Assembly (NCBI GenBank): GCA_963682175.1
Contig: OY821781.1
Coordinates: forward strand, 36,407,254 to 36,471,253
Source: Triglochin maritima
Taxonomy: Eukaryota > Streptophyta > Magnoliopsida > Alismatales > Juncaginaceae
Length of the DNA: 64,000 nucleotides
Direction: 5' to 3'
Within the stretch, counting starts at the first letter, position 1. Each line of letters begins with the position of its first letter. The notes under the pieces were generated by a model. That model had not been told where the DNA came from, made no database searches, and saw nothing but the letters and a program-made list of their open reading frames with translations. Shown piece by piece: positions 1 through 64,000 of this stretch. The translations under genes and the position numbers were made by a program.

Positions 1-2475
1 CGACATCAAGTACCTTGATCTCGTGAAGCTCCAAATACATATTGGGCTTCTTTCTCTCCCTCGTTGACATTCTAAGTTATATTGGTTTTACGTGTATTTC
101 TTGAACTTCTTCAAAAATTTCTTGCGGAATTTGTTCAGGTTCAATTCTTGAATGAACACTAGGCGATGATGATTAAGTTTCACTCACAATTGCTTGCGAG
201 GGCTGCTCATTCATACTCTCACTAAGCAAAGGAATCTCGGTTGGGTCTTCATGATCTTGTACAATATCTTGAGTTTCCTCAAGCACAATTCTACTCCCAC
301 TACTTTTTACTCTTTTGAGAAACTCTTTATCTAAGAAACACAACATCCCTCTCGACAATCACTCGATTGGAGATTTTATGCCAAAAGTAGTATCCTCTTG
401 TTTCACGAGGATAACCTATAAAGAAGTATTTATTTGATTTTGGTTGAAGTTTGTTCGACATCAATCTTTTGACATAGGCCCCACAACCCCAATCTTGAGA
501 AACTTGAGCTTGAGTATTTTACCACTCCACAACTCATGTGGTGTTTTCTCTAAGGATTTAGATGGAACATTGTTCGATGTGTAAGCCACAACTTACAGTA
601 CATAACTCCAAAAGTAAAGTGGCAATTCAGCTTGACTCATCATTGATCAAACCATGTCTAGCAATGTCTTATTTCACCGTTCGGATACACCATTCCACTG
701 AGGTGTACCAGGTGGAGTGAGATGTGGTATAATACCACAATCATTTAGGAATGAATCGAATTCGGTACTTAAGTACTCACCTCCATGATCGGTTTTCGTA
801 AAGATTTGATATTCTTATTGAGTTGGTTCTCTATTTCATCCTTGAATTCCTTGAACTTGTCAAATGATAAATGTAACTGTAATGGCTATAATCATCCATG
901 AACGTTATGAAGTACCTATAACCATCTCTTGCACTTGTACTCATTGGACCACATACATCAGAATGTATCAAAACCAGCAAGTTACTTGCACTTGGACCTT
1001 TCTTCTTGAAATGACATTTGGTAATTTTGCCCATAAGGCAAGGTTCACATATCTTCAATGATTTAAAATCAATTTGACCAAGAAGGTTAGCTTCCTGCAA
1101 TTTCTTGATGCGTTTTCATTTATGTGACCAAGGCAATAGTGCCATAAGATTGTATCATTTATATGAGTCATCTTAAGTCTTTTGTTATTGATGTTTAAGA
1201 CTTGTCTATTATTCAATTCAAGCAAATAGAGTCCATTTCTTATGAAAGTATTTGCATAGAAAATTCCATTTTTCGATAAAGACATGCAAGAGTTTGAAAT
1301 ATTGATTACAAAGCCATCAATATCTAAACTTGATACGAATATAATATTCTTCCTAATTGAAGGTAAATAATAGACATTCTTTAAACTTAAAATCAAACCA
1401 CTAGATAATTGAATATCCAAGGAGCCTTGTGCAATTGCAGTGACGCTTGCACCATTTCCGACCTTCAAAATTATTTCTCCTCTTGCGAGGTCCTTCCTAT
1501 CATTTAGTAACTGTGCATTGGACATCATGTGAGCACAAGATCCTGTATCAAGTACCCAATCATGGATAAAGGTGGATAAATTTATTTCAATAACAAATAT
1601 ACCTTTGGCTTTTTGGGGGTTCTTGCGCTCAATTACTCCATTGCCAATGTCATGCTTGTACTTGAGGCAATTAGGGTGGATATGTAATTTTCCACCACAG
1701 TGGAAACATTCCGTGTTAAGAGTCGGAGATTTCAAAGATTTCCCCTTGAGGTGCTCGCATGAGCCTACTCCACTTCCTTTGGATGGTGCCCTTTTGACTA
1801 ATTTGTTCTTGCCTTTCGCTTTACCTTTGACGATCTTTCTACCTCCACCATAGACGGCTAGGACATTCTTGTTCCTACCTTTGCCCATATCAACTTCAAC
1901 CATTTTGAAAGCGTTAGGAAGCTCCTCAAGGCTCACCATTTTCTCACGCACATGGTAATTCATGATAAAGTCCTTGTCGGATGGGGGCTAGAGAATCAAG
2001 AATCAGGACTTCCGCAATGTCCTTGGGCATCAGTGAAGAAAGTTTTTCTAACTTCTCAAGGTATCCTTGCATTGTTAGAAAATGCATGGACACAAATGTT
2101 CCCTCCACTATATGGCACCTTGTGAGTGCTATGGTGATCTTATAGTGCTCCTTCCTAGTGCTATCCATAAACATCTTTGCTAGACTTCCATGGTCTTCTT
2201 GGGTTTTGAGTCCAAGTATTTCATTTGAAGCGAGTCACCCATGGACGCAATCATTAGACAATGAACTAGGTTGTCTTGGTCTTTCCACTTTGTTGTAGCC
2301 TCTTTCTCAGCATCGGTTGTCTTCTCACTTAATTTTGGGATTTCACCATCCAAAATGTGATACAGTTTTTAAAACTTTAACACAATGTTGAGTTGCCAGG
2401 TTGTGAAGTTGGAACCATCGTTGGCTAGTGGATGTTTTTCAATCATGGATTGCACAATATGTTGAATATTCGACA
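1..2475 (-). pseudogene. copia gag-protease-integrase pseudogene (partial)
   Basis: The gag start is at 2475 (MSNIQHIVQSMIEKHP) and an in-frame stop follows near codon 35. The next gag part (about 1944-2174) ends in LILDSLAP, and a frameshift near 1975 moves reading to the frame that starts MNYHVREKM. That frame carries a CCHC zinc knuckle (CFHCGGKLHIHPNC), the protease motif WVLDTGSCAHM (catalytic DTG) and the GAG-pre-integrase HHCC region (LWHYCLGH ... CEPCLMGK). Integrase follows with LIHSDVCGPM and ITFMDDYS supplying catalytic Asp residues, then GTPQWNGVSER with the catalytic Glu near 690-715. The linker between integrase and RT (about 173-358) reaches the window edge. RT and RNase H would lie to the left of position 1. 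Confidence 0.85.
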
Positions 2476-4119
2476 TTCTACAAAATAATTTATAAGGTCT
2501 TATGTCAATTTTATGTTTATAATTATTTGTCCTACAAATAAATAAATTTATTCATAATTGCAGTCATACAAGATCCTATCACTTATAACATAAGCTAGCC
2601 AAGGACTATCAAATATGTCATAAACTCAAGGTAAGAAACATTTTGTAATCATAACTATTTTGAGATTCTTCAAACTTTTGCATTTTTCAAACTCTTATGA
2701 TTCTTGTCTTTTAATTAAGAGAGAATTTCATCTATACTCCTAAGAAAAAACTCTCTTTCTCAAAATCGAGCGAAAGCTCCAATTTTGTTAAGAAAAATTA
2801 TTTCATTAGATACGAGATACGATTGTCCATTATATCCACGAACAAATACACTTAGTGTCCACTAAGGGTGAAACTCACTTCATGTATCTATTGGTGGCAT
2901 AACAATGTACATCCTAATATCTCCCACTATTTCTAAAGATTGAGAAAATTATGTCCCGCTAAGGGTGAGCAGAACATTTCTCGATCAATGTCTTCTAGTG
3001 GATGAAATAAGAAAGAAATGTCTTCTTAATTTTTAGTTTGGACAATTAAACAATTCATATGTGATACTAAAATTTAGGTAGTCATGTATGCATTCATTCA
3101 TACCTATACTAAACATTCAATCATTCAATCACATACAAGTCAAGTGCATAAACATAAAATAAATCCATTCACACATTGGTGTGAGTTTATATGTTCCCGC
3201 GTCTTGACCTCCGCATCTTCTTCTTGCACCATGGATGTAAATATTGCATAATATTTAAACATGCATCTCACAATTTGAATATTATCTAAATTTGCTAGTG
3301 CGAGTCCTATATAAAGTTCTCTCTTATGCATGCATACAAAACAAAAGACTTTTATATATGCATCAACCACTGGGACTAATTAATAAATACAATTTTATTA
3401 ATTAAACAAATAATATATATCATACATTCACATATGGCATTGATGAAAACACATAAACTCACTTATTCCTGCAAAACAGAACAAGTGCAACAATTGTACA
3501 TATGTTATTTTATACTATTTGGTTGATCCTTCATCCCTCAATTAGATAATTCAAAAATCATTTGAAATCCTTTAAAATGATTCAAGCTACCATAGTTCCA
3601 AATATAAAATATTTGAACCGGAGTTTATTTGCATTTCCCAAAAGAAAAACTTTAAGGAAAATAAACTTACTTGCCCCTTTATGTTTTGTCAATTTCCAAG
3701 TAAAACAATCATTTAAACTAAATGAAAAATCCACACTATTAGACACAAGTCTAAAACTCGATATTAACAATCATACGACATATTTTAAAACATTTAACTT
3801 TCAAAAGAATGAATTAGAATCCAAATTGACAAATCAAATCTAAATTGAGGCATTGCTGGATTTTCCCGAACAACCCTAATTTCATGATTGTTGTTTCACC
3901 TTAAATATCAGAATAAATCCAATGATCTTAGTGATTAATCTATCTTCTAACATTACATACTAATGTAGAAAAATAAGAAACACAAAATCTAGGATTCTAA
4001 CTTGATGCATCCATTGAAAATGCAAAAAAAGGCTCAATAGGGCAAATCTACGATTTATTTAATTAGGAGATGGTAAACTAAACTTTAAATAGCCTAATTA
4101 TTGAAAATATGAAGTTTTT
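2476..4119 (-). other. copia 5' leader, no coding
   Basis: About 1.6 kb of AT-rich sequence lies between the PBS and gag. I see no conserved ORF. The 93-codon frame at 3562-3843 has low-complexity composition and no recognisable domain, so I do not call it. Confidence 0.6.
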
Positions 4120-4131
4120 GCTCTAATACCA
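4120..4131 (-). promoter_or_regulatory. primer binding site (initiator Met tRNA type)
   Basis: On the minus strand this reads TGGTATTAGAGC, one mismatch from the copia PBS TGGTATCAGAGC that pairs with the 3' end of initiator methionine tRNA. It lies one base from the LTR end, which fixes the LTR boundary and the minus orientation. Confidence 0.85.
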
Positions 4132-4579
4132 CTCTTGGATTTCGTCCTATGCTTGAGTATATATTTTAAAATTTTATATACAAGCAAGATCGAATGTTTC
4201 ATATTTACTCAATAATTATATACAAAACTCCCTTATGGCATTTTAATATATGATATATGCTACACAATATTAAAATGCACAAGTTGATGATACCTAAAAG
4301 TATTGTCAAACTCTTTTATTTGTTGTTAAGTAGAGTTGCGATCTGAATCGTCTTGAAAATTTACTTCAAGTGTTCACCAAACTCTAAACAAGATTAAAAT
4401 GATTGAAGCTAGTCAATCAATTTTAATACAAGGTTAGAATCTAGCTAATAACCATTTTTGGCCACCAAGAATTTAATCTCCAACACTTAATTAACAAATA
4501 GAATTTTTGATGAAAGAATGGAGAAAATATATGGAGAAGAGAAATTTTTGTATCAATTAGCAAAGGAAGGAGGAGAGGC

Positions 4580-4590
4580 CTATTTATAGG
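4580..4590 (-). promoter_or_regulatory. LTR-A TATA box
   Basis: On the minus strand this reads CCTATAAATAGG, a good plant TATA box. The TCGGTCGACCGA-like cluster lies about 180-510 bp upstream in element orientation. Confidence 0.6.
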
Positions 4591-4764
4591 GTATTTTCCA
4601 AACCACATCATGTGCAAACCACTTACACATGATCCATGTTAATTTCTACTCTAAACCAATTATATTTTGACACATCATCATTCCATAACTACCATTGGCA
4701 AAGATGGATTAAATCACGTCATTGATCAACAATAATCTTAATATGTTTAAAAACGTAGGCTAAC

Positions 4765-5095
4765 GGTCAACAAACAGCTCAACCGATCGACCCTTTGGTT
4801 ATCTAAAGATGATTTTGATCAAACATTAAGCCCATACGGTCGACCCTTCCACTACCAAGAAAAGTCCTTGATAATTTCGGTCAGACTGTGTTTCATGTCA
4901 GTCGACCGTACCCTTATCAAGAATGCTCCTGATAAATTCGGTCGAACCATGAACCACACCAGTTGACCGTTCCTGTACCAGGAAAGCTCTTGATAATTTC
5001 GTCGAACCGCATGTCCAGCCGGTCGACCGTTTTCGAACTCAAAAATTACGGTTAAATTTGGTCGACCAGTGCCCAAAAAACGTTCGACCATTTTT
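4765..5095. repeat. TCGGTCGACCGA-like motif cluster in LTR-A
   Basis: Degenerate repeats of a palindromic core (ggtcgaccg, agtcgaccg, ggtcgaacc, gttcgacc) are separated by similar spacers such as accaagaaaagtccttgata, giving a unit of about 70 bp. The cluster lies in U3, upstream of the TATA box. The same arrangement is present at 20645-21020 and 53430-53640. Confidence 0.8.
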
Positions 5096-5722
5096 CACTA
5101 TTTTTGCCCTTTCCAAATTTTAGATCAATATCTAACAAAATTTGAAATTTAGGGTTTTAGCAAGTTTATATGTTATAATGTTGCAGATCATATTATATTA
5201 TCTAATATATTATCATATATAATGTCGAACATCATACTCCATAATATATACATCTCATACAAATTTATTTTTTATTCTAACCATGTCATTTTTACAACAT
5301 ATTAATTTTATCATTTTACCATATGTATTTCATTTCATATCATATGAAATTTAATACACAATATAAAAAACAAAATTATATTTCTTGTTTCCCAATTTTG
5401 TGGTGTGACTTATAGGACTATAGGAGGATCAAAGTTATATTTGTTGGCCTTTTGGTTTCATTACTCCTAATTTTGATGTTTAACAAACTAATATGATGCA
5501 TAACTCCAGTTAACACATCACACATATCATATTGTCAAATTGCACATATATATATTGTATATTCCTAACATTGTAGGTGCTCAAATCAAAGTACTAATCA
5601 ACTTCAAGATCAAGTCTCAAGACTTGTAATCAAAGCTGAAAGACTTTACATGTATTTTTCTATTTATTTCAGTCATAGGATCAAATGTACACTTGATGCC
5701 CAAAAGGATAAACTCGTCTCTG

Positions 5723-6460
5723 TCGGTCAACCGTGTTTTTCTCGGTCTACCGAATGTGTACCAAACATACGACTGAGTTTCTTTCGGTGGTCTGTTTCTA
5801 TCTACTCAGTAGAGTTCGAACCTTCCCTGAAATTACTATTTTGGACTACTGAATGTATGTCGGTCAACCGTGTCCATCTACTCATTGACATTCAAACCTT
5901 CCCTGGAATTCATGATTTGGTCTACCAAATTGGGATCGGTCAACTGAACCGTAACCTTTGTTTTTAATCCAAACGACCAGATCCTATTGGCCTACGTGGC
6001 AATAAATCTGTTGAGAGTTTTTTCAACGGACTTATCTTTTGTCATCTAGCAACACATTTTGAAATGTCCTTAAACGGTCTTCCGAGTCTTCTTCGGTCGA
6101 TCGAATCATTGTTGCTAATCAGAGTGCAATGTCTCTTTTCCACGTGTCATTTGACCGTTACCCATTAACCAACTTTTTAGCCACAATTGTCAACATAAAA
6201 CCCACATGCACGTCGGTCTACCGAATAGCCAGAGGTCGACCAAACATGGCCATCAGAGTCCGACCATTTTCTTACTATCCATCTTAGAATGGTGAACCAA
6301 ATTCTATTCAGTTAACCAAAGTTTAATTAGTTAAAATTAGAAAAAGTTACTGGAAGTTGGTGATCGATTAGTCGAATATTTTTTGGTCTACCGAGGGCTT
6401 CATTCTGACCAATACACCCACAGTGTTCCGGATGACAGTTTGTTTCCCGGTCGACCGAAC
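5723..6460. repeat. TCGGTCGACCGA-like motif cluster in LTR-D
   Basis: Repeated forms include tcggtcaaccgtg, tcggtctaccgaa, tcggtcgatcgaa, aggtcgaccaaa and one exact cggtcgaccgaacc near 6449. All lie upstream of the TATA box at 6554. Copies differ mainly at the central two bases. Confidence 0.8.
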
Positions 6461-6553
6461 CAGTTCTTAATTCTGCCTGAGCTCAAGTCATCACTTGCTT
6501 CTTATTTGCCCAAACTTCACAAACTCACAATAACGACTCTATTTGCTTTGAAG

Positions 6554-6562
6554 GTTATAAAA
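6554..6562 (+). promoter_or_regulatory. LTR-D TATA box
   Basis: The sequence ggttataaaacc forms a TATA box in a small palindrome. It lies about 100 bp downstream of the last copy of the motif cluster. Confidence 0.55.
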
Positions 6563-7514
6563 CCTTCATCTAAGAGACACAATACATACTTTACTTGCCA
6601 AAAATCTTTAATACTCTTGTTCTCTCAAACTCCAAGTCTTCAAAGTTCCACCAACTCTCAAACTTCAATCAATTCACTCCAAGTTCAACTCCAATCCTTT
6701 GAGTGCATTCAAGTTAGAGTTCAACAACTTCAATCAACTTTCATTGTGTTGTAACGCTTCGAGGATGCTCCTTCTCTGGTTGTGAGAGGAGTTTCGAGCA
6801 AGGTGAGAGTGTTCGCAAGACTTCGATAGTAAGAGGGTTTATCTTCGACCTAGAACAAACAGATTAGTGAATTCTCGAGTAGGGATAGAAGACCAATCAA
6901 AATTTGAGGATATGACTAGATTAGGGTGGTGTAGTCGAACCTCTATAAAATCGCCAGAGTCGACTTTTGGTTTGCATTCTTTTCTTCATTGTTTTAATTG
7001 TGCATTATTTAGCTAAATTACCATATAATCTATTCACCGCCCTCTAGATTAGTGATCGATCAAATTAACAATATTGACAATGATATAAAACACTTTATAT
7101 TATAAACTATAAACGGTATCTAACTACATATTATAGTTACCCAAATAACAAAGATGTTTTGTTCAGTAGAACATAGCACAGTCCATTTAGTGATATGTAA
7201 TAATATCACTTGTGTCTATCCTTTGCCTCATGACATTAGGAATATTATACGAAGTAGGAATGTATCATCTTTGTATTACATATTATTTTCTTGATCTCTT
7301 AAGCTAATTATAAATATTTAATTATACATAAGTTACATTGTGCACATTATAATTTTGCTTTATCAAGAGACTCATTAATATCATCACTCAAGTCAAGAGG
7401 GGCAATGATAATCTTTTGACATATGATCTTTTCTGGCACAAGTCATATATAACTAAATAATATCTTTATCACTATACGGAATGATAGCTTTTGATAATGA
7501 TCAAATTATACACT

Positions 7515-7883
7515 ACTAGTATGATAAGTTCATTTTATTGTATTGTTGCATTTCATATAGGTGACCTTGGTATACGGGGTTTCCTTATGGAAACTGAGGC
7601 ATTGTCATTACATTTGTATTTCAGGATCATAGTAGGTGTTGTTCTGCAAGCAAGCTCATTTTGGGATCGGATCCTCATCCTGTCCTTGTGAGGTGGTCAT
7701 GATTACATGTATTTATGTTTCTTGTACTTGATATAATCATGTTCTTTAGACAACTCCTATGTATTATGGTGCACCAGATATATTGGGTATTTTCTGAGTA
7801 ATGTCCCCACTCTTGATGGTCTTAATCTGTGTGATTTTTTGTGTGTTTTTTGTTAAAATTTTCCGTTGTTCGGGAACATTACA
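7515..7883 (+). repeat. chromovirus 5' LTR remnant
   Basis: This matches the last ~350 bp of the 3' LTR (26324-26674), starting actagtatgata and ending cattaca. About 1.9 kb of its 5' part is missing and replaced by LTR-A sequence, so a deletion or rearrangement lies at 7514/7515. Confidence 0.85.
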
Positions 7884-7886
7884 AAA

Positions 7887-7900
7887 TGGTATCAATGCGG
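7887..7900 (+). promoter_or_regulatory. chromovirus primer binding site
   Basis: tggtatcaatgcgg begins three bases after the LTR end and resembles the initiator-Met PBS in its first eight bases (TGGTATCA). Confidence 0.65.
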
Positions 7901-8035
7901 TCAGTTCTTGTGTGCTCATCCAAAGAAATCACTCTTAGGAGTAAAATGGATTAATTTTTGCATTTTCATTTAAGCATGCATGCATATCTAAGTCGTTTAC
8001 CTTCTGACGTGCGACCGGAGTAAGCAAGGATAGTT

Positions 8036-8849
8036 GGACGAGTCTTCACTATCCAGGCTGATGAGGCGAAAGATGCCAACACCGTGGTGGAAGGTACAAT
8101 TTCTGTTTGTTTCAGCACCACACACTCCTTCTTCTCGGAGAAGTGTGCTGCCATGTTGGATCAAACCTCTGAGCTATTGACTGATTTCTTGGACATTAGT
8201 ACACCCATGGGTGAGATGGGCACCATGGGGAGCCTCCTCCCCGACACAACAATTGTTTCGGGATACCACAATTTTCTGGCAGATCTGGTCTTGCTACCGA
8301 TGGAGGAATTCGACACCATACTAGGGATGGGCTGATTGTCACAGTACGACATGCGAGTCTTTTTCCGTGAGAAGAAGATTATGATCCCAAGGAAGAACCT
8401 ACTTGATGTGCTGATCAGGGGGACGAAGAGCAGAGGAAGTTGTCTCATCGTGTCTGCAGTTAAGGCACAAAAGCTGATGCACCAGGGTTGCAAAGCCTTT
8501 GTGTCTACACTGATAGTTCCAGATCCCGAGACGAGAAAATTGGAGGACATAGAGGTAGTGCAGGACTTCCCATAGGTGTTCCCAATAGATATTTCTGGTT
8601 TGCCGCTGCACAGAGAGATCGAGTTTGGCATAGAGTTGGTAGCGAGTACCACACGTCAGTCGAAGACTCCATACCGGATGGGACTTGCACAACTAAAGAA
8701 GCAGTTGCAGGAGTTGATGGATTATAGGTTTATCCGACCCAGTGTCTCACCATGGGGAGCGTCGGTGTTGTTCGTGAAGAAGAAGGACAAGTCGTTGCGG
8801 GTGTGCATCGACTACAGGATGTTGAATAAGGTTACCGTCAGGAATCAGT
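8036..8849 (+). pseudogene. chromovirus protease end and RT N-terminus
   Basis: The reading starts GRVFTIQADEA, which resembles the spacer before the chromovirus protease. The region that should contain the catalytic DSGA is missing or scrambled. It continues with LPMEEFDTILGM (protease C-terminus), a stop where the family has Trp (GMG* for GMDWL), then a stop before [10 protein letters not shown]. The RT N-terminus follows: [37 protein letters not shown] and [13 protein letters not shown], the last holding the first RT motif. It breaks at the solo LTR at 8850. Confidence 0.85.
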
Positions 8850-10195
8850 TGTAGGATCGTGTGGGTTATGGGTCCACAATTAAGGCTAATTAACAAATTT
8901 AATCCTAAACAAACTCTACTTGCAAGTCAAAAGATGATGCAGCGGAATTTAAAACAAATACAAGCAAGTAGGGAATAGAAAATGCAAACCACAATCACAC
9001 GGGGGATTTTATAGAGGTTCGGCACCCCACCCGGGTCCTAGTCCTCTCTTGTAAGCTCCGCTCGGATCACCGAGCTCCGCTCACGACTTCACTAACCACT
9101 CCCCGTTCCGGGCCGGGAGAGAACGCCTTTACAAGTCTTCAAGCTCGCGAACAACCCTCGCCGAGCTTGGCTCCTCCTCTCACAATCCGAGAGGATCACT
9201 TCGGGCTCTCACCGAAGTCTATACTCGTGTCTTGGGCTTTCACCAAGACCCTTGCTTCTTTCACAATGGTTGAGTGGAACAACACTCTCTAAACTTGAGC
9301 ACACTTGAGTAGAATATGGAATTGATCACTAAGTGTGGAAGGTTTGAGCTTTTGAGTGTGTTTAGCTTTCTCTCTAATGTTGGGGACAAATAGGTGTTGG
9401 AGAGATGTGTTAAAATGTGTTTTACATCTCTATTTATAAGCTCCAAAAGAGTTATAGCCGTTGGGATTGATTGGGTAAGAGTTGGTGTAGGATACACAAA
9501 ACAGAAACCTACAGAACCCAATTCTGCCTAAAAACGGTCGACCGAATTTGGTATTCCGTTCAACCGTTTGGTCAAAATCCAGCTTTGACTTAAGTTCACT
9601 TAAGTTAACGGTCGAACGGGCTCAGGGGATCGGTCGACCGAATTAGTCCAGGCACTTCTGGGAGACCAAATTGTGTTGGTTCGGTCGACCGTTAGGAAAG
9701 TTTCGGTCGACCGGATGTTTGGTAATTTTGGGGTATTTGGGAATAATACGAATACGACCGTTGGTAATAATATGACAAAACAAATGGCCTGAAAAAATGT
9801 GTAAACGGTCGAACGGAAAGGTTAAAACGGTCGACCGTTTTGGACAGTTTTGTTTAGGTGTTTTCCGGTTCTAGTTTGGATGGTCTATTGAAGTCCAAAT
9901 TACGTGAAATTTTGTGTGTCACTTGTATAGGGAACCTAGTGTGTGGTTGAGTAGTTTTTAGCTCAAGTATGCTCAATTACACAAGGTTCCTAAAGACTCA
10001 AAAGAAATCAAGATTACATGTCTTCGATTTAGCTTTAATTACATGTCTTGACTTCATTTCCTTCTTTCTTGAGTCTTGATCACCTGTAGAGGTTAGCACA
10101 ATACAATATATATGCAATGCATAGTGTGTGCTACTCTAATTAAGATTCGGTTGATTAAATCATCAAAACATAAGATTAAGGCAAAAAAGCCAACA
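8850..10195 (-). mobile_element. solo LTR, family B
   Basis: The sequence starts tgtaggatcg and ends aagccaaca (TG...CA), and is flanked by perfect 5-bp duplications tcagt (8845-8849 and 10196-10200). It is a diverged relative of the LTRs in the array at 10435-19926, sharing blocks such as aagtcttcaagctcgcgaac. There is no internal region. Its minus orientation follows from a TATA box (minus strand CTTATAAATAG, near 9431-9440). Confidence 0.9.
9534..9843. repeat. TCGGTCGACCGA motif cluster in solo LTR-B
   Basis: At least five exact GGTCGACC cores (near 9536, 9631, 9681, 9706 and 9828) and several one-base variants lie about 100-400 bp upstream of the TATA box in element orientation. Confidence 0.85.
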
Positions 10196-10434
10196 TCAGT
10201 ATGTTTTACCCAGGATCGAGGACCTCTTCGACTAGTAGAAGTCAGCGAAGGTCTTCTCGAAGATTGATATGCACTCAGGATATCATTAGCTAAGGATTAA
10301 GGAGTCGGACGTCCAGAAGACAACTTTCTGGACGCGATACGTGCACTATGATTTCTTGGCGAGCTCTTATGAGGGAGAAGAAAGGTTGGATCAGTAGATC
10401 TATAGATCTGTACCATGCCATTTGGACTGACAAA
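10196..10434 (+). pseudogene. chromovirus RT, middle part
   Basis: The fragment continues the RT after the solo LTR: YVLPRIEDLFD, then stops in place of the next residues, KVFSKIDMHSGYH, LRIKESDV, and a degenerate stretch equivalent to TPFGLTN, where the tandem array is inserted. There are several stops. Confidence 0.8.
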
Positions 10435-11171
10435 TGTAGGTAGGATCATGTGGGTCTATGGGTCCACAAACTAATCACGATTAAGCCCTAATTAACTACT
10501 TGGTTGATCGATCAAAGAAATGCAGCGGAAATTAAAAACAAATCAAGCACAAGTAGGAAATCAATGCAAACCACACAAAAAGACACATCAGATTTACAGA
10601 GGTTCGGCCGCGCCTACGTCCTCTCTTGCAAGCCCCTCTCGAATCCCCGTTCGAGCTCCACTTGCGTCTTCACTATGCCTCCCCGTTCCAGGCCGGGAGC
10701 AACGCCTTTTACAAGTCTTCAAGCTCGCGAACAACCCTCGCCGAGCTTGACATCACCTCTCACAACCCGAGAGGATCACTTCGGGCTTTCACCGAAATCT
10801 CTACTTATTTGTCTTGGGCTTTCACCAAGACCCTTGCTCACTTGACAACACAAGTAACCGAGTGAGATTCACTCTCTAATTGAGCACAACAATTGCTAGA
10901 TTGATTGTATGATGAAGGATGTGGAAATTAGGCTTTGGAATCACTAATTGGGAGCTTTGAGGTTGTGGAAAATCTCACTATAAGTTTGACACTTTGGAGT
11001 TGTGAAATCTTGTGGAAAACTAAGTGTGAACCTCTATTTATAAGCTCCTAAAGATTTCTAGCCGTTTGGACAAGATTTGATTGGGTTTTGTGCAAGATAC
11101 ACAAAACAGAAAATCGGGTTCAGAAATCTGTCCAGACACGGTCGACTGAAAGGTGTATCGGTCGACCGAAC
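10435..11171 (-). repeat. array partial LTR, copy 1 (terminal)
   Basis: This is the 737-bp TATA-side part of LTR-B joined to truncated gag at 11171/11172. It differs from the complete LTR at six sites in its left two-thirds (around 10591, 10662, 10685, 10806, 10855 and 10864) and at one site on the right (gtcgactg for gtcgaccg near 11143). Confidence 0.88.
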
Positions 11172-11189
11172 ACGTTTTGGCTCACCCGG

Positions 11190-12365
11190 TCACCACCAAT
11201 CTCCTCCTAAAGCTCCTACAAGTGTAGATTTTGGTACCCATTTTTGCTTGAGTCCATTAAGTTTAGCTTTTGGTACCCAAATCCAAGTTGATTTTGGTAC
11301 CTCTACACTTACTTTCTTTTTCATGGCAAAATTAATTTGAATAGGAAAGTTTTTAACATAAAAATTATTTTTATTGCCATGTGTGAACTTATGCAATTTA
11401 TTTGACAAATTTTCATTTAAGGCATTAAGTTCACTGTTTTTAGTTGCTAGAGATTCATTTAAGCAATTTAGATTTTTAATCATAGAATTATGCTTTTCAT
11501 TCATGTTAAGCATGTGAATCTCTAAATTTGCAACGTTTTCATTCATGCAATTCAAGTCATTTAAAGTTTGCTTGCTTTCAAGATATGATTTATCTAGTTT
11601 CTTTAGCAAGTCAATTTTGTCATTTTCAAGCATATGACTTTCAATTGCATTAGATGAGGTAGATTTATCATTTAAGCACTCATTCTTCAAGCATGCATTT
11701 TCTAAAGTAAGAGCATCAATTTTAGCAAGCAAATCAACTTTATCATCTAACATAGATGCATTTTGACATTTAAGCTCATCTATTTGCTTGTTTGCTAATT
11801 TATTTGATTCATGAAGCTCTTTACATTTTTCTACCATTTTCAGAAATGCATTTTGTAGTTTATGTGAATGTGATGATTTTCCACTTGAACTACAACTTGA
11901 AGAGTGACTAGAAGATACCTCATCTTCACTTTCTCCATCGGATGAGCTTGACGATGATGAAGATGTTGAGTGAATCTCCATTTTCTTTGCTCGAGCTACA
12001 TCCTTTGGAGTGGTTGCTCCTTTCTCCCCGGTTGATGAATCTCCTTCACCAAAGTTCTTTTCTAATGTTTGCCATATAGAGTGAGCACTATCACATGAGC
12101 AAACAACATTAAAAAGTTCATCTCCTAATGCACAAAATATGACATTCATAGCCTTAGCATTTAGGGATGCATTTTTCTCATCTTCTAAACTCCATTTACT
12201 AAAATCATATCTAGGTGATTCATATGGAGTTTGAATCATAAACCACATGTTAATGTTCATGGATTTAATAAATGATATCATTTTACTTTTCCATGAAACA
12301 AAATTATTTCCATCAAAGTGTGGTGGTTTATAAGATTCTAAAGGTGTGGATGCATTAAGAGCCAT
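11190..12365 (-). CDS. truncated copia gag, array unit 1
   Basis: This is an open frame of 391 codons beginning MALNASTPLESYKPP. Residues 1-110 resemble the copia gag N-terminus (HFDGNNFVSWKSKM, then SIWQTLEKNFGEG). The rest of the UBN2-like gag domain is missing, and the frame continues directly into GEKGATTPKDVARAKK. A Ser-rich stretch (about 133-168) and a long Asn/Leu/Lys-rich coiled-coil segment (about 170-340) follow, then two WVPK motifs. No zinc knuckle, protease or pol remains. The frame ends about 20 bp before the join to the partial LTR. Carries His in the marker EIHMLN. Confidence 0.75.
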   Translation of the reverse strand: MALNASTPLESYKPPHFDGNNFVSWKSKMISFIKSMNINMWFMIQTPYESPRYDFSKWSLEDEKNASLNAKAMNVIFCALGDELFNVVCSCDSAHSIWQTLEKNFGEGDSSTGEKGATTPKDVARAKKMEIHSTSSSSSSSSDGESEDEVSSSHSSSCSSSGKSSHSHKLQNAFLKMVEKCKELHESNKLANKQIDELKCQNASMLDDKVDLLAKIDALTLENACLKNECLNDKSTSSNAIESHMLENDKIDLLKKLDKSYLESKQTLNDLNCMNENVANLEIHMLNMNEKHNSMIKNLNCLNESLATKNSELNALNENLSNKLHKFTHGNKNNFYVKNFPIQINFAMKKKVSVEVPKSTWIWVPKAKLNGLKQKWVPKSTLVGALGGDWW

Positions 12366-12402
12366 GTTAATTTATCGATTAAGAACAAAATTAACGAACA
12401 AG

Positions 12403-12414
12403 GCTCTGATACCA
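12403..12414 (-). promoter_or_regulatory. primer binding site, array unit 1
   Basis: The minus strand reads TGGTATCAGAGC, a perfect initiator-Met PBS, two bases from the LTR end. Identical copies are at 14385-14396, 16367-16378 and 18349-18360, one per unit. Confidence 0.9.
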
Positions 12415-12416
12415 AA

Positions 12417-13153
12417 TGTAGGTAGGATCATGTGGGTCTATGGGTCCACAAACTAATCACGATTAAGCCCTAATTAACTACTTGGTTGATCGATCAAAGA
12501 AATGCAGCGGAAATTAAAAACAAATCAAGCACAAGTAGGAAATCAATGCAAACCACACAAAAAGACACATCGGATTTACAGAGGTTCGGCCGCGCCTACG
12601 TCCTCTCTTGCAAGCCCCTCTCGAATCCCCGTTCGAGCTCCTCTTGCGTCTTCACTATGCCTCCCCGTTCCGGGCCGGGAGCAACGCCTTTTACAAGTCT
12701 TCAAGCTCGCGAACAACCCTCGCCGAGCTTGACATCACCTCTCACAACCCGAGAGGATCACTTCGGGCTTTCACCGAAATCTCTACTTCTTTGTCTTGGG
12801 CTTTCACCAAGACCCTTGCTCACTTGACAACACAGGTAACCGAGTGGGATTCACTCTCTAATTGAGCACAACAATTGCTAGATTGATTGTATGATGAAGG
12901 ATGTGGAAATTAGGCTTTGGAATCACTAATTGGGAGCTTTGAGGTTGTGGAAAATCTCACTATAAGTTTGACACTTTGGAGTTGTGAAATCTTGTGGAAA
13001 ACTAAGTGTGAACCTCTATTTATAAGCTCCTAAAGATTTCTAGCCGTTTGGACAAGATTTGATTGGGTTTTGTGCAAGATACACAAAACAGAAAATCGGG
13101 TTCAGAAATCTGTCCAGACACGGTCGACTGAAAGGTGTATCGGTCGACCGAAC
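12417..13153 (-). repeat. array partial LTR, copy 2 (chimeric)
   Basis: At the six left-hand diagnostic sites it has the states of the complete LTR (18363-19926). At the right-hand site it has the gtcgactg state of copy 1. The same holds for copies 3 and 4. This is the product expected from crossing-over between the two outer LTRs. Confidence 0.88.
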
Positions 13154-13171
13154 ACGTTTTGGCTCACCCGG

Positions 13172-14347
13172 TCACCACCAATCTCCTCCTAAAGCTCCTA
13201 CAAGTGTAGATTTTGGTACCCATTTTTGCTTGAGTCCATTAAGTTTAGCTTTTGGTACCCAAATCCAAGTTGATTTTGGTACCTCTACACTTACTTTCTT
13301 TTTCATGGCAAAATTAATTTGAATAGGAAAGTTTTTAACATAAAAATTATTTTTATTGCCATGTGTGAACTTATGCAATTTATTTGACAAATTTTCATTT
13401 AAGGCATTAAGTTCACTGTTTTTAGTTGCTAGAGATTCATTTAAGCAATTTAGATTTTTAATCATAGAATTATGCTTTTCATTCATGTTAAGCATGCGAA
13501 TCTCTAAATTTGCAACGTTTTCATTCATGCAATTCAAGTCATTTAAAGTTTGCTTGCTTTCAAGATATGATTTATCTAGTTTCTTTAGCAAGTCAATTTT
13601 GTCATTTTCAAGCATATGACTTTCAATTGCATTAGATGAGGTAGATTTATCATTTAAGCACTCATTCTTCAAGCATGCATTTTCTAAAGTAAGAGCATCA
13701 ATTTTAGCAAGCAAATCAACTTTATCATCTAACATAGATGCATTTTGACATTTAAGCTCATCTATTTGCTTGTTTGCTAATTTATTTGATTCATGAAGCT
13801 CTTTACATTTTTCTACCATTTTCAGAAATGCATTTTGTAGTTTATGTGAATGTGATGATTTTCCACTTGAACTACAACTTGAAGAGTGACTAGAAGATAC
13901 CTCATCTTCACTTTCTCCATCGGATGAGCTTGACGATGATGAAGATGTTGAGTGAATCTCCATTTTCTTTGCTCGAGCTACATCCTTTGGAGTGGTTGCT
14001 CCTTTCTCCCCGGTTGATGAATCTCCTTCACCAAAGTTCTTTTCTAATGTTTGCCATATAGAGTGAGCACTATCACATGAGCAAACAACATTAAAAAGTT
14101 CATCTCCTAATGCACAAAATATGACATTCATAGCCTTAGCATTTAGGGATGCATTTTTCTCATCTTCTAAACTCCATTTACTAAAATCATATCTAGGTGA
14201 TTCATATGGAGTTTGAATCATAAACCACATGTTAATGTTCATGGATTTAATAAATGATATCATTTTACTTTTCCATGAAACAAAATTATTTCCATCAAAG
14301 TGTGGTGGTTTATAAGATTCTAAAGGTGTGGATGCATTAAGAGCCAT
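13172..14347 (-). CDS. truncated copia gag, array unit 2
   Basis: It is the same 391-codon frame as unit 1, without internal stops. The only amino-acid difference I find is Arg for His in EIRMLN (gcatgcgaatc on the plus strand near 13495). Same deletion end and same join to the LTR. Confidence 0.75.
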   Translation of the reverse strand: MALNASTPLESYKPPHFDGNNFVSWKSKMISFIKSMNINMWFMIQTPYESPRYDFSKWSLEDEKNASLNAKAMNVIFCALGDELFNVVCSCDSAHSIWQTLEKNFGEGDSSTGEKGATTPKDVARAKKMEIHSTSSSSSSSSDGESEDEVSSSHSSSCSSSGKSSHSHKLQNAFLKMVEKCKELHESNKLANKQIDELKCQNASMLDDKVDLLAKIDALTLENACLKNECLNDKSTSSNAIESHMLENDKIDLLKKLDKSYLESKQTLNDLNCMNENVANLEIRMLNMNEKHNSMIKNLNCLNESLATKNSELNALNENLSNKLHKFTHGNKNNFYVKNFPIQINFAMKKKVSVEVPKSTWIWVPKAKLNGLKQKWVPKSTLVGALGGDWW

Positions 14348-14398
14348 GTTAATTTATCGATTAAGAACAAAATTAACGAACAAGGCTCTGATACCAAA

Positions 14399-15135
14399 TG
14401 TAGGTAGGATCATGTGGGTCTATGGGTCCACAAACTAATCACGATTAAGCCCTAATTAACTACTTGGTTGATCGATCAAAGAAATGCAGCGGAAATTAAA
14501 AACAAATCAAGCACAAGTAGGAAATCAATGCAAACCACACAAAAAGACACATCGGATTTACAGAGGTTCGGCCGCGCCTACGTCCTCTCTTGCAAGCCCC
14601 TCTCGAATCCCCGTTCGAGCTCCTCTTGCGTCTTCACTATGCCTCCCCGTTCCGGGCCGGGAGCAACGCCTTTTACAAGTCTTCAAGCTCGCGAACAACC
14701 CTCGCCGAGCTTGACATCACCTCTCACAACCCGAGAGGATCACTTCGGGCTTTCACCGAAATCTCTACTTCTTTGTCTTGGGCTTTCACCAAGACCCTTG
14801 CTCACTTGACAACACAGGTAACCGAGTGGGATTCACTCTCTAATTGAGCACAACAATTGCTAGATTGATTGTATGATGAAGGATGTGGAAATTAGGCTTT
14901 GGAATCACTAATTGGGAGCTTTGAGGTTGTGGAAAATCTCACTATAAGTTTGACACTTTGGAGTTGTGAAATCTTGTGGAAAACTAAGTGTGAACCTCTA
15001 TTTATAAGCTCCTAAAGATTTCTAGCCGTTTGGACAAGATTTGATTGGGTTTTGTGCAAGATACACAAAACAGAAAATCGGGTTCAGAAATCTGTCCAGA
15101 CACGGTCGACTGAAAGGTGTATCGGTCGACCGAAC
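14399..15135 (-). repeat. array partial LTR, copy 3 (chimeric)
   Basis: Same diagnostic states as copy 2. I found no difference between copies 2, 3 and 4 at the sites compared. Confidence 0.88.
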
Positions 15136-15153
15136 ACGTTTTGGCTCACCCGG

Positions 15154-16329
15154 TCACCACCAATCTCCTCCTAAAGCTCCTACAAGTGTAGATTTTGGTA
15201 CCCATTTTTGCTTGAGTCCATTAAGTTTAGCTTTTGGTACCCAAATCCAAGTTGATTTTGGTACCTCTACACTTACTTTCTTTTTCATGGCAAAATTAAT
15301 TTGAATAGGAAAGTTTTTAACATAAAAATTATTTTTATTGCCATGTGTGAACTTATGCAATTTATTTGACAAATTTTCATTTAAGGCATTAAGTTCACTG
15401 TTTTTAGTTGCTAGAGATTCATTTAAGCAATTTAGATTTTTAATCATAGAATTATGCTTTTCATTCATGTTAAGCATGTGAATCTCTAAATTTGCAACGT
15501 TTTCATTCATGCAATTCAAGTCATTTAAAGTTTGCTTGCTTTCAAGATATGATTTATCTAGTTTCTTTAGCAAGTCAATTTTGTCATTTTCAAGCATATG
15601 ACTTTCAATTGCATTAGATGAGGTAGATTTATCATTTAAGCACTCATTCTTCAAGCATGCATTTTCTAAAGTAAGAGCATCAATTTTAGCAAGCAAATCA
15701 ACTTTATCATCTAACATAGATGCATTTTGACATTTAAGCTCATCTATTTGCTTGTTTGCTAATTTATTTGATTCATGAAGCTCTTTACATTTTTCTACCA
15801 TTTTCAGAAATGCATTTTGTAGTTTATGTGAATGTGATGATTTTCCACTTGAACTACAACTTGAAGAGTGACTAGAAGATACCTCATCTTCACTTTCTCC
15901 ATCGGATGAGCTTGACGATGATGAAGATGTTGAGTGAATCTCCATTTTCTTTGCTCGAGCTACATCCTTTGGAGTGGTTGCTCCTTTCTCCCCGGTTGAT
16001 GAATCTCCTTCACCAAAGTTCTTTTCTAATGTTTGCCATATAGAGTGAGCACTATCACATGAGCAAACAACATTAAAAAGTTCATCTCCTAATGCACAAA
16101 ATATGACATTCATAGCCTTAGCATTTAGGGATGCATTTTTCTCATCTTCTAAACTCCATTTACTAAAATCATATCTAGGTGATTCATATGGAGTTTGAAT
16201 CATAAACCACATGTTAATGTTCATGGATTTAATAAATGATATCATTTTACTTTTCCATGAAACAAAATTATTTCCATCAAAGTGTGGTGGTTTATAAGAT
16301 TCTAAAGGTGTGGATGCATTAAGAGCCAT
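15154..16329 (-). CDS. truncated copia gag, array unit 3
   Basis: The 391-codon frame is open throughout. It has His in EIHMLN like unit 1, not like its neighbours units 2 and 4. Confidence 0.75.
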   Translation of the reverse strand: MALNASTPLESYKPPHFDGNNFVSWKSKMISFIKSMNINMWFMIQTPYESPRYDFSKWSLEDEKNASLNAKAMNVIFCALGDELFNVVCSCDSAHSIWQTLEKNFGEGDSSTGEKGATTPKDVARAKKMEIHSTSSSSSSSSDGESEDEVSSSHSSSCSSSGKSSHSHKLQNAFLKMVEKCKELHESNKLANKQIDELKCQNASMLDDKVDLLAKIDALTLENACLKNECLNDKSTSSNAIESHMLENDKIDLLKKLDKSYLESKQTLNDLNCMNENVANLEIHMLNMNEKHNSMIKNLNCLNESLATKNSELNALNENLSNKLHKFTHGNKNNFYVKNFPIQINFAMKKKVSVEVPKSTWIWVPKAKLNGLKQKWVPKSTLVGALGGDWW

Positions 16330-16380
16330 GTTAATTTATCGATTAAGAACAAAATTAACGAACAAGGCTCTGATACCAAA

Positions 16381-17117
16381 TGTAGGTAGGATCATGTGGG
16401 TCTATGGGTCCACAAACTAATCACGATTAAGCCCTAATTAACTACTTGGTTGATCGATCAAAGAAATGCAGCGGAAATTAAAAACAAATCAAGCACAAGT
16501 AGGAAATCAATGCAAACCACACAAAAAGACACATCGGATTTACAGAGGTTCGGCCGCGCCTACGTCCTCTCTTGCAAGCCCCTCTCGAATCCCCGTTCGA
16601 GCTCCTCTTGCGTCTTCACTATGCCTCCCCGTTCCGGGCCGGGAGCAACGCCTTTTACAAGTCTTCAAGCTCGCGAACAACCCTCGCCGAGCTTGACATC
16701 ACCTCTCACAACCCGAGAGGATCACTTCGGGCTTTCACCGAAATCTCTACTTCTTTGTCTTGGGCTTTCACCAAGACCCTTGCTCACTTGACAACACAGG
16801 TAACCGAGTGGGATTCACTCTCTAATTGAGCACAACAATTGCTAGATTGATTGTATGATGAAGGATGTGGAAATTAGGCTTTGGAATCACTAATTGGGAG
16901 CTTTGAGGTTGTGGAAAATCTCACTATAAGTTTGACACTTTGGAGTTGTGAAATCTTGTGGAAAACTAAGTGTGAACCTCTATTTATAAGCTCCTAAAGA
17001 TTTCTAGCCGTTTGGACAAGATTTGATTGGGTTTTGTGCAAGATACACAAAACAGAAAATCGGGTTCAGAAATCTGTCCAGACACGGTCGACTGAAAGGT
17101 GTATCGGTCGACCGAAC
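16381..17117 (-). repeat. array partial LTR, copy 4 (chimeric)
   Basis: Same diagnostic states as copies 2 and 3. It joins truncated gag at the same base. Confidence 0.88.
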
Positions 17118-17135
17118 ACGTTTTGGCTCACCCGG

Positions 17136-18311
17136 TCACCACCAATCTCCTCCTAAAGCTCCTACAAGTGTAGATTTTGGTACCCATTTTTGCTTGAGTC
17201 CATTAAGTTTAGCTTTTGGTACCCAAATCCAAGTTGATTTTGGTACCTCTACACTTACTTTCTTTTTCATGGCAAAATTAATTTGAATAGGAAAGTTTTT
17301 AACATAAAAATTATTTTTATTGCCATGTGTGAACTTATGCAATTTATTTGACAAATTTTCATTTAAGGCATTAAGTTCACTGTTTTTAGTTGCTAGAGAT
17401 TCATTTAAGCAATTTAGATTTTTAATCATAGAATTATGCTTTTCATTCATGTTAAGCATGCGAATCTCTAAATTTGCAACGTTTTCATTCATGCAATTCA
17501 AGTCATTTAAAGTTTGCTTGCTTTCAAGATATGATTTATCTAGTTTCTTTAGCAAGTCAATTTTGTCATTTTCAAGCATATGACTTTCAATTGCATTAGA
17601 TGAGGTAGATTTATCATTTAAGCACTCATTCTTCAAGCATGCATTTTCTAAAGTAAGAGCATCAATTTTAGCAAGCAAATCAACTTTATCATCTAACATA
17701 GATGCATTTTGACATTTAAGCTCATCTATTTGCTTGTTTGCTAATTTATTTGATTCATGAAGCTCTTTACATTTTTCTACCATTTTCAGAAATGCATTTT
17801 GTAGTTTATGTGAATGTGATGATTTTCCACTTGAACTACAACTTGAAGAGTGACTAGAAGATACCTCATCTTCACTTTCTCCATCGGATGAGCTTGACGA
17901 TGATGAAGATGTTGAGTGAATCTCCATTTTCTTTGCTCGAGCTACATCCTTTGGAGTGGTTGCTCCTTTCTCCCCGGTTGATGAATCTCCTTCACCAAAG
18001 TTCTTTTCTAATGTTTGCCATATAGAGTGAGCACTATCACATGAGCAAACAACATTAAAAAGTTCATCTCCTAATGCACAAAATATGACATTCATAGCCT
18101 TAGCATTTAGGGATGCATTTTTCTCATCTTCTAAACTCCATTTACTAAAATCATATCTAGGTGATTCATATGGAGTTTGAATCATAAACCACATGTTAAT
18201 GTTCATGGATTTAATAAATGATATCATTTTACTTTTCCATGAAACAAAATTATTTCCATCAAAGTGTGGTGGTTTATAAGATTCTAAAGGTGTGGATGCA
18301 TTAAGAGCCAT
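17136..18311 (-). CDS. truncated copia gag, array unit 4
   Basis: The 391-codon frame is open throughout, with Arg in EIRMLN like unit 2. It is the unit next to the complete LTR, so it alone has an intact upstream U3 promoter with the full motif cluster. Units 1-3 have only the 737-bp partial LTR upstream, which keeps the TATA box but loses most of the cluster. Confidence 0.75.
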   Translation of the reverse strand: MALNASTPLESYKPPHFDGNNFVSWKSKMISFIKSMNINMWFMIQTPYESPRYDFSKWSLEDEKNASLNAKAMNVIFCALGDELFNVVCSCDSAHSIWQTLEKNFGEGDSSTGEKGATTPKDVARAKKMEIHSTSSSSSSSSDGESEDEVSSSHSSSCSSSGKSSHSHKLQNAFLKMVEKCKELHESNKLANKQIDELKCQNASMLDDKVDLLAKIDALTLENACLKNECLNDKSTSSNAIESHMLENDKIDLLKKLDKSYLESKQTLNDLNCMNENVANLEIRMLNMNEKHNSMIKNLNCLNESLATKNSELNALNENLSNKLHKFTHGNKNNFYVKNFPIQINFAMKKKVSVEVPKSTWIWVPKAKLNGLKQKWVPKSTLVGALGGDWW

Positions 18312-18961
18312 GTTAATTTATCGATTAAGAACAAAATTAACGAACAAGGCTCTGATACCAAATGTAGGTAGGATCATGTGGGTCTATGGGTCCACAAACT
18401 AATCACGATTAAGCCCTAATTAACTACTTGGTTGATCGATCAAAGAAATGCAGCGGAAATTAAAAACAAATCAAGCACAAGTAGGAAATCAATGCAAACC
18501 ACACAAAAAGACACATCGGATTTACAGAGGTTCGGCCGCGCCTACGTCCTCTCTTGCAAGCCCCTCTCGAATCCCCGTTCGAGCTCCTCTTGCGTCTTCA
18601 CTATGCCTCCCCGTTCCGGGCCGGGAGCAACGCCTTTTACAAGTCTTCAAGCTCGCGAACAACCCTCGCCGAGCTTGACATCACCTCTCACAACCCGAGA
18701 GGATCACTTCGGGCTTTCACCGAAATCTCTACTTCTTTGTCTTGGGCTTTCACCAAGACCCTTGCTCACTTGACAACACAGGTAACCGAGTGGGATTCAC
18801 TCTCTAATTGAGCACAACAATTGCTAGATTGATTGTATGATGAAGGATGTGGAAATTAGGCTTTGGAATCACTAATTGGGAGCTTTGAGGTTGTGGAAAA
18901 TCTCACTATAAGTTTGACACTTTGGAGTTGTGAAATCTTGTGGAAAACTAAGTGTGAACCT

Positions 18962-18972
18962 CTATTTATAAG
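18962..18972 (-). promoter_or_regulatory. LTR-B TATA box
   Basis: The minus strand reads CTTATAAATAGAGG. Equivalent boxes occur in every partial LTR of the array (for example 11034-11044). Confidence 0.65.
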
Positions 18973-19064
18973 CTCCTAAAGATTTCTAGCCGTTTGGACA
19001 AGATTTGATTGGGTTTTGTGCAAGATACACAAAACAGAAAATCGGGTTCAGAAATCTGTCCAGA

Positions 19065-19562
19065 CACGGTCGACCGAAAGGTGTATCGGTCGACCGAACC
19101 CTTGAGTCTGTTGAAGGATCGGTTGACCGAACATAGGTACTGGTCGACCGAAACACTTAAGTTCTATAGGTCAACGGTCGACCGAACAGGTACCGGTCGA
19201 CCGAACTACTGGGTTCGGTAGAGAGAAATCTTGATCGGTTGGACAAACTTGTGTCGACCGATAGCATGGGGTTTTTCACGAATTAAACGGTCGACCGAAT
19301 AAGGTAGTTTGTTCGACCGGTTCTAATGTATATGGGGGTGTATATTGAGAAAAATGTGTATACGACCGTTGTATAATACGACAAATAAAACGGTCGTATT
19401 TTTACCAGAAATAGCAAACGAAACGGTCGACCGAAGGTCTACCGGTCGACCGAACAGGTCTGGGTAATCGGTTAAATAGATGTGTGATCGGTTGAACGGA
19501 TTGGTCTGGTATAACAAAAATTGTGTATAACCGGTCGACCGAAAGGTGAACGGTCGACCGAA
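19065..19562. repeat. TCGGTCGACCGA motif cluster, densest copy
   Basis: I count ten exact GGTCGACC cores in about 500 bp, most inside cggtcgaccgaac, plus near matches (ggttgaccg, tgtcgaccg, gttcgaccg). The spacing is irregular, with frequent pairs 15-25 bp apart. The cluster begins about 95 bp upstream of the TATA box in element orientation. Confidence 0.9.
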
Positions 19563-19926
19563 CTCAGGCAGACTGGCGACCAACGTTTTAGGTGTTTAGG
19601 TGATCTAATGGAGTCCAAATTATATGATATTTTGTGTGTGACTCCTAAAAGGAACCTAGTGTGTGAATGCATGCATATTAGCTTAAGTTATGCTCAATTT
19701 ACATAAGTTCCTAATTCTCAAAGAAAGGTAAAATTACATGTCTTCAATCCTAGCTTGATTACATGTCTTGACTTGATTTTTCTTCTTTCTTGAGTCTTGA
19801 TCACCTGTAGATGTTAGCACAATACAACATGTATACTATTATACTACATGTGCTAATCTACATGTCCTTATTAAGATTAGGTTTAATTACATCATCAAAA
19901 TACGGATTAAGGCCAAAAAGCCAACA

Positions 19927-20003
19927 AAATGCACCTGCAATATTTATGGATCTGATGAATATGACATTCCATCCATACCTTGACAGATTTGTCATCGTCT
20001 TTG
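19927..20003 (+). pseudogene. chromovirus RT fragment between two insertions
   Basis: It reads [19 protein letters not shown] and continues to FVIVFV, which corresponds to RT just before the catalytic DD motif. It ends at the solo LTR-A, and the DD motif follows at 22196 on the other side. Confidence 0.85.
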
Positions 20004-22188
20004 TCTAGGATTTCGTGTCCCTATGTATGTATGTATGTATTTTAATTTTTTTAATACAACATACAAGATCATTTTTCATATTTTCAACAATTTCTATGTA
20101 CATTACTTTGTGTTTATTCTAATATCATGCAACCCTACATTTATTAAAATAAACCACAAAGGTAGAATCATACCTAAAGGTTCTCTAAAACCTTTTTGAA
20201 GATCCAGAGTCGTGTTGCCCGTTGCGTCGTCCACGGATTTGCCTCCGAGTGTTCACCAAACTCTAAACAAGATTAGAGAGAAATGAGCTAGCCAATCAAT
20301 CTCTAATAAGGCTTAGAATCTAGCTAATAACCCCTCTTTGAGCTCCTGAGATTTCTATCTCCTAAACTCAAAATTACTAAGAGAATTTCGTGGCGATTAG
20401 AGGAGAGATTAATGAGAGAAATAATTTTTGCATTAGTATTAAACAAGTAGGAGGATGTGCCCTTTTATAGTCTCCTAAAACACCCTTATCAAGAGCTATT
20501 CTTTAGCCATGATCTCTTGCTTATTCTCTCCTAAAATTAACCTCTAATTTCCACATAAGCACCCACAAAAACTGTTTTAATTAAATTTGGAATTAATCCA
20601 CCAATGATTTAATTAATCTCTTAATAATTCAGGCAGAATCGTTCTTGTTCGGTGGACCGAGTATAACTCGGTCAACCGAACCATTCGGTTATAACACGTG
20701 TTCGGTGCCCCGTGAGCTAGACGGTCGACCGAATCCGTATGAGAAAAATTCCCTGGAAGAATTCGGACGAACCAGGTCTTTTACTCGGTCGACCGTTGAC
20801 CCACCAAAATCGCTCCTGGGATATAGTCATCGGATGACCGTGTCACCTTCGGTCTACCGAAAATACTACTTCTCGGTTGACCGTGCACACTCGATTAACC
20901 AAACCTGATTGTCCAGGCACTCCAGACAATTTCGGTCAACCAATTGCGCTTACCCGTTCCCAATTCGGTTAACCGATCCGAAGATACCCCGGTCGACCGA
21001 ACCATGAACGGTTCACCGTGTTTGACCCCGACTTTGCCTTTGTCAAATTTTGGATTTATTTCCAACAAAATTTGATCTTTTGGGGTTTTTAGCAAATTCA
21101 CATATTATGTAATATATCATCCTATGTAAGATTAAATTATTACACCCCATAATATACACACCTCATATGAATTTATTATGATTCTAATTATGTCAATTCT
21201 CATGACATATTGATTTTAATTAATTCACCATATGTGTCCTATTTTCACATGAAATCCAACACATCATATGAACTTAAAATCAAACATCTTGTTTCCCAAT
21301 TTTGTGGTGTGACCTATGGGAGGATCTAAGCCAAATTGGTAGTGATATTAAACACTTAATATCTCAAACTATAAGCGGTATTTAGCTACACATTATAGTT
21401 ACCCAATTAGCATAGATGTATTTGTTCCACTCGAACTAAAACACGATCTATTTAGAGATGTAAGTGCACCACTTGTATCCGTCCCTTGCCTCATGATATT
21501 AAGAATATATACAAAGCAGAAATGTGTCATCTTTGTATTATATTCATTTCTTGATCTCTTTAAGCTAATTATAACTATGTAACTTAACTCAAGTTACATT
21601 GTGCACATTATAATTTTGCTTTATCAAGGGGCCCACTAATATCATCACTCAATTAAGAGGGGCAATGATAATCATTTGACTAGCTATCTTTTCCAGCACA
21701 AGTCATGCTCAACCAACTATTGCCTTTATCACTACACTCATTGATAACTTTTGACAATAATCAAATTAAGCACTTCTTGAGTGAAAAGATATAAGTCTCA
21801 TATCTTGGGATCCAAGACACACTAAAAATATTAATGACACGAAACACAATTCCATAATGTTTTACTTGTTAGGTATATTCAATATATAAAAGCAATATTT
21901 TCCTCTTTTATATACTCGTGTCGTCAATTATTTGTAGAGCTACAACAATCGATGACCAACACGACAATCTTATCTCAGTGATTAATGTTTAATGTTAATT
22001 ACCATGATTGTGAATAACTTTTGATTTATGTAAACCATTATCTTTTAGAGCTCTACGGTTAAGGACCAAACACCTCTTCCTTAACACTTCCAAAAGACGA
22101 ATACCATAATCAAGGAACAAAATGCTTGCACATTCAATTCATAATAATTGACATATAAAAGTAAAACTTTTAGAACACATTCCTTTCA
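20004..22188 (-). mobile_element. solo LTR, family A
   Basis: This 2185-bp LTR-A is flanked by perfect duplications ctttg (19999-20003 and 22189-22193). It is inserted between the VFV and DDI codons of the chromovirus RT. A TATA box (minus TATAAAAG) lies at 20463-20470. Confidence 0.9.
20645..21020. repeat. TCGGTCGACCGA-like motif cluster in solo LTR-A
   Basis: Copies include acggtcgaccgaa (about 20720), ctcggtcgaccgtt (about 20785) and ccggtcgaccgaa (about 20989), with many one-base variants (tcggttaaccga, tcggtctaccga). It lies upstream of the TATA box. Confidence 0.85.
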
Positions 22189-23847
22189 CTTTGTGGACGA
22201 CATATTAGTGTACTCGCCCGACAGAGAGCAACATCGGGAGCACATGAGGATTGTACTTGACATCTTAAGGGATCAGAAGCTGTATGCCAAGTACACAAAG
22301 TGCGAATTTTGGTGGGACCAGGTAGCTTTTCTGGGGCACATTGTTTCGGCAGACGGGATATCAGTGAACCCAACATGCATCTCCACTAACGACATCGACA
22401 CAGAAGGGTGTCAAGTTTGTTTGGTTCAAGAAGTGCGAGGACAACTTTTAGGAGTTGAAGAGGCGACTGACGGCTACACTGATTCTGATGCTTCCGAGTG
22501 GCAGTGAAGATTATGTGATCTATAATGACACGTCAAGGATCAACTTGGGTTGTGTACTCATGCAACATGGGAAGGTAGTGACTTATGCTTTGAGGCAGTT
22601 GAAGGTCCACGAGAAGAATTACCCCACACATGATTTAGAGTTAGTAATGGTGGTTCAAGAGTTGAAGACCTGGCGACACTATCTGTATGGGGAGCAGTTT
22701 GAGGTCTTCACAGATCACCAGAGCCTAAAGTATCTGTTTTCACAGAAGGAGCTGAATATGAGGCAGTGTAGATGACTCGAGTTCATCAAGGATTACAACT
22801 TCACCATCTCCTATCACCCAGGGAAGGTGAATTCAGTTGCAGATGCTCTGAGGAGGAAGGTGGATGTGTCAGTTGCCAGCTTGTGTATTCAGGAGTGGAG
22901 GCTGCTCGAGATGTTGTCAGAGCGAAAGCCGTTCACTGAGGGATCAGAGGGGGCAGTGATTGCAGGACTGCCAGTATAGCCGTATATAGTCTCCAGGGTT
23001 GTGGAAGCTCATAGAGCAAATAAGGAGTTAGCCAGTCTGGTGTAGTTGGTGGTGAATTATGGATCTGACTTCAGTGTGGGAGTAGATGGTGGTATGAGGT
23101 TTAGGAATCGGATCTAGGTGTCGAAAGTAGACGAGCTGAGAGAGAAAATCATGGAGGAGGCATACAGAGCTAGATATTCTATCCACTGGGGAGCACGAAG
23201 ATGTATAAGGACCTGCAACAGAACTTCGGGTGGAAGGGCATGAAGAGAGACATAACAGAGTTCATCACCAGGTGAAGATTGAGCATCAACGACCAACAAG
23301 ACAGGTGTAGAGTATTGAGCTGCCAGAGTGGAAGTGGGAGAACATGCGTGACGATGGATTTCATCACAGGTCTGCCGAAGAAGAGGAGATTCCACGATGT
23401 GATTTAGGTGATAGTTGATTGACTGACCAAGTCGGCGCACTTCTTAGCTATCACGACCATGTTACCTTTGGAGGTTCTAGCTAAGTTGTACATGGTGGAG
23501 ATAGTTGTCATGTGCTGGGTACCAGTGAGCATCATATCTGATCGAGATCCAATATTTACATCCAGATTTTAAGGGAGTTTGCAACAGGCGTTAGGGACAT
23601 GATTGAAGTTATGTACAATGTTTCACCTATAGACAAATGGGCAGTCGGAGAGGACTATCTAGACCGTGGAGGATATGCTAGAGCATGCACACTAGATTGG
23701 GTTGGACACTGGGATGATCACCTGTCGCTGATAGAGTTCACCTACAATAATAGCTACCACATGAGTATTGGGATGACACCGTACGAGGCATTATATGGGA
23801 GGCCTTGCAGATTACTGATGTGCTAGAGTGATGTAGGCGAGAGGCAG
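22189..23847 (+). pseudogene. chromovirus RT end, RNase H and integrase core
   Basis: The RT motif [15 protein letters not shown] is intact near 22192-22240 and is followed by the thumb ([23 protein letters not shown]). A frame change near 22455 leads into RNase H ([48 protein letters not shown]). The RNase H tail ISYHPGKVNSVADALRRK reads on past a stop at 22771. The integrase core (about 23100-23600) is heavily frame-shifted, but FITGLPKKRRFHDV can be read, and LIEFTYNNSYH with MTPYEALYGRPC follow at 23730-23820. It is not functional. Confidence 0.82.
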
Positions 23848-24405
23848 TTGATTGGGTTGGAGCTGGTGCAGATTTATGCAGAGAAGATCGATGTGATCAG
23901 GAAGAGGTTGACAAAAGCACAGAGCAAGAAGAAGAGCTACACTGATAGGGGCAGGCGGGTGTTGAGGTTCGAGGTTGGCAACCACGTGTTTTTGAAGATC
24001 TCTCCTGCCAGAGGAGTGATGAGGTTTGGCAAGAAGGGGAAGCTCAGTCTGAGGTATATCAGGTCATTCGAGATCCTAGACACAGTTGGAGAGGTCATCT
24101 ACCAGATTGCATTACCGCCACAGTTTTCGGGTCTTCACAACGTCTTCCACGTTTTGATGTTGAGGAAGTACATTGCAGATCCAACTCAAGTTATCGAGAT
24201 AATACTGCCAGAGATCCAGCAATACTTGTCTCTTAAAGAGAAACCAGAAGAGATTGTCGATCGCGTAGTGGACCAGCTCAGGAGGTGGACCATTCCGATG
24301 ATGAAGGTCCAGTGGCAGCATCACAGTCAGTGCGAGGCCACCTGGGAGATTGAGGAGGAGATTCGAAAGCAATACCCGGAGCTTTTCGGTGGGTTGCTTG
24401 TTTGA
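23848..24405 (+). pseudogene. chromovirus integrase C-terminus with chromodomain
   Basis: This 185-codon open stretch belongs to the pol reading, separated from the preceding part by a stop near 23825. It contains the integrase C-terminal KSYTDRGRRVLRFEVGNHVFLK, then LSLRYIRSFEILDTVGEV, LPPQFSGLHNVFHVLMLRKY and a C-terminal chromodomain (EEIVDRVVDQLRRW, MMKVQWQHHSQCEATWEIE, YPELF). Chromodomains in this position define plant chromoviruses and are thought to guide integration by binding histone marks. Confidence 0.85.
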
Positions 24406-24425
24406 ATTTTGGGACGAAATTCTTT

Positions 24426-24438
24426 TAAGGAGGTGGAT
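24426..24438 (+). promoter_or_regulatory. polypurine tract
   Basis: taaggaggtggat lies directly before the 3' LTR start tgtgaaatcc, the expected position for the plus-strand primer. Confidence 0.8.
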
Positions 24439-26674
24439 TGTGAAATCCTTAACGCAATTAGTAGGCTAATGAAGAGGACTGGAGATTAGCTCTGTGTGTT
24501 GACTTTTGGTGGACAGATGGATGACATGATGTGGAGTATGGTGGAGGTATGGTTGTGGTAAGGGGAGGAATGGGCTGGGTGTCTTTTGTTGGTGAGGGTT
24601 TTGTTTAAAAACAAAACTCACGTCTCCATCTCCTCTTCTTCTTCTTGTTCTTCTTCTTCAACTCTTTCCACTTCCTTTCACTCACCTCTCTCATTGTCCC
24701 TCTCTTCTCCGGTGAAGTAGTGATTGTGGGTGCTCTGGTAGGTGTCGACGAGTGTGATCCTGAGGTGTGAGGCATGTGGAGTTGACGCGAGGAGGAAGAC
24801 GTTCGGAGGCTGCTGACCGGAGGCGGGCATTGCGCAAGCGGAGCTTCAACGAGTTTTTTTGTCAACCTAAGACATATGTTGGTTCAATAGCTGCATTATT
24901 TCTCACACTAGTTGGTGTGAGGTTTGGCCGGTCGCCGGAGGTCAGAGACCTCGCCGACACAAGAGGGCGGCAAGATAGACATAGCTTGGATAGGTAGTTG
25001 CCGGCCAACAGTCGACCGGAGCCCTTGGGCGGTCGACCGAATGAGGTGTAATCTCTAATCTTAACCAACACCCATTGAACGATGCCTTGCGGCGGTCAAC
25101 CGGTTGTGCTTATGCTGGTGGGTCAGAAGAGCCTTTGTTGTTTTTCGCTTGAAGGTGTTTTCCTTGCGTTCGACCATTGCTATGTGAATTGACCTGGACC
25201 GGGCCTTGGCCATCTAAATGGTCGATTGCCCTAGACCTTGGTCAGACCGGCAACTAAAGTATACTAATGGTTGGGTCGACCAATCAGATATCGGTTTGAC
25301 CGTTTATGACTAGATGCATATAGGTGGCCTCTGTTGTTTTTTGGTCAACCGGGACCCTTGAGTTGTTCGACTGTTTACCTTGTATGCTTAATGTGAGTTA
25401 GGCGTCGACCATCTAAACGGTCGACCGCCCATGGATTTTGGTTTGACCGTTGTAGCTTAAGTCCTTAGCCCAAAGTTCGACCGTTGCAGGCGTCCGTTCG
25501 AACATCTCCCTATTCCCTTGGAACGGTCGACCATTTGTGCCCAAGACTGAGCCTTTGTCCTTGTGAAGTGTCAGCTCTGTCCATGGAAACATGTGTCCTT
25601 GCCTAGAGCATGATCCAGGAGGTGACAGTGGGTACATTTATCGTGCCTACCCAGGGACCGCTGAGTGGGAGAGTGTGGGTACTCGGGAAGTGCCACCTCT
25701 GTTCATAGACCATGGTGTACTATAATGCTTTACTTGTTTCACCTAAGAATAATAGCCCTAAGGGATTACAGATCCCAATGCATATTGTTGCATGGCTCAC
25801 GGAGCATGATGACCCCTACAAACTTCGGTCCGAATCTGTCGATTTGTCTGGCCCTCTGGGTGGTAGATACCTTCGAATGGCCTTGATGGTGATGTTGACC
25901 ACGACAATGTTGGTAACCTGTGCTGTAAGATATCCAGGTGATGATTCCTTTGTGCGACCTAGATGGTGGTGGAGAGGACCGCGCGACCTAGATGGCGACA
26001 GTGATTGTCCAACGATTTATTCTGGCAGGTTGCTTGGCTGTGGCACAACTAAGTGAGTTGAGCTGACCTGAGCGATGGCTCCGTCGGTGTGGTGTTGACC
26101 ACGATGATTCAGATCTGATTCTTATGATGCGAAAGTGCGGACGCCCCTCCTCGAACCCCATGACTAGTGTAGCCATGTGTGGGGTGTGTTGCGTACTATT
26201 TCGTAATACCATATGTGCCTATGGTAGGTCTCCAAGTGAGACCAGATGATGTTGGTAGGACAGATGTCCTGATTTACCCTTGGAGGGGAACTATTTTCCT
26301 TATTGTTGATGACATGACATGCCACTAGTATGATAGGTTCATTTTATTGTACTGTTGCATTTCATATAGGTGAGCTTGGTATATGGGGTTTCCTTATGGA
26401 AACTCAGGTATTGTTATTACATTTGCATTTCAGGATCGTAGTAGGTGTTGTAGGGTGGTGACTGGGGACGGGCGCATTTTGGGACTGGGTCCTCATCCTG
26501 TCCTTGTGAGGTGGTCATGATTACATGTATTTATATTTCCTGTACTTGATGTAATCATGTTATTTTGACAACTCCTATGTATTTTCTGAGTAATGACACC
26601 ACTCTTGATGGTCTTAATCTATGTGATTTTTTCGTGTTATTTTTTTTAAATTTCCGTTGTTCGGAAACATTACA
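24439..26674 (+). repeat. chromovirus 3' LTR
   Basis: This 2236-bp LTR runs from tgtgaaatcc to aacattaca. Its last ~350 bp match the 5' remnant at 7515-7883. A pyrimidine-rich tract (24626-24720) and a motif cluster (25010-25530) lie inside it. I found no convincing TATA box. Confidence 0.85.
25010..25530. repeat. TCGGTCGACCGA-like motif cluster in chromovirus LTR
   Basis: Copies include gcggtcgaccgaa (about 25030), gcggtcaaccgg, acggtcgaccgcc (about 25419) and acggtcgaccatt (about 25524), with many degenerate forms. This LTR is otherwise unlike families A, B and D. Confidence 0.75.
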
Positions 26675-27611
26675 TAATTATTATAGGATAGGAAGTAGTA
26701 GTATCACAACACAAACACTCTAACTTTGCACACCTAATTTTGGTATGAAGCTAGGAACACAAGTGTGGGATTTAAGCTTTATGTGGTGGTGTAAAGAGTA
26801 AAAGATGTAACTTTAAGGCTTGGAGTTGAAACAGTTGGATACTAATGAAAGGTCTAGAGAAAGGATGCTAATTCATGCTAAAATAAGTGTAAGAACACAA
26901 ATTTATAGGTTCTCAAAGTTTCATAGCCGTTGGAAAAGGTTTGGGGGTGGTTTGGTCAAGTTTGGAATATAGTCATGGTATGGCTAACATAACGCCTAGT
27001 TTTATATACTAGTCTAATATTTGATAAGATTCAGACGACTGAATAGAGTCATGGTACTTCCGAGTTGGTAGGTCAACGAATGGTCAGCATAAAATCAAGA
27101 TGACTTTGGACAATTGGCTAGAGAATCGATTGTCCAAATCTAGGTGAATAAATGTTCACTCCCAGTCCAAGAGATTTCGGACAACTGGATGGTTAAATGG
27201 GTCATCCGACATCGGTGAGGAGGTATCCAAAAAAGTTCACTAGACGTCCGAAATAAAGGTGTGTATACGAGACAAATTTGGATATAATCGTTGTATAAAG
27301 TTTAAAGTACTGACAAGGTAATGAATATATTTGGTATAAACACCTCTAATCAAACACATGGTTCAAACAACTCAAAGAGTGGTTTGGTCATCCAAAATAT
27401 TTGTCCAAACACAATATGAATTTGGACGACTGAATAAGCAGATTGGTCGTTAGAAAAAAAATGGAGGAAAGAATTGGTAATTCAAAGAAAATGTTCGAAC
27501 AAATGAATGAAGGAATGGGACGTTCGAAACATGGTTGAATCAAGTCAGGATTTACTGGTGACATGTTCAGATGACTGGAGCAAGGGTTTAGTCATCCAGC
27601 TCTAGGTGAAT
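26675..27611 (-). repeat. LTR-C, left half
   Basis: This has the LTR-B layout on the minus strand: a TATA box (minus ACCTATAAAT, 26901-26910), a tcatagccgttgg block, and a cluster of repeated motifs upstream. It is cut by the Athila-like element at 27611 and resumes at 45445. Its left end abuts the chromovirus 3' LTR and is truncated. Confidence 0.7.
27020..27600. repeat. variant palindromic motif cluster in LTR-C
   Basis: In the place where LTR-B has TCGGTCGACCGA, LTR-C has repeated tcagacgactgaa, tttcggacaactgga, tttggtcatccaaa and tttggacgactgaa. Two more copies lie across the split at 45478-45520. They look like shifted versions of the same motif (GGTCATCC, GGACGACT). Confidence 0.6.
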
Positions 27612-29174
27612 TGGTTGATCGTTTTATTTAAACCGCAAGTGCACGATCACGTTGAAGCGGTGGCAAATACGGGTCGTCCACTGGGAGGTGTGTCGACGAT
27701 TGGTTTATTCGAAGGCGAGAGGTAAAAAGAAGGAGAGAAAGGTTGGATACACTAAACTACACTAAGATGCAAAAAGGAAATGGAAGAAAAGCAAGAAAAC
27801 TAAACCCCAAAGGGGGTGGAGAAATAATGTGAACATAAAGAAGTGTGTGTGTGTGTGTTCATTAAGCTCCTCACAACATGTAGTGCATGAAATCATATAA
27901 CTACATCCAACTTTGCCTCCACACGAATTAAGATAAGACTACATCATTAAAACATACAAGACAATAATTGGAATGAAGCTACATGAACTCAAGTATAAAG
28001 ACTAGACCCTACTATGCCTCCACATGAATTAAGATAAGACTACATCATTAAAACATGCAAGACATTAGCTAAGATAAAGGCAACAAGAGCACATACACTA
28101 CAAATTGTGTTTCCAATATTAACTTCATCCATATCCTAACCTTATTATTCCCCATAGAATATGTCCACTAATCAAAGCATAAGCTAAGCTTCATTCAAGA
28201 GCATTAGCATATCAAAGATAAGAGTGAAAACCCATTAGATGGTTATGGAAATCATATAAAGCTCAAGGGATAAATATAACACACACTTACTACACTACAT
28301 GATTATATCACATATTTCTCCACCCCCCAAATGGGGATGAAACTACTCACATATATTTAAACTAACTACTCTAATAAAATGAAGCATTATACTGAAATGA
28401 AACTATACTAATCAAGCAAGAAATATTAAAGAAGCATAAAACAAAACACGCAACAAAGCAAACACATAAAAAGAAATCAACTAAGCAAGAATTAACAAGC
28501 TAAAGAAAACATCTATTATTAACTCACTCAAATTACAAGCAGCTCTTCCTCCACCAGAGTTTTGCTTCAAGGCTTCACTCTTAGTAGGGAAGATGCCACC
28601 AAAGAGAAAGATGGATACAATGGGAGGTGAAGAGTTCTATTTATAAGCATGGAAAAAGCTAATCCGGGACAATCCCCCGATGTGGGACTAAACGAATACC
28701 AGAAATGGACTAAATACACACTAATACGTAACCCAGAGAAATCTTAGCGGATTTGGGCCCAAAGTGACCGCCAATTAACGGTCTTGGACCGCTAATTAGC
28801 AGTCTACAATGTTTTGATTGGTCTGGATTTTCGTATGGGCTTTTCCGGAAGGCTTTATTTGTCTTTGATGCATCGATGTCGCTTGTTGGAGCTCCGACCC
28901 GAATAGAATTGCCAAAATACCTCCCATGATGGTGTGAAGTATTCTTGTTTGCTCATTAGGTCCTTCTGTCTTACATTCAGGTCCTTCTCCCTTGCATCTT
29001 AGTCCCTAAGTCTCACGATTAAGTCATTTTTCCTGCTATTGAGTCCTTTCACGACTCTTCTCTTCAAACCTCTTTATTTCTGAAATTCAAACATAAAACT
29101 CGTCACGTACTCATTGCTTAGGTGTAAGATAATGGATATAAGATAGAAATATAAGCATGAAATGATGTCAATCA
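27612..29174 (-). repeat. Athila-like 3' LTR
   Basis: It is 1563 bp, the same length as the 5' LTR, with scattered substitutions between the two (I estimate one to two percent by eye). On the minus strand it begins TGATTGATATC/TGATTGACATC and ends CGATCAACCA. A TATA box lies at 28638-28648. Confidence 0.88.
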
Positions 29175-29192
29175 AATACCCCCACACCTAAC
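29175..29192 (-). promoter_or_regulatory. polypurine tract of Athila-like element
   Basis: The minus strand reads GTTAGGTGTGGGGGTATT immediately before the 3' LTR. A second tract of the same type lies at 30421-30440. Confidence 0.8.
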
Positions 29193-30721
29193 TTTTTGCT
29201 AGTCCCGAGCAAAACAAAGAAAGAGAGAAACAAACAAGAACAAGAAATCCTAACTCACTTTCGTAGGAATCACGGTTGCACTTAGCACGTGCAACAAGCC
29301 GTTAAACCTATTTGTTGCCAAGGAGGAGGAGTGTTGTCTCCTGAGGGTTTTCAGCGGATATACCCACAAAATCCGAACAAGATGCATTATTCAATCTAGA
29401 CACTCGACTCGTTGGAAATATTTTGTCTATCATTAGACGCGGTAATCCTACGGGCCGACTCTATATAGGTAATCAGTCCACACACCTAACCTAATGAACC
29501 ATTCGTGCAAGTTAAACAAGGAATTAAGTGAAAGACATGGACAACCTTAACATCCTCAAGTGATACAAAGTGTAAGGTCCATTAAGGTTCTTATTTGCAT
29601 TACCATTTTTTTTCTTTTCACATTTTTTTTTCTTTTTTTCTTTTTATTAGTTGGAGCTTCATTCTCCCAGGGTCAGGTTTCGTGCATCATTGCCTATGAG
29701 GACTTACACTATCACGTACACCTTTCCCCAAATCTCCACATAGGGCAATCCCTACCACCCGTGTAACGGGAGTTCGGTCGGCGCATTCCAAGTCAGATGT
29801 CTCGAAAGCACCAGGCACAAAGTCCCCTCAGACCTACTTTCCCGAGTGATAGGAGTCGTGCGAGAAGAGAGAACACCTACTCACTTATTTCTTATTTACA
29901 CATGAACCAAAACCCCTACACTAATGTCTCACAACAAGATTTAGAGGGTCCTTGACTACCACAAACTTCCTTAAGTTAACAGACACGAATTATTGACTCA
30001 CTAAGTTCAGGGTGAACTTCATTAAATGTTTGAGCACTGAAACCCTATGATTACTCACCCCCAAGGGAAGATTGGGGTGCATCTTAACGACTCGATAAAT
30101 CCTAAAGTCACTGTACTAGATATCCAAATGCATCAAGTTCAAGACAATTTTGGGAGCTTTCTTTTTACTTTGCCTCTCAACGGTTTTGCACATGCTAAAC
30201 ACATGCAAAACCCACAAAACATTTTCTTTCGCAAACACATGAAGATTTTGAAAGAAATGTGAAAATTTTGAAGCACTAGGCAAGCAAAAGAAGACAAGTC
30301 ACTCAAGGATCATGGCAAGCAGATATATCGATATTAAATGCATCACACTAACATGACCCTAAAAAAGAAAACAAAAGAAAACAAAATCAAAAGAAAAGAC
30401 TCGACTATGTACACACGTAAAACCCCTCCACACCTACTTCATGCATTGTCTTCAATGAATGTGAGCAAGATACTACATGGATTTATGCATGAAAAAGGAG
30501 AGATCTCACCAACATTAAGTACAGAGGGAAGTTCGAGGTCATGTTGATGGACACAAACCCGAATTCCCTCAAAACTTGTGAGATGCTAAAGAAATGATGC
30601 AAATACGTGAAAGAAATGGAGCCCAAATACACAAGGGTTGGGGCTCACAACAATCGAAGCACACTGAAGGAGTCTTTTATTGTACTTTTTTTCTTCTTCT
30701 GGAAACTGAAAGCACAACCAC
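29193..30721 (-). other. Athila-like 3' non-coding region
   Basis: About 1.5 kb follows the integrase stop. I see no env-like ORF. It contains a T-rich run (29600-29650) and a block near 30421-30575 closely matching the nested element's 35850-36005, including a second PPT-like sequence. The short ORFs here have no recognisable domain. Confidence 0.65.
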
Positions 30722-31781
30722 TCATGCAGGATCATGAATGGTTGAGGGCGAGAGAGGTTCATGAAGGAACATGACCTCCTCAACTTTGGCTGGTGCTCCC
30801 TCCAAATAGGGTTTGAGGCGTTGTCCATTAACTTTGAACATGTCCCCATTCCCTGGGTTAAAGATGTCAACCGCTCCATGAGGATAAATGGTTTGGACAA
30901 TAAACGGGTCAGACCAGCGACTGCGGAGCTTACCCGCAAACAGATAAAACCGGGAATTGTAGAGCAACACCTTCTGCCCGGCCGTAAACACCTTTCGCAT
31001 AATCATGCGATCGTGAAACATCTTGGCTCGGGACTTATAAATTTTGGCATTCTCGTACGCATCATTGCGTAGCTCTTCTAATTCCATAATGTCGAGCTTA
31101 CGTTGTACTCCTGCTTGATCAAGATCCGTATTCAGGTTCTTGATCGCTAAGAAAGCACGATGCTCAAGCTCGACGGGTAGGTGGAAAGCCTTGCCGTACA
31201 CTACCCGATATGGGGACATACCCAAATTGGTCTTGTACGCGGTGCGGAAGGCCCACAACGCGTCATTCAACTTGGTTGACCAATCCTTCCTCAAGGAACT
31301 AACCGTCTTCTCAAGAATTTGCTTTAATTGACGGTTAGAGATTTCGACCTGCCCACTAGTTTACGGATGATATGGGGTCGCAAGCTTGTGGGTGATCGAA
31401 TATTTCCTCATAAGCGCTTCAAAGGAGAGATTACAGAAGTGGGTACCCCCTATCGCTGATTATGGTACGAGGAGTACCAAATCACGCAAAAATGTCCCTC
31501 AAGAATTTGGTGACCACCTTGTTGTCATTGGTCTTTGTGGGTATAGCCTCAACCCACTTAGACACATAGTCAACGGTCACCAGAATGTAAACATTCCCGA
31601 ACGAGTTCGGGAAGGGACCCATGAAATTGATGCCCCACACATCGAAGATGTCGACCACAATGACATTTTGCAAAGGCATCATGTCACGTCGACCAATCCT
31701 GCCAAGGCGCTTCCACCTATCACATTGCTTACAAAAGTCGTAAGCATCCTTGAAAAGAGAGGGCCAGTAGAATCCAGATTG
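30722..31781 (-). pseudogene. Athila-like integrase core and C-terminus
   Basis: Just inside the nested insertion the reading gives [19 protein letters not shown], then [14 protein letters not shown], where the family has the catalytic Asp (WGIDFMG) and this copy has Asn. [11 protein letters not shown] and the second Asp in IISDRG follow. Between about 31480 and 31295 there are stops and a frameshift. A clean 190-codon stretch (30722-31294) gives the C-terminus: [38 protein letters not shown], and the SH3-like tail with [12 protein letters not shown]. The lost Asp and the stops make it inactive. Confidence 0.85.
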
Positions 31782-31786
31782 GAGCA

Positions 31787-32986
31787 TGATGCATTGCATA
31801 CATTGCATCATATGTCTTTCATTTAGATTACTTTTGCATCAATAAATGCTACTAAGGTATGTGTTTAGTCTTATTTACAGAATACAGGGACCTGAATGCA
31901 AATTACCCACATCCCGAGCATAAACGCGTACAAAAGACTCATTTCTATCATAAAGACCAAGTTCAAGTTTATCGGGTTTCAAATGGAAATGTATCCAAGC
32001 ATAAAAGCATTCAAGTCCTAATTACGAAAAGAACAAGGACTTAAGCACAAAAGTAGCCGAGGACTTAATTGCAAAAAGTCAAGGACCTAATTGCAAATCA
32101 CGAGTAGCTTTTATTATTACGGAGAAAATATAAAGAAAAATCAATGTGGATCTCCAAATATATGAAGAAATTAATTCGGATCTCCAAAGATATGCAAGAA
32201 TCAATCCAGACGCGCAAATGACATTGAAATCATACCATAAACACACAGGAAAAATCCGGGTCGATTCGGAGCCAAAAAGGTGGCGATTCCGCCGCACCTC
32301 AAGAGCAAATTGCGGCGAATCCGCCGCACCAAATTAGATTAATGCTCTAAAATTTTTACCGGTTGCGTGTTGACGCGTGTACTTTCTTATTTCATGCTTA
32401 GGTCCCTTGTATCGGCTATAAATAGCCCCGAGAACGATGTTGTGAGGAGTTCTTCCTTTTGTTCCATAATTTAGCAATAAAATTCTGTTTCTTTTATTTT
32501 GTGGTTTTAGTTTTCTTTTGTAATGCCTCTAGGACCCCTTCTTCCTCCCTCTATGAGTTTCTAACTCCTTCCAAAGGGTGGAGGTGACGGATTAGGGTGA
32601 AGAGAAGATGAATGAATGTTATTATTTTAATTTCGTGTTAGTTTATTTTGATTACTTGAGTTTATGTTAAATCATTTATCATGTAATGCTTCATAACTAA
32701 TATGCTTTATTATAACTTTCTAAATTCTTTAATCTAAACCTTAAATCTAATCCTCCACCCAACGGAATTCACTTCTTTGTTCTTGCTTTAGTTTTAATTG
32801 TTTTTGTTTCTTGCTTTAAATAACTAAAACCCAAAAATCTCAAAACCAAACTTAATTCTTCTCTCCTTCTTTCCCCTTAATCAAAAATCACACTAATAAC
32901 ATAATCTCTCCCTCCTTGTGTTCGACCCGTATTTGCCACGTCTCCATTGACGCCGTGCACTTGCGGTATAAATTTAATTCTCATCA
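31787..32986 (+). repeat. 5' LTR of nested element
   Basis: It runs from tgatgcattgc to ttctcatca, with a TATA box gctataaatagc at 32416-32425. It has a palindromic motif pair at 32279-32330 about 85 bp upstream. Confidence 0.9.
32279..32330. repeat. GCGGCGAATCCGCCGC motif pair in LTR
   Basis: ggtggcgattccgccgcacc and tgcggcgaatccgccgcacc are near-perfect palindromes with GGCGAATCCGCC cores, just upstream of the TATA box. An identical pair lies in the 3' LTR at 37524-37575. Confidence 0.85.
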
Positions 32987-32992
32987 AGTTTT

Positions 32993-33009
32993 TGGCGCCG
33001 TTGCCGGGG
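32993..33009 (+). promoter_or_regulatory. primer binding site (tRNA-Asp)
   Basis: tggcgccgttgccgggg is the standard Athila/Tat-type PBS, placed six bases after the LTR end. Confidence 0.92.
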
Positions 33010-34270
33010 AGGCGACGCAGATTTTGTTTATTTTTGTGTTTTCGATTTTATTCTGTTTATCTTGTGCGTGATCTAAGTATTTGGATTTGTGTTTCAGGAA
33101 ACAACAGAGTGCGTGGAGAAATCCGGGCACATTTGGAGCTAAACGAGCGGCGAAATCACCGCACCTAAAGAAGAACTTGCGGCGAATCCGCCGCACACTT
33201 GGAGCTTCTGGGCTTCAAATTTTTCTGGGACGCGACTCATCTCTGGGTGAACGCGCAGAGCATCTGAAATTTCGAGAGCGGGCGGTGAACCCGACTGAGC
33301 ATTGCATAAGGTAACCTTTGTTGCCTCTTTTCCTCATAATTTCTATTTTCAGAAAATTCCTTTCGTAGAACTGCATGTGTAGGGCAAAAATTCCATAAAT
33401 TGCAATAATTCAACTCTGACCTAAAAATTGGCAAAATTAGAAAGGCCTTAGTGCATGCATCATCTAGTGTTTTGTATGCATTATTCTTGCTAAATTCTTG
33501 CAAATCAATTTCTGTTGAAGAGTGCTGGAGTCAAGGTACGTATCGTGGTTTTCATGGATTGCATTTAAGCATATAATCTAATTTGCATACAACCTTGCAA
33601 TTGCCCCCAACTAAAGACCAATGTTTGACTATCTTTGCTAGATCTAAGTTAAACTATCTTAAGGGCAACTCCATAGGCAAATATACGGTGGGGATTTCAC
33701 CACCCTTCCGTAGCCCACAAATCACAATCCTAAAGTGCCACCCCAAGCCTTAAATTAAAATCAATTAGACATTGACCCTTAAGGACTCGGACTCAATTAA
33801 GAAGAAGAATTGGTTTGACTTGCTATGACCTGAAGCCGATCGAATTTAATTTGGTGTCTAGAAAGTGTTTTTGTGTTGACGAAAGTCTTCCAAGCAAAGT
33901 GGTTGTCTAATTGGCACCGACTCTGTCGGAAGCGCCCCCACTAGCTATACACGGCCTGGCCAAGTTGGTTTGATTAGTGAGGGAGGTGAATCAAGCAAAT
34001 CAATTCGACTCAACCAGTTAGGAGTCGTCTAGATCTAAGTGACACTAGGTCTAGAATTGTTTGAACCGTGCTTGTTTGGGAAACCTCTGACCGACCTTCT
34101 ATTCTATCTTTAGAGTTAAGTTTCCCTTCTCTTCTGAGTCATCTTCTTCTCACCTACTTATACGTTCTAGTCTCCTCCCCTTTACATTCTCTATTAGCAT
34201 TTTAGGGTCGAGTCGAGAACTTGTGCTTGCTTAGCCTCCTAAGGGTAAGAGTACTTGACTCAAGAGTGTT
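33010..34270 (+). other. leader of nested element with duplicated LTR motif
   Basis: There is no conserved ORF. A block at about 33120-33197 repeats the LTR motif region: atccgggcacatttggagc, cgaaatcaccgcacct and tgcggcgaatccgccgcac align with 32256-32330 along about 75 bp. The remainder is unremarkable. Confidence 0.7.
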
Positions 34271-34717
34271 TTGATGGATGGTTACATGAGCAACCATCCA
34301 TATCATTGTTGGGACCAGGACAATGCTTCCCGGTATTCTAAAGCCATGCAGGCTGGGGTGGCTCAGACTAACACCCCATATGGTTGGGACAATCCTAATT
34401 GTATAACTGAGCAATCTTCATATTGGGGTAACATGAGAGAGGCACCGACGGCTAGACCACAATCTAGTTATGTTGGATCATATGCTGGTCAACGAACTGA
34501 CACATTGCAACAAACTTTTGCCTCCTTCATGCGTTGGGCTGACAACATGAGTGCACCGGTGGCTCTAGTAGTCGTACCGTGCGACTGTTGCGGGTTGAGT
34601 GATCATCTTATCAGGGAATGTCCTTATGTTCCCCCAGAGCCTGAGTATGAGCATACATTTTCCCAGAATGCTCGATATGACCGTTACACTTCCGCATACG
34701 TCATAACCCAAGAGTGA
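34271..34717 (+). CDS. zinc-knuckle (gag C-terminal-like) ORF of nested element
   Basis: This 148-aa ORF carries a CX2CX4HX4C zinc knuckle (CDCCGLSDHLIREC), followed by PYVPPEPEYEHTFSQNARYD. This aligns with the Athila-like gag zinc-knuckle region at 41433-41861 (CSRYGLSGHDDLEC), where the second Cys has become Tyr. The capsid part of gag is absent. The TGA overlaps the ATG of the next ORF as TGATG. Such a protein could bind element RNA, but expression is not shown. Confidence 0.6.
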   Translation: MMDGYMSNHPYHCWDQDNASRYSKAMQAGVAQTNTPYGWDNPNCITEQSSYWGNMREAPTARPQSSYVGSYAGQRTDTLQQTFASFMRWADNMSAPVALVVVPCDCCGLSDHLIRECPYVPPEPEYEHTFSQNARYDRYTSAYVITQE

Positions 34718-35703
34718 TGGATTCGTGGGGAAACAATTCATATCCAAATTCTTATACGTCATTTTCACCCCAATATCCTTCTCCCGAATACCCAGAACTC
34801 TACCAACAACCCACTTCAAATCATTGGACTTATCCTCAGTCTACCAACACACAACCTAAAAATGTCCCGAGTTCTGACTCGAACCTCATAGTTGACCACA
34901 TACCTGATACCTTGGAACAAGCTTTCCATACGTTCATGACAACTACTCAACAGTCCGTAGACAATATGGTATTACAATTGAGTCAAATGTCGCAGCAATT
35001 AAGTGAGGAAAGTAACTTGTCGTGTCAACATGAGGATTCATCTTTTAGTATCGAACCACCACCACATACACAAATTCAAAGCACAATCTTTCAAAGTCAA
35101 ATTCCTTGTCAGTCTGAGGGACTTGGAATTTCAATTCACGATCACTTAGTGGAGGATTCGATTTATATGGACCAATTTCATTATGAGTCGGCACAAGATT
35201 GTGCCCTATCTTCTTGTCCCGTGGCCCTTGAGCCACATGATCGTCATGTTGCATCTCTTAAGGACTCACCTCTGGTGGAGCAAGATCTCCCTAGTACCCT
35301 CAATTTCAAACAACCTGGTGAGAGTCCGCCTCTCACCATTGTTCCTGATCATCTTGGAAATGATGGAACATCAAACAACCACATAGCTTATGAGGATATT
35401 AGAAGTGCCTTAGAAGATACCTTGGGTATGAGACCCACTCTTTGTTCATCTGGTGAGTCGGACTTGCCTGACAAGGCTCTTGACCTCGCTCCGACGCACC
35501 AGCCAGTTGGTTGGAGAGTTTGGATCGATGATCATAACTTCAACACCGCAACGGGAGAAACTCCTCTTCCGTTGCCCCTATTTCCCAAACTCTCGAGAGG
35601 TTCAAGCTCTTTCAGTTTGATCCTTTGTATGAGACGCCTTTGCGTCCAATTCATGAACCTCTCATTTCTTCTTGTGCTCTTTGTGAAGGGGGCCCACGCA
35701 TGA
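34717..35703 (+). CDS. remnant gag-pol linker ORF of nested element
   Basis: The frame has 329 codons, counted from ATG at 34717 (a GTG lies one codon upstream). The N-terminal third is rich in Pro, Ser, Gln and Tyr and has a segment LEQAFHTFM ... SVDNM resembling LQQTFASFM ... ADNM of the ORF before it. The middle (CPVALEPHDRH, SPLVEQDLPSTLNFKQP) matches the protease-RT linker of the Athila-like element (YPVALEPLESN, PPLVELKLFPDNLKYIF). Near residue 265, GWRVWIDDHNFNTATGE corresponds to the RT start GWRVCVDYRKLNAATQK, without the rest of RT. The frame stays open despite losing catalytic domains. Confidence 0.6.
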   Translation: MDSWGNNSYPNSYTSFSPQYPSPEYPELYQQPTSNHWTYPQSTNTQPKNVPSSDSNLIVDHIPDTLEQAFHTFMTTTQQSVDNMVLQLSQMSQQLSEESNLSCQHEDSSFSIEPPPHTQIQSTIFQSQIPCQSEGLGISIHDHLVEDSIYMDQFHYESAQDCALSSCPVALEPHDRHVASLKDSPLVEQDLPSTLNFKQPGESPPLTIVPDHLGNDGTSNNHIAYEDIRSALEDTLGMRPTLCSSGESDLPDKALDLAPTHQPVGWRVWIDDHNFNTATGETPLPLPLFPKLSRGSSSFSLILCMRRLCVQFMNLSFLLVLFVKGAHA

Positions 35704-37012
35704 ATATTCTGGCCCCACATGGTGTCATGTTCCCTTTTGAGGTCTTTTGACAAATGAAGATGGGAACTTATGTTTGTACATAGTTATATTTGTATAACAA
35801 TAAGTAAAAAAAAAAAATTGTTTTTATCCCTTCTTTAGCATCTCACAGGTTTTTGAGGGAATTCGGGTTTTTGTCCATCAACAGAGCCATGAACTTTCCT
35901 TTGTACTTCACGTTGGTGAGATCTTTCCTTTTTCATGCATAAATCCATGTAGTATCTTGCTCGCATACATTGAGGACAATGCATGATTTAGGTGTGGGGG
36001 GTTTATATATGTACATATCTATCTATTTGATTTTCTGCTCTGCTTTATTTTAAATAAAAAAAATAAAAAAAAAAAAATTCAATATTCTATGACATAGCTT
36101 AAGATTGAACTGCCAAAACCCGTGTACAAATTGCATTAAGTTTTTGTTCCTTATTATATAGTTCTGCTTGTAGAAATTATGACATAAATCTAAGTTCCAA
36201 AGAAATAACCCATGGCCCTTGTAAGACATGTATGCACTTAAATTGGATGAATCAAATCTTTGAAGTGGTTGATAAAAAGCAGAGGTTGAGGAAAATATAC
36301 CGGGAAGTGTGGACTTCTAATAGCAATTAAGCCTTGAGGAAAATAAAAGTAAAATAAAATAAAAATAAAGTGAGGAAAACACATTTTGCAAAATAATTAC
36401 AAAAGCCCAAGTCTTCGAGTCACTGGTCCGTAGGGGTATCTTGAAACCCGGTAACTTGAGTCTGCCAGCTCGGGATTATCGACCAAACTCGCTACACGAA
36501 TGCAAAAAGGGTATAAGTGTTAAAAAGAAAAGCAAATGTGTTGAATCACGGAAAAGGAAAAAAATAAATAAATACTTTAAGATACTCAAGGCCCAAAGCT
36601 AAAGGAATGATCCATGCCATGGTTGATCCAAATGATACTTCACCACCAGAGGAGGCGTGCAAAATAATTTATGTGATAACATGTGTAGAGGGGTTAGTGG
36701 TGTGAATGTGGAGGAATAAAGACCAAGTCAAACTTTTTATAAGTTAGAACTGTATAATGAGCATGCGAGAACTTTAAGTGAGATGTATAAGGTTAAGGCA
36801 GAAATATTAAGAGCTATTAATGGAATGTTGAATTAAGACTTTGTGGGTGTGTCAACTGAAAACCCTCACGAGACAAAACTCGTCCTCTAAGGCAACCTGG
36901 AGGTTTAAAGGCTTGTTGCACATGCTAAGTGCAACCGTGATTCCTACGAAAGTGAGTTAGGATTTCCCTGTTTTCATTTCTTTTATATTCTGTTTTGCTA
37001 GGGACTAGCAAA
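35704..37012 (+). other. 3' non-coding region of nested element
   Basis: It contains A-rich runs (35807-35816, 36056-36078), a PPT-like ttaggtgtggggggttt near 35988-36004 after a block shared with the Athila-like 3' region, and no recognisable ORF. Confidence 0.65.
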
Positions 37013-37031
37013 ATCTAGGTGTGGGGGTATT
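37013..37031 (+). promoter_or_regulatory. polypurine tract of nested element
   Basis: aatctaggtgtgggggtatt directly precedes the 3' LTR. Confidence 0.85.
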
Positions 37032-38231
37032 TGATGCATTGCATACATTGCATCATATGTCTTTCATTTAGATTACTTTTGCATCAATAAATGCTACTAA
37101 GGTATGTGTTTAGTCTTATTTACAGAATACAGGGACCTGAATGCAAATTACCCACATCCCGAGCATAAACGCGTACAAAAGACTCATTTCTATCATAAAG
37201 ACCAAGTTCAAGTTTATCGGGTTTCAAATGGAAATGTATCCAAGCATAAAAGCATTCAAGTCCTAATTACGAAAAGAACAAGGACTTAAGCACAAAAGTA
37301 GCCGGGGACTTAATTGCAAAAAGTCAAGGACCTAATTGCAAATCACGAGTAGCTTTTATTATTACGGAGAAAATATAAAGAAAAATCAATGTGGATCTCC
37401 AAATATATGAAGAAATTAATTCGGATCTCCAAAGATATGCAAGAATCAATCCAGACGCGCAAATGACATTGAAATCATACCATAAACACACAGGAAAAAT
37501 CCGGGTCGATTCGGAGCCAAAAAGGTGGCGATTCCGCCGCACCTCAAGAGCAAATTGCGGCGAATCCGCCGCACCAAATTAGATTAATGCTCTAAAATTT
37601 TTACCGGTTGCGTGTTGATGCATGTACTTTCTTATTTCATGCTTAGGTCCCTTGTATCGGCTATAAATAGCCCCGAGAACGATGTTGTGAGGAGTTCTTC
37701 CTTTTGTTCCATAATTTAGCAATAAAATTCTGTTTCTTTTATTTTGTGTTTTTAGTTTTCTTTTGTAATGCCTCTAGGACCCCTTCTTCCTCCCTCTATG
37801 AGTTTCTAACTCCTTCCAAAGGGTGGAGGTGACGGATTAGGGTGAAGAGAAGATGAATGAATGTTATTATTTTAATTTCGTGTTAGTTTATTTTGATTAC
37901 TTGAGTTTATGTTAAATCATTTATCATGTAATGCTTCATAACTAATATGATTTATTATAACTTTCTAAATTCTTTAATCTAAACCTTAAATCTAATCCTC
38001 CACCCAACGGAATTCACTTCTTTGTTCTTGCTTTAGTTTTAATTGTTTTTGTTTCTTGCTTTAAATAACTAAAACCCAAAAATCTCAAAACCAAACTTAA
38101 TTCTTCTCTCCTTCTTTCCCCTTAATCAAAAATCACACTAATAACATAATCTCTCCCTCCTTGTGTTCGACCCGTATTTGCCACGTCTCCATTGACGCCG
38201 TGCACTTGCGGTATAAATTTAATTCTCATCA
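37032..38231 (+). repeat. 3' LTR of nested element
   Basis: It is 1200 bp. Differences from the 5' LTR that I found: gccgggg for gccgagg, gatgcatg for gacgcgtg (two sites), gtgttttt for gtggtttt, and atatgattt for atatgcttt. Confidence 0.9.
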
Positions 38232-38236
38232 GAGCA

Positions 38237-38642
38237 CCTTGGCAACAGTTTGCTTTGCTCTACAGTGTCCTCCACATGCCTTGGAATGGCAGAAATGGAG
38301 CACACTTTGGAACTCGGTATCTGGGACGCACCGCCTGAAAATTTGGTCAGATCAGTATTTGAATAGGTAGGGGTCGTCCCATTGGAAGAATCTGACATAA
38401 GATCTAAATTTGGTTTGGTCAAATTTTGACCAACCCATAGGAAGTTGCTCGGTCACGAGGTAGTTCACGATGTCGGCAAACCAAGGGTTATCTTCGATCG
38501 TGAACAATTGCTCGTTAGGAAATTTGTTATCAATGATTTGGTCCTGTGGGTTGGTCGTCTCTAGACGAGACAAGTGGTCAGCTACAACATTTTCACACCC
38601 TTTTTTGTCCCGAATATTGAGATCGAATTCTTGTAACAGCAA
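38237..38642 (-). pseudogene. Athila-like RNase H end and integrase N-terminus
   Basis: It begins [27 protein letters not shown], the conserved end of RNase H, and continues with the linker [18 protein letters not shown] stop at 38352 and the nested insertion at 38232 end it. The insert plus its duplication is a multiple of three, so the frame matches on the far side. Confidence 0.82.
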
Positions 38643-38657
38643 GATCCATCTTAAGAG

Positions 38658-39794
38658 TCAGGGTTTTGTATCTTTCTTCGCCATGAGGTGCTTGATGGCT
38701 GTGTGATCAGAATAAATAATCATGTGGGAGCCAATCAAGTACGACCGAAATTTCTCCAAAGCAAATATGATCGCTAAGAATTCCTTCTCGGTCACAGTGT
38801 AGTTCAATTGTGCATCATTGAGTGTTCTACTGGCATAGTAGATCACATGAGGCATTTTGTTCAATCGTTGCCCAAGCACTGCTCCCACAGCGAAGTCAGA
38901 TGCATCACACATTAACTCAAAGGGTTCAGTCCACACCGGTGCCTTAATAATGGGACCTGAAGTCAACTCTTTCTTCAAGGTCAAAAAGGCATGGTGGCAA
39001 TCCGGTGTGAACTCAAAAATGGCATCCTTAGCCAACAAGGCGGTGAGAGGTCGAACAATTTTGCTAAAATCCCGAATGAACCGCCGATAGAATCCAGCAT
39101 GCCCCAAAAAGGTGCGGATATCCTTCACATTACGTGGTGGTGGGAGATTAGCAATGATACCCGCTTTGGCGGGATCGACCTCAATTCCCCTACTTGAGAC
39201 CACATGTCCAAGTACAATTCCTCGCTTCACCATGAAGTGACATTTCTCCCAATTGAGAGCGAGGTTCTTCTCACGACATCGCTTGAGGACAATGCTCAAG
39301 TGATGAAGGCACTCATCAAAGGAAGCGCCAAATATGGAAAAGTCGTCCATGAAGATCTCAAGGAAACGCTCAACCATATCGGAGAAGATGCTGATCATAC
39401 GCCTTTGAAACGTTGCCGGCGCATTACATAACCCAAAGGGCATGCGCCGGTAGGCAAACATGCCAAAGGGACAAGTAAATGTGGTTTTCTCTTGATCCTC
39501 GGGGGCGATGGGAATTCCGTTGTAGCCGGAATATCAATCAAGAAAACAATAATACTCATGTCCGGCCAACCTTTCCAACATCTGATCAATGAATGGAAAC
39601 GGGAAATGATCTTTCTGCGTTGCCGCATTGAGCTTGCGATAATCAACGCAAACTCGCCAGCCAGTTTGCAAGCGTGTCGGGATAAGCTCATTATGCTCAT
39701 TCTCCACAACCGTCACGCCTGACTTCCTGGGAACCACATGGACAGGACTCACCCACGAACTATCAGAGATAGGATAGATTATGCCATGATCCAA
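38658..39794 (-). pseudogene. Athila-like reverse transcriptase and RNase H
   Basis: In order: WVSPVHVVPRKSG, GWRVCVDYRKLNAATQKDHF and FIDQMLERLAGHEYYCFLD (first RT Asp), a stop in place of Gly (LD*YSGY), FAYRRMPFGLCNAPATFQR, the catalytic FMDDFSIFG, the thumb FLGHAGFYRRFIRDFSKI, and RNase H with ELMCDASDFAVGAVLGQ and TVTEKEFLAIIFALEKFRSYL. A TGA (probably from CGA) ends the stretch after KKDTKP. The catalytic residues visible here are present; it is silenced by stops. Confidence 0.9.
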
Positions 39795-39989
39795 GAACTT
39801 AAGAACCTCCTTTCAGACGACTTCTTTCAGTACAGGATTCAATCTCCGTTGTGGGTCCCTGCGGGGCCTAGAATCCTCTTCCATGTGGATCCGATGCTGA
39901 ACAATACCAGGGCTAATTCCCATGATATCCTTCAAGGACCACCCGATTGTCTCTTTGTTTTCAAAGAGTACTCTTTTGAGGGCAACCTC

Positions 39990-41324
39990 TTAATCGTGTG
40001 CAAGATCAGAAGCAATAATGAGTGGCAATGTCTCATTATCCCTTAAAAAGATGTACTTTAGGTTATCGGGGAACAGTTTAAGCTCGACCAGAGGTGGGTC
40101 CTTGTCGGATTCAGAGTTACTTTCAAGTGGCTCAAGAGCCACAGGGTAAGAGGAGCAAGCACCCAGATGTGCCTCCTCGTCCAGAGATACATTGGCGGAT
40201 TCCTCAAGATCCTCTTCACTCGCAACCTGATCATTAGGCACCTCAATAATATGTCGATGTGAGTCGAACATGCCTAATGAATCAGGCTCATCCGTGTCTT
40301 GGATGAAATTGGCTCCGACAGTGTCGTCGAAGAGCCCATGTTGCTTACCAAGAGTGAAGATGTTGAAATCCGCCGTGAGGTTTCCAAAAGACAACCTCAT
40401 CAAGCCATTGCGACAATTGATCAAAGCATTAGATGTCGCAAGAAATGACCTCCCAAGGATCACAGGAATCTGTCCTTGTGGGTTGGACACGAGTTCGGTA
40501 TCTAAGATGATGAAATCAACTGGAAATACGAACTCACCCACTTTGATAAGGACATCCTCCACACTCCCTCGTGGAATTTTGACGGATCTATCAGCCAACT
40601 AGAGGGTTGTCCTCGTTGGTTTAAGATCGCCTAATCCAAGGTTGACATAGACTAAGTAAGGCAGGAGATTCACAGATGCCCCCAAATCCAATAAAGTTTG
40701 AGAGATTGTCACATTTCCAATCATGCAAGAGACAGTTGGACAACCTGGGTCCTTGTATTTGACTTGCATGGGCTGTGTCAATATGGAGCTCACATTGGCG
40801 GCCAAAAAGGCCTTTTTGGGCACATTTGTTTTTCTCTTGGTGGTGCAAAGGTCCTTGAGGAACTTGGCATACGGTGGCATTTGTTGAACAACGTCCAACA
40901 ACGGGATGTTTACCTTTACATGCCTAAGTACCTCAACGATCTTGTCCCAATGCTCATCACGTTTTTTTGTCAACCGGTGAGGGAATGGTGCCTTGGGGAC
41001 ATAAGAATCACGAGGAGGAGTCTCAGAATTAGGTTCCTTAACAGGCTCAAGACTCTCATCGGAAGTCTCGCCAACAGGGTTGGCTTCAGACATTTCCAAA
41101 TTGTTTTCAACGACCCTTCCCGATCTCAAGTTATGAACAACATTGGCATGTTGGGAAGGGTCACTTTCAACATTGTGTACATTTTGCCTGGTATGAGCAG
41201 ACTGACCCCTGGGATTAACCACAGGTTGACTCAGGAACTGACCCTTCTCACGTTCATGGAATTGATGAGCCAACTGGCTAACTTGCATTTCTAAAGCCTT
41301 GACTGTACTTTGCATGCTCTGCAT
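39990..41324 (-). pseudogene. Athila-like protease and protease-RT linker
   Basis: Upstream text FPHRLTKKRDEHWDKIVEVL and MPPYAKFLKDLCTTKRK is typical of the region before Athila protease. The protease has LLDLGASVNLLP (DLGAS active site), then a TAG (at 40599, probably CAG in the ancestor) between TTL and LADRS. It continues with VFPVDFIILD and IPVILGRSFLATSNALI. The linker (VALEPLESN, LKYIFLRDNETLPLIIAS) leads towards RT. Frame is continuous with gag. Confidence 0.87.
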
Positions 41325-41432
41325 GAACGCTTGAAGGGTCGGATCACGAGAATGGTCCTTGGGGTCAACCCGCTGAGGTGGTGGAGTCTGGTTGGAATAA
41401 CCTGACGATGAGGCATGAGTACGTTGGTAATT

Positions 41433-42776
41433 TTAGTGCTGAGACCTTTGATGTGGGGGTTGGTAGGTCGCCGATGGGCGTGGAGGTTGATAAGGTGGAG
41501 GTTGAGGTTGAGCGTGCGAGCTCTGACCGTGACCCCCACTAGGCCCCCAAGAGAAGTTAGGATGGTTACGCCATCCCGGGTTGTAGGAGTGACTGTACGG
41601 GTCGTTACGGGGCCTTGGTTGATACATCGCATTTGCATGCTCAGTATCCCTTGGAGCGTAAGCGCATTCCAAGTCATCATGTCCCGACAGTCCATACCTA
41701 CTACACCCGGGAGTAGCGACCTGAGCTACAGGAGCTCGGTCCACATCCAAACTCTCAATCCTACGTATGAGAGCATCCATTTTCGCCTCAGACGCGATAG
41801 TTGACTCAACATGATATGATCCAGCTCGACCAGAAGACCTGGCAGCTGGTGGCTCTCTCATGGTGTCTCACTCGAAGGTACGCTCAGCCATAACCTCAAA
41901 AGTGTCCTATGCCTCTTCGATGGGTTTCATTTCGAAGTCACCCTGACACATCGACTCCAACAATGTGCGGGTTTTGTAGTTGATGCTCTCATAAACAATT
42001 TGGCACAACTGCCATAACTCAAATCCATGATGGGGGCACTGCTGGAGAAGGTCCTTGAACCTCTCAAAGAAACCATGAAACGATTCGGTCTCGGTCTGAT
42101 ACATTTGATGTATCTGGTGCCGTATCTGTTGAGTTTTCCTTTGAGGGAAAAATCTCTTCAGAAAGACGGTCACAAAGTCATCCCATGACCGAATCGAGCT
42201 CTCCGGGAGGCTATACATCCATTTCTTCGCATTATCCTTCAATGCGAAAGAAATCATCCTCAACCGGACTGAATCCTCGTCAAGCTGTTGAAGCTTGAAC
42301 ATGGAGCATACTTCCTCGAATTCGCGTATAAAGATATATGGATCCTCCTTATTGGCAGTAAAAGTTGGAAGCATGCTCACATATTGAGGTTTCAACTCAT
42401 AGTTGTTCCCGTGAGCAGGGGGAACAACTATGCAAGAAGGTTGCGCTGCCCGAACAGGATGAGTCCGCTCCCACAAAGTCATCGGTCTATCATGTCGAGC
42501 TAAAGGTGGTGGTGCACCAAGAACTCGATCCTGACCGAATCTCCCTTCCTCTCGAGTCAGAGGAGGAGGAGAAGGAGAAGGAGGTCTACGTGGTGGCGGA
42601 AGCGGACCGAGGTATTCCATGTATGGAACCTGGTCTCCCCCGTCACCGCGAGACGACTCGGCCTCTTGCTCCAAAGGAGCACGAGGCGGAGATAGTCGAT
42701 CACCAAGACCGTCCATCTCAGAAGAATGCACTCTCTCGAGTTGAGCGCTCTCACCAGAATGAGCCCAACCTCGCAT
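41433..42776 (-). pseudogene. Athila-like gag
   Basis: It begins MRGWAHSGESAQLE. After a Pro-rich N-terminus, residues about 130-285 form the retrotransposon gag (capsid) domain: YVSMLPTFTANKEDPYIFIREFEEV, LRMISFALKDNAKKWMYSLP, WDDFVTVFLKRFFP. Two in-frame stops (near 41904 and 41868) separate it from the nucleocapsid-like part, whose zinc knuckle CSRYGLSGHDDLEC has lost its second Cys. A Pro/Gln/His-rich tail ends at 41433. Confidence 0.87.
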
Positions 42777-43858
42777 AAAATGCTCGACTCGACTCTAAAG
42801 TAACACACAACAGAAGGTGTACTAGAGGAGGAGACTAAACGTAGAGAATAGATGAGGAGAGGACTCAGGTGAGGAGGGAAGAATCCCTAGAGCTAGCGTG
42901 GGAAGTGGGTTCAGGAAGAAGCCTAACTAGCAAGCACGACTCAAACAATGTAAGACAATGGGTCCTTAGGCTAGACGACACCTAACTTCGAGGTCACTAG
43001 CCTCGACACGCCTCACCTCTCTACAACGAGGACCACAATGCCCAGCAAGTGATACCAGATCCGGAGATCCAGTACCTCCTACTATCGACAAGGTAGGCAA
43101 CACCGATCAGGTCATGACGGTCTCAACTAGATTACTCTCCTAGTGCGCCCACAATCCTAGGGCCAATGTCTACTTGCTTTTAGTTAAGGCTTTATTAAGA
43201 GTGATTTTTGGGGCCAAGGAAAGGGTGATTAAATCCCCCACCTTATGTTTTATGGGACAACCCCTCCTTAATAGCGTTTTGATCCTAAATCTAGCAATCA
43301 ATCACTCCAATCAAACGCTCGCTCACTCTTGTCCTGATGCAATTCCTACTAACTAATGCATGGGCATACGAGATGAATGAATGAGTGTAAGAAATTGCGT
43401 ACCTCACGCTAGCACTCACCAACTGAAAATAAAGCTAAAAGAAAATACAACTATATGCCTAAGTCAATACATGATGCGTGACCTAAACAAGTAAGAACGT
43501 CTAATCTTTTGCTTTGGATTTTAGGGCCAAGTTGATTAATGGGGGAGTGATTAATGATCTGGGAGCAAACGAGAAGTCATAGCATGCAAAATAGGGCTCC
43601 CAAATAACACAAATTAAAGAAATAACTACCAGCAAAAAATTGAGAGCACAAAACCCTCACCGGGCCGCCAATTGGCGGTCTCCAACCACTGATTGGCGGT
43701 CTCCAACCGCTGATTGGCGGTCCTTTTAGGTCTTCTCTTCCTCAAATTTGTCCAGTAGCCTCCCCGTGATCCGATGGTTCCCTGAAACTAAGAAAAACTG
43801 GAAACAAAAAATTAAAAACCCCTCAAATCGTCCAAACCAACGTCTGGACAGAGCACCT
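42777..43858 (-). other. Athila-like 5' leader
   Basis: There is no ORF of note. It contains an array of the ACCGCCAATTGGCGGTC motif at 43665-43721. The small frame at 43174-43356 has no recognisable domain. Confidence 0.65.
43665..43721. repeat. GCCAATTGGCGGTC motif array in leader
   Basis: gccgccaattggcggtctcc, then ccactgattggcggtctcc and ccgctgattggcggtcc: three copies of a unit of about 19 bp. Versions of the same palindrome (accgccaattagcggtc, accgctaattagcagtc) lie in both LTRs (28776-28805 region and 45036-45074). Confidence 0.85.
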
Positions 43859-43875
43859 CCCCGGCAACGGTGCCA
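43859..43875 (-). promoter_or_regulatory. primer binding site (tRNA-Asp)
   Basis: The minus strand reads TGGCACCGTTGCCGGGG, one mismatch from the perfect site of the nested element. It is six bases from the LTR end. Confidence 0.88.
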
Positions 43876-43881
43876 AAAACT

Positions 43882-45444
43882 TGGTTGATCGCATTATTTA
43901 AACCGCAAGTGCACGACCGCGTTGAAGCGGTGGCAAATACGGGTCGTCCACTGGGAGGTGTGTCAACGATTGGTTTGTTCGAAGGCGAGAGGTAAAAAGA
44001 AGGAGAGAAAGGTTGGATACACTAAACTACACTAATATGCAAAAAGGAAATGGAAGAAAAGCAAGAAAACAAAACCCCAAAGGGGGTGGAGAAATATTAT
44101 GAACATAAAGAAGTGTGTGTGTGTGTGTTCATTAAGCTCCTCACAACATGTAGTGCATGAAATCATAAAACTACATCCAACTTTGCCTCCACACGAATTA
44201 AGATAAGACTACATCATTAAAACATACAAGACAATAATTGGAATGAAGCTACATGAACTCAAGTATAAAGACTAGACCCTACTATGCCTCCACATGAATT
44301 AAGATAAGACTACATCATTAAAACATGCAAGACATTAGCTAAGGTAAAGGCAACAAGAGCACATACATTACAAATTGTGTTTCCAATATTAACTTCATCC
44401 ATATCCTAACCTTATTATTCCCCATAGAATATGTCCACTAATCAAAGCATAAGCTAAGCTTCATTCAAGAGCATTAGCATATCAAAGATAAGAGTGAAAA
44501 CCCATTAGATGGTTATGGAAATCATATAAAGCTCAAGGGATAAATATAACACACACTTACTACACTACATGATTATATCACATATTTCTCCACCCCCCAA
44601 ATGGGGATGAAACTACTCACATATATTTAAACTAACTACTCTAATAAAATGAAGCATTATACTGAAATGAAACTATACTAATCAAGCAAGAAATATTAAA
44701 GAAGCATAAAACAAAACAAGCAACAAAGCAAACACATAAAAGGAAATCAACTAAGCAAGAATTAACAAGGTAAAGAAAACATCAATTATTAACTCACTCA
44801 AATTACAAGCAGCTCTTCCTCCACCAGAGTTTTGCTTCAAGGTTTCACTCTTAGTAGGGAAGATGCCACCAAAGAGAGAGATGGATACAATGGGAGGTGA
44901 AGAGTTCTATTTATAAGCATGGAAAAAACTAATCCGGGACAATCCCCCGATGTGGGACTAAACGAATACCAGAAATGGACTAAATACACACTAATACGTA
45001 ACCCAGAGAAATCTTAGCGGATTTGGGCCCAAAGTGACCGCCAATTAGCGGTCTTGGACCGCTAATTAGCAGTCTACAGTGTTTTGATTGGTCTGGATTT
45101 TCGTGTGGGCTTTTCCGGAAGGCTTTATTTGTCTTTGATGCATCTACGTCGCTTGTTGGAGCTCCGACCCGAATAGAATTGCCAAAATACTCCCCATGAT
45201 GGTGTGAAGTATTCTTGTTTGCTCATTAGGTCATTCGGTCTTACATTCAGGTCCTTCTCCCTTGCATCTTAGTCCCCAGGTCTCACGATTAAGTCCTTTT
45301 TCCTGCTATTGAGTCCTTTCACGACTCTTCTCTTCAAACCTCTTTATTTCTGAAATTCAAACATAAAACTCGTCACGTAGTCATTTCTTAGGTGTAAGAT
45401 AATGGATATAAGATACAAATATAAGCATGAAATGATATCAATCA
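43882..45444 (-). repeat. Athila-like 5' LTR
   Basis: It is 1563 bp. A TATA box (minus CTTATAAATAG) lies at 44907-44917, and a palindromic motif pair at 45036-45074, about 120 bp upstream of it. Confidence 0.88.
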
Positions 45445-45791
45445 AATAAATCCAGAGTTGGCTTTTCTATCGAAGAATTCAAACGACTAAAGCAAGGTTT
45501 TGGTCATCCAAATGACCCATAATTCTACCCCTACCAACTGTGCCAAGTTTACAATTAATCCATTGACTCAATAAATGGAAATACATGTCTTCTTGAAGCA
45601 TGTTACATTCCTTGAGTCTTTAATTCTTGATCCTCCATGTCTTTGACACCTAACAAGATAAAGATATGCACAATACATGTATATATGATATGCATGGAAT
45701 ATGTTTCACTAGATGGATTGATTGTGCATGAACTAATATTAAGTTTTCAATAGTCATCAAAATAAACATGATTAAAACCTAAAAGCCAACA
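45445..45791 (-). repeat. LTR-C, right half
   Basis: The LTR-C continuation carries further cattgactcaat and gagtctttaattcttgatcc text parallel to LTR-B (gagtcttgatcacctg) and ends aagccaaca like LTR-B. Confidence 0.7.
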
Positions 45792-46778
45792 AGGTCCTAT
45801 GTTAGCTTTTAAATGCGAATAAAATACTCACTCGAGATAAATTCATTAAGAAAGGATAACACCAATCCTAATTCTCCTCTATGAACAAGAAACCATAGAC
45901 CACTTTATTTTAGAACTGCAAAATTGCATCTTGATTTTGGACCACAGTTGCATAATTTGGCCTTAACATCGCACCCTATAATAATTAACAATTTAGGAGT
46001 TTCTAATCGACTCAAATTTTACAAGGACACTTGAAATTGCTCTTTAAATGTTTTTTTCCGGTGCATTTGGTCTGAAAGAAACAACCTGAGTTTTTGGGGA
46101 CATGCAAACTCTGATGTTCATATTATGAATATTTGTTTTCATTACATTGAAAATTGGACAGAATTCCTGGAGGGGGGGGGGGCTCTTCAATAATCCACAT
46201 AAATGTGAGTAAGACATTTATTCGACACAACGTCGACAGAAGCATTTTCAGCAAACCGGCCGGCAAACCACACCACTCTAGACCCGACGCCCCCCGTGGC
46301 GTTGGCTAGATTGGTGGATGGGAAGATTACATACGCTACACTTACTTGTCAGAAATTGAGTTGCAAGACATTAAAAGGTTGACCACAATAGAAGATGAAG
46401 CTCAAGAGAGCCACGAGAGGAAGAGGAGGCAAGACTAATAGAAGTAGAGGAGCATGTTCGTTATTTCAAGACCTTCGACACTCTTCTACTTCAATCGCCA
46501 TCCTCACCGACATACGAGAGTTAGTCCTGTTCGTAGGATTGAAATAAGTTACGCATATTAGATGTTATCTTTTGTAATATATGATATCATATAAAATATT
46601 TGAGCACATGACTCTTGTTCTGAGGAACAATTTTTGTATTTATTTTGAATGTTATGACTTATAAAATCTAAAACTAAACTTTTATTAGTGAAAATCACTC
46701 TTTTATAACAATAAAAATATATGTAAGATAATTAATATCCGAGGGTTTTATTGAAGGAGCCGTGATAGACGGACGCAG
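45792..46778. other. non-coding, no feature recognised
   Basis: AT-rich DNA without a credible ORF. A run of about 11-12 G lies near 46171-46183. A small GC-rich block at 46240-46320 has no recognisable coding content. Confidence 0.6.
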
Positions 46779-47040
46779 GCGTCACGGACGCGCCTTACGT
46801 GGATCTGTACAGCTCAGATATTTTCTTTGAGTCAGCGTCCAGTCAGCGAAATTTCTCTTCGCGCGTTTTGGTCTTTTTAAAAAACGCCGGTTCTTTAAGT
46901 TGAACGATTCATTTCCCAATACACAGATAAGACAGTGTGCAGACCCTAGAACATCGTGCAGTCTCATTATTCGTGCAGAGCCCACACTTATCATAATAAA
47001 ATATTTGTTTTTAAGTTTTACGTTGGATCAACTTAATTTG

Positions 47041-47866
47041 TCTAGCTTACTTTATGTGTGTGTGCAGTTTACGTTATGTGTTTGTCCTGTTTACGTTATG
47101 TGTCTGTCCGGAATAAGTGTATTTGCAGTCCGGAATAAGTGTATTTGTTGTCCGGTTTAAGAATAAAGTGTGTCCAGAAACGAAACATAAAGTTTGTCCG
47201 GAATAAGTGTATTTGCTGTCCGGAATAAGTGTATTTGCAGTCCGGAATAAGTGTATTTGTTGTCCGGTTTAAGAATAAAGTGTGTCCAGAAACGGAACAT
47301 AAAGTTTGTCCGGAATAAGTGTATTTGCTGTCCGGAATCGCAATAAGTGTATTTGTTGTCCGGAATAAGTGTATTTGCAGTTTGGAATAAGTGTAGTTGT
47401 CTAGAATAAGAAGAAAGTGTGTTTAGAAACGGAACAGAAAGTTTGTCCGGAATAAGTGTATTTGCTGTCCGGAATAAGTGTAGTTCATGTCCTGTTTATG
47501 TAGAAAGTTTGTCCTGTTTATGTATAAAGTTTGTCCTGTTTTGTCCTGTTTATGTAGAAAGCTTGTCCTGTTTTGTCCAGTTTATGTAGAAAGTTTGTCC
47601 TGTTTATGTAGAAAATTTGTCCTGTTTTGTCCTGTTTATGTAGAAAGTTTGTCCTGTTTTGTCCTGTTTATATAGAAAGCTTGTCCTGTTTTGTCATGTT
47701 TATGTAGAAAGTTTGTCCTGTTTATGTAGAATGTTTGTCCAGTTTATGTAGAAAGTTTGTACTGTTTATGTACAAAGTTTGTCCTGTTTATGTAGAAAGT
47801 TTGTCTTGTTTATGTAGAATGTTTGTCCAGTTTATGTAGAAAGTTTGTCCTGTTTATGTATATATA
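47041..47866 (+). repeat. minisatellite, about 22-bp units
   Basis: The left half is built from tgtccggaataagtgtattt units with a higher-order block repeated (47170-47280 and 47290-47400). The right half is built from tttgtcctgtttatgtagaa units, more than ten copies. The units share the tgtcc start, so one probably arose from the other. The ORF across it is only repeat translation. Confidence 0.9.
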
Positions 47867-48117
47867 ATGAGAGCACAATGAGATATTGATGGTACATAAT
47901 ATTGATGATAACTATTACACAATAAGATACAATGAGAGCACAAAGACAAACAAACAATACAAGCACAAACACAAACACACAAAAATTACAAAAATAATAT
48001 ATCATCTCCCGGTAAATCACACACAAACAAACAATACAAACACACACAAATTACAAAGATAATATATATTTTCCCAGTAAATCGGAAAGAAGATGTAAGA
48101 CTTAAACATGATCGTCT

Positions 48118-48364
48118 CATTCACGCTGCTTACGTTGTGAAGAACCTTGGGAGTCGACATCAGACGCTTCTTCGACGTAATATCTTACTCGAAATGGTGA
48201 TTTATTACGGAGAGATGTACGACATAAACCGAACAGACGTAAGTCTTCACCACGGAGCGTTGTACCTCTCTCCAGAATAAATCACCATTTCGAGCAAGAT
48301 ATTATTTCGAAGAAGCGTCTGATGCCGACTCCCAGGGTTCTTCACAACGTAAGCAGCGTGAATG
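48118..48364. repeat. 88-bp inverted repeat, plus a third copy
   Basis: The arm 48118-48206 (cattcacgctgcttacgttg ... gatttatt) pairs with 48276-48364 in inverted orientation across a ~70-bp loop. A third, direct copy of the left arm lies at 48524-48612. Copies differ at about ten percent of positions. Confidence 0.85.
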
Positions 48365-48906
48365 GGGCGGTCGATGACACTCTTTCTTTCTTCTTCCTTC
48401 TTTTTCTGTCATGGGCACTCCAACAATGCAACAAAGATGTTGTGGTGCGAAGTCTTCACCACCGGATCGTCATATTCACGATGCTAACGCTGACAAGAAC
48501 ATCAGGAAGTCTTCGCACCGTCCCATTCACCCTGCTTACGTTGTGAAGAATACTGGGAGTCGGCATCAGACGCTTCTTCGACATAATATCTTGCTAGAAA
48601 TGATGATTTATTCTGGAGAGAAAGAATGAAGAAGAAAGAAAGAGTGTCATCATATTTGTATTTGGCTGGAGAGAGAGAACGTGCTGAGTTGAAACGCATT
48701 TAATGTGATTTGAGTGGACATTAGGAAGAAAAAACAAAAAATATTCATGCTTTGGCCACGTAAAGGTTGACATGGATATCCACGTAGAGCGCGTCCGTGA
48801 CTCGCTGATTCATAATTTCAACTTCAAGTTGATTTTTCCAAATTCAACACATTTCTTCCTTTTCCATCTACTTTTCTCTTTCCACGGTGGTTGACATGAA
48901 CAAATC

Positions 48907-51900
48907 ATGAGACCAAACACAGAAATCAGCATCTCCGGTTCCGGACTCCACAGACCCCTCTTATTCCTCCTCCTCCTCCTCCTCCTAGACTTCGCCTCCT
49001 CCTCATTCCACCCCTCCCCTCTCCTCGGCGTCGCCCCACAGGGTCCTCACCTCTCTCCGCCCTCCAATTCCATCCCTATTTTCCTTTGAGAATTTTTTTG
49101 TTTGTTTCGAGAGCTGCAGATGAGGAGTACTACGCGTCGGAAGTGATCGCGTGCAGGGACGGATCGAGGTCGTTCGGGCGGGACCGCCTTAACGACGGCT
49201 TCTGCGACTGCCCGGATGGCACCGATGAGCCGGGTTCGTTCTGATTGCTTATGAGCCATTTTGTTTGTTCGAGTTTGGGTCTTTTTTGCTATTGAGTTTT
49301 TGTTATGTGTATTCGTTCTGTGTTCGTGGCTAGTGAGGGTTTATTTGAGGTCGGCGGGTAAGCTTCGGAGCGTAGGTAGACGATGGTTTTGTCGAGTTTT
49401 ATTAGGGTAGGAGTTTGGCTTGTGAGCTTACTTGCAAGGTATCAATGGTAGTACTTCATCACCAGCTACAATGTTCTTGGGAGCAAGCAAAATTTTCCAA
49501 GAAGGGGCTAAAAATGGATTTTTTTTCGAAATTCAACTCCATAGATTAGTAGGCTTGGATGGGTGCTTCCGCTCTGGTGGCTCGCACTGAAACGACGCCT
49601 TAGATGCCCAGTCGAGCGTGTTTGGGGGGAGGGAAGTATCTTTTCTTCATTCAAGAACCAGAGAACTTAGGTATACTGAGTTAGATAATTCATCGATGGC
49701 TACGGGGGATTGAGCCCCCACAACTCCCGCCTACCACCAGCAATATTATATTGCATATGAATTTTTTTCTTCTACAATTAGTCTAATAAGGTTGGGCAAA
49801 ATTTTTAAGGAGAAATGACCGTTGAGATAAATTTTTGGAAGCGTAATCATTTCATTCCTCTGCTCTAGGTTTGGAAAAGTTAGGAAACAGTTTATGGAGT
49901 AAGTAATCGAAGCTGTAAATTCTAGTGTTGGACACTCCTTTTGACTTGAAAAACCTCAACCAGAGCCAACCCAACTGGTTCAATTCGGGTCAACCTTTGG
50001 TTTTACTTGACCTAACTAAGGATAAAAAGGATAAAAAGGAAAAAGAGAAAAAATGAACTTACTTCTCGAATTCCTACCTTCAAAGATAAGAGGGCAAAAA
50101 TTAGTTTTTCACGGGCTTAATGTTTCTCCTCACCCATTTCAAACACTCTTGGATAGTCCTAGTGATTATGTTTTAATATTTATCCTCTCATTCTCCTACC
50201 TAGGCGAGCGCCTAGGCGTTTGGGCGGTTGTCAAGTTCTTAGCAACCCATTTTTTATTGGGTTTTATGTTTGCATGTCATTTAAAAAAATTATATTTCCG
50301 TTTCTGCAATCACTAGATATTTATTTGTATTAATGCCACTAAAAAATCAAACAAATTCCATTAATGTCACTAAAAACTATACAAATTTCATTAATGTCAT
50401 TCAATTAACTTTTTCCGTTAACACCGTTAAAAATATATACTATTTTAATAGTAATATTTACAATTTCTACCATATATAAATTAATAACTTAGTAATCCAA
50501 ATCTGTCATTTTTATGATTTTCACTGCAAAACACTTAAATTCCAAAAATGAAGACTTTTAATTTTTATAGCGAAGAAACACCAAAACACACAACACTGCC
50601 GTTTGTACTTATGAAAATAAAAATTCTTGATTTTTGGAATTTAAGTGTTTTGCTGTGAAAATTATAAAGGTTTAATTTTGTTTAAGTGTTTTTGAATTTA
50701 ATTTTTCACAGCAAAATATTTTATGATTTTCACAGTAGAACACTTAAATTACAAAAATCAAGAATTTAAACTTCATAGCAAAAAAACACCAAAACACACA
50801 TAACACCACTGTTTGTACTTTGTACTTGTGAAAATTAAAAGACTTGATTTTTAGAATTTAAGTGTTTTGCTATGAAGATCATAAAAAAGACAGATTTGGA
50901 TTACTAAGTTATTAAATTATATAAGGTAGAATTTGTAAATATTACTATTAAAATAATATATATTTTTAACCGTGTTAACGTAACAGTAACGACATTAATG
51001 GAATGACGTTAATGAAATTTGTATAGTTTTTAGTGACATTAATGTAATTTGTATAGTTTTTAATGACATTAATACAAATAGCTATTTAGTTATGGTAGAA
51101 ACGGAATATAGTGTTTTGAAATGATATGCAAGTAAAAAATTCTTTTATATTTATTTAATTTTTTTTGGTTTTAATTAAAAATCAGGAAAAATGCAAATAA
51201 AATATAGAAACAAACCTTACATGCTTGAGTTTCAAAATGATACCTAGATCACCGACCATAGTCTCACTAGGTACCCACCTAAACACTTAATGTAGATGTT
51301 CTCGTCAACTTTTTCATCATCGGTCGGAATGAAGTCTTCATCAACATCCTGGGGAGTTTCAAAACTCCATGCACCTAGATCTCCATAACTATAACGAGTT
51401 ATGTTGATGTCTTCATCTAATCCTAACTTAAGAATGGTGTAGATGAAGACGTCGTGGATCGACGAGCCCGTCTTTGTGAAGATGAAGGTCCTAAGGCAGC
51501 TTCCTCCACCCCAGCCCACGTCAGATCCTCCCCAGCGAAGACCGGATCCTCAATTTCTGCTAATCAAAGATGATCCTCTAAGAGGTCGTAGTCCACACCG
51601 ATAGGATCAAAGAAACCGAGATGTTCTATTCTTGTTTCAAATCTTTGCCGCAACTTTTGGTTGTAATTCACGAAGACCAAATCATTCAACTTTTTCGTCG
51701 CCAATCTGTTTCTTCTCTTCGTGTGCATTTGCTCGAACACACTCTAATTACGCTCGCAACCGAAAGCCAAACACGTTAGGCCAATAACCTTTAGTGTCAG
51801 CCTATGCAATGCCTCGTCCTTCATGTCCGCTCTGTACACACGCCACCAATCAATCAATCTTCTTTTAGTGCGTTGTCTCTTTACAATGTCCTTCTCGAAC

Positions 51901-54900
51901 ATTCATAGTTCAGATGTGTAACGATCCAACAAGCTTGAACACTTGTTTTGACCTTTACGAGTACGAAAAAGGCGGTAAATGATGTCTACGAAGCTTGGCT
52001 GGCATGTGCTCGCTCATGGCTGTGGTTCGTTCATCTACCGGAGTTGAGAAAAAAGTTCCCTGGTTAAGTAGGAATCCAACTGAGTGGTGGAAAACTCATC
52101 ATTCTTCCTTCACCCTATCTATTGTCAATGCAGTCGACGATCTTTTGATAAGGTTTTGGGTCACTCCTAAAGTTTTGGATGATGATTTCCTTGGCCTTTT
52201 TCATTGCATCATAAAGATAATCCATTGTTGGTTTCTTATCGCCGTCCACCAACCTAAAAACATTGACTATTGGTTGTGAAACTTTGAGTGCTTCCACAAC
52301 GTTGGCCTAGAAGCGTTGCTGAAGAATGACTTCGACCACTTGGGTGGAGGTTTCCTTCAACCTCTTGTTCTTCATCCAGGTAGCATTCGGGTAGTTGTAA
52401 TCGACGGAGACAAAAAAGATATGAGTTGTTCCTTCTTGAAATATAGCATCTGCAATGTCAAGAAAGTTGTAGCAAATCGGGTGACCATCTGCCCTAACAA
52501 GTTGCCCTCGATGACTTTTCGCATCCACGGGAGTAATAAGGTATGGTCGTTAAAATGCCTTACGATCCGTCGGCTTAAGGCGATGGTATTCAAAAATAAC
52601 TTGCCGATATCTTCGGATGAGGTTGATGCAGTGTGTGGCGCAAGGAGTCCAGAAAAGATGCTCCATCTTTTGCATCAACATCTTCCTAGCGGCTACGTAC
52701 GCAGTGGCGTTGTCGGTGACAACTTGAACCACGTACTCCTCCCCTACTTCTTCAACAACATTGTCAATTAACTTGAACAAGTTGTTAGCTGTGTGTAACT
52801 TGTTGGATTTCGTCCCTATGCTTGGGTATATATATATTATTTATACACAAGCAAGATCAATTTTCATATTTATTCAATAATTTTGTGTATAGGATTACCT
52901 AAAGCATTTCCATAAAATGTATTCTACATAATAATGAAATGCATAAATTAAATCATACCTAAAAGAATTGTAAAACCCTTTTGGATTGTCGGAAATCGAG
53001 TTGCAGTCGATTTTCCTTTGAAAACTTTCTGTAACTGTTCACCAAATTCTAAACAAGATTAGAATGATTGAAGTTAGCCAATCAAATATAATGCAAAGCT
53101 AGAATCTAGCTAATCACTCATTCTACACCACCAAACATTAGATCTTTCAATGACTAGCACTCAATTAATTAAGAGAGTTTAATGGAGGGATGAAGAAAAA
53201 TATGGAAGAGAAAATCTGTATTATTTTCAAAAGAATAAAGGAGAATTATATTTATAGTCTATTCTCCAAACTACCTTATGTGTAAAACTACCCACATATG
53301 TTCTATGGTAGTTTCTCCTATCCACCAATCATATTTTTACACATCCTCCTATAAATTCCATTGACCAACATGAATCAAAATCCCTCTATTAATCAGCAAC
53401 AATCTCTTATTAATGTGGACAAAACGTGGGTAAACGGTCGACTGAAATACCTAACCGGTCGACCGTTCCGTTATCTTGAAAAGTTTCTGATAATTTCAGT
53501 CGAATCTAATCATGTTGGTCGACCGTTCCCTTACCAAGAAAGTTCCTAATAATTTCGGTCGACCGTGACACAACGGTCGACCGTTCTGAACTTAAAACGT
53601 TACTTAAAAATTCGGTCGATTGGTTCACGGGACGATCAACCTTTTTCTCCTGTTTTTGCCTTCACAAATTTGGATCAATTTCCCATATTATTTTAGCTTT
53701 GGGGTTTTAGCAAATTCATATGTTATAATGTTGCGGATCACATTATATCATGTAATATATTATCATATATAATGTCAACATTATATTCCATAATATATAT
53801 ATACATCTTATATAAATTTATTTCTTATTCTAACCATATCGTTATTACGATATATTAATTTTATCATTTTACCCTATGTATATTATTTCATATCACATGA
53901 AATTTAATACATCTCTATAAAATATAAAATCATATTTTTTATTTTCCAATTTTATGGTGTGACGTATAGCAAGATGTAAGTTATGTTGGCAATGATATAA
54001 AACATTTTATATCACAAACTATAAACAATATCTGACTACACATTATAGTTACCCAAATAACAAAAAAGTTTTGTTCACTAGCACATAACACAATCTACTT
54101 AATAATATGAAATAATATCACTTATGTCTATTCATTGCCTTATGATATTAGGAATATTATACAAAATAGGATGTGTCATTTTTATATTATATTTATTTTT
54201 TCTTGATTTCTTAAACAAATTATAAATATGTAACTATACATAAGTTATATTGTGTACATTATAATTTTTTTATATCAATTGACCCAATAATATCTTCACT
54301 TAAGTTAAGTGTGACAATGACAATTTTTTGACATATAATCTTTTTCCCGCACAATCCATATACAACTAACTAATATCTTTATCATTATGCGTAACGACAG
54401 TTTTTGATAATAATTAAATTATACACTTCTCATGTGAAAAACATATAAGTCTTATATCTTAGGATTCAAATATACAATGAAAACATTAATGATACAATCA
54501 CAATTCCATAATTTTTCATTTATTAGGATTATTAAATATATAAATGAAAATATATTCTCTTTTATATACTCATGTTAAATACTTGTAGAGCAATAATAAC
54601 TTTTAACCAACATGACAATCTTATATTGGTAATAAATGTTCCATGTTAATTACCTCGATTGTGAATTACTTTTGATTTATGTAACATTATCTTTTAGAGT
54701 TGTATGATAAAAGACCAAGAACTTATTCAAGAACTCTTCTAAAAGACGAACACATTAATCAAAGAACAAAATGATCAGACATTCAATTCATAAAAAAACA
54801 TAAAAATAAACTTTTAAAACACATATTCGTTTCACCCGCATCAACTGAACATAAAAGCATTTTTCCTATCGGACAATTCATTAAAAAGTTTGTTAAACTT

Positions 54901-57900
54901 CTACCAGATCTATCGGTCCATGCATCCGTCATTATTGTAAATCCATATAATTTTTCAATCTTGCCTATATGAACTTCGAAAACCCATAGTGACTTTTTTT
55001 AAGGCATGTATCGCTGACTTCGTGATAAGTGATGTGTTTTAAGCCAGGAATGTATGTGTAAGTAGCCTCAATGACTTCCTTAGACTCAGTTGTATTAACA
55101 ACATTAAAAGAAAGAAATTTCACATCTATAAAAAAATTAGCTCATTTTTTATTAATTGTTGTACGATCATCATTCTTAAAATGTCGTTCAATTCTGGTTT
55201 GTTGGGTCCAGTCAACATCTTGAGATTGACTACAAAATCGATCTATTGGTCCTCAAGTACCCTTCTCTTTTGAGGAGCCAAGTAGGGGTGAGCAAATTTT
55301 GGTTCGGTTCGGTCCGCACACAAATGTGTACACATGGTCGCCTAGGTGTGCATTGTGCGGGTGGTCGCATATGACTGCCTAGGCGACTGCCCGCCTGAAC
55401 CTTGCTTACTGGTATCCATTTGATTATCTGATTATAACCCATACTGAATATTGAAGAAGAAAATAGACCTATAAACTGAATACACTGTCTCTACTACACC
55501 ACTTACCGATCCTAGTCTTCGCTCTCCTTCGAAAGAATGTTGGTGCTCTCTTGAGTCTTCATACCACATCTTCTTGCTGCTCATCACCACCGTTGTTGCT
55601 TAATTAGCAGTTTCAAATTTGAACTTTAAATTCTTCATAATATCTGACTCTCCACGTTCGATGCTCTTACTCAGTTTTGTAGCTTTGGATTCAAAGTTTG
55701 TTATAGGAAATGAAGTCCTTCAGCATGTGATCAATCATAATATGTGTTGTTTTAAAGAAGACTACCATGGTTAGTTGATTAAGTAATTTATTTATATTAT
55801 TTTCAAGTTGTGACATAATTGTTTTCTGATTTTTTTTCCCTTGGTAAAGTTTGTTCGAGTTGAAGATCCAATTAGGGGTGCACATGGGTTGGGTTCAACC
55901 CGAAACCCAACCCGAACCCGACTGGTCGGGTCGGGTTGGGTCGGGTTGGGGAGGGGTTCGGGTCGGGTCGGGTTGGGAAAATCAAAAACCCGAATTTTCG
56001 GGTCGGGTTCGGGTTGAGGGGGTCGGGTTGACCCAACCCAACCCGAACCCGATTTTTATTTTTTTTATTTTTTCCCAAATAAACCGGTCGACCGAACATC
56101 ACTCGGTCGACCGTTTCCAACCCGAAAATTTCGGGTGTTCAAGCCACCGGTCGACCGTTTAAGCACCGGTCGACCGTTTCAACCCGAATCCGACCAAGTT
56201 TGGGAGAAAATTCCCGAATTCGGGTTCAACCCGATCCAACCCGACCCAACCCGAAAATTTCGGGTCGGGTTGGGTTGAACCTAAACCGGTTCGGGTTCGG
56301 GTTGGGTTTTTTTCCAACCCGAAAATTTCGGGTTGGGTCGGGTTGAGGCCCAAACCCGACCCAACCCGACCCATGTGCACCCCTAGATCCAATGCTTCAT
56401 CCTTGAAATGAGTAACCTCATTTTGTCACGTGCCCCTGTTTTAACATAGTTTCTGAGCTCCCATATCTCTCATAGGATATAACAGAATATTTGTCTTTGT
56501 CGTCCTAGCAAGAAATTTCAAGAATGTTCTTAATGACTGTTACATATGTTATTGTTCTGTTGGAAAATTAATTGAATAACCAATTCCATCAGACATGAGT
56601 CCATGAGCTATAAAAATAAAGGTTCTCTAAAGAGAGAAGAGTGGCTATAAGACTATTAGTTGTGCAAGTACTTGTCATTTCCTTGACTTTGCATGAATTT
56701 TTTATTGTATATGCCTATATTTAACGATGAGTACCTTAAACCTTTTCTTCGACGAATCAGTGGAAGGAGAAGCTTATGGCTGGCTATGTTGGTAGTTTTT
56801 GTTTCCTTGATTATGTATGAATGTACTGCAGTTCATTGTGTTGGTTGTCACGTTCTTGTTAATTTTCACATGCTTATATTACTGTACATCACATTTCGTC
56901 TCTTGCATGCAATATTTGATCAACCCACCTCACATCACGACATCATGGGTATGTATAATATAATGCACGGTTTTGGTTATCATTAATGAAAACTCTTGTC
57001 ATACTTGCATCAACATTTAATCTTCTGGTTGTTACATTGTATTCCTCAAACATATATAGAGCTTAATGTACAGTATTTAATCTAATAATTCATTCTTCAA
57101 TAATAATCTATCCATTGGGGTGATTGTATCCTGGCCAGTACGGTATCACGTGAATGATGATGGTTCTACTTAAGTTTGTTTAGTTAGTACTTACTTCATC
57201 CCCACTGTTTTCTCTGTGTTGATTGAGCTAACTACATGAGCATGACCACTCTCGTTGGGCATTCCATGTATTTTCCTGTAACTTAGCAATACCGGTTCAT
57301 GCAGAATCTAGGATGGATATCCTATTTGGCCTTTTCATTATTGACATTGGTATTGGTGATATTAACATAATTATCCCCTCAACTTTTCTTGGCAATCCAA
57401 CACCCTCTACCTCATTATGATTATGCTTAAATTTACAGTTCACAAAGAGTCCAGTGTAATAAATTTATACAAATAGCATGGTGTGAGAAGTTTCAAGCGC
57501 AATTAATTTTTCAATTTTTTCACGCTGTCAGATCAATTACCACCTTTTTTGCCTGCTGGCTTATAATCTTTTTCTGTATGACTTCAGGAACCTCAGCTTG
57601 TCCAGAAAGTAAGTTCTACTGCAAGAACTTAGGAGACAGAACACGAATCCTATTTTCATCCCGTGTGAATGACCAAATCTGTGGTACACTTGACAGATTA
57701 CTTCTTCACATTCATGTTATGAAGAATGTCCACTAATTCTGTTTCATTTGTTTATAGATTGCTGCGACGGAAGTGATGAGTATGATGGAAGAATCATCTG
57801 TGCAGATACATGTAGTAAGAAAGACATCATTGCCGCTGTCATGAAGGCCAAGAACGCTCATGATATGGAGACAGAGAATAGTGGTCAACTGAGTGTATTT

Positions 57901-58153
57901 GAAAATGATACTACGATTGGTTTTAAGGAAAATATAGAAAGTATCAAAGGTAAACTGAAATCTAGTTCTGAAATATATTCTCACCAAGCTATCCTTTTAT
58001 ACTTAAAACTGAGAATACTCTTTTTTTTGTTTTTGTTCAGATCTGAGAATTGCCATTATTCTGGAGATTGTTGTTGCTGCTAGCTTGTTAACCTGCTGTA
58101 TTTTTCACTGGTGGACACGATATAATAGGAGGCACCGTCGGTTGAAAATTTAG
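48907..58153 (+). CDS. short PRKCSH-like (glucosidase II beta-like) membrane protein, five exons
   Basis: Exons: 48907-49042, 49120-49233, 57588-57683, 57758-57949, 58041-58153. All introns are GT-AG and phase 1, giving 216 aa. Residues 17-33 form a Leu-rich signal peptide. Residues 46-134 are the PRKCSH N-terminal domain with two LDL-receptor-A-like repeats ([17 protein letters not shown] and [18 protein letters not shown]), whose acidic residues bind calcium in the family. Residues 182-203 are a membrane segment, followed by a basic tail ([11 protein letters not shown]). Full glucosidase II beta subunits are much longer and end in a lectin-like MRH domain, which is absent here; short plant relatives of this shape are known. 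Expected in the ER membrane; its role is not established. Intron 2 (49234-57587, 8354 bp) is full of transposons. Confidence 0.88.
49234..50270. other. intron 2, first kilobase
   Basis: Single-copy-looking intron DNA without a recognisable gene. A frame at 50053-50316 has no domain. Confidence 0.55.
50271..51131. repeat. long inverted repeat (foldback/MITE) in intron 2
   Basis: The left arm starts tgcatgtcattt and continues atttccgtttct, ttgtattaatg, tttgtatagtttttag in complementary order to the right arm, which ends aaatgatatgca. Arms are about 400 bp and diverged. The middle holds smaller inverted copies of cacttaaattccaaaaat. No transposase; superfamily unclear. Confidence 0.75.
52801..54834 (-). 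mobile_element. solo LTR-A in the hAT pseudogene
   Basis: This 2034-bp sequence starts tgttggattt and ends cgtttca, with the same internal landmarks as 20004-22188. The TATA box (minus ACTATAAATATA) is near 53246-53258. The 5-bp flanks (taact and cccgc) do not match, so the duplication has decayed or a flank was altered. Confidence 0.85.
53430..53640. repeat. TCGGTCGACCGA-like motif cluster in intronic LTR-A
   Basis: acggtcgactgaa, ccggtcgaccgtt, ttggtcgaccgtt, tcggtcgaccgtg and acggtcgaccgtt appear in order, upstream of the TATA box. Confidence 0.85.
55261..55864. other. intron 2, repeat-like but unresolved
   Basis: taggggtgagcaaattttgg at 55282 looks like a hAT-type terminal sequence, but I found no matching right end. 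The rest is non-coding. Confidence 0.4.
55873..56385. mobile_element. hAT-type MITE carrying the TCGGTCGACCGA motif
   Basis: Terminal repeats taggggtgcacatgggt and its complement (acccatgtgcacccta-like, ending 56385) are flanked by a perfect 8-bp duplication gatccaat (55865-55872 and 56386-56393), the hAT signature. The body is mostly cgggttgggt/aacccgaccc repeats. Four copies of cggtcgaccg lie at 56085-56178. No transposase. Confidence 0.9.
56394..57587. other. intron 2, last part
   Basis: AT-rich intron sequence up to the acceptor (ttcag at 57583-57587). I see no feature. Frame 56693-56986 has no recognisable domain. Confidence 0.55.
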
Positions 58154-58796
58154 TGCCATGGAAATTTTGCTTGTGATTATAGTGATTGCTCAACAGAAGC
58201 GAAGATATCTGGTGTTGGACAACTTATTGGTTACGTACCGAGCCAAAAAAAATGAAACTTGTAATGTAACATTGTTTTGCCTTTTTATGCTCAAATTACG
58301 ATTGAATTTGAAATAACCTGTTATCAAATCTCTAGATTGCTGTGGTATTTTTCCGGAGCATGTAAAAATCCTAAAGTTTATATACTTGGTATGGCTTGTT
58401 TGCCAGCTTTATAGGTTGTTGTGGCATTTTCCGAAGCTTGTTTTTTTGGAGTATTTTTTTATCGATCTCATTAAATCCCATTTTACAACTGTTCACATCG
58501 ACTTTGATTTTTGGGTCAGGCGCATTTAAAATTAGAGATCAATTAATTGAATGATTGTTGTGTGATTTTCCGTAAGACGTTTCTTTTAAAGTGTTTTAGA
58601 TTTTTTAATCAAATCTCAACTCTTGACTCAACATGTTACTCAGGTGTTGAGATTCACAATCTAGTCCAAGTTAAGTCAAGACCAAGGATCTATTATTGAG
58701 CAAATTCCAATTGAATTTTTCTATAACATGTTAAAAATTAATTTTTTATACTTGGTATGATTTGTTTAGAAACGCTTAGGCTTTTAGTAATTTAGT
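58154..58796. other. 3' UTR and flank with local duplications
   Basis: It contains three related segments (gattgctgtggtatttttcc, ggttgttgtggcattttcc, gattgttgtgtgattttcc) and two of tatacttggtatg(g/a)(c/t)ttgttt, suggesting an old local duplication. No gene. Confidence 0.5.
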
Positions 58797-59434
58797 TAGG
58801 GTGTCAACATATAAGGATAAGATATAAGTACATCTATTTTTATATTCACATAAAATTTATAGATACATATTGTGTTACGGATATAAGAAGTCTATATTTG
58901 TTCGGTTATTTGACGGATTGGGAGTGGATACGGATAATATCTGCATCTGTAAACATAACGACCAACCTCGTAACGTTTTTTGGTTTTCACTTACAAAAAT
59001 TCTTATACATAATCACATTTATTTAGTTTCAAATGTTAATTTAATTTATGTTAACTACTAGCTTCGTGTTCTGAAAATAATAACAATATTGAATGTTTAA
59101 ATAATTTTAATTAAATGTAATTATTGGATGCTATTTTTGAGTAAATAAATTTAAAATCTATATTCAAAATATAATCACACAATGTGAAAATATGGATACT
59201 ATTAGTTATAATAATGTACTGTATAAGTATACAAATACAAATACAGATACAAAAATGTAGTCCCATAGTGGATGTTATTCGGATCAGATACACCAATATC
59301 CATATCCGCTCCGCGAGTTGACGAATACTTCATCCCAGGTATGAATATGGATTTCGGATACATTTTTTTCCAATTAAAATTTTCAATTTCAAATACGTTT
59401 GCAATTGTATTTCGAATATCTATTGACACCCCTA
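58797..59434. mobile_element. hAT-type MITE
   Basis: It starts tagggtgtcaa and ends ttgacacccta-like (tattgacacccta with an extra C), flanked by a perfect 8-bp duplication aatttagt (58789-58796 and 59435-59442). The body contains degenerate ggata/tatcc repeats. It is non-coding. Confidence 0.88.
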
Positions 59435-59442
59435 AATTTAGT

Positions 59443-61599
59443 ACTGATAAACCTTGGATAGTTTTTCTTCTTGCCACTCCAGAGTTATTTTTCTTGCATA
59501 CCCCTGCAAAACAATAACTCATGATATGTTAGTGACCTTTGAACATTGGCCAAGAAGTAAGGTTCAGAAATGCAGAATGCAGATTGAATACAGGGTAACC
59601 ACATCTTGTATATGCGGGATGCGATGCGGATGTATATGTAGTTTACTATTTAATAATTAAATAATATACATATACATATATTAATTATAAATAATATATA
59701 TGTAACTAAAAATTTAGGTAAAAATTTGAATAATTTCTAAAATCAATAATTAAATATTAAACAAAACAAACTTAAAACAATGTTGTTTTGAAATACACCA
59801 TATATATATGTAGGTAACGATGTAGACCACATCAAGATACCGCATCCTTGGAATGCAACGGAATCCACCCGCATTTCCCCTCGTATGTGAACAAGGCCCA
59901 GAACACAATGTTCTGCGCATGAGTTACATACTTGCATGCATATAATCCTATTATTAAAAAGCTGATAACCCTGTCAAACATGTGTCAAATGATATAATGT
60001 GAATATTACACTGATATTAAAAAATATTTGTCAATTGAATTTGTTTTACTAGCATGGCATGAATGCCTAATTACCTACATTTGTCCTTCTGTTACCTAAA
60101 ATATAATTTCAATTTTGTGGCATGTCTAAAATAAAAGTTGGACATTTACATATGGATACGTTGCACAAATTTAACAATGCAAAGTATAATTTTATTGAGT
60201 TGTGAATACAATAGGAAATCCAATCTAGGGATGCATTAGTGATGTCACTATTGAATCCGAATTTAACGCCCACAACTATTTCTAATTGTTACGGTTAGGC
60301 CTGTAAATGTACAGTCCAAAACCGGCCCGAACCGGTAACCAGACTGGGTTTCTTTTTTTTTGGGCTGATGGGTTTTTAAATTTTCTTTTATCACCTTTTT
60401 TCGTATTGTTTTCGGGTCCACGGAGCTCGTAGTTTTTCTTTTTGTAAACCAGCATCAACAATTCGTAGTTGTAGCATCGTGAATGTATTTTATGTGTTAT
60501 CGGGTCCACGATTCAAACCAGCATCAACAACAATTTTGATAAGCTTTACCAATGCTACAACTAATTAACTTTGTTTAAATCTTTGAGTGAAATAATATAA
60601 GTAAATATATGAACGGCCAAATAAGTTTACTTTGTCGATAAAATATTAATAATAACAGATATAAATTAAAATACTACAAAAGATTTTGAGTAATATAATA
60701 TTACTAAAATATAGACAATGAATGTCAATGAAATATTACATAATAACAACAAATATATATTAAATACTACAAAGACTTTTCCATGTTTTATATAAAAGCA
60801 ATTTTGTTCTAACATTTCCCTCGTAAAATATGTTGTGTGGACATTCAAAGTTGAAAAACAAATTTGGTAGTTAAGCTTGAGATTTTTTGTGAAGTTTAAT
60901 CATTTCAATTGTAATTAATGATTATGGATATGATGTATGCAAATATGCGTACATAGTAAATCGTGAATGTATTTTGTAAGCTCAATGGTACAAATTTTAG
61001 TTTCATTAATATCTTACGTGGATATTATATATCATTGGATATTTTAAAAGTTATTTGATTTTGAATGACCAAAAATATATAAGGAAATTCAATCTTTTTA
61101 GAAATATAATTATCTGAGAATTACTTGACAAAATTACAATATATATACATTTGCCTAACATATGTAAATATAGCGTGTATGAAATGAATATTAAACATAA
61201 TAAGCAATTCACGTATTTTATTTTCTAACACTAGCTTGAGAATAACTCAATTGATTTCTTCTTATGGTTTTGAAGTGATCAAGTCACGAGTTTAATATAG
61301 AATTAAATCTTTGATTTCTCTACTGATTATTATTTAATAAAATATGTTATGTGTAGAAGAAGTTGTAATAGTAAATAAATAAAAAACCATTTTAGAACGA
61401 TTTTCTATGTTCACCCCAAACCATTTTAAAACAAATCTCACAATAGAGTTTTATCATCATTCGACCAAATACTAGTATATGAGTATGCCTTATATTAAAT
61501 ATAACTATTGTGACTCTTCGACACAAAATTATAAATAATATAATAAATAACAATATTCGGTATCATTTGCATCCCGCAACACCTTAAAACTCAAGATTA
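59443..61599. other. AT-rich intergenic DNA
   Basis: There is no credible gene. Near 60300-60370 a fragment (aaaaccggcccgaaccggta, a T run, gggctgatggg) resembles the interior of the hAT-type MITEs but lacks clear ends. The rest holds many short AT repeats. Confidence 0.55.
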
Positions 61600-61607
61600 G
61601 ACGTGTT

Positions 61608-63076
61608 TAGGGGTGGACATGGGTCGGGTTGGATCGGGTTTGAACTAGAACCCGACCAAACTCGAAAAATTCGGATTTGGGAAAAACCAGGCCCGGCCCA
61701 TAGCAGGAGCAGGGTGAGCTCCTGCTCCGGGCCTCATTTTGAGGGGGGCCTCAAATTTTTTTTTTATGTATATGAGCTTATTGGATTGCAAAGAAGATTT
61801 GTAGTGCTAAGATGACAAAAAATATTTATGTATATGAGTTTATTGGGTTGCAAAGAAGATTAGTGCTAAGATGACAAAAATTATTTATGTATATGAGTTT
61901 ATTGGGTTGCAAAGAAGATTAGTGTTAAGAATATAGCACATAAACATTGATAAATTTGTCTCAAAAATACTAAGAGAACAAAAAATTTAAGTGATATTGC
62001 ACTAAGTTAGTGAATTTTTATTTATTTAAACTAGGAGGACAATTTTTTTCAAATTTAGGAATCTCATTGTTGATTTTCGCACAGGACCTCGAAAATTCCC
62101 GAGACGGCCCTGGGAAAAACCCAACCCGAACCGGAACCAATTCGGGTTCAACCCAACCCGACCTGAAATTTTCGGGTTGAGTTGGAACGGGTCCAACCCG
62201 AATTTATTGCAATTAGATGCTTAAATTTCCAATACGCAGCAAGATTCGAGTCATTTTTTAACAATTTAAGTTTCACTCTTCGTTCAAAACACCACACACT
62301 CCACTCTGAACATTAAATCAAATTTGATAGAAAATTATAATTATTCTTCAGATCTCCAATGAAACTAATCGCAGGAACTACCAAATCTAAACAGGAAGTA
62401 GAAACAAACATAACAAATTCTTCCACAAAAAAAACTAATAACAATCAGATCTCCACTTCAACCATCCATCAAACAATCAAATCCGAACAAAATCAGATTT
62501 AAAAAAAATGGACATTTTCCGAACAGAAATCATCATCGACCCGAAAAAAATTAGAAAAAAATCAACTTTTCTGGTAGATCTCTACCAAAGGTCCAAAACC
62601 ATCTGAAAATCAAAACAAAAGCATAATTGTAGATCAAGTGCGCTTTAGTCCGCAGAGAACGTGGTGGATGGGCTTCTCCCTCCCGAACAACCTTGTAGAT
62701 CTTCGTTTTCACATCCTCCGCTGATGGTGAGAGGGGGCGACACGTCGAGGCCGCGAAGGAGGAGAGGGGGCGAGGATTTAGGGGCAGCCGCGAGGGAGGA
62801 GAGGGGGAGAGGCTGTTGGGTTTCGTTTTGGGAGTCGACGAGGCATTTGGCTTTGGATTAGAGATGGCCCAAGTTTAGTGGACGACCCGTGCCACATATT
62901 AAAACAAAAACTTCGGGTTCCGGTTGGGTTGGTTCAACCCGATCTTTCAACCCGAACCCGACCCGATAACTTCAGTTTTTAGCTTTATCAACCCAACCCG
63001 AATTCCTACCAAATCCAACCCGACCAGTCTGGTTCGGGTCGGTTTTCGGATTCAACCTGGCCCGTGTGCACCCCTT
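61608..63076. mobile_element. hAT-type non-autonomous element, 1.47 kb
   Basis: It begins taggggtggacatggg and ends ccgtgtgcacccctt, flanked by gacgtgtt (61600-61607) and gatgtgtt (63077-63084), an 8-bp duplication with one difference. The ends carry the same cgggttggg/aacccgacc repeats as 55873-56385. The interior (62640-62870) is GC-rich with repeated gaggagagggggcgagg and could be captured sequence; I recognise no protein in it. Another element is nested at 61688. Confidence 0.8.
61688..62112. mobile_element. second hAT-type element nested in the first
   Basis: It starts caggcccggcc and ends acggccctg, with a perfect 8-bp duplication ggaaaaac (61680-61687 and 62113-62120). It contains a ~62-bp unit (tatgtatatgagtttattgg) repeated three times at about 61766-61925. 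It is non-coding. Confidence 0.82.
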
Positions 63077-63120
63077 GATGTGTTATCATGTATTAAACCG
63101 TAAATAATAACGCAAACATG

Positions 63121-63243
63121 TGTTGGTGGCTTGGTGTCGTGGTTAAGGTTGGGTTAAAGGTACATGAGGTCATGGGTTAAATCCGGTAACCGCCCCAAAT
63201 GGATTCGGTTATGGGCCCGTTAATCGGGCTAGGCCCGGAAGTT
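63121..63243 (+). mobile_element. probable tRNA-derived SINE
   Basis: tggcttggtgtcgtggttaa resembles a pol III A box and, about 45 bp later, gggttaaatcc a B box (GGTTCGAATCC type). This spacing and order are typical of SINE heads. The 3' end and duplications are not clear. Confidence 0.45.
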
Positions 63244-64000
63244 TAACAAAAGACATTGCAAGTTTGCATGATCAGAAATATTTATTTCTTAATAAGAATA
63301 CTGAACTGCTAAACATCGCCCCAAAATTACTTAAATCGCCCCTTGAAATTACCAAATTGCCCTTCCTCCTATTTTTTGCTTATATATCTCACAATTTCAC
63401 TCTTTTTTCAAAACTTTCTCTTCCTATACCTACTACACAAGATTACGAATGTCTCGGAGGCCAGGGAAGCAGCCAGCAGTTCCCCCGGTGTACCCGTATG
63501 AGGTAACATTACGTTATTTATTTGTTTTTTTAAAAAAAAAAAAAAAAAGTCGTCGGCGTCCGAGGGAGACGCCCCCCGCATGGGGCGGGCGTCCGAGGAA
63601 GCCGCTCCCCCTATGGGGGTATTTATCAAAAGTGATTGCTATTTATCAAAAAATAATCATAGATTCATCAATAGAAACAAAAAATTTACATATCCGCACC
63701 TAACTATGACCATCTTGTTTAAAAGTCAAAATATTAGTAGTTTGGGAAGATATATGTGAAATGTATCTATACTTGCAAATCAAAACATACACCAATGCAA
63801 ACGGACTCCCCACCTTCATCCTCTATTTCTTTCTCATCATTGTGACTTATAAAGGTGGGAACTAAAACAATCATTAAAAAATAATCTTTTACTAAAGTTA
63901 GAATCTCTCTAATGAAACCCAATCAACTGAAATTTTACTGGACCATCAAGTCATCATAAAAGCCCCAATTCCACAGAAACCAAAGGAAAACACCAACAAC
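63244..64000. other. right flank, possible first exon at 63449-63502
   Basis: ATG at 63449 opens MSRRPGKQPAVPPVYPYE, followed by a GT that could be a splice donor. The preceding pyrimidine-rich sequence resembles a plant 5' UTR. I cannot identify the product and the next exon is not seen. At 63550-63620 a GC-rich block has repeated cgtccgagg and inverted gccccc/ggggcg segments after an A run. The rest is AT-rich and non-coding. Confidence 0.25.

Follow-up and report, generated by a model that had tools for sequence, protein, structure and literature searches.

One palindrome recurs throughout a 64-kb window (the whole stretch of Triglochin maritima DNA analysed here) in transposons of different descent, raising the question of why unrelated elements should carry the same word in their control regions. 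The elements considered are listed below, with sites graded by matches out of 12 positions.

~4133-7514, minus strand: LTR-A copy 1, interrupted by the solo LTR-D; its site cluster (4836-5069, minus) is upstream of a TATA word at 4582 (minus strand)
5442-7070, plus strand: LTR-D, a solo LTR (TGTTGG...TTAACA, ends placed by eye) with the 5-bp TSD ATATT, inserted inside LTR-A copy 1; 5723-6458 contains eleven sites matching 9/12 or better, 8 of the 11 in 19-bp pairs; TATA word at 6556
8851-10195, minus strand: LTR-B copy; sites at 9534-9838, TATA word at 9432
10431-19099, minus strand: tandem array of a 1982-bp unit, copies 99.1-99.9% alike; a full unit holds part of LTR-B with 2 sites, the PBS and a frame of 393 aa, which Pfam identifies as copia gag in the single unit examined
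18364-19926, minus strand: LTR-B of the Sirevirus family; 19066-19561 contains 12 sites matching 10/12 or better, including 10 exact cores; TATA word at 18964
20009-22172 (approximate bounds), minus strand: LTR-A copy 2; 9 sites at 20649-21000, TATA word at 20463
22214-24405, plus strand: degraded Ty3 pol remnant, placed by eye; its frame at 23827-24402 gives a strong Tf2-1-like SH3 match and a chromodomain match under the Pfam cut-off
24439-26674, plus strand: chromovirus LTR; a weak TATA-like TTTAAAA at 24604 precedes a degraded site cluster at 25008-25534
52803-54830 (approximate bounds), minus strand: LTR-A copy 3; 53434-53584 contains 5 sites matching 10/12 or better, TATA word at 53250
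55873-56385, no strand assigned: hAT-type MITE with TIR TAGGGGTGCAC and the 8-bp TSD GATCCAAT at 55865-55872 and 56386-56393; two site pairs, 56084/56103 and 56147/56166, both of 19 bp

The clusters that an earlier note on this DNA had named in LTR-A, LTR-D, LTR-B and the chromovirus LTR are all present, and its ten exact GGTCGACC cores at 19065-19562 count to exactly ten. The MITE cluster (56084-56177) lies within the range that the note covered and is missing from its list.

Abundance of the motif

Chance is ruled out as the origin of the motif excess by counts in the window, the genome and a random sample. The window holds 39 exact GGTCGACC cores against 0.28 expected under dinucleotide shuffling, and 57 matches to TCGGTCGACCGA at up to two mismatches against 0.70 expected, both figures including the tandem-array units, whose cores at 11160, 13142, 15124 and 17106 are not independent as they sit in repeats of the same 1982-bp unit. 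A genome-wide count, as had been proposed, returned a large excess, with 79,427 exact TCGGTCGACCGA across 1.06 Gb versus 15 for the reversed control. The motif is likewise far from a background word in random DNA: in 170 kb of randomly drawn genome, GGTCGACC is the top over-represented palindromic 8-mer (57 seen, 0.9 expected), and 14 clusters (at least two sites, each of at least 10/12) are spread over 8 of 17 loci, 10 of them assigned to groups A, B or H and 4 left without a group at the threshold used.

For the grouping, pair-spacing, paired-change, companion-site and dyad-spacer analyses, tandem units were skipped, masked or cut. Loci L004, L005 and L008, which overlap other loci, were left out of the grouping, neighbour-spacing, paired-change, companion-site, dyad-spacer and junction analyses. 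Selection of the C1 set (L001-L003, L006, L007, L026-L045) was not random: exact 12-mers in the opening 0.52 Mb of a single contig decided which loci entered it.

Geometry of the site

The site reads CGGT-N2-ACCG, with a spacer of 2 giving 329 matches versus 0-13 for each other spacer within 0-8. Such a fixed two-base spacer between half-sites fits a dimeric protein, congruent with the putative dimeric factor suggested previously. Variation had been placed mostly at the central bases; the centre is indeed variable, but the outer bases vary too, while the half-sites CGGT and ACCG are mostly retained.

In 14 of the 15 groups, sites are further arranged in pairs whose starts mostly lie 19 or 22 bp apart, the sole exception being group N (locus L013), where this spacing is absent; group limits were set by hand on blast components, which number 13-18 depending on the threshold. 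Among neighbours at most 100 bp apart, spacings of 18-23 bp account for 12/33, 25/62 and 112/248 in three separate sets, with none of 5-11 bp in any set and 0, 2 and 1, respectively, of 12-17 bp. Signs of helical phasing were equivocal, a period of 10.75 scoring below periods of 15 and 20, and strict phasing was set aside.

A second palindrome, ACTTAAGT, is found beside or between sites in both copia and Ty3 elements, at 88 per 100 kb near sites versus 3.9 far from them, and for 16 of the 25 near copies the centre is 11-13 bp away from that of a site. Neither the pair spacing nor this companion, nor the Vitis Sirevirus precedent discussed below, had been pointed out in the earlier note.

Within families the sites are conserved: in six aligned families 4750/5225 site bases are conserved versus 8197/10930 in linkers, sites being higher in each family, and CpGs are kept at 1094/1210 inside sites versus 1432/2023 elsewhere in the LTR, figures to be read knowing that same-family copies are not independent and that the alignment program may tend to match sites with sites. 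The observed/expected CpG ratio is 0.98-1.99 in arrays versus 0.51-1.19 in the rest of the LTR, and higher in the array in 17/17 LTRs.

Carrier families

Among copia elements, the Sirevirus family B and the classic families E and F carry motif arrays. On the Ty3 side G, H and the window chromovirus do so too, as does, outside the retrotransposons, the hAT-type MITE. The proposed sharing between copia and Ty3 is thus borne out, by B, E and F on one side and G, H and the chromovirus on the other, while restriction to LTRs does not hold, since the MITE also carries two site pairs. LTR-B at 18364-19926 contains 12 sites and members of E, F, G, H and I 8-18; only 3-5 are present in LTR-A copies 1 and 3 (five of at least 10/12 in copy 3), LTR-B at 8851 and the window chromovirus.

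Family B shows a Sirevirus feature, three AGGGGGAG polypurine tracts within 200 bp in one copy (L015:7803, 7887, 7999), the nearest starting 10 bp from the LTR start as in the Sirevirus criterion, and the LTR-B junction reads CA-TTTGG-TATCAGAGC, one base different from the criterion CA/ATTGG/TATCAGAGC. On sequence features, families E and F lack the multiple polypurine tracts of Sireviruses and are classed as classic copia: AGGGGGAG was not found in the E/F loci L026, L027, L030, L035, L036, L039, L043, L044 and L048, and a single AAGGTGGAG(A) stands immediately 5' of the LTR in L027 and L048. F is assigned to its class from L026, where gag follows the LTR, and L027, where RT precedes it, because a copia RT frame in L043 directly adjoins the F LTR on the side expected to hold gag. 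For Ty3 families G and H, Retrotrans_gag, RVP_2 and RVT_1 lie beside the motif-bearing LTR in L046 and L047. The MITE, which we take to be hAT-type from TIR and TSD criteria, has a second copy (L035:890-1360, 88% over 519 aligned positions) that keeps four sites at identical spacings (1078, 1097, 1141, 1160).

Inheritance of the arrays from one ancestral LTR, a possibility raised from the start, was rejected: LTR-A, LTR-B, LTR-D and the chromovirus LTR are mutually without blastn similarity outside the arrays (E 1e-5). Low-threshold blast links between families were traced to neighbouring elements, such as a MITE beside the E LTR in L035.

Position relative to TATA

The clusters had been described as lying upstream of a TATA box. 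This stands for LTR-A, LTR-B and LTR-D, with arrays ~95-250 bp upstream of a TATA word. The chromovirus LTR departs from it, its array following a weak TATA-like word. More widely, the array precedes TATA in copia A, B, E and F_L027, also in D and K (no TATA word was found in F_L026). The description is not supported as a general rule: the array follows a TATA-like word in 5/7 Ty3-type LTRs, by about 280-430 bp; in the other two, H_L029 and I, no TATA-like word was found ahead of the array. The Ty3 arrays are located behind a possible 5' splice site.

Relation to known repeats

The motif is already known in one setting, as CGGTCGACCG is the repeated motif (RM) of a Vitis Sirevirus in Bousios et al. 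2010 (PMC2829016). There, RMs are described as CpG-rich palindromes with a CGG-CCG core, with many copies in the upper half of LTRs just 5' of the TATA box, at least 8 copies per element serving as criterion, and as Sirevirus-specific and absent from classic copia. CGGT-N2-ACCG has the same CGG-CCG signature and many copies (12 in LTR-B at 18364-19926), and family B is, by its polypurine tracts, a Sirevirus like the carriers of the published RM. Unlike the RM, the motif here extends beyond Sireviruses to classic copia (E, F), to Ty3 (G, H and the chromovirus) and to a hAT-type MITE, and the Ty3 arrays lie downstream of a TATA-like word; moreover, neither pair spacing nor ACTTAAGT is mentioned for the RM in the part of that source available.

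Maize Sirevirus palindromes, discussed in PMC10760457 in terms of RNA structure and small RNAs, are likewise common to copia elements and another transposon class. They differ in sequence, and here Ty3 and hAT-type elements are among the carriers and double changes are not clearly in excess in the 22-bp pairs. The VANC21 target motif of VANDAL21, bound by a protein which those DNA transposons encode, is another short motif built up by tandem repeats in non-coding transposon parts; unlike the motif here, it is not mentioned as shared with retrotransposons in the part of PMC5735166 at hand. Among the matches listed, our literature searches returned no report of the motif in Ty3 or hAT elements, no identified binder of the RM motif family (published 2010) and, for the motif strings, no title on plant retrotransposons.

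A candidate host factor

One word, often in spaced pairs, in the control regions of unrelated transposons suggests a common control protein. Judged from sequence, the arrays are probably sites for one dimeric host transcription factor and would serve as enhancers of unrelated transposons, whether these came by them through convergence or exchange; we infer that a protein binds, that it is the host's and that it activates. The fixed dyad, the recurrent pair spacing, the retention of sites and their CpGs within families and the nearby ACTTAAGT all speak for this explanation. A single sequence-specific dimer, most likely a transcription factor, would bind CGGT-N2-ACCG, often as a dimer of dimers that spans two palindromes spaced by ~19 or 22 bp; ACTTAAGT, next to or between some palindromes, would be the site of a second factor. 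Positions 5' of TATA in copia, 3' of a TATA-like word in Ty3 and inside the MITE may all act as enhancers, and arrays both up- and downstream of TATA are compatible with this. We know of no plant factor with a CGGT-N2-ACCG site.

In 22-bp pairs the inner half-sites are more variable (89/904 changes versus 49/904 in the outer ones, p 5e-4), which might be tolerable to a protein assembly; 19-bp pairs show no such difference (16/352 versus 18/352), and in 20-21-bp pairs it is not significant (86 versus 68 of 664, p 0.14). Array length would shift by gain or loss of tandem blocks containing pairs. Indeed, in what is apparently one family E element, the 5' LTR has 18 sites and the 3' LTR 12, and a tandem block (93% alike across 245 bp) stands in the 5' LTR and is missing from the 3' LTR.

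Weighing against the host-factor explanation, helical phasing is equivocal and several LTR-type repeat families are without the motif, which is absent from the long direct-repeat pairs 27611-29178/43881-45448 and 31787-32986/37032-38231 of the window and from L017 1-2461/6221-8674 and L025 1085-2560/5260-6760.

Alternative explanations

Anti-silencing is an unlikely alternative, in which a VANC-like, transposon-encoded protein binds the arrays and lifts silencing, other transposons having adopted the site to profit. The E tandem block resembles the spread of VANC targets by tandem repeats, and the Ty3 arrays, preceded by a possible 5' splice site, recall targets in introns, since PMC5735166 describes these as short motifs in non-coding regions and introns. 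A single transposon-encoded protein would, however, need to work for copia, Ty3 and hAT-type elements alike.

As an explanation in its own right, we also give a low probability to exchange rather than convergence, in which short units would have passed from one family to another through template switching, recombination or nested insertions, a course under which factor binding would still be possible. Words common to copia and Ty3 arrays with at least 6 non-motif bases number 17, versus 3.8 on average (range 1-9) across 20 controls with shuffled linkers, in a comparison of 22 copia-side and 14 Ty3-side hand-chosen pieces, of which those from A, D, K, I, L010 and L024:9740 have an inferred class. 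Copia F and Ty3 H have the 22-mer TTCGGTCGACCGGAACTTAAGT in common. Yet 22 bp is also the longest exact common word among the 25 of 103 matches listed, and all listed words with at least 9 non-motif bases consist of a site plus ACTTAAGT, which a second binding site would explain too.

Pairing of adjacent palindromes in RNA or as a cruciform, feeding small RNAs or structure-based recognition, has a precedent proposed for maize Sireviruses (PMC10760457), and identical palindromes at 19-22 bp could make a 12-bp stem. As a general cause of the pairs we nevertheless rejected an RNA stem, with the 19-bp pairs excepted: 22-bp pairs show 145 one-sided changes and 8 double changes (4 complementary) versus 5.7 doubles expected, and pooled 20-23-bp pairs 17 versus 18.9; 19-bp pairs show 13 (6 complementary) versus 4.5, leaving a structural role conceivable for these. 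Moreover, the centre varies while half-sites stay, and with copia arrays upstream and Ty3 arrays downstream of TATA no common RNA is evident, all in all making this origin doubtful. Least of all do we credit neutral expansion of functionless short repeats by slippage in LTRs: array length does vary by tandem blocks, but sites and their CpGs are retained while linkers diverge, and an identical word and spacing in unrelated elements is hard to reach by independent slippage.

A possible transposon regulon

Returning to the host factor, a wider and more tentative reading is that one trans-acting factor could rule a genome-wide transposon regulon across retrotransposon superfamilies and DNA transposons, via a pair grammar, ACTTAAGT together with two palindromes at a spacing of 19 or 22 bp, which unrelated elements may have gained independently or swapped as ~35-bp units. 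If so, one host factor would set when much of the transposon load is expressed, and very numerous dispersed binding sites could rewire host genes; were the factor instead an anti-silencing protein, the regulon would be a cross-class counterpart of VANC. For one-hybrid or DAP-seq studies of the RM motif family, the pair spacing supplies a concrete probe. The 170-kb random sample holds 335 cores per Mb, which extrapolates to hundreds of thousands of sites genome-wide.

Abundance and carriers of the motif

Exact copies of GGTCGACC, the core of the near-palindromic site CGGT-N2-ACCG, number 39 in the window versus 0.28 expected, and the 12-mer TCGGTCGACCGA with up to two mismatches yields 57 matches versus 0.70 expected. 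Across the genome, a plant's to judge by its elements (1.063 Gb in 167 contigs, with the window at C13:36407254-36471253), the 12-mer occurs 79,427 times, compared to 15 for the reversed control. A random sample of 17 loci of 10 kb holds 57 cores, equivalent to 335 per Mb, and 14 clusters spread over 8 of the 17; GGTCGACC also tops the over-representation of palindromic 8-mers with at least four occurrences (57 versus 0.91 expected, the runner-up reaching 4 versus 0.41). With 329 sites of the form CGGT-N2-ACCG versus 0-13 at spacers of 0, 1 and 3-8, only two bases fit between the half-sites, and these are CG in 267 of the 329, TG or CA in 27 and other bases in 35.

The motif-bearing LTRs of the window (LTR-A, LTR-B, LTR-D and the chromovirus LTR) lack mutual similarity in self-comparison, nested or adjacent elements excepted. 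Two carriers are delimited as follows:

5442-7070: LTR-D, a solo LTR with TSD ATATT, inserted within a copy of LTR-A
56084-56177: cluster within a hAT-type MITE of 513 bp, with TIR TAGGGGTGCAC and the 8-bp TSD GATCCAAT

A second copy of the MITE on contig C1 (L035:890-1360) is 88% alike and has kept all four sites at identical spacings. LTR-B is a Sirevirus, considering the copia gag that comes after the LTR and the AGGGGGAG tracts (three precede a B LTR in locus L015, the closest beginning 10 bp from it); its junction differs by one base from that of Sireviruses. LTR-A is probably copia, given a PBS-like site (4120) and, in the same orientation, a Pol_BBD / gag-pre-integrase frame (1055-1987). 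Among the hand-drawn families from further loci, E and F of contig C1 are classic copia, because RVT_2 reverse transcriptase, a single AAGGTGGAG tract and the LTR follow in this order in L048 (E) and L027 (F), the LTR is succeeded by copia gag in L026 (F), and AGGGGGAG is absent from the E and F loci. G and H are Ty3, having gag, protease and RVT_1 after the LTR with the motif in L047 and L046. The window chromovirus matches SH3_Tf2-1, with a sub-threshold chromodomain.

Two further features were recorded. Positions 10431-19099 comprise about 4.4 tandem copies, 99.1-99.9% alike, of a 1982-bp unit (part of LTR-B, the PBS and a 393-aa copia gag frame), so that part of a retrotransposon has recently been amplified in tandem. 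In L036, a DUF538 frame (2152-2640) begins directly at the end of the motif-bearing E LTR, which possibly adjoins or drives a host gene.

Position and spacing of the arrays

The arrays of copia-type LTRs, and of D and K alongside them, stop about 50-250 bp short of a downstream TATA word. The distances are about 95 bp in B, 98 in D, 53 in E, 76 in F (L027), 74 in K and about 180 in A, with A copy 1 at about 250 bp when counted by the first weak site. Five of seven Ty3-type LTRs (two each of G and H, plus that of the window chromovirus) have a TATA-like word 160-174 from their start; the array begins 280-430 bp downstream of this word, at 458-502 in G and H and at 593 in the chromovirus. AGGTATG(C/T)C, present at 352-365 in four of six LTRs of G, H and the chromovirus and at 610 in family I, looks like a 5' splice site. 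For copia-type and Ty3-type LTRs alike, TATA words were picked by position out of several matches rich in AT, and the bounds of some LTRs are approximate. Arrays have a CpG observed/expected of 0.98-1.99 versus 0.51-1.19 for the remainder, and in all 17 LTRs compared the array is higher.

Neighbouring sites (scoring at least 10/12, at most 100 bp apart) are separated by 18-23 bp in 12 of 33 cases in the window, 25 of 62 in the random loci and 112 of 248 in the C1 picks, and by 5-11 bp in none of the three sets. The 18-23 bp spacing is present in 14 of 15 groups, mainly as 19 bp (D, K, the MITE and others) or 22 bp (E, F, G, H and I), and the gap from one pair to the next is often about 42-52 bp. 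In periodicity tests on site spacing, the helical repeat did not stand out from other periods. In 22-bp pairs, changes affect inner half-sites more than outer ones (89 versus 49 of 904, p 5e-4, the copies not being independent); the difference is not significant for 20-21 bp pairs (86 versus 68 of 664), and in 19-bp pairs inner half-sites are no more variable (16 versus 18 of 352). The 22-bp pairs carry 145 one-sided changes and 8 doubles (4 complementary) versus 5.7 expected, with 17 doubles (12 complementary) versus 18.9 for pooled 20-23 bp pairs, and 13 (6 complementary) versus 4.5 for 19-bp pairs.

Companion site, conservation and array change

A second palindrome, ACTTAAGT, accompanies the arrays, with 25 copies in the 28,423 bp that lie no more than 100 bp from a site versus 11 in 281,213 bp elsewhere (near/elsewhere ratios of 10, 24 and 92 in the three sets). 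Of the 25, 16 lie 11-13 bp from a site, centre to centre; these come from copia E and F, Ty3 H and Sirevirus B. Seven cases in E and F (L026, L027, L035, L039 and L043) have it between two sites that are 23-24 bp apart; where sites flank it on both sides elsewhere, they stand 33-63 bp apart. Copia and Ty3 pieces have 103 exact words of at least 16 bp in common versus 40-57 in 20 shuffled-linker controls, 17 of them with at least six non-motif bases (controls: mean 3.8, range 1-9), and the longest among the 25 of 103 words listed is 22 bp. What the superfamilies have in common is thus a short composite unit rather than long stretches of LTR.

Over six aligned families, bases agree in 4750 of 5225 comparisons in sites versus 8197 of 10,930 in linkers, and CpGs are kept in 1094 of 1210 in sites versus 1432 of 2023 elsewhere in the LTR, counts that use ordered pairs (each pair twice), include B as two copies and come from an aligner that may favour site-on-site placement. 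Arrays also change: in E, a 5' LTR (L044) has 18 sites and a 3' LTR (L048) 12, the former with a block repeated in tandem (93% alike over 245 bp) that the latter lacks. The two LTRs are 97% identical over 780 aligned bases and, judging by their places, belong to one element; the block may be a gain in one or a loss in the other. The K and E LTRs (L006 862-1243 versus L044 1933-2281 and L035) are about 80% alike in their 3' part, but their arrays differ, with 19-bp pairs with variable centres in K and 22-bp pairs in E, a pattern that replacement of the array region would produce.

Proposed function and known systems

The arrays most likely work as enhancers made up of binding sites for a dimeric protein, considering the fixed dyad, the preferred pair spacing, the looser inner half-sites of 22-bp pairs, the conservation of sites beyond that of linkers and the placement up- or downstream of TATA. 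Since copia, Ty3 and hAT-type elements all carry the motif, a host protein would be the simplest common factor; such a factor, its binding to the sites and which way it acts are all inferred.

For Sirevirus LTRs, Bousios et al. 2010 (PMC2829016) described repeated motifs, palindromes of the CGG-CCG type, that lie upstream of TATA. One of them, CGGTCGACCG in a Vitis element, equals the motif found here, likewise in a Sirevirus (B). They termed the repeated motifs Sirevirus-specific, whereas here the motif also occurs beyond Sireviruses; the kind of element is thus known, but its setting is new and far broader. A precedent for such cross-class sharing is the maize palindrome CACCGGAC, common to copia and Helitrons according to PMC10760457, and the nearest functional analogue is the set of VANC targets (PMC5735166).

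Other repeats

A further gapped palindrome, CGGCG-N4-CGCCG, occurs 11 times in 4 of 18 sequences (places: window 32313, 33180 and 37558; L001, L010, L017 and L020), those at 32313 and 37558 being inside an LTR-type repeat pair without GGTCGACC. By eye, 27000-27600 of the window is rich in degenerate words, TTCAGACGACTGAA and TTTGGACGACTGAA among them, and may be what is left of an old array built on a different, though related, palindrome. Words of the type TCCGGAC/GTCCGGA, which often follow each other at 22 bp and are probably a minisatellite or another array, are dense at L020 2752-5391 and at about 47.1-47.5 kb of the window (39180-39541 after the tandem part is cut out, a shift of about 7.9 kb). 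Window 47037-47882 is a minisatellite with units of about 22 bp (TTTGTCCTGTTTATGTAGAAAG and variants). Contig C2, of 152,656 bases, is probably the plastid genome.
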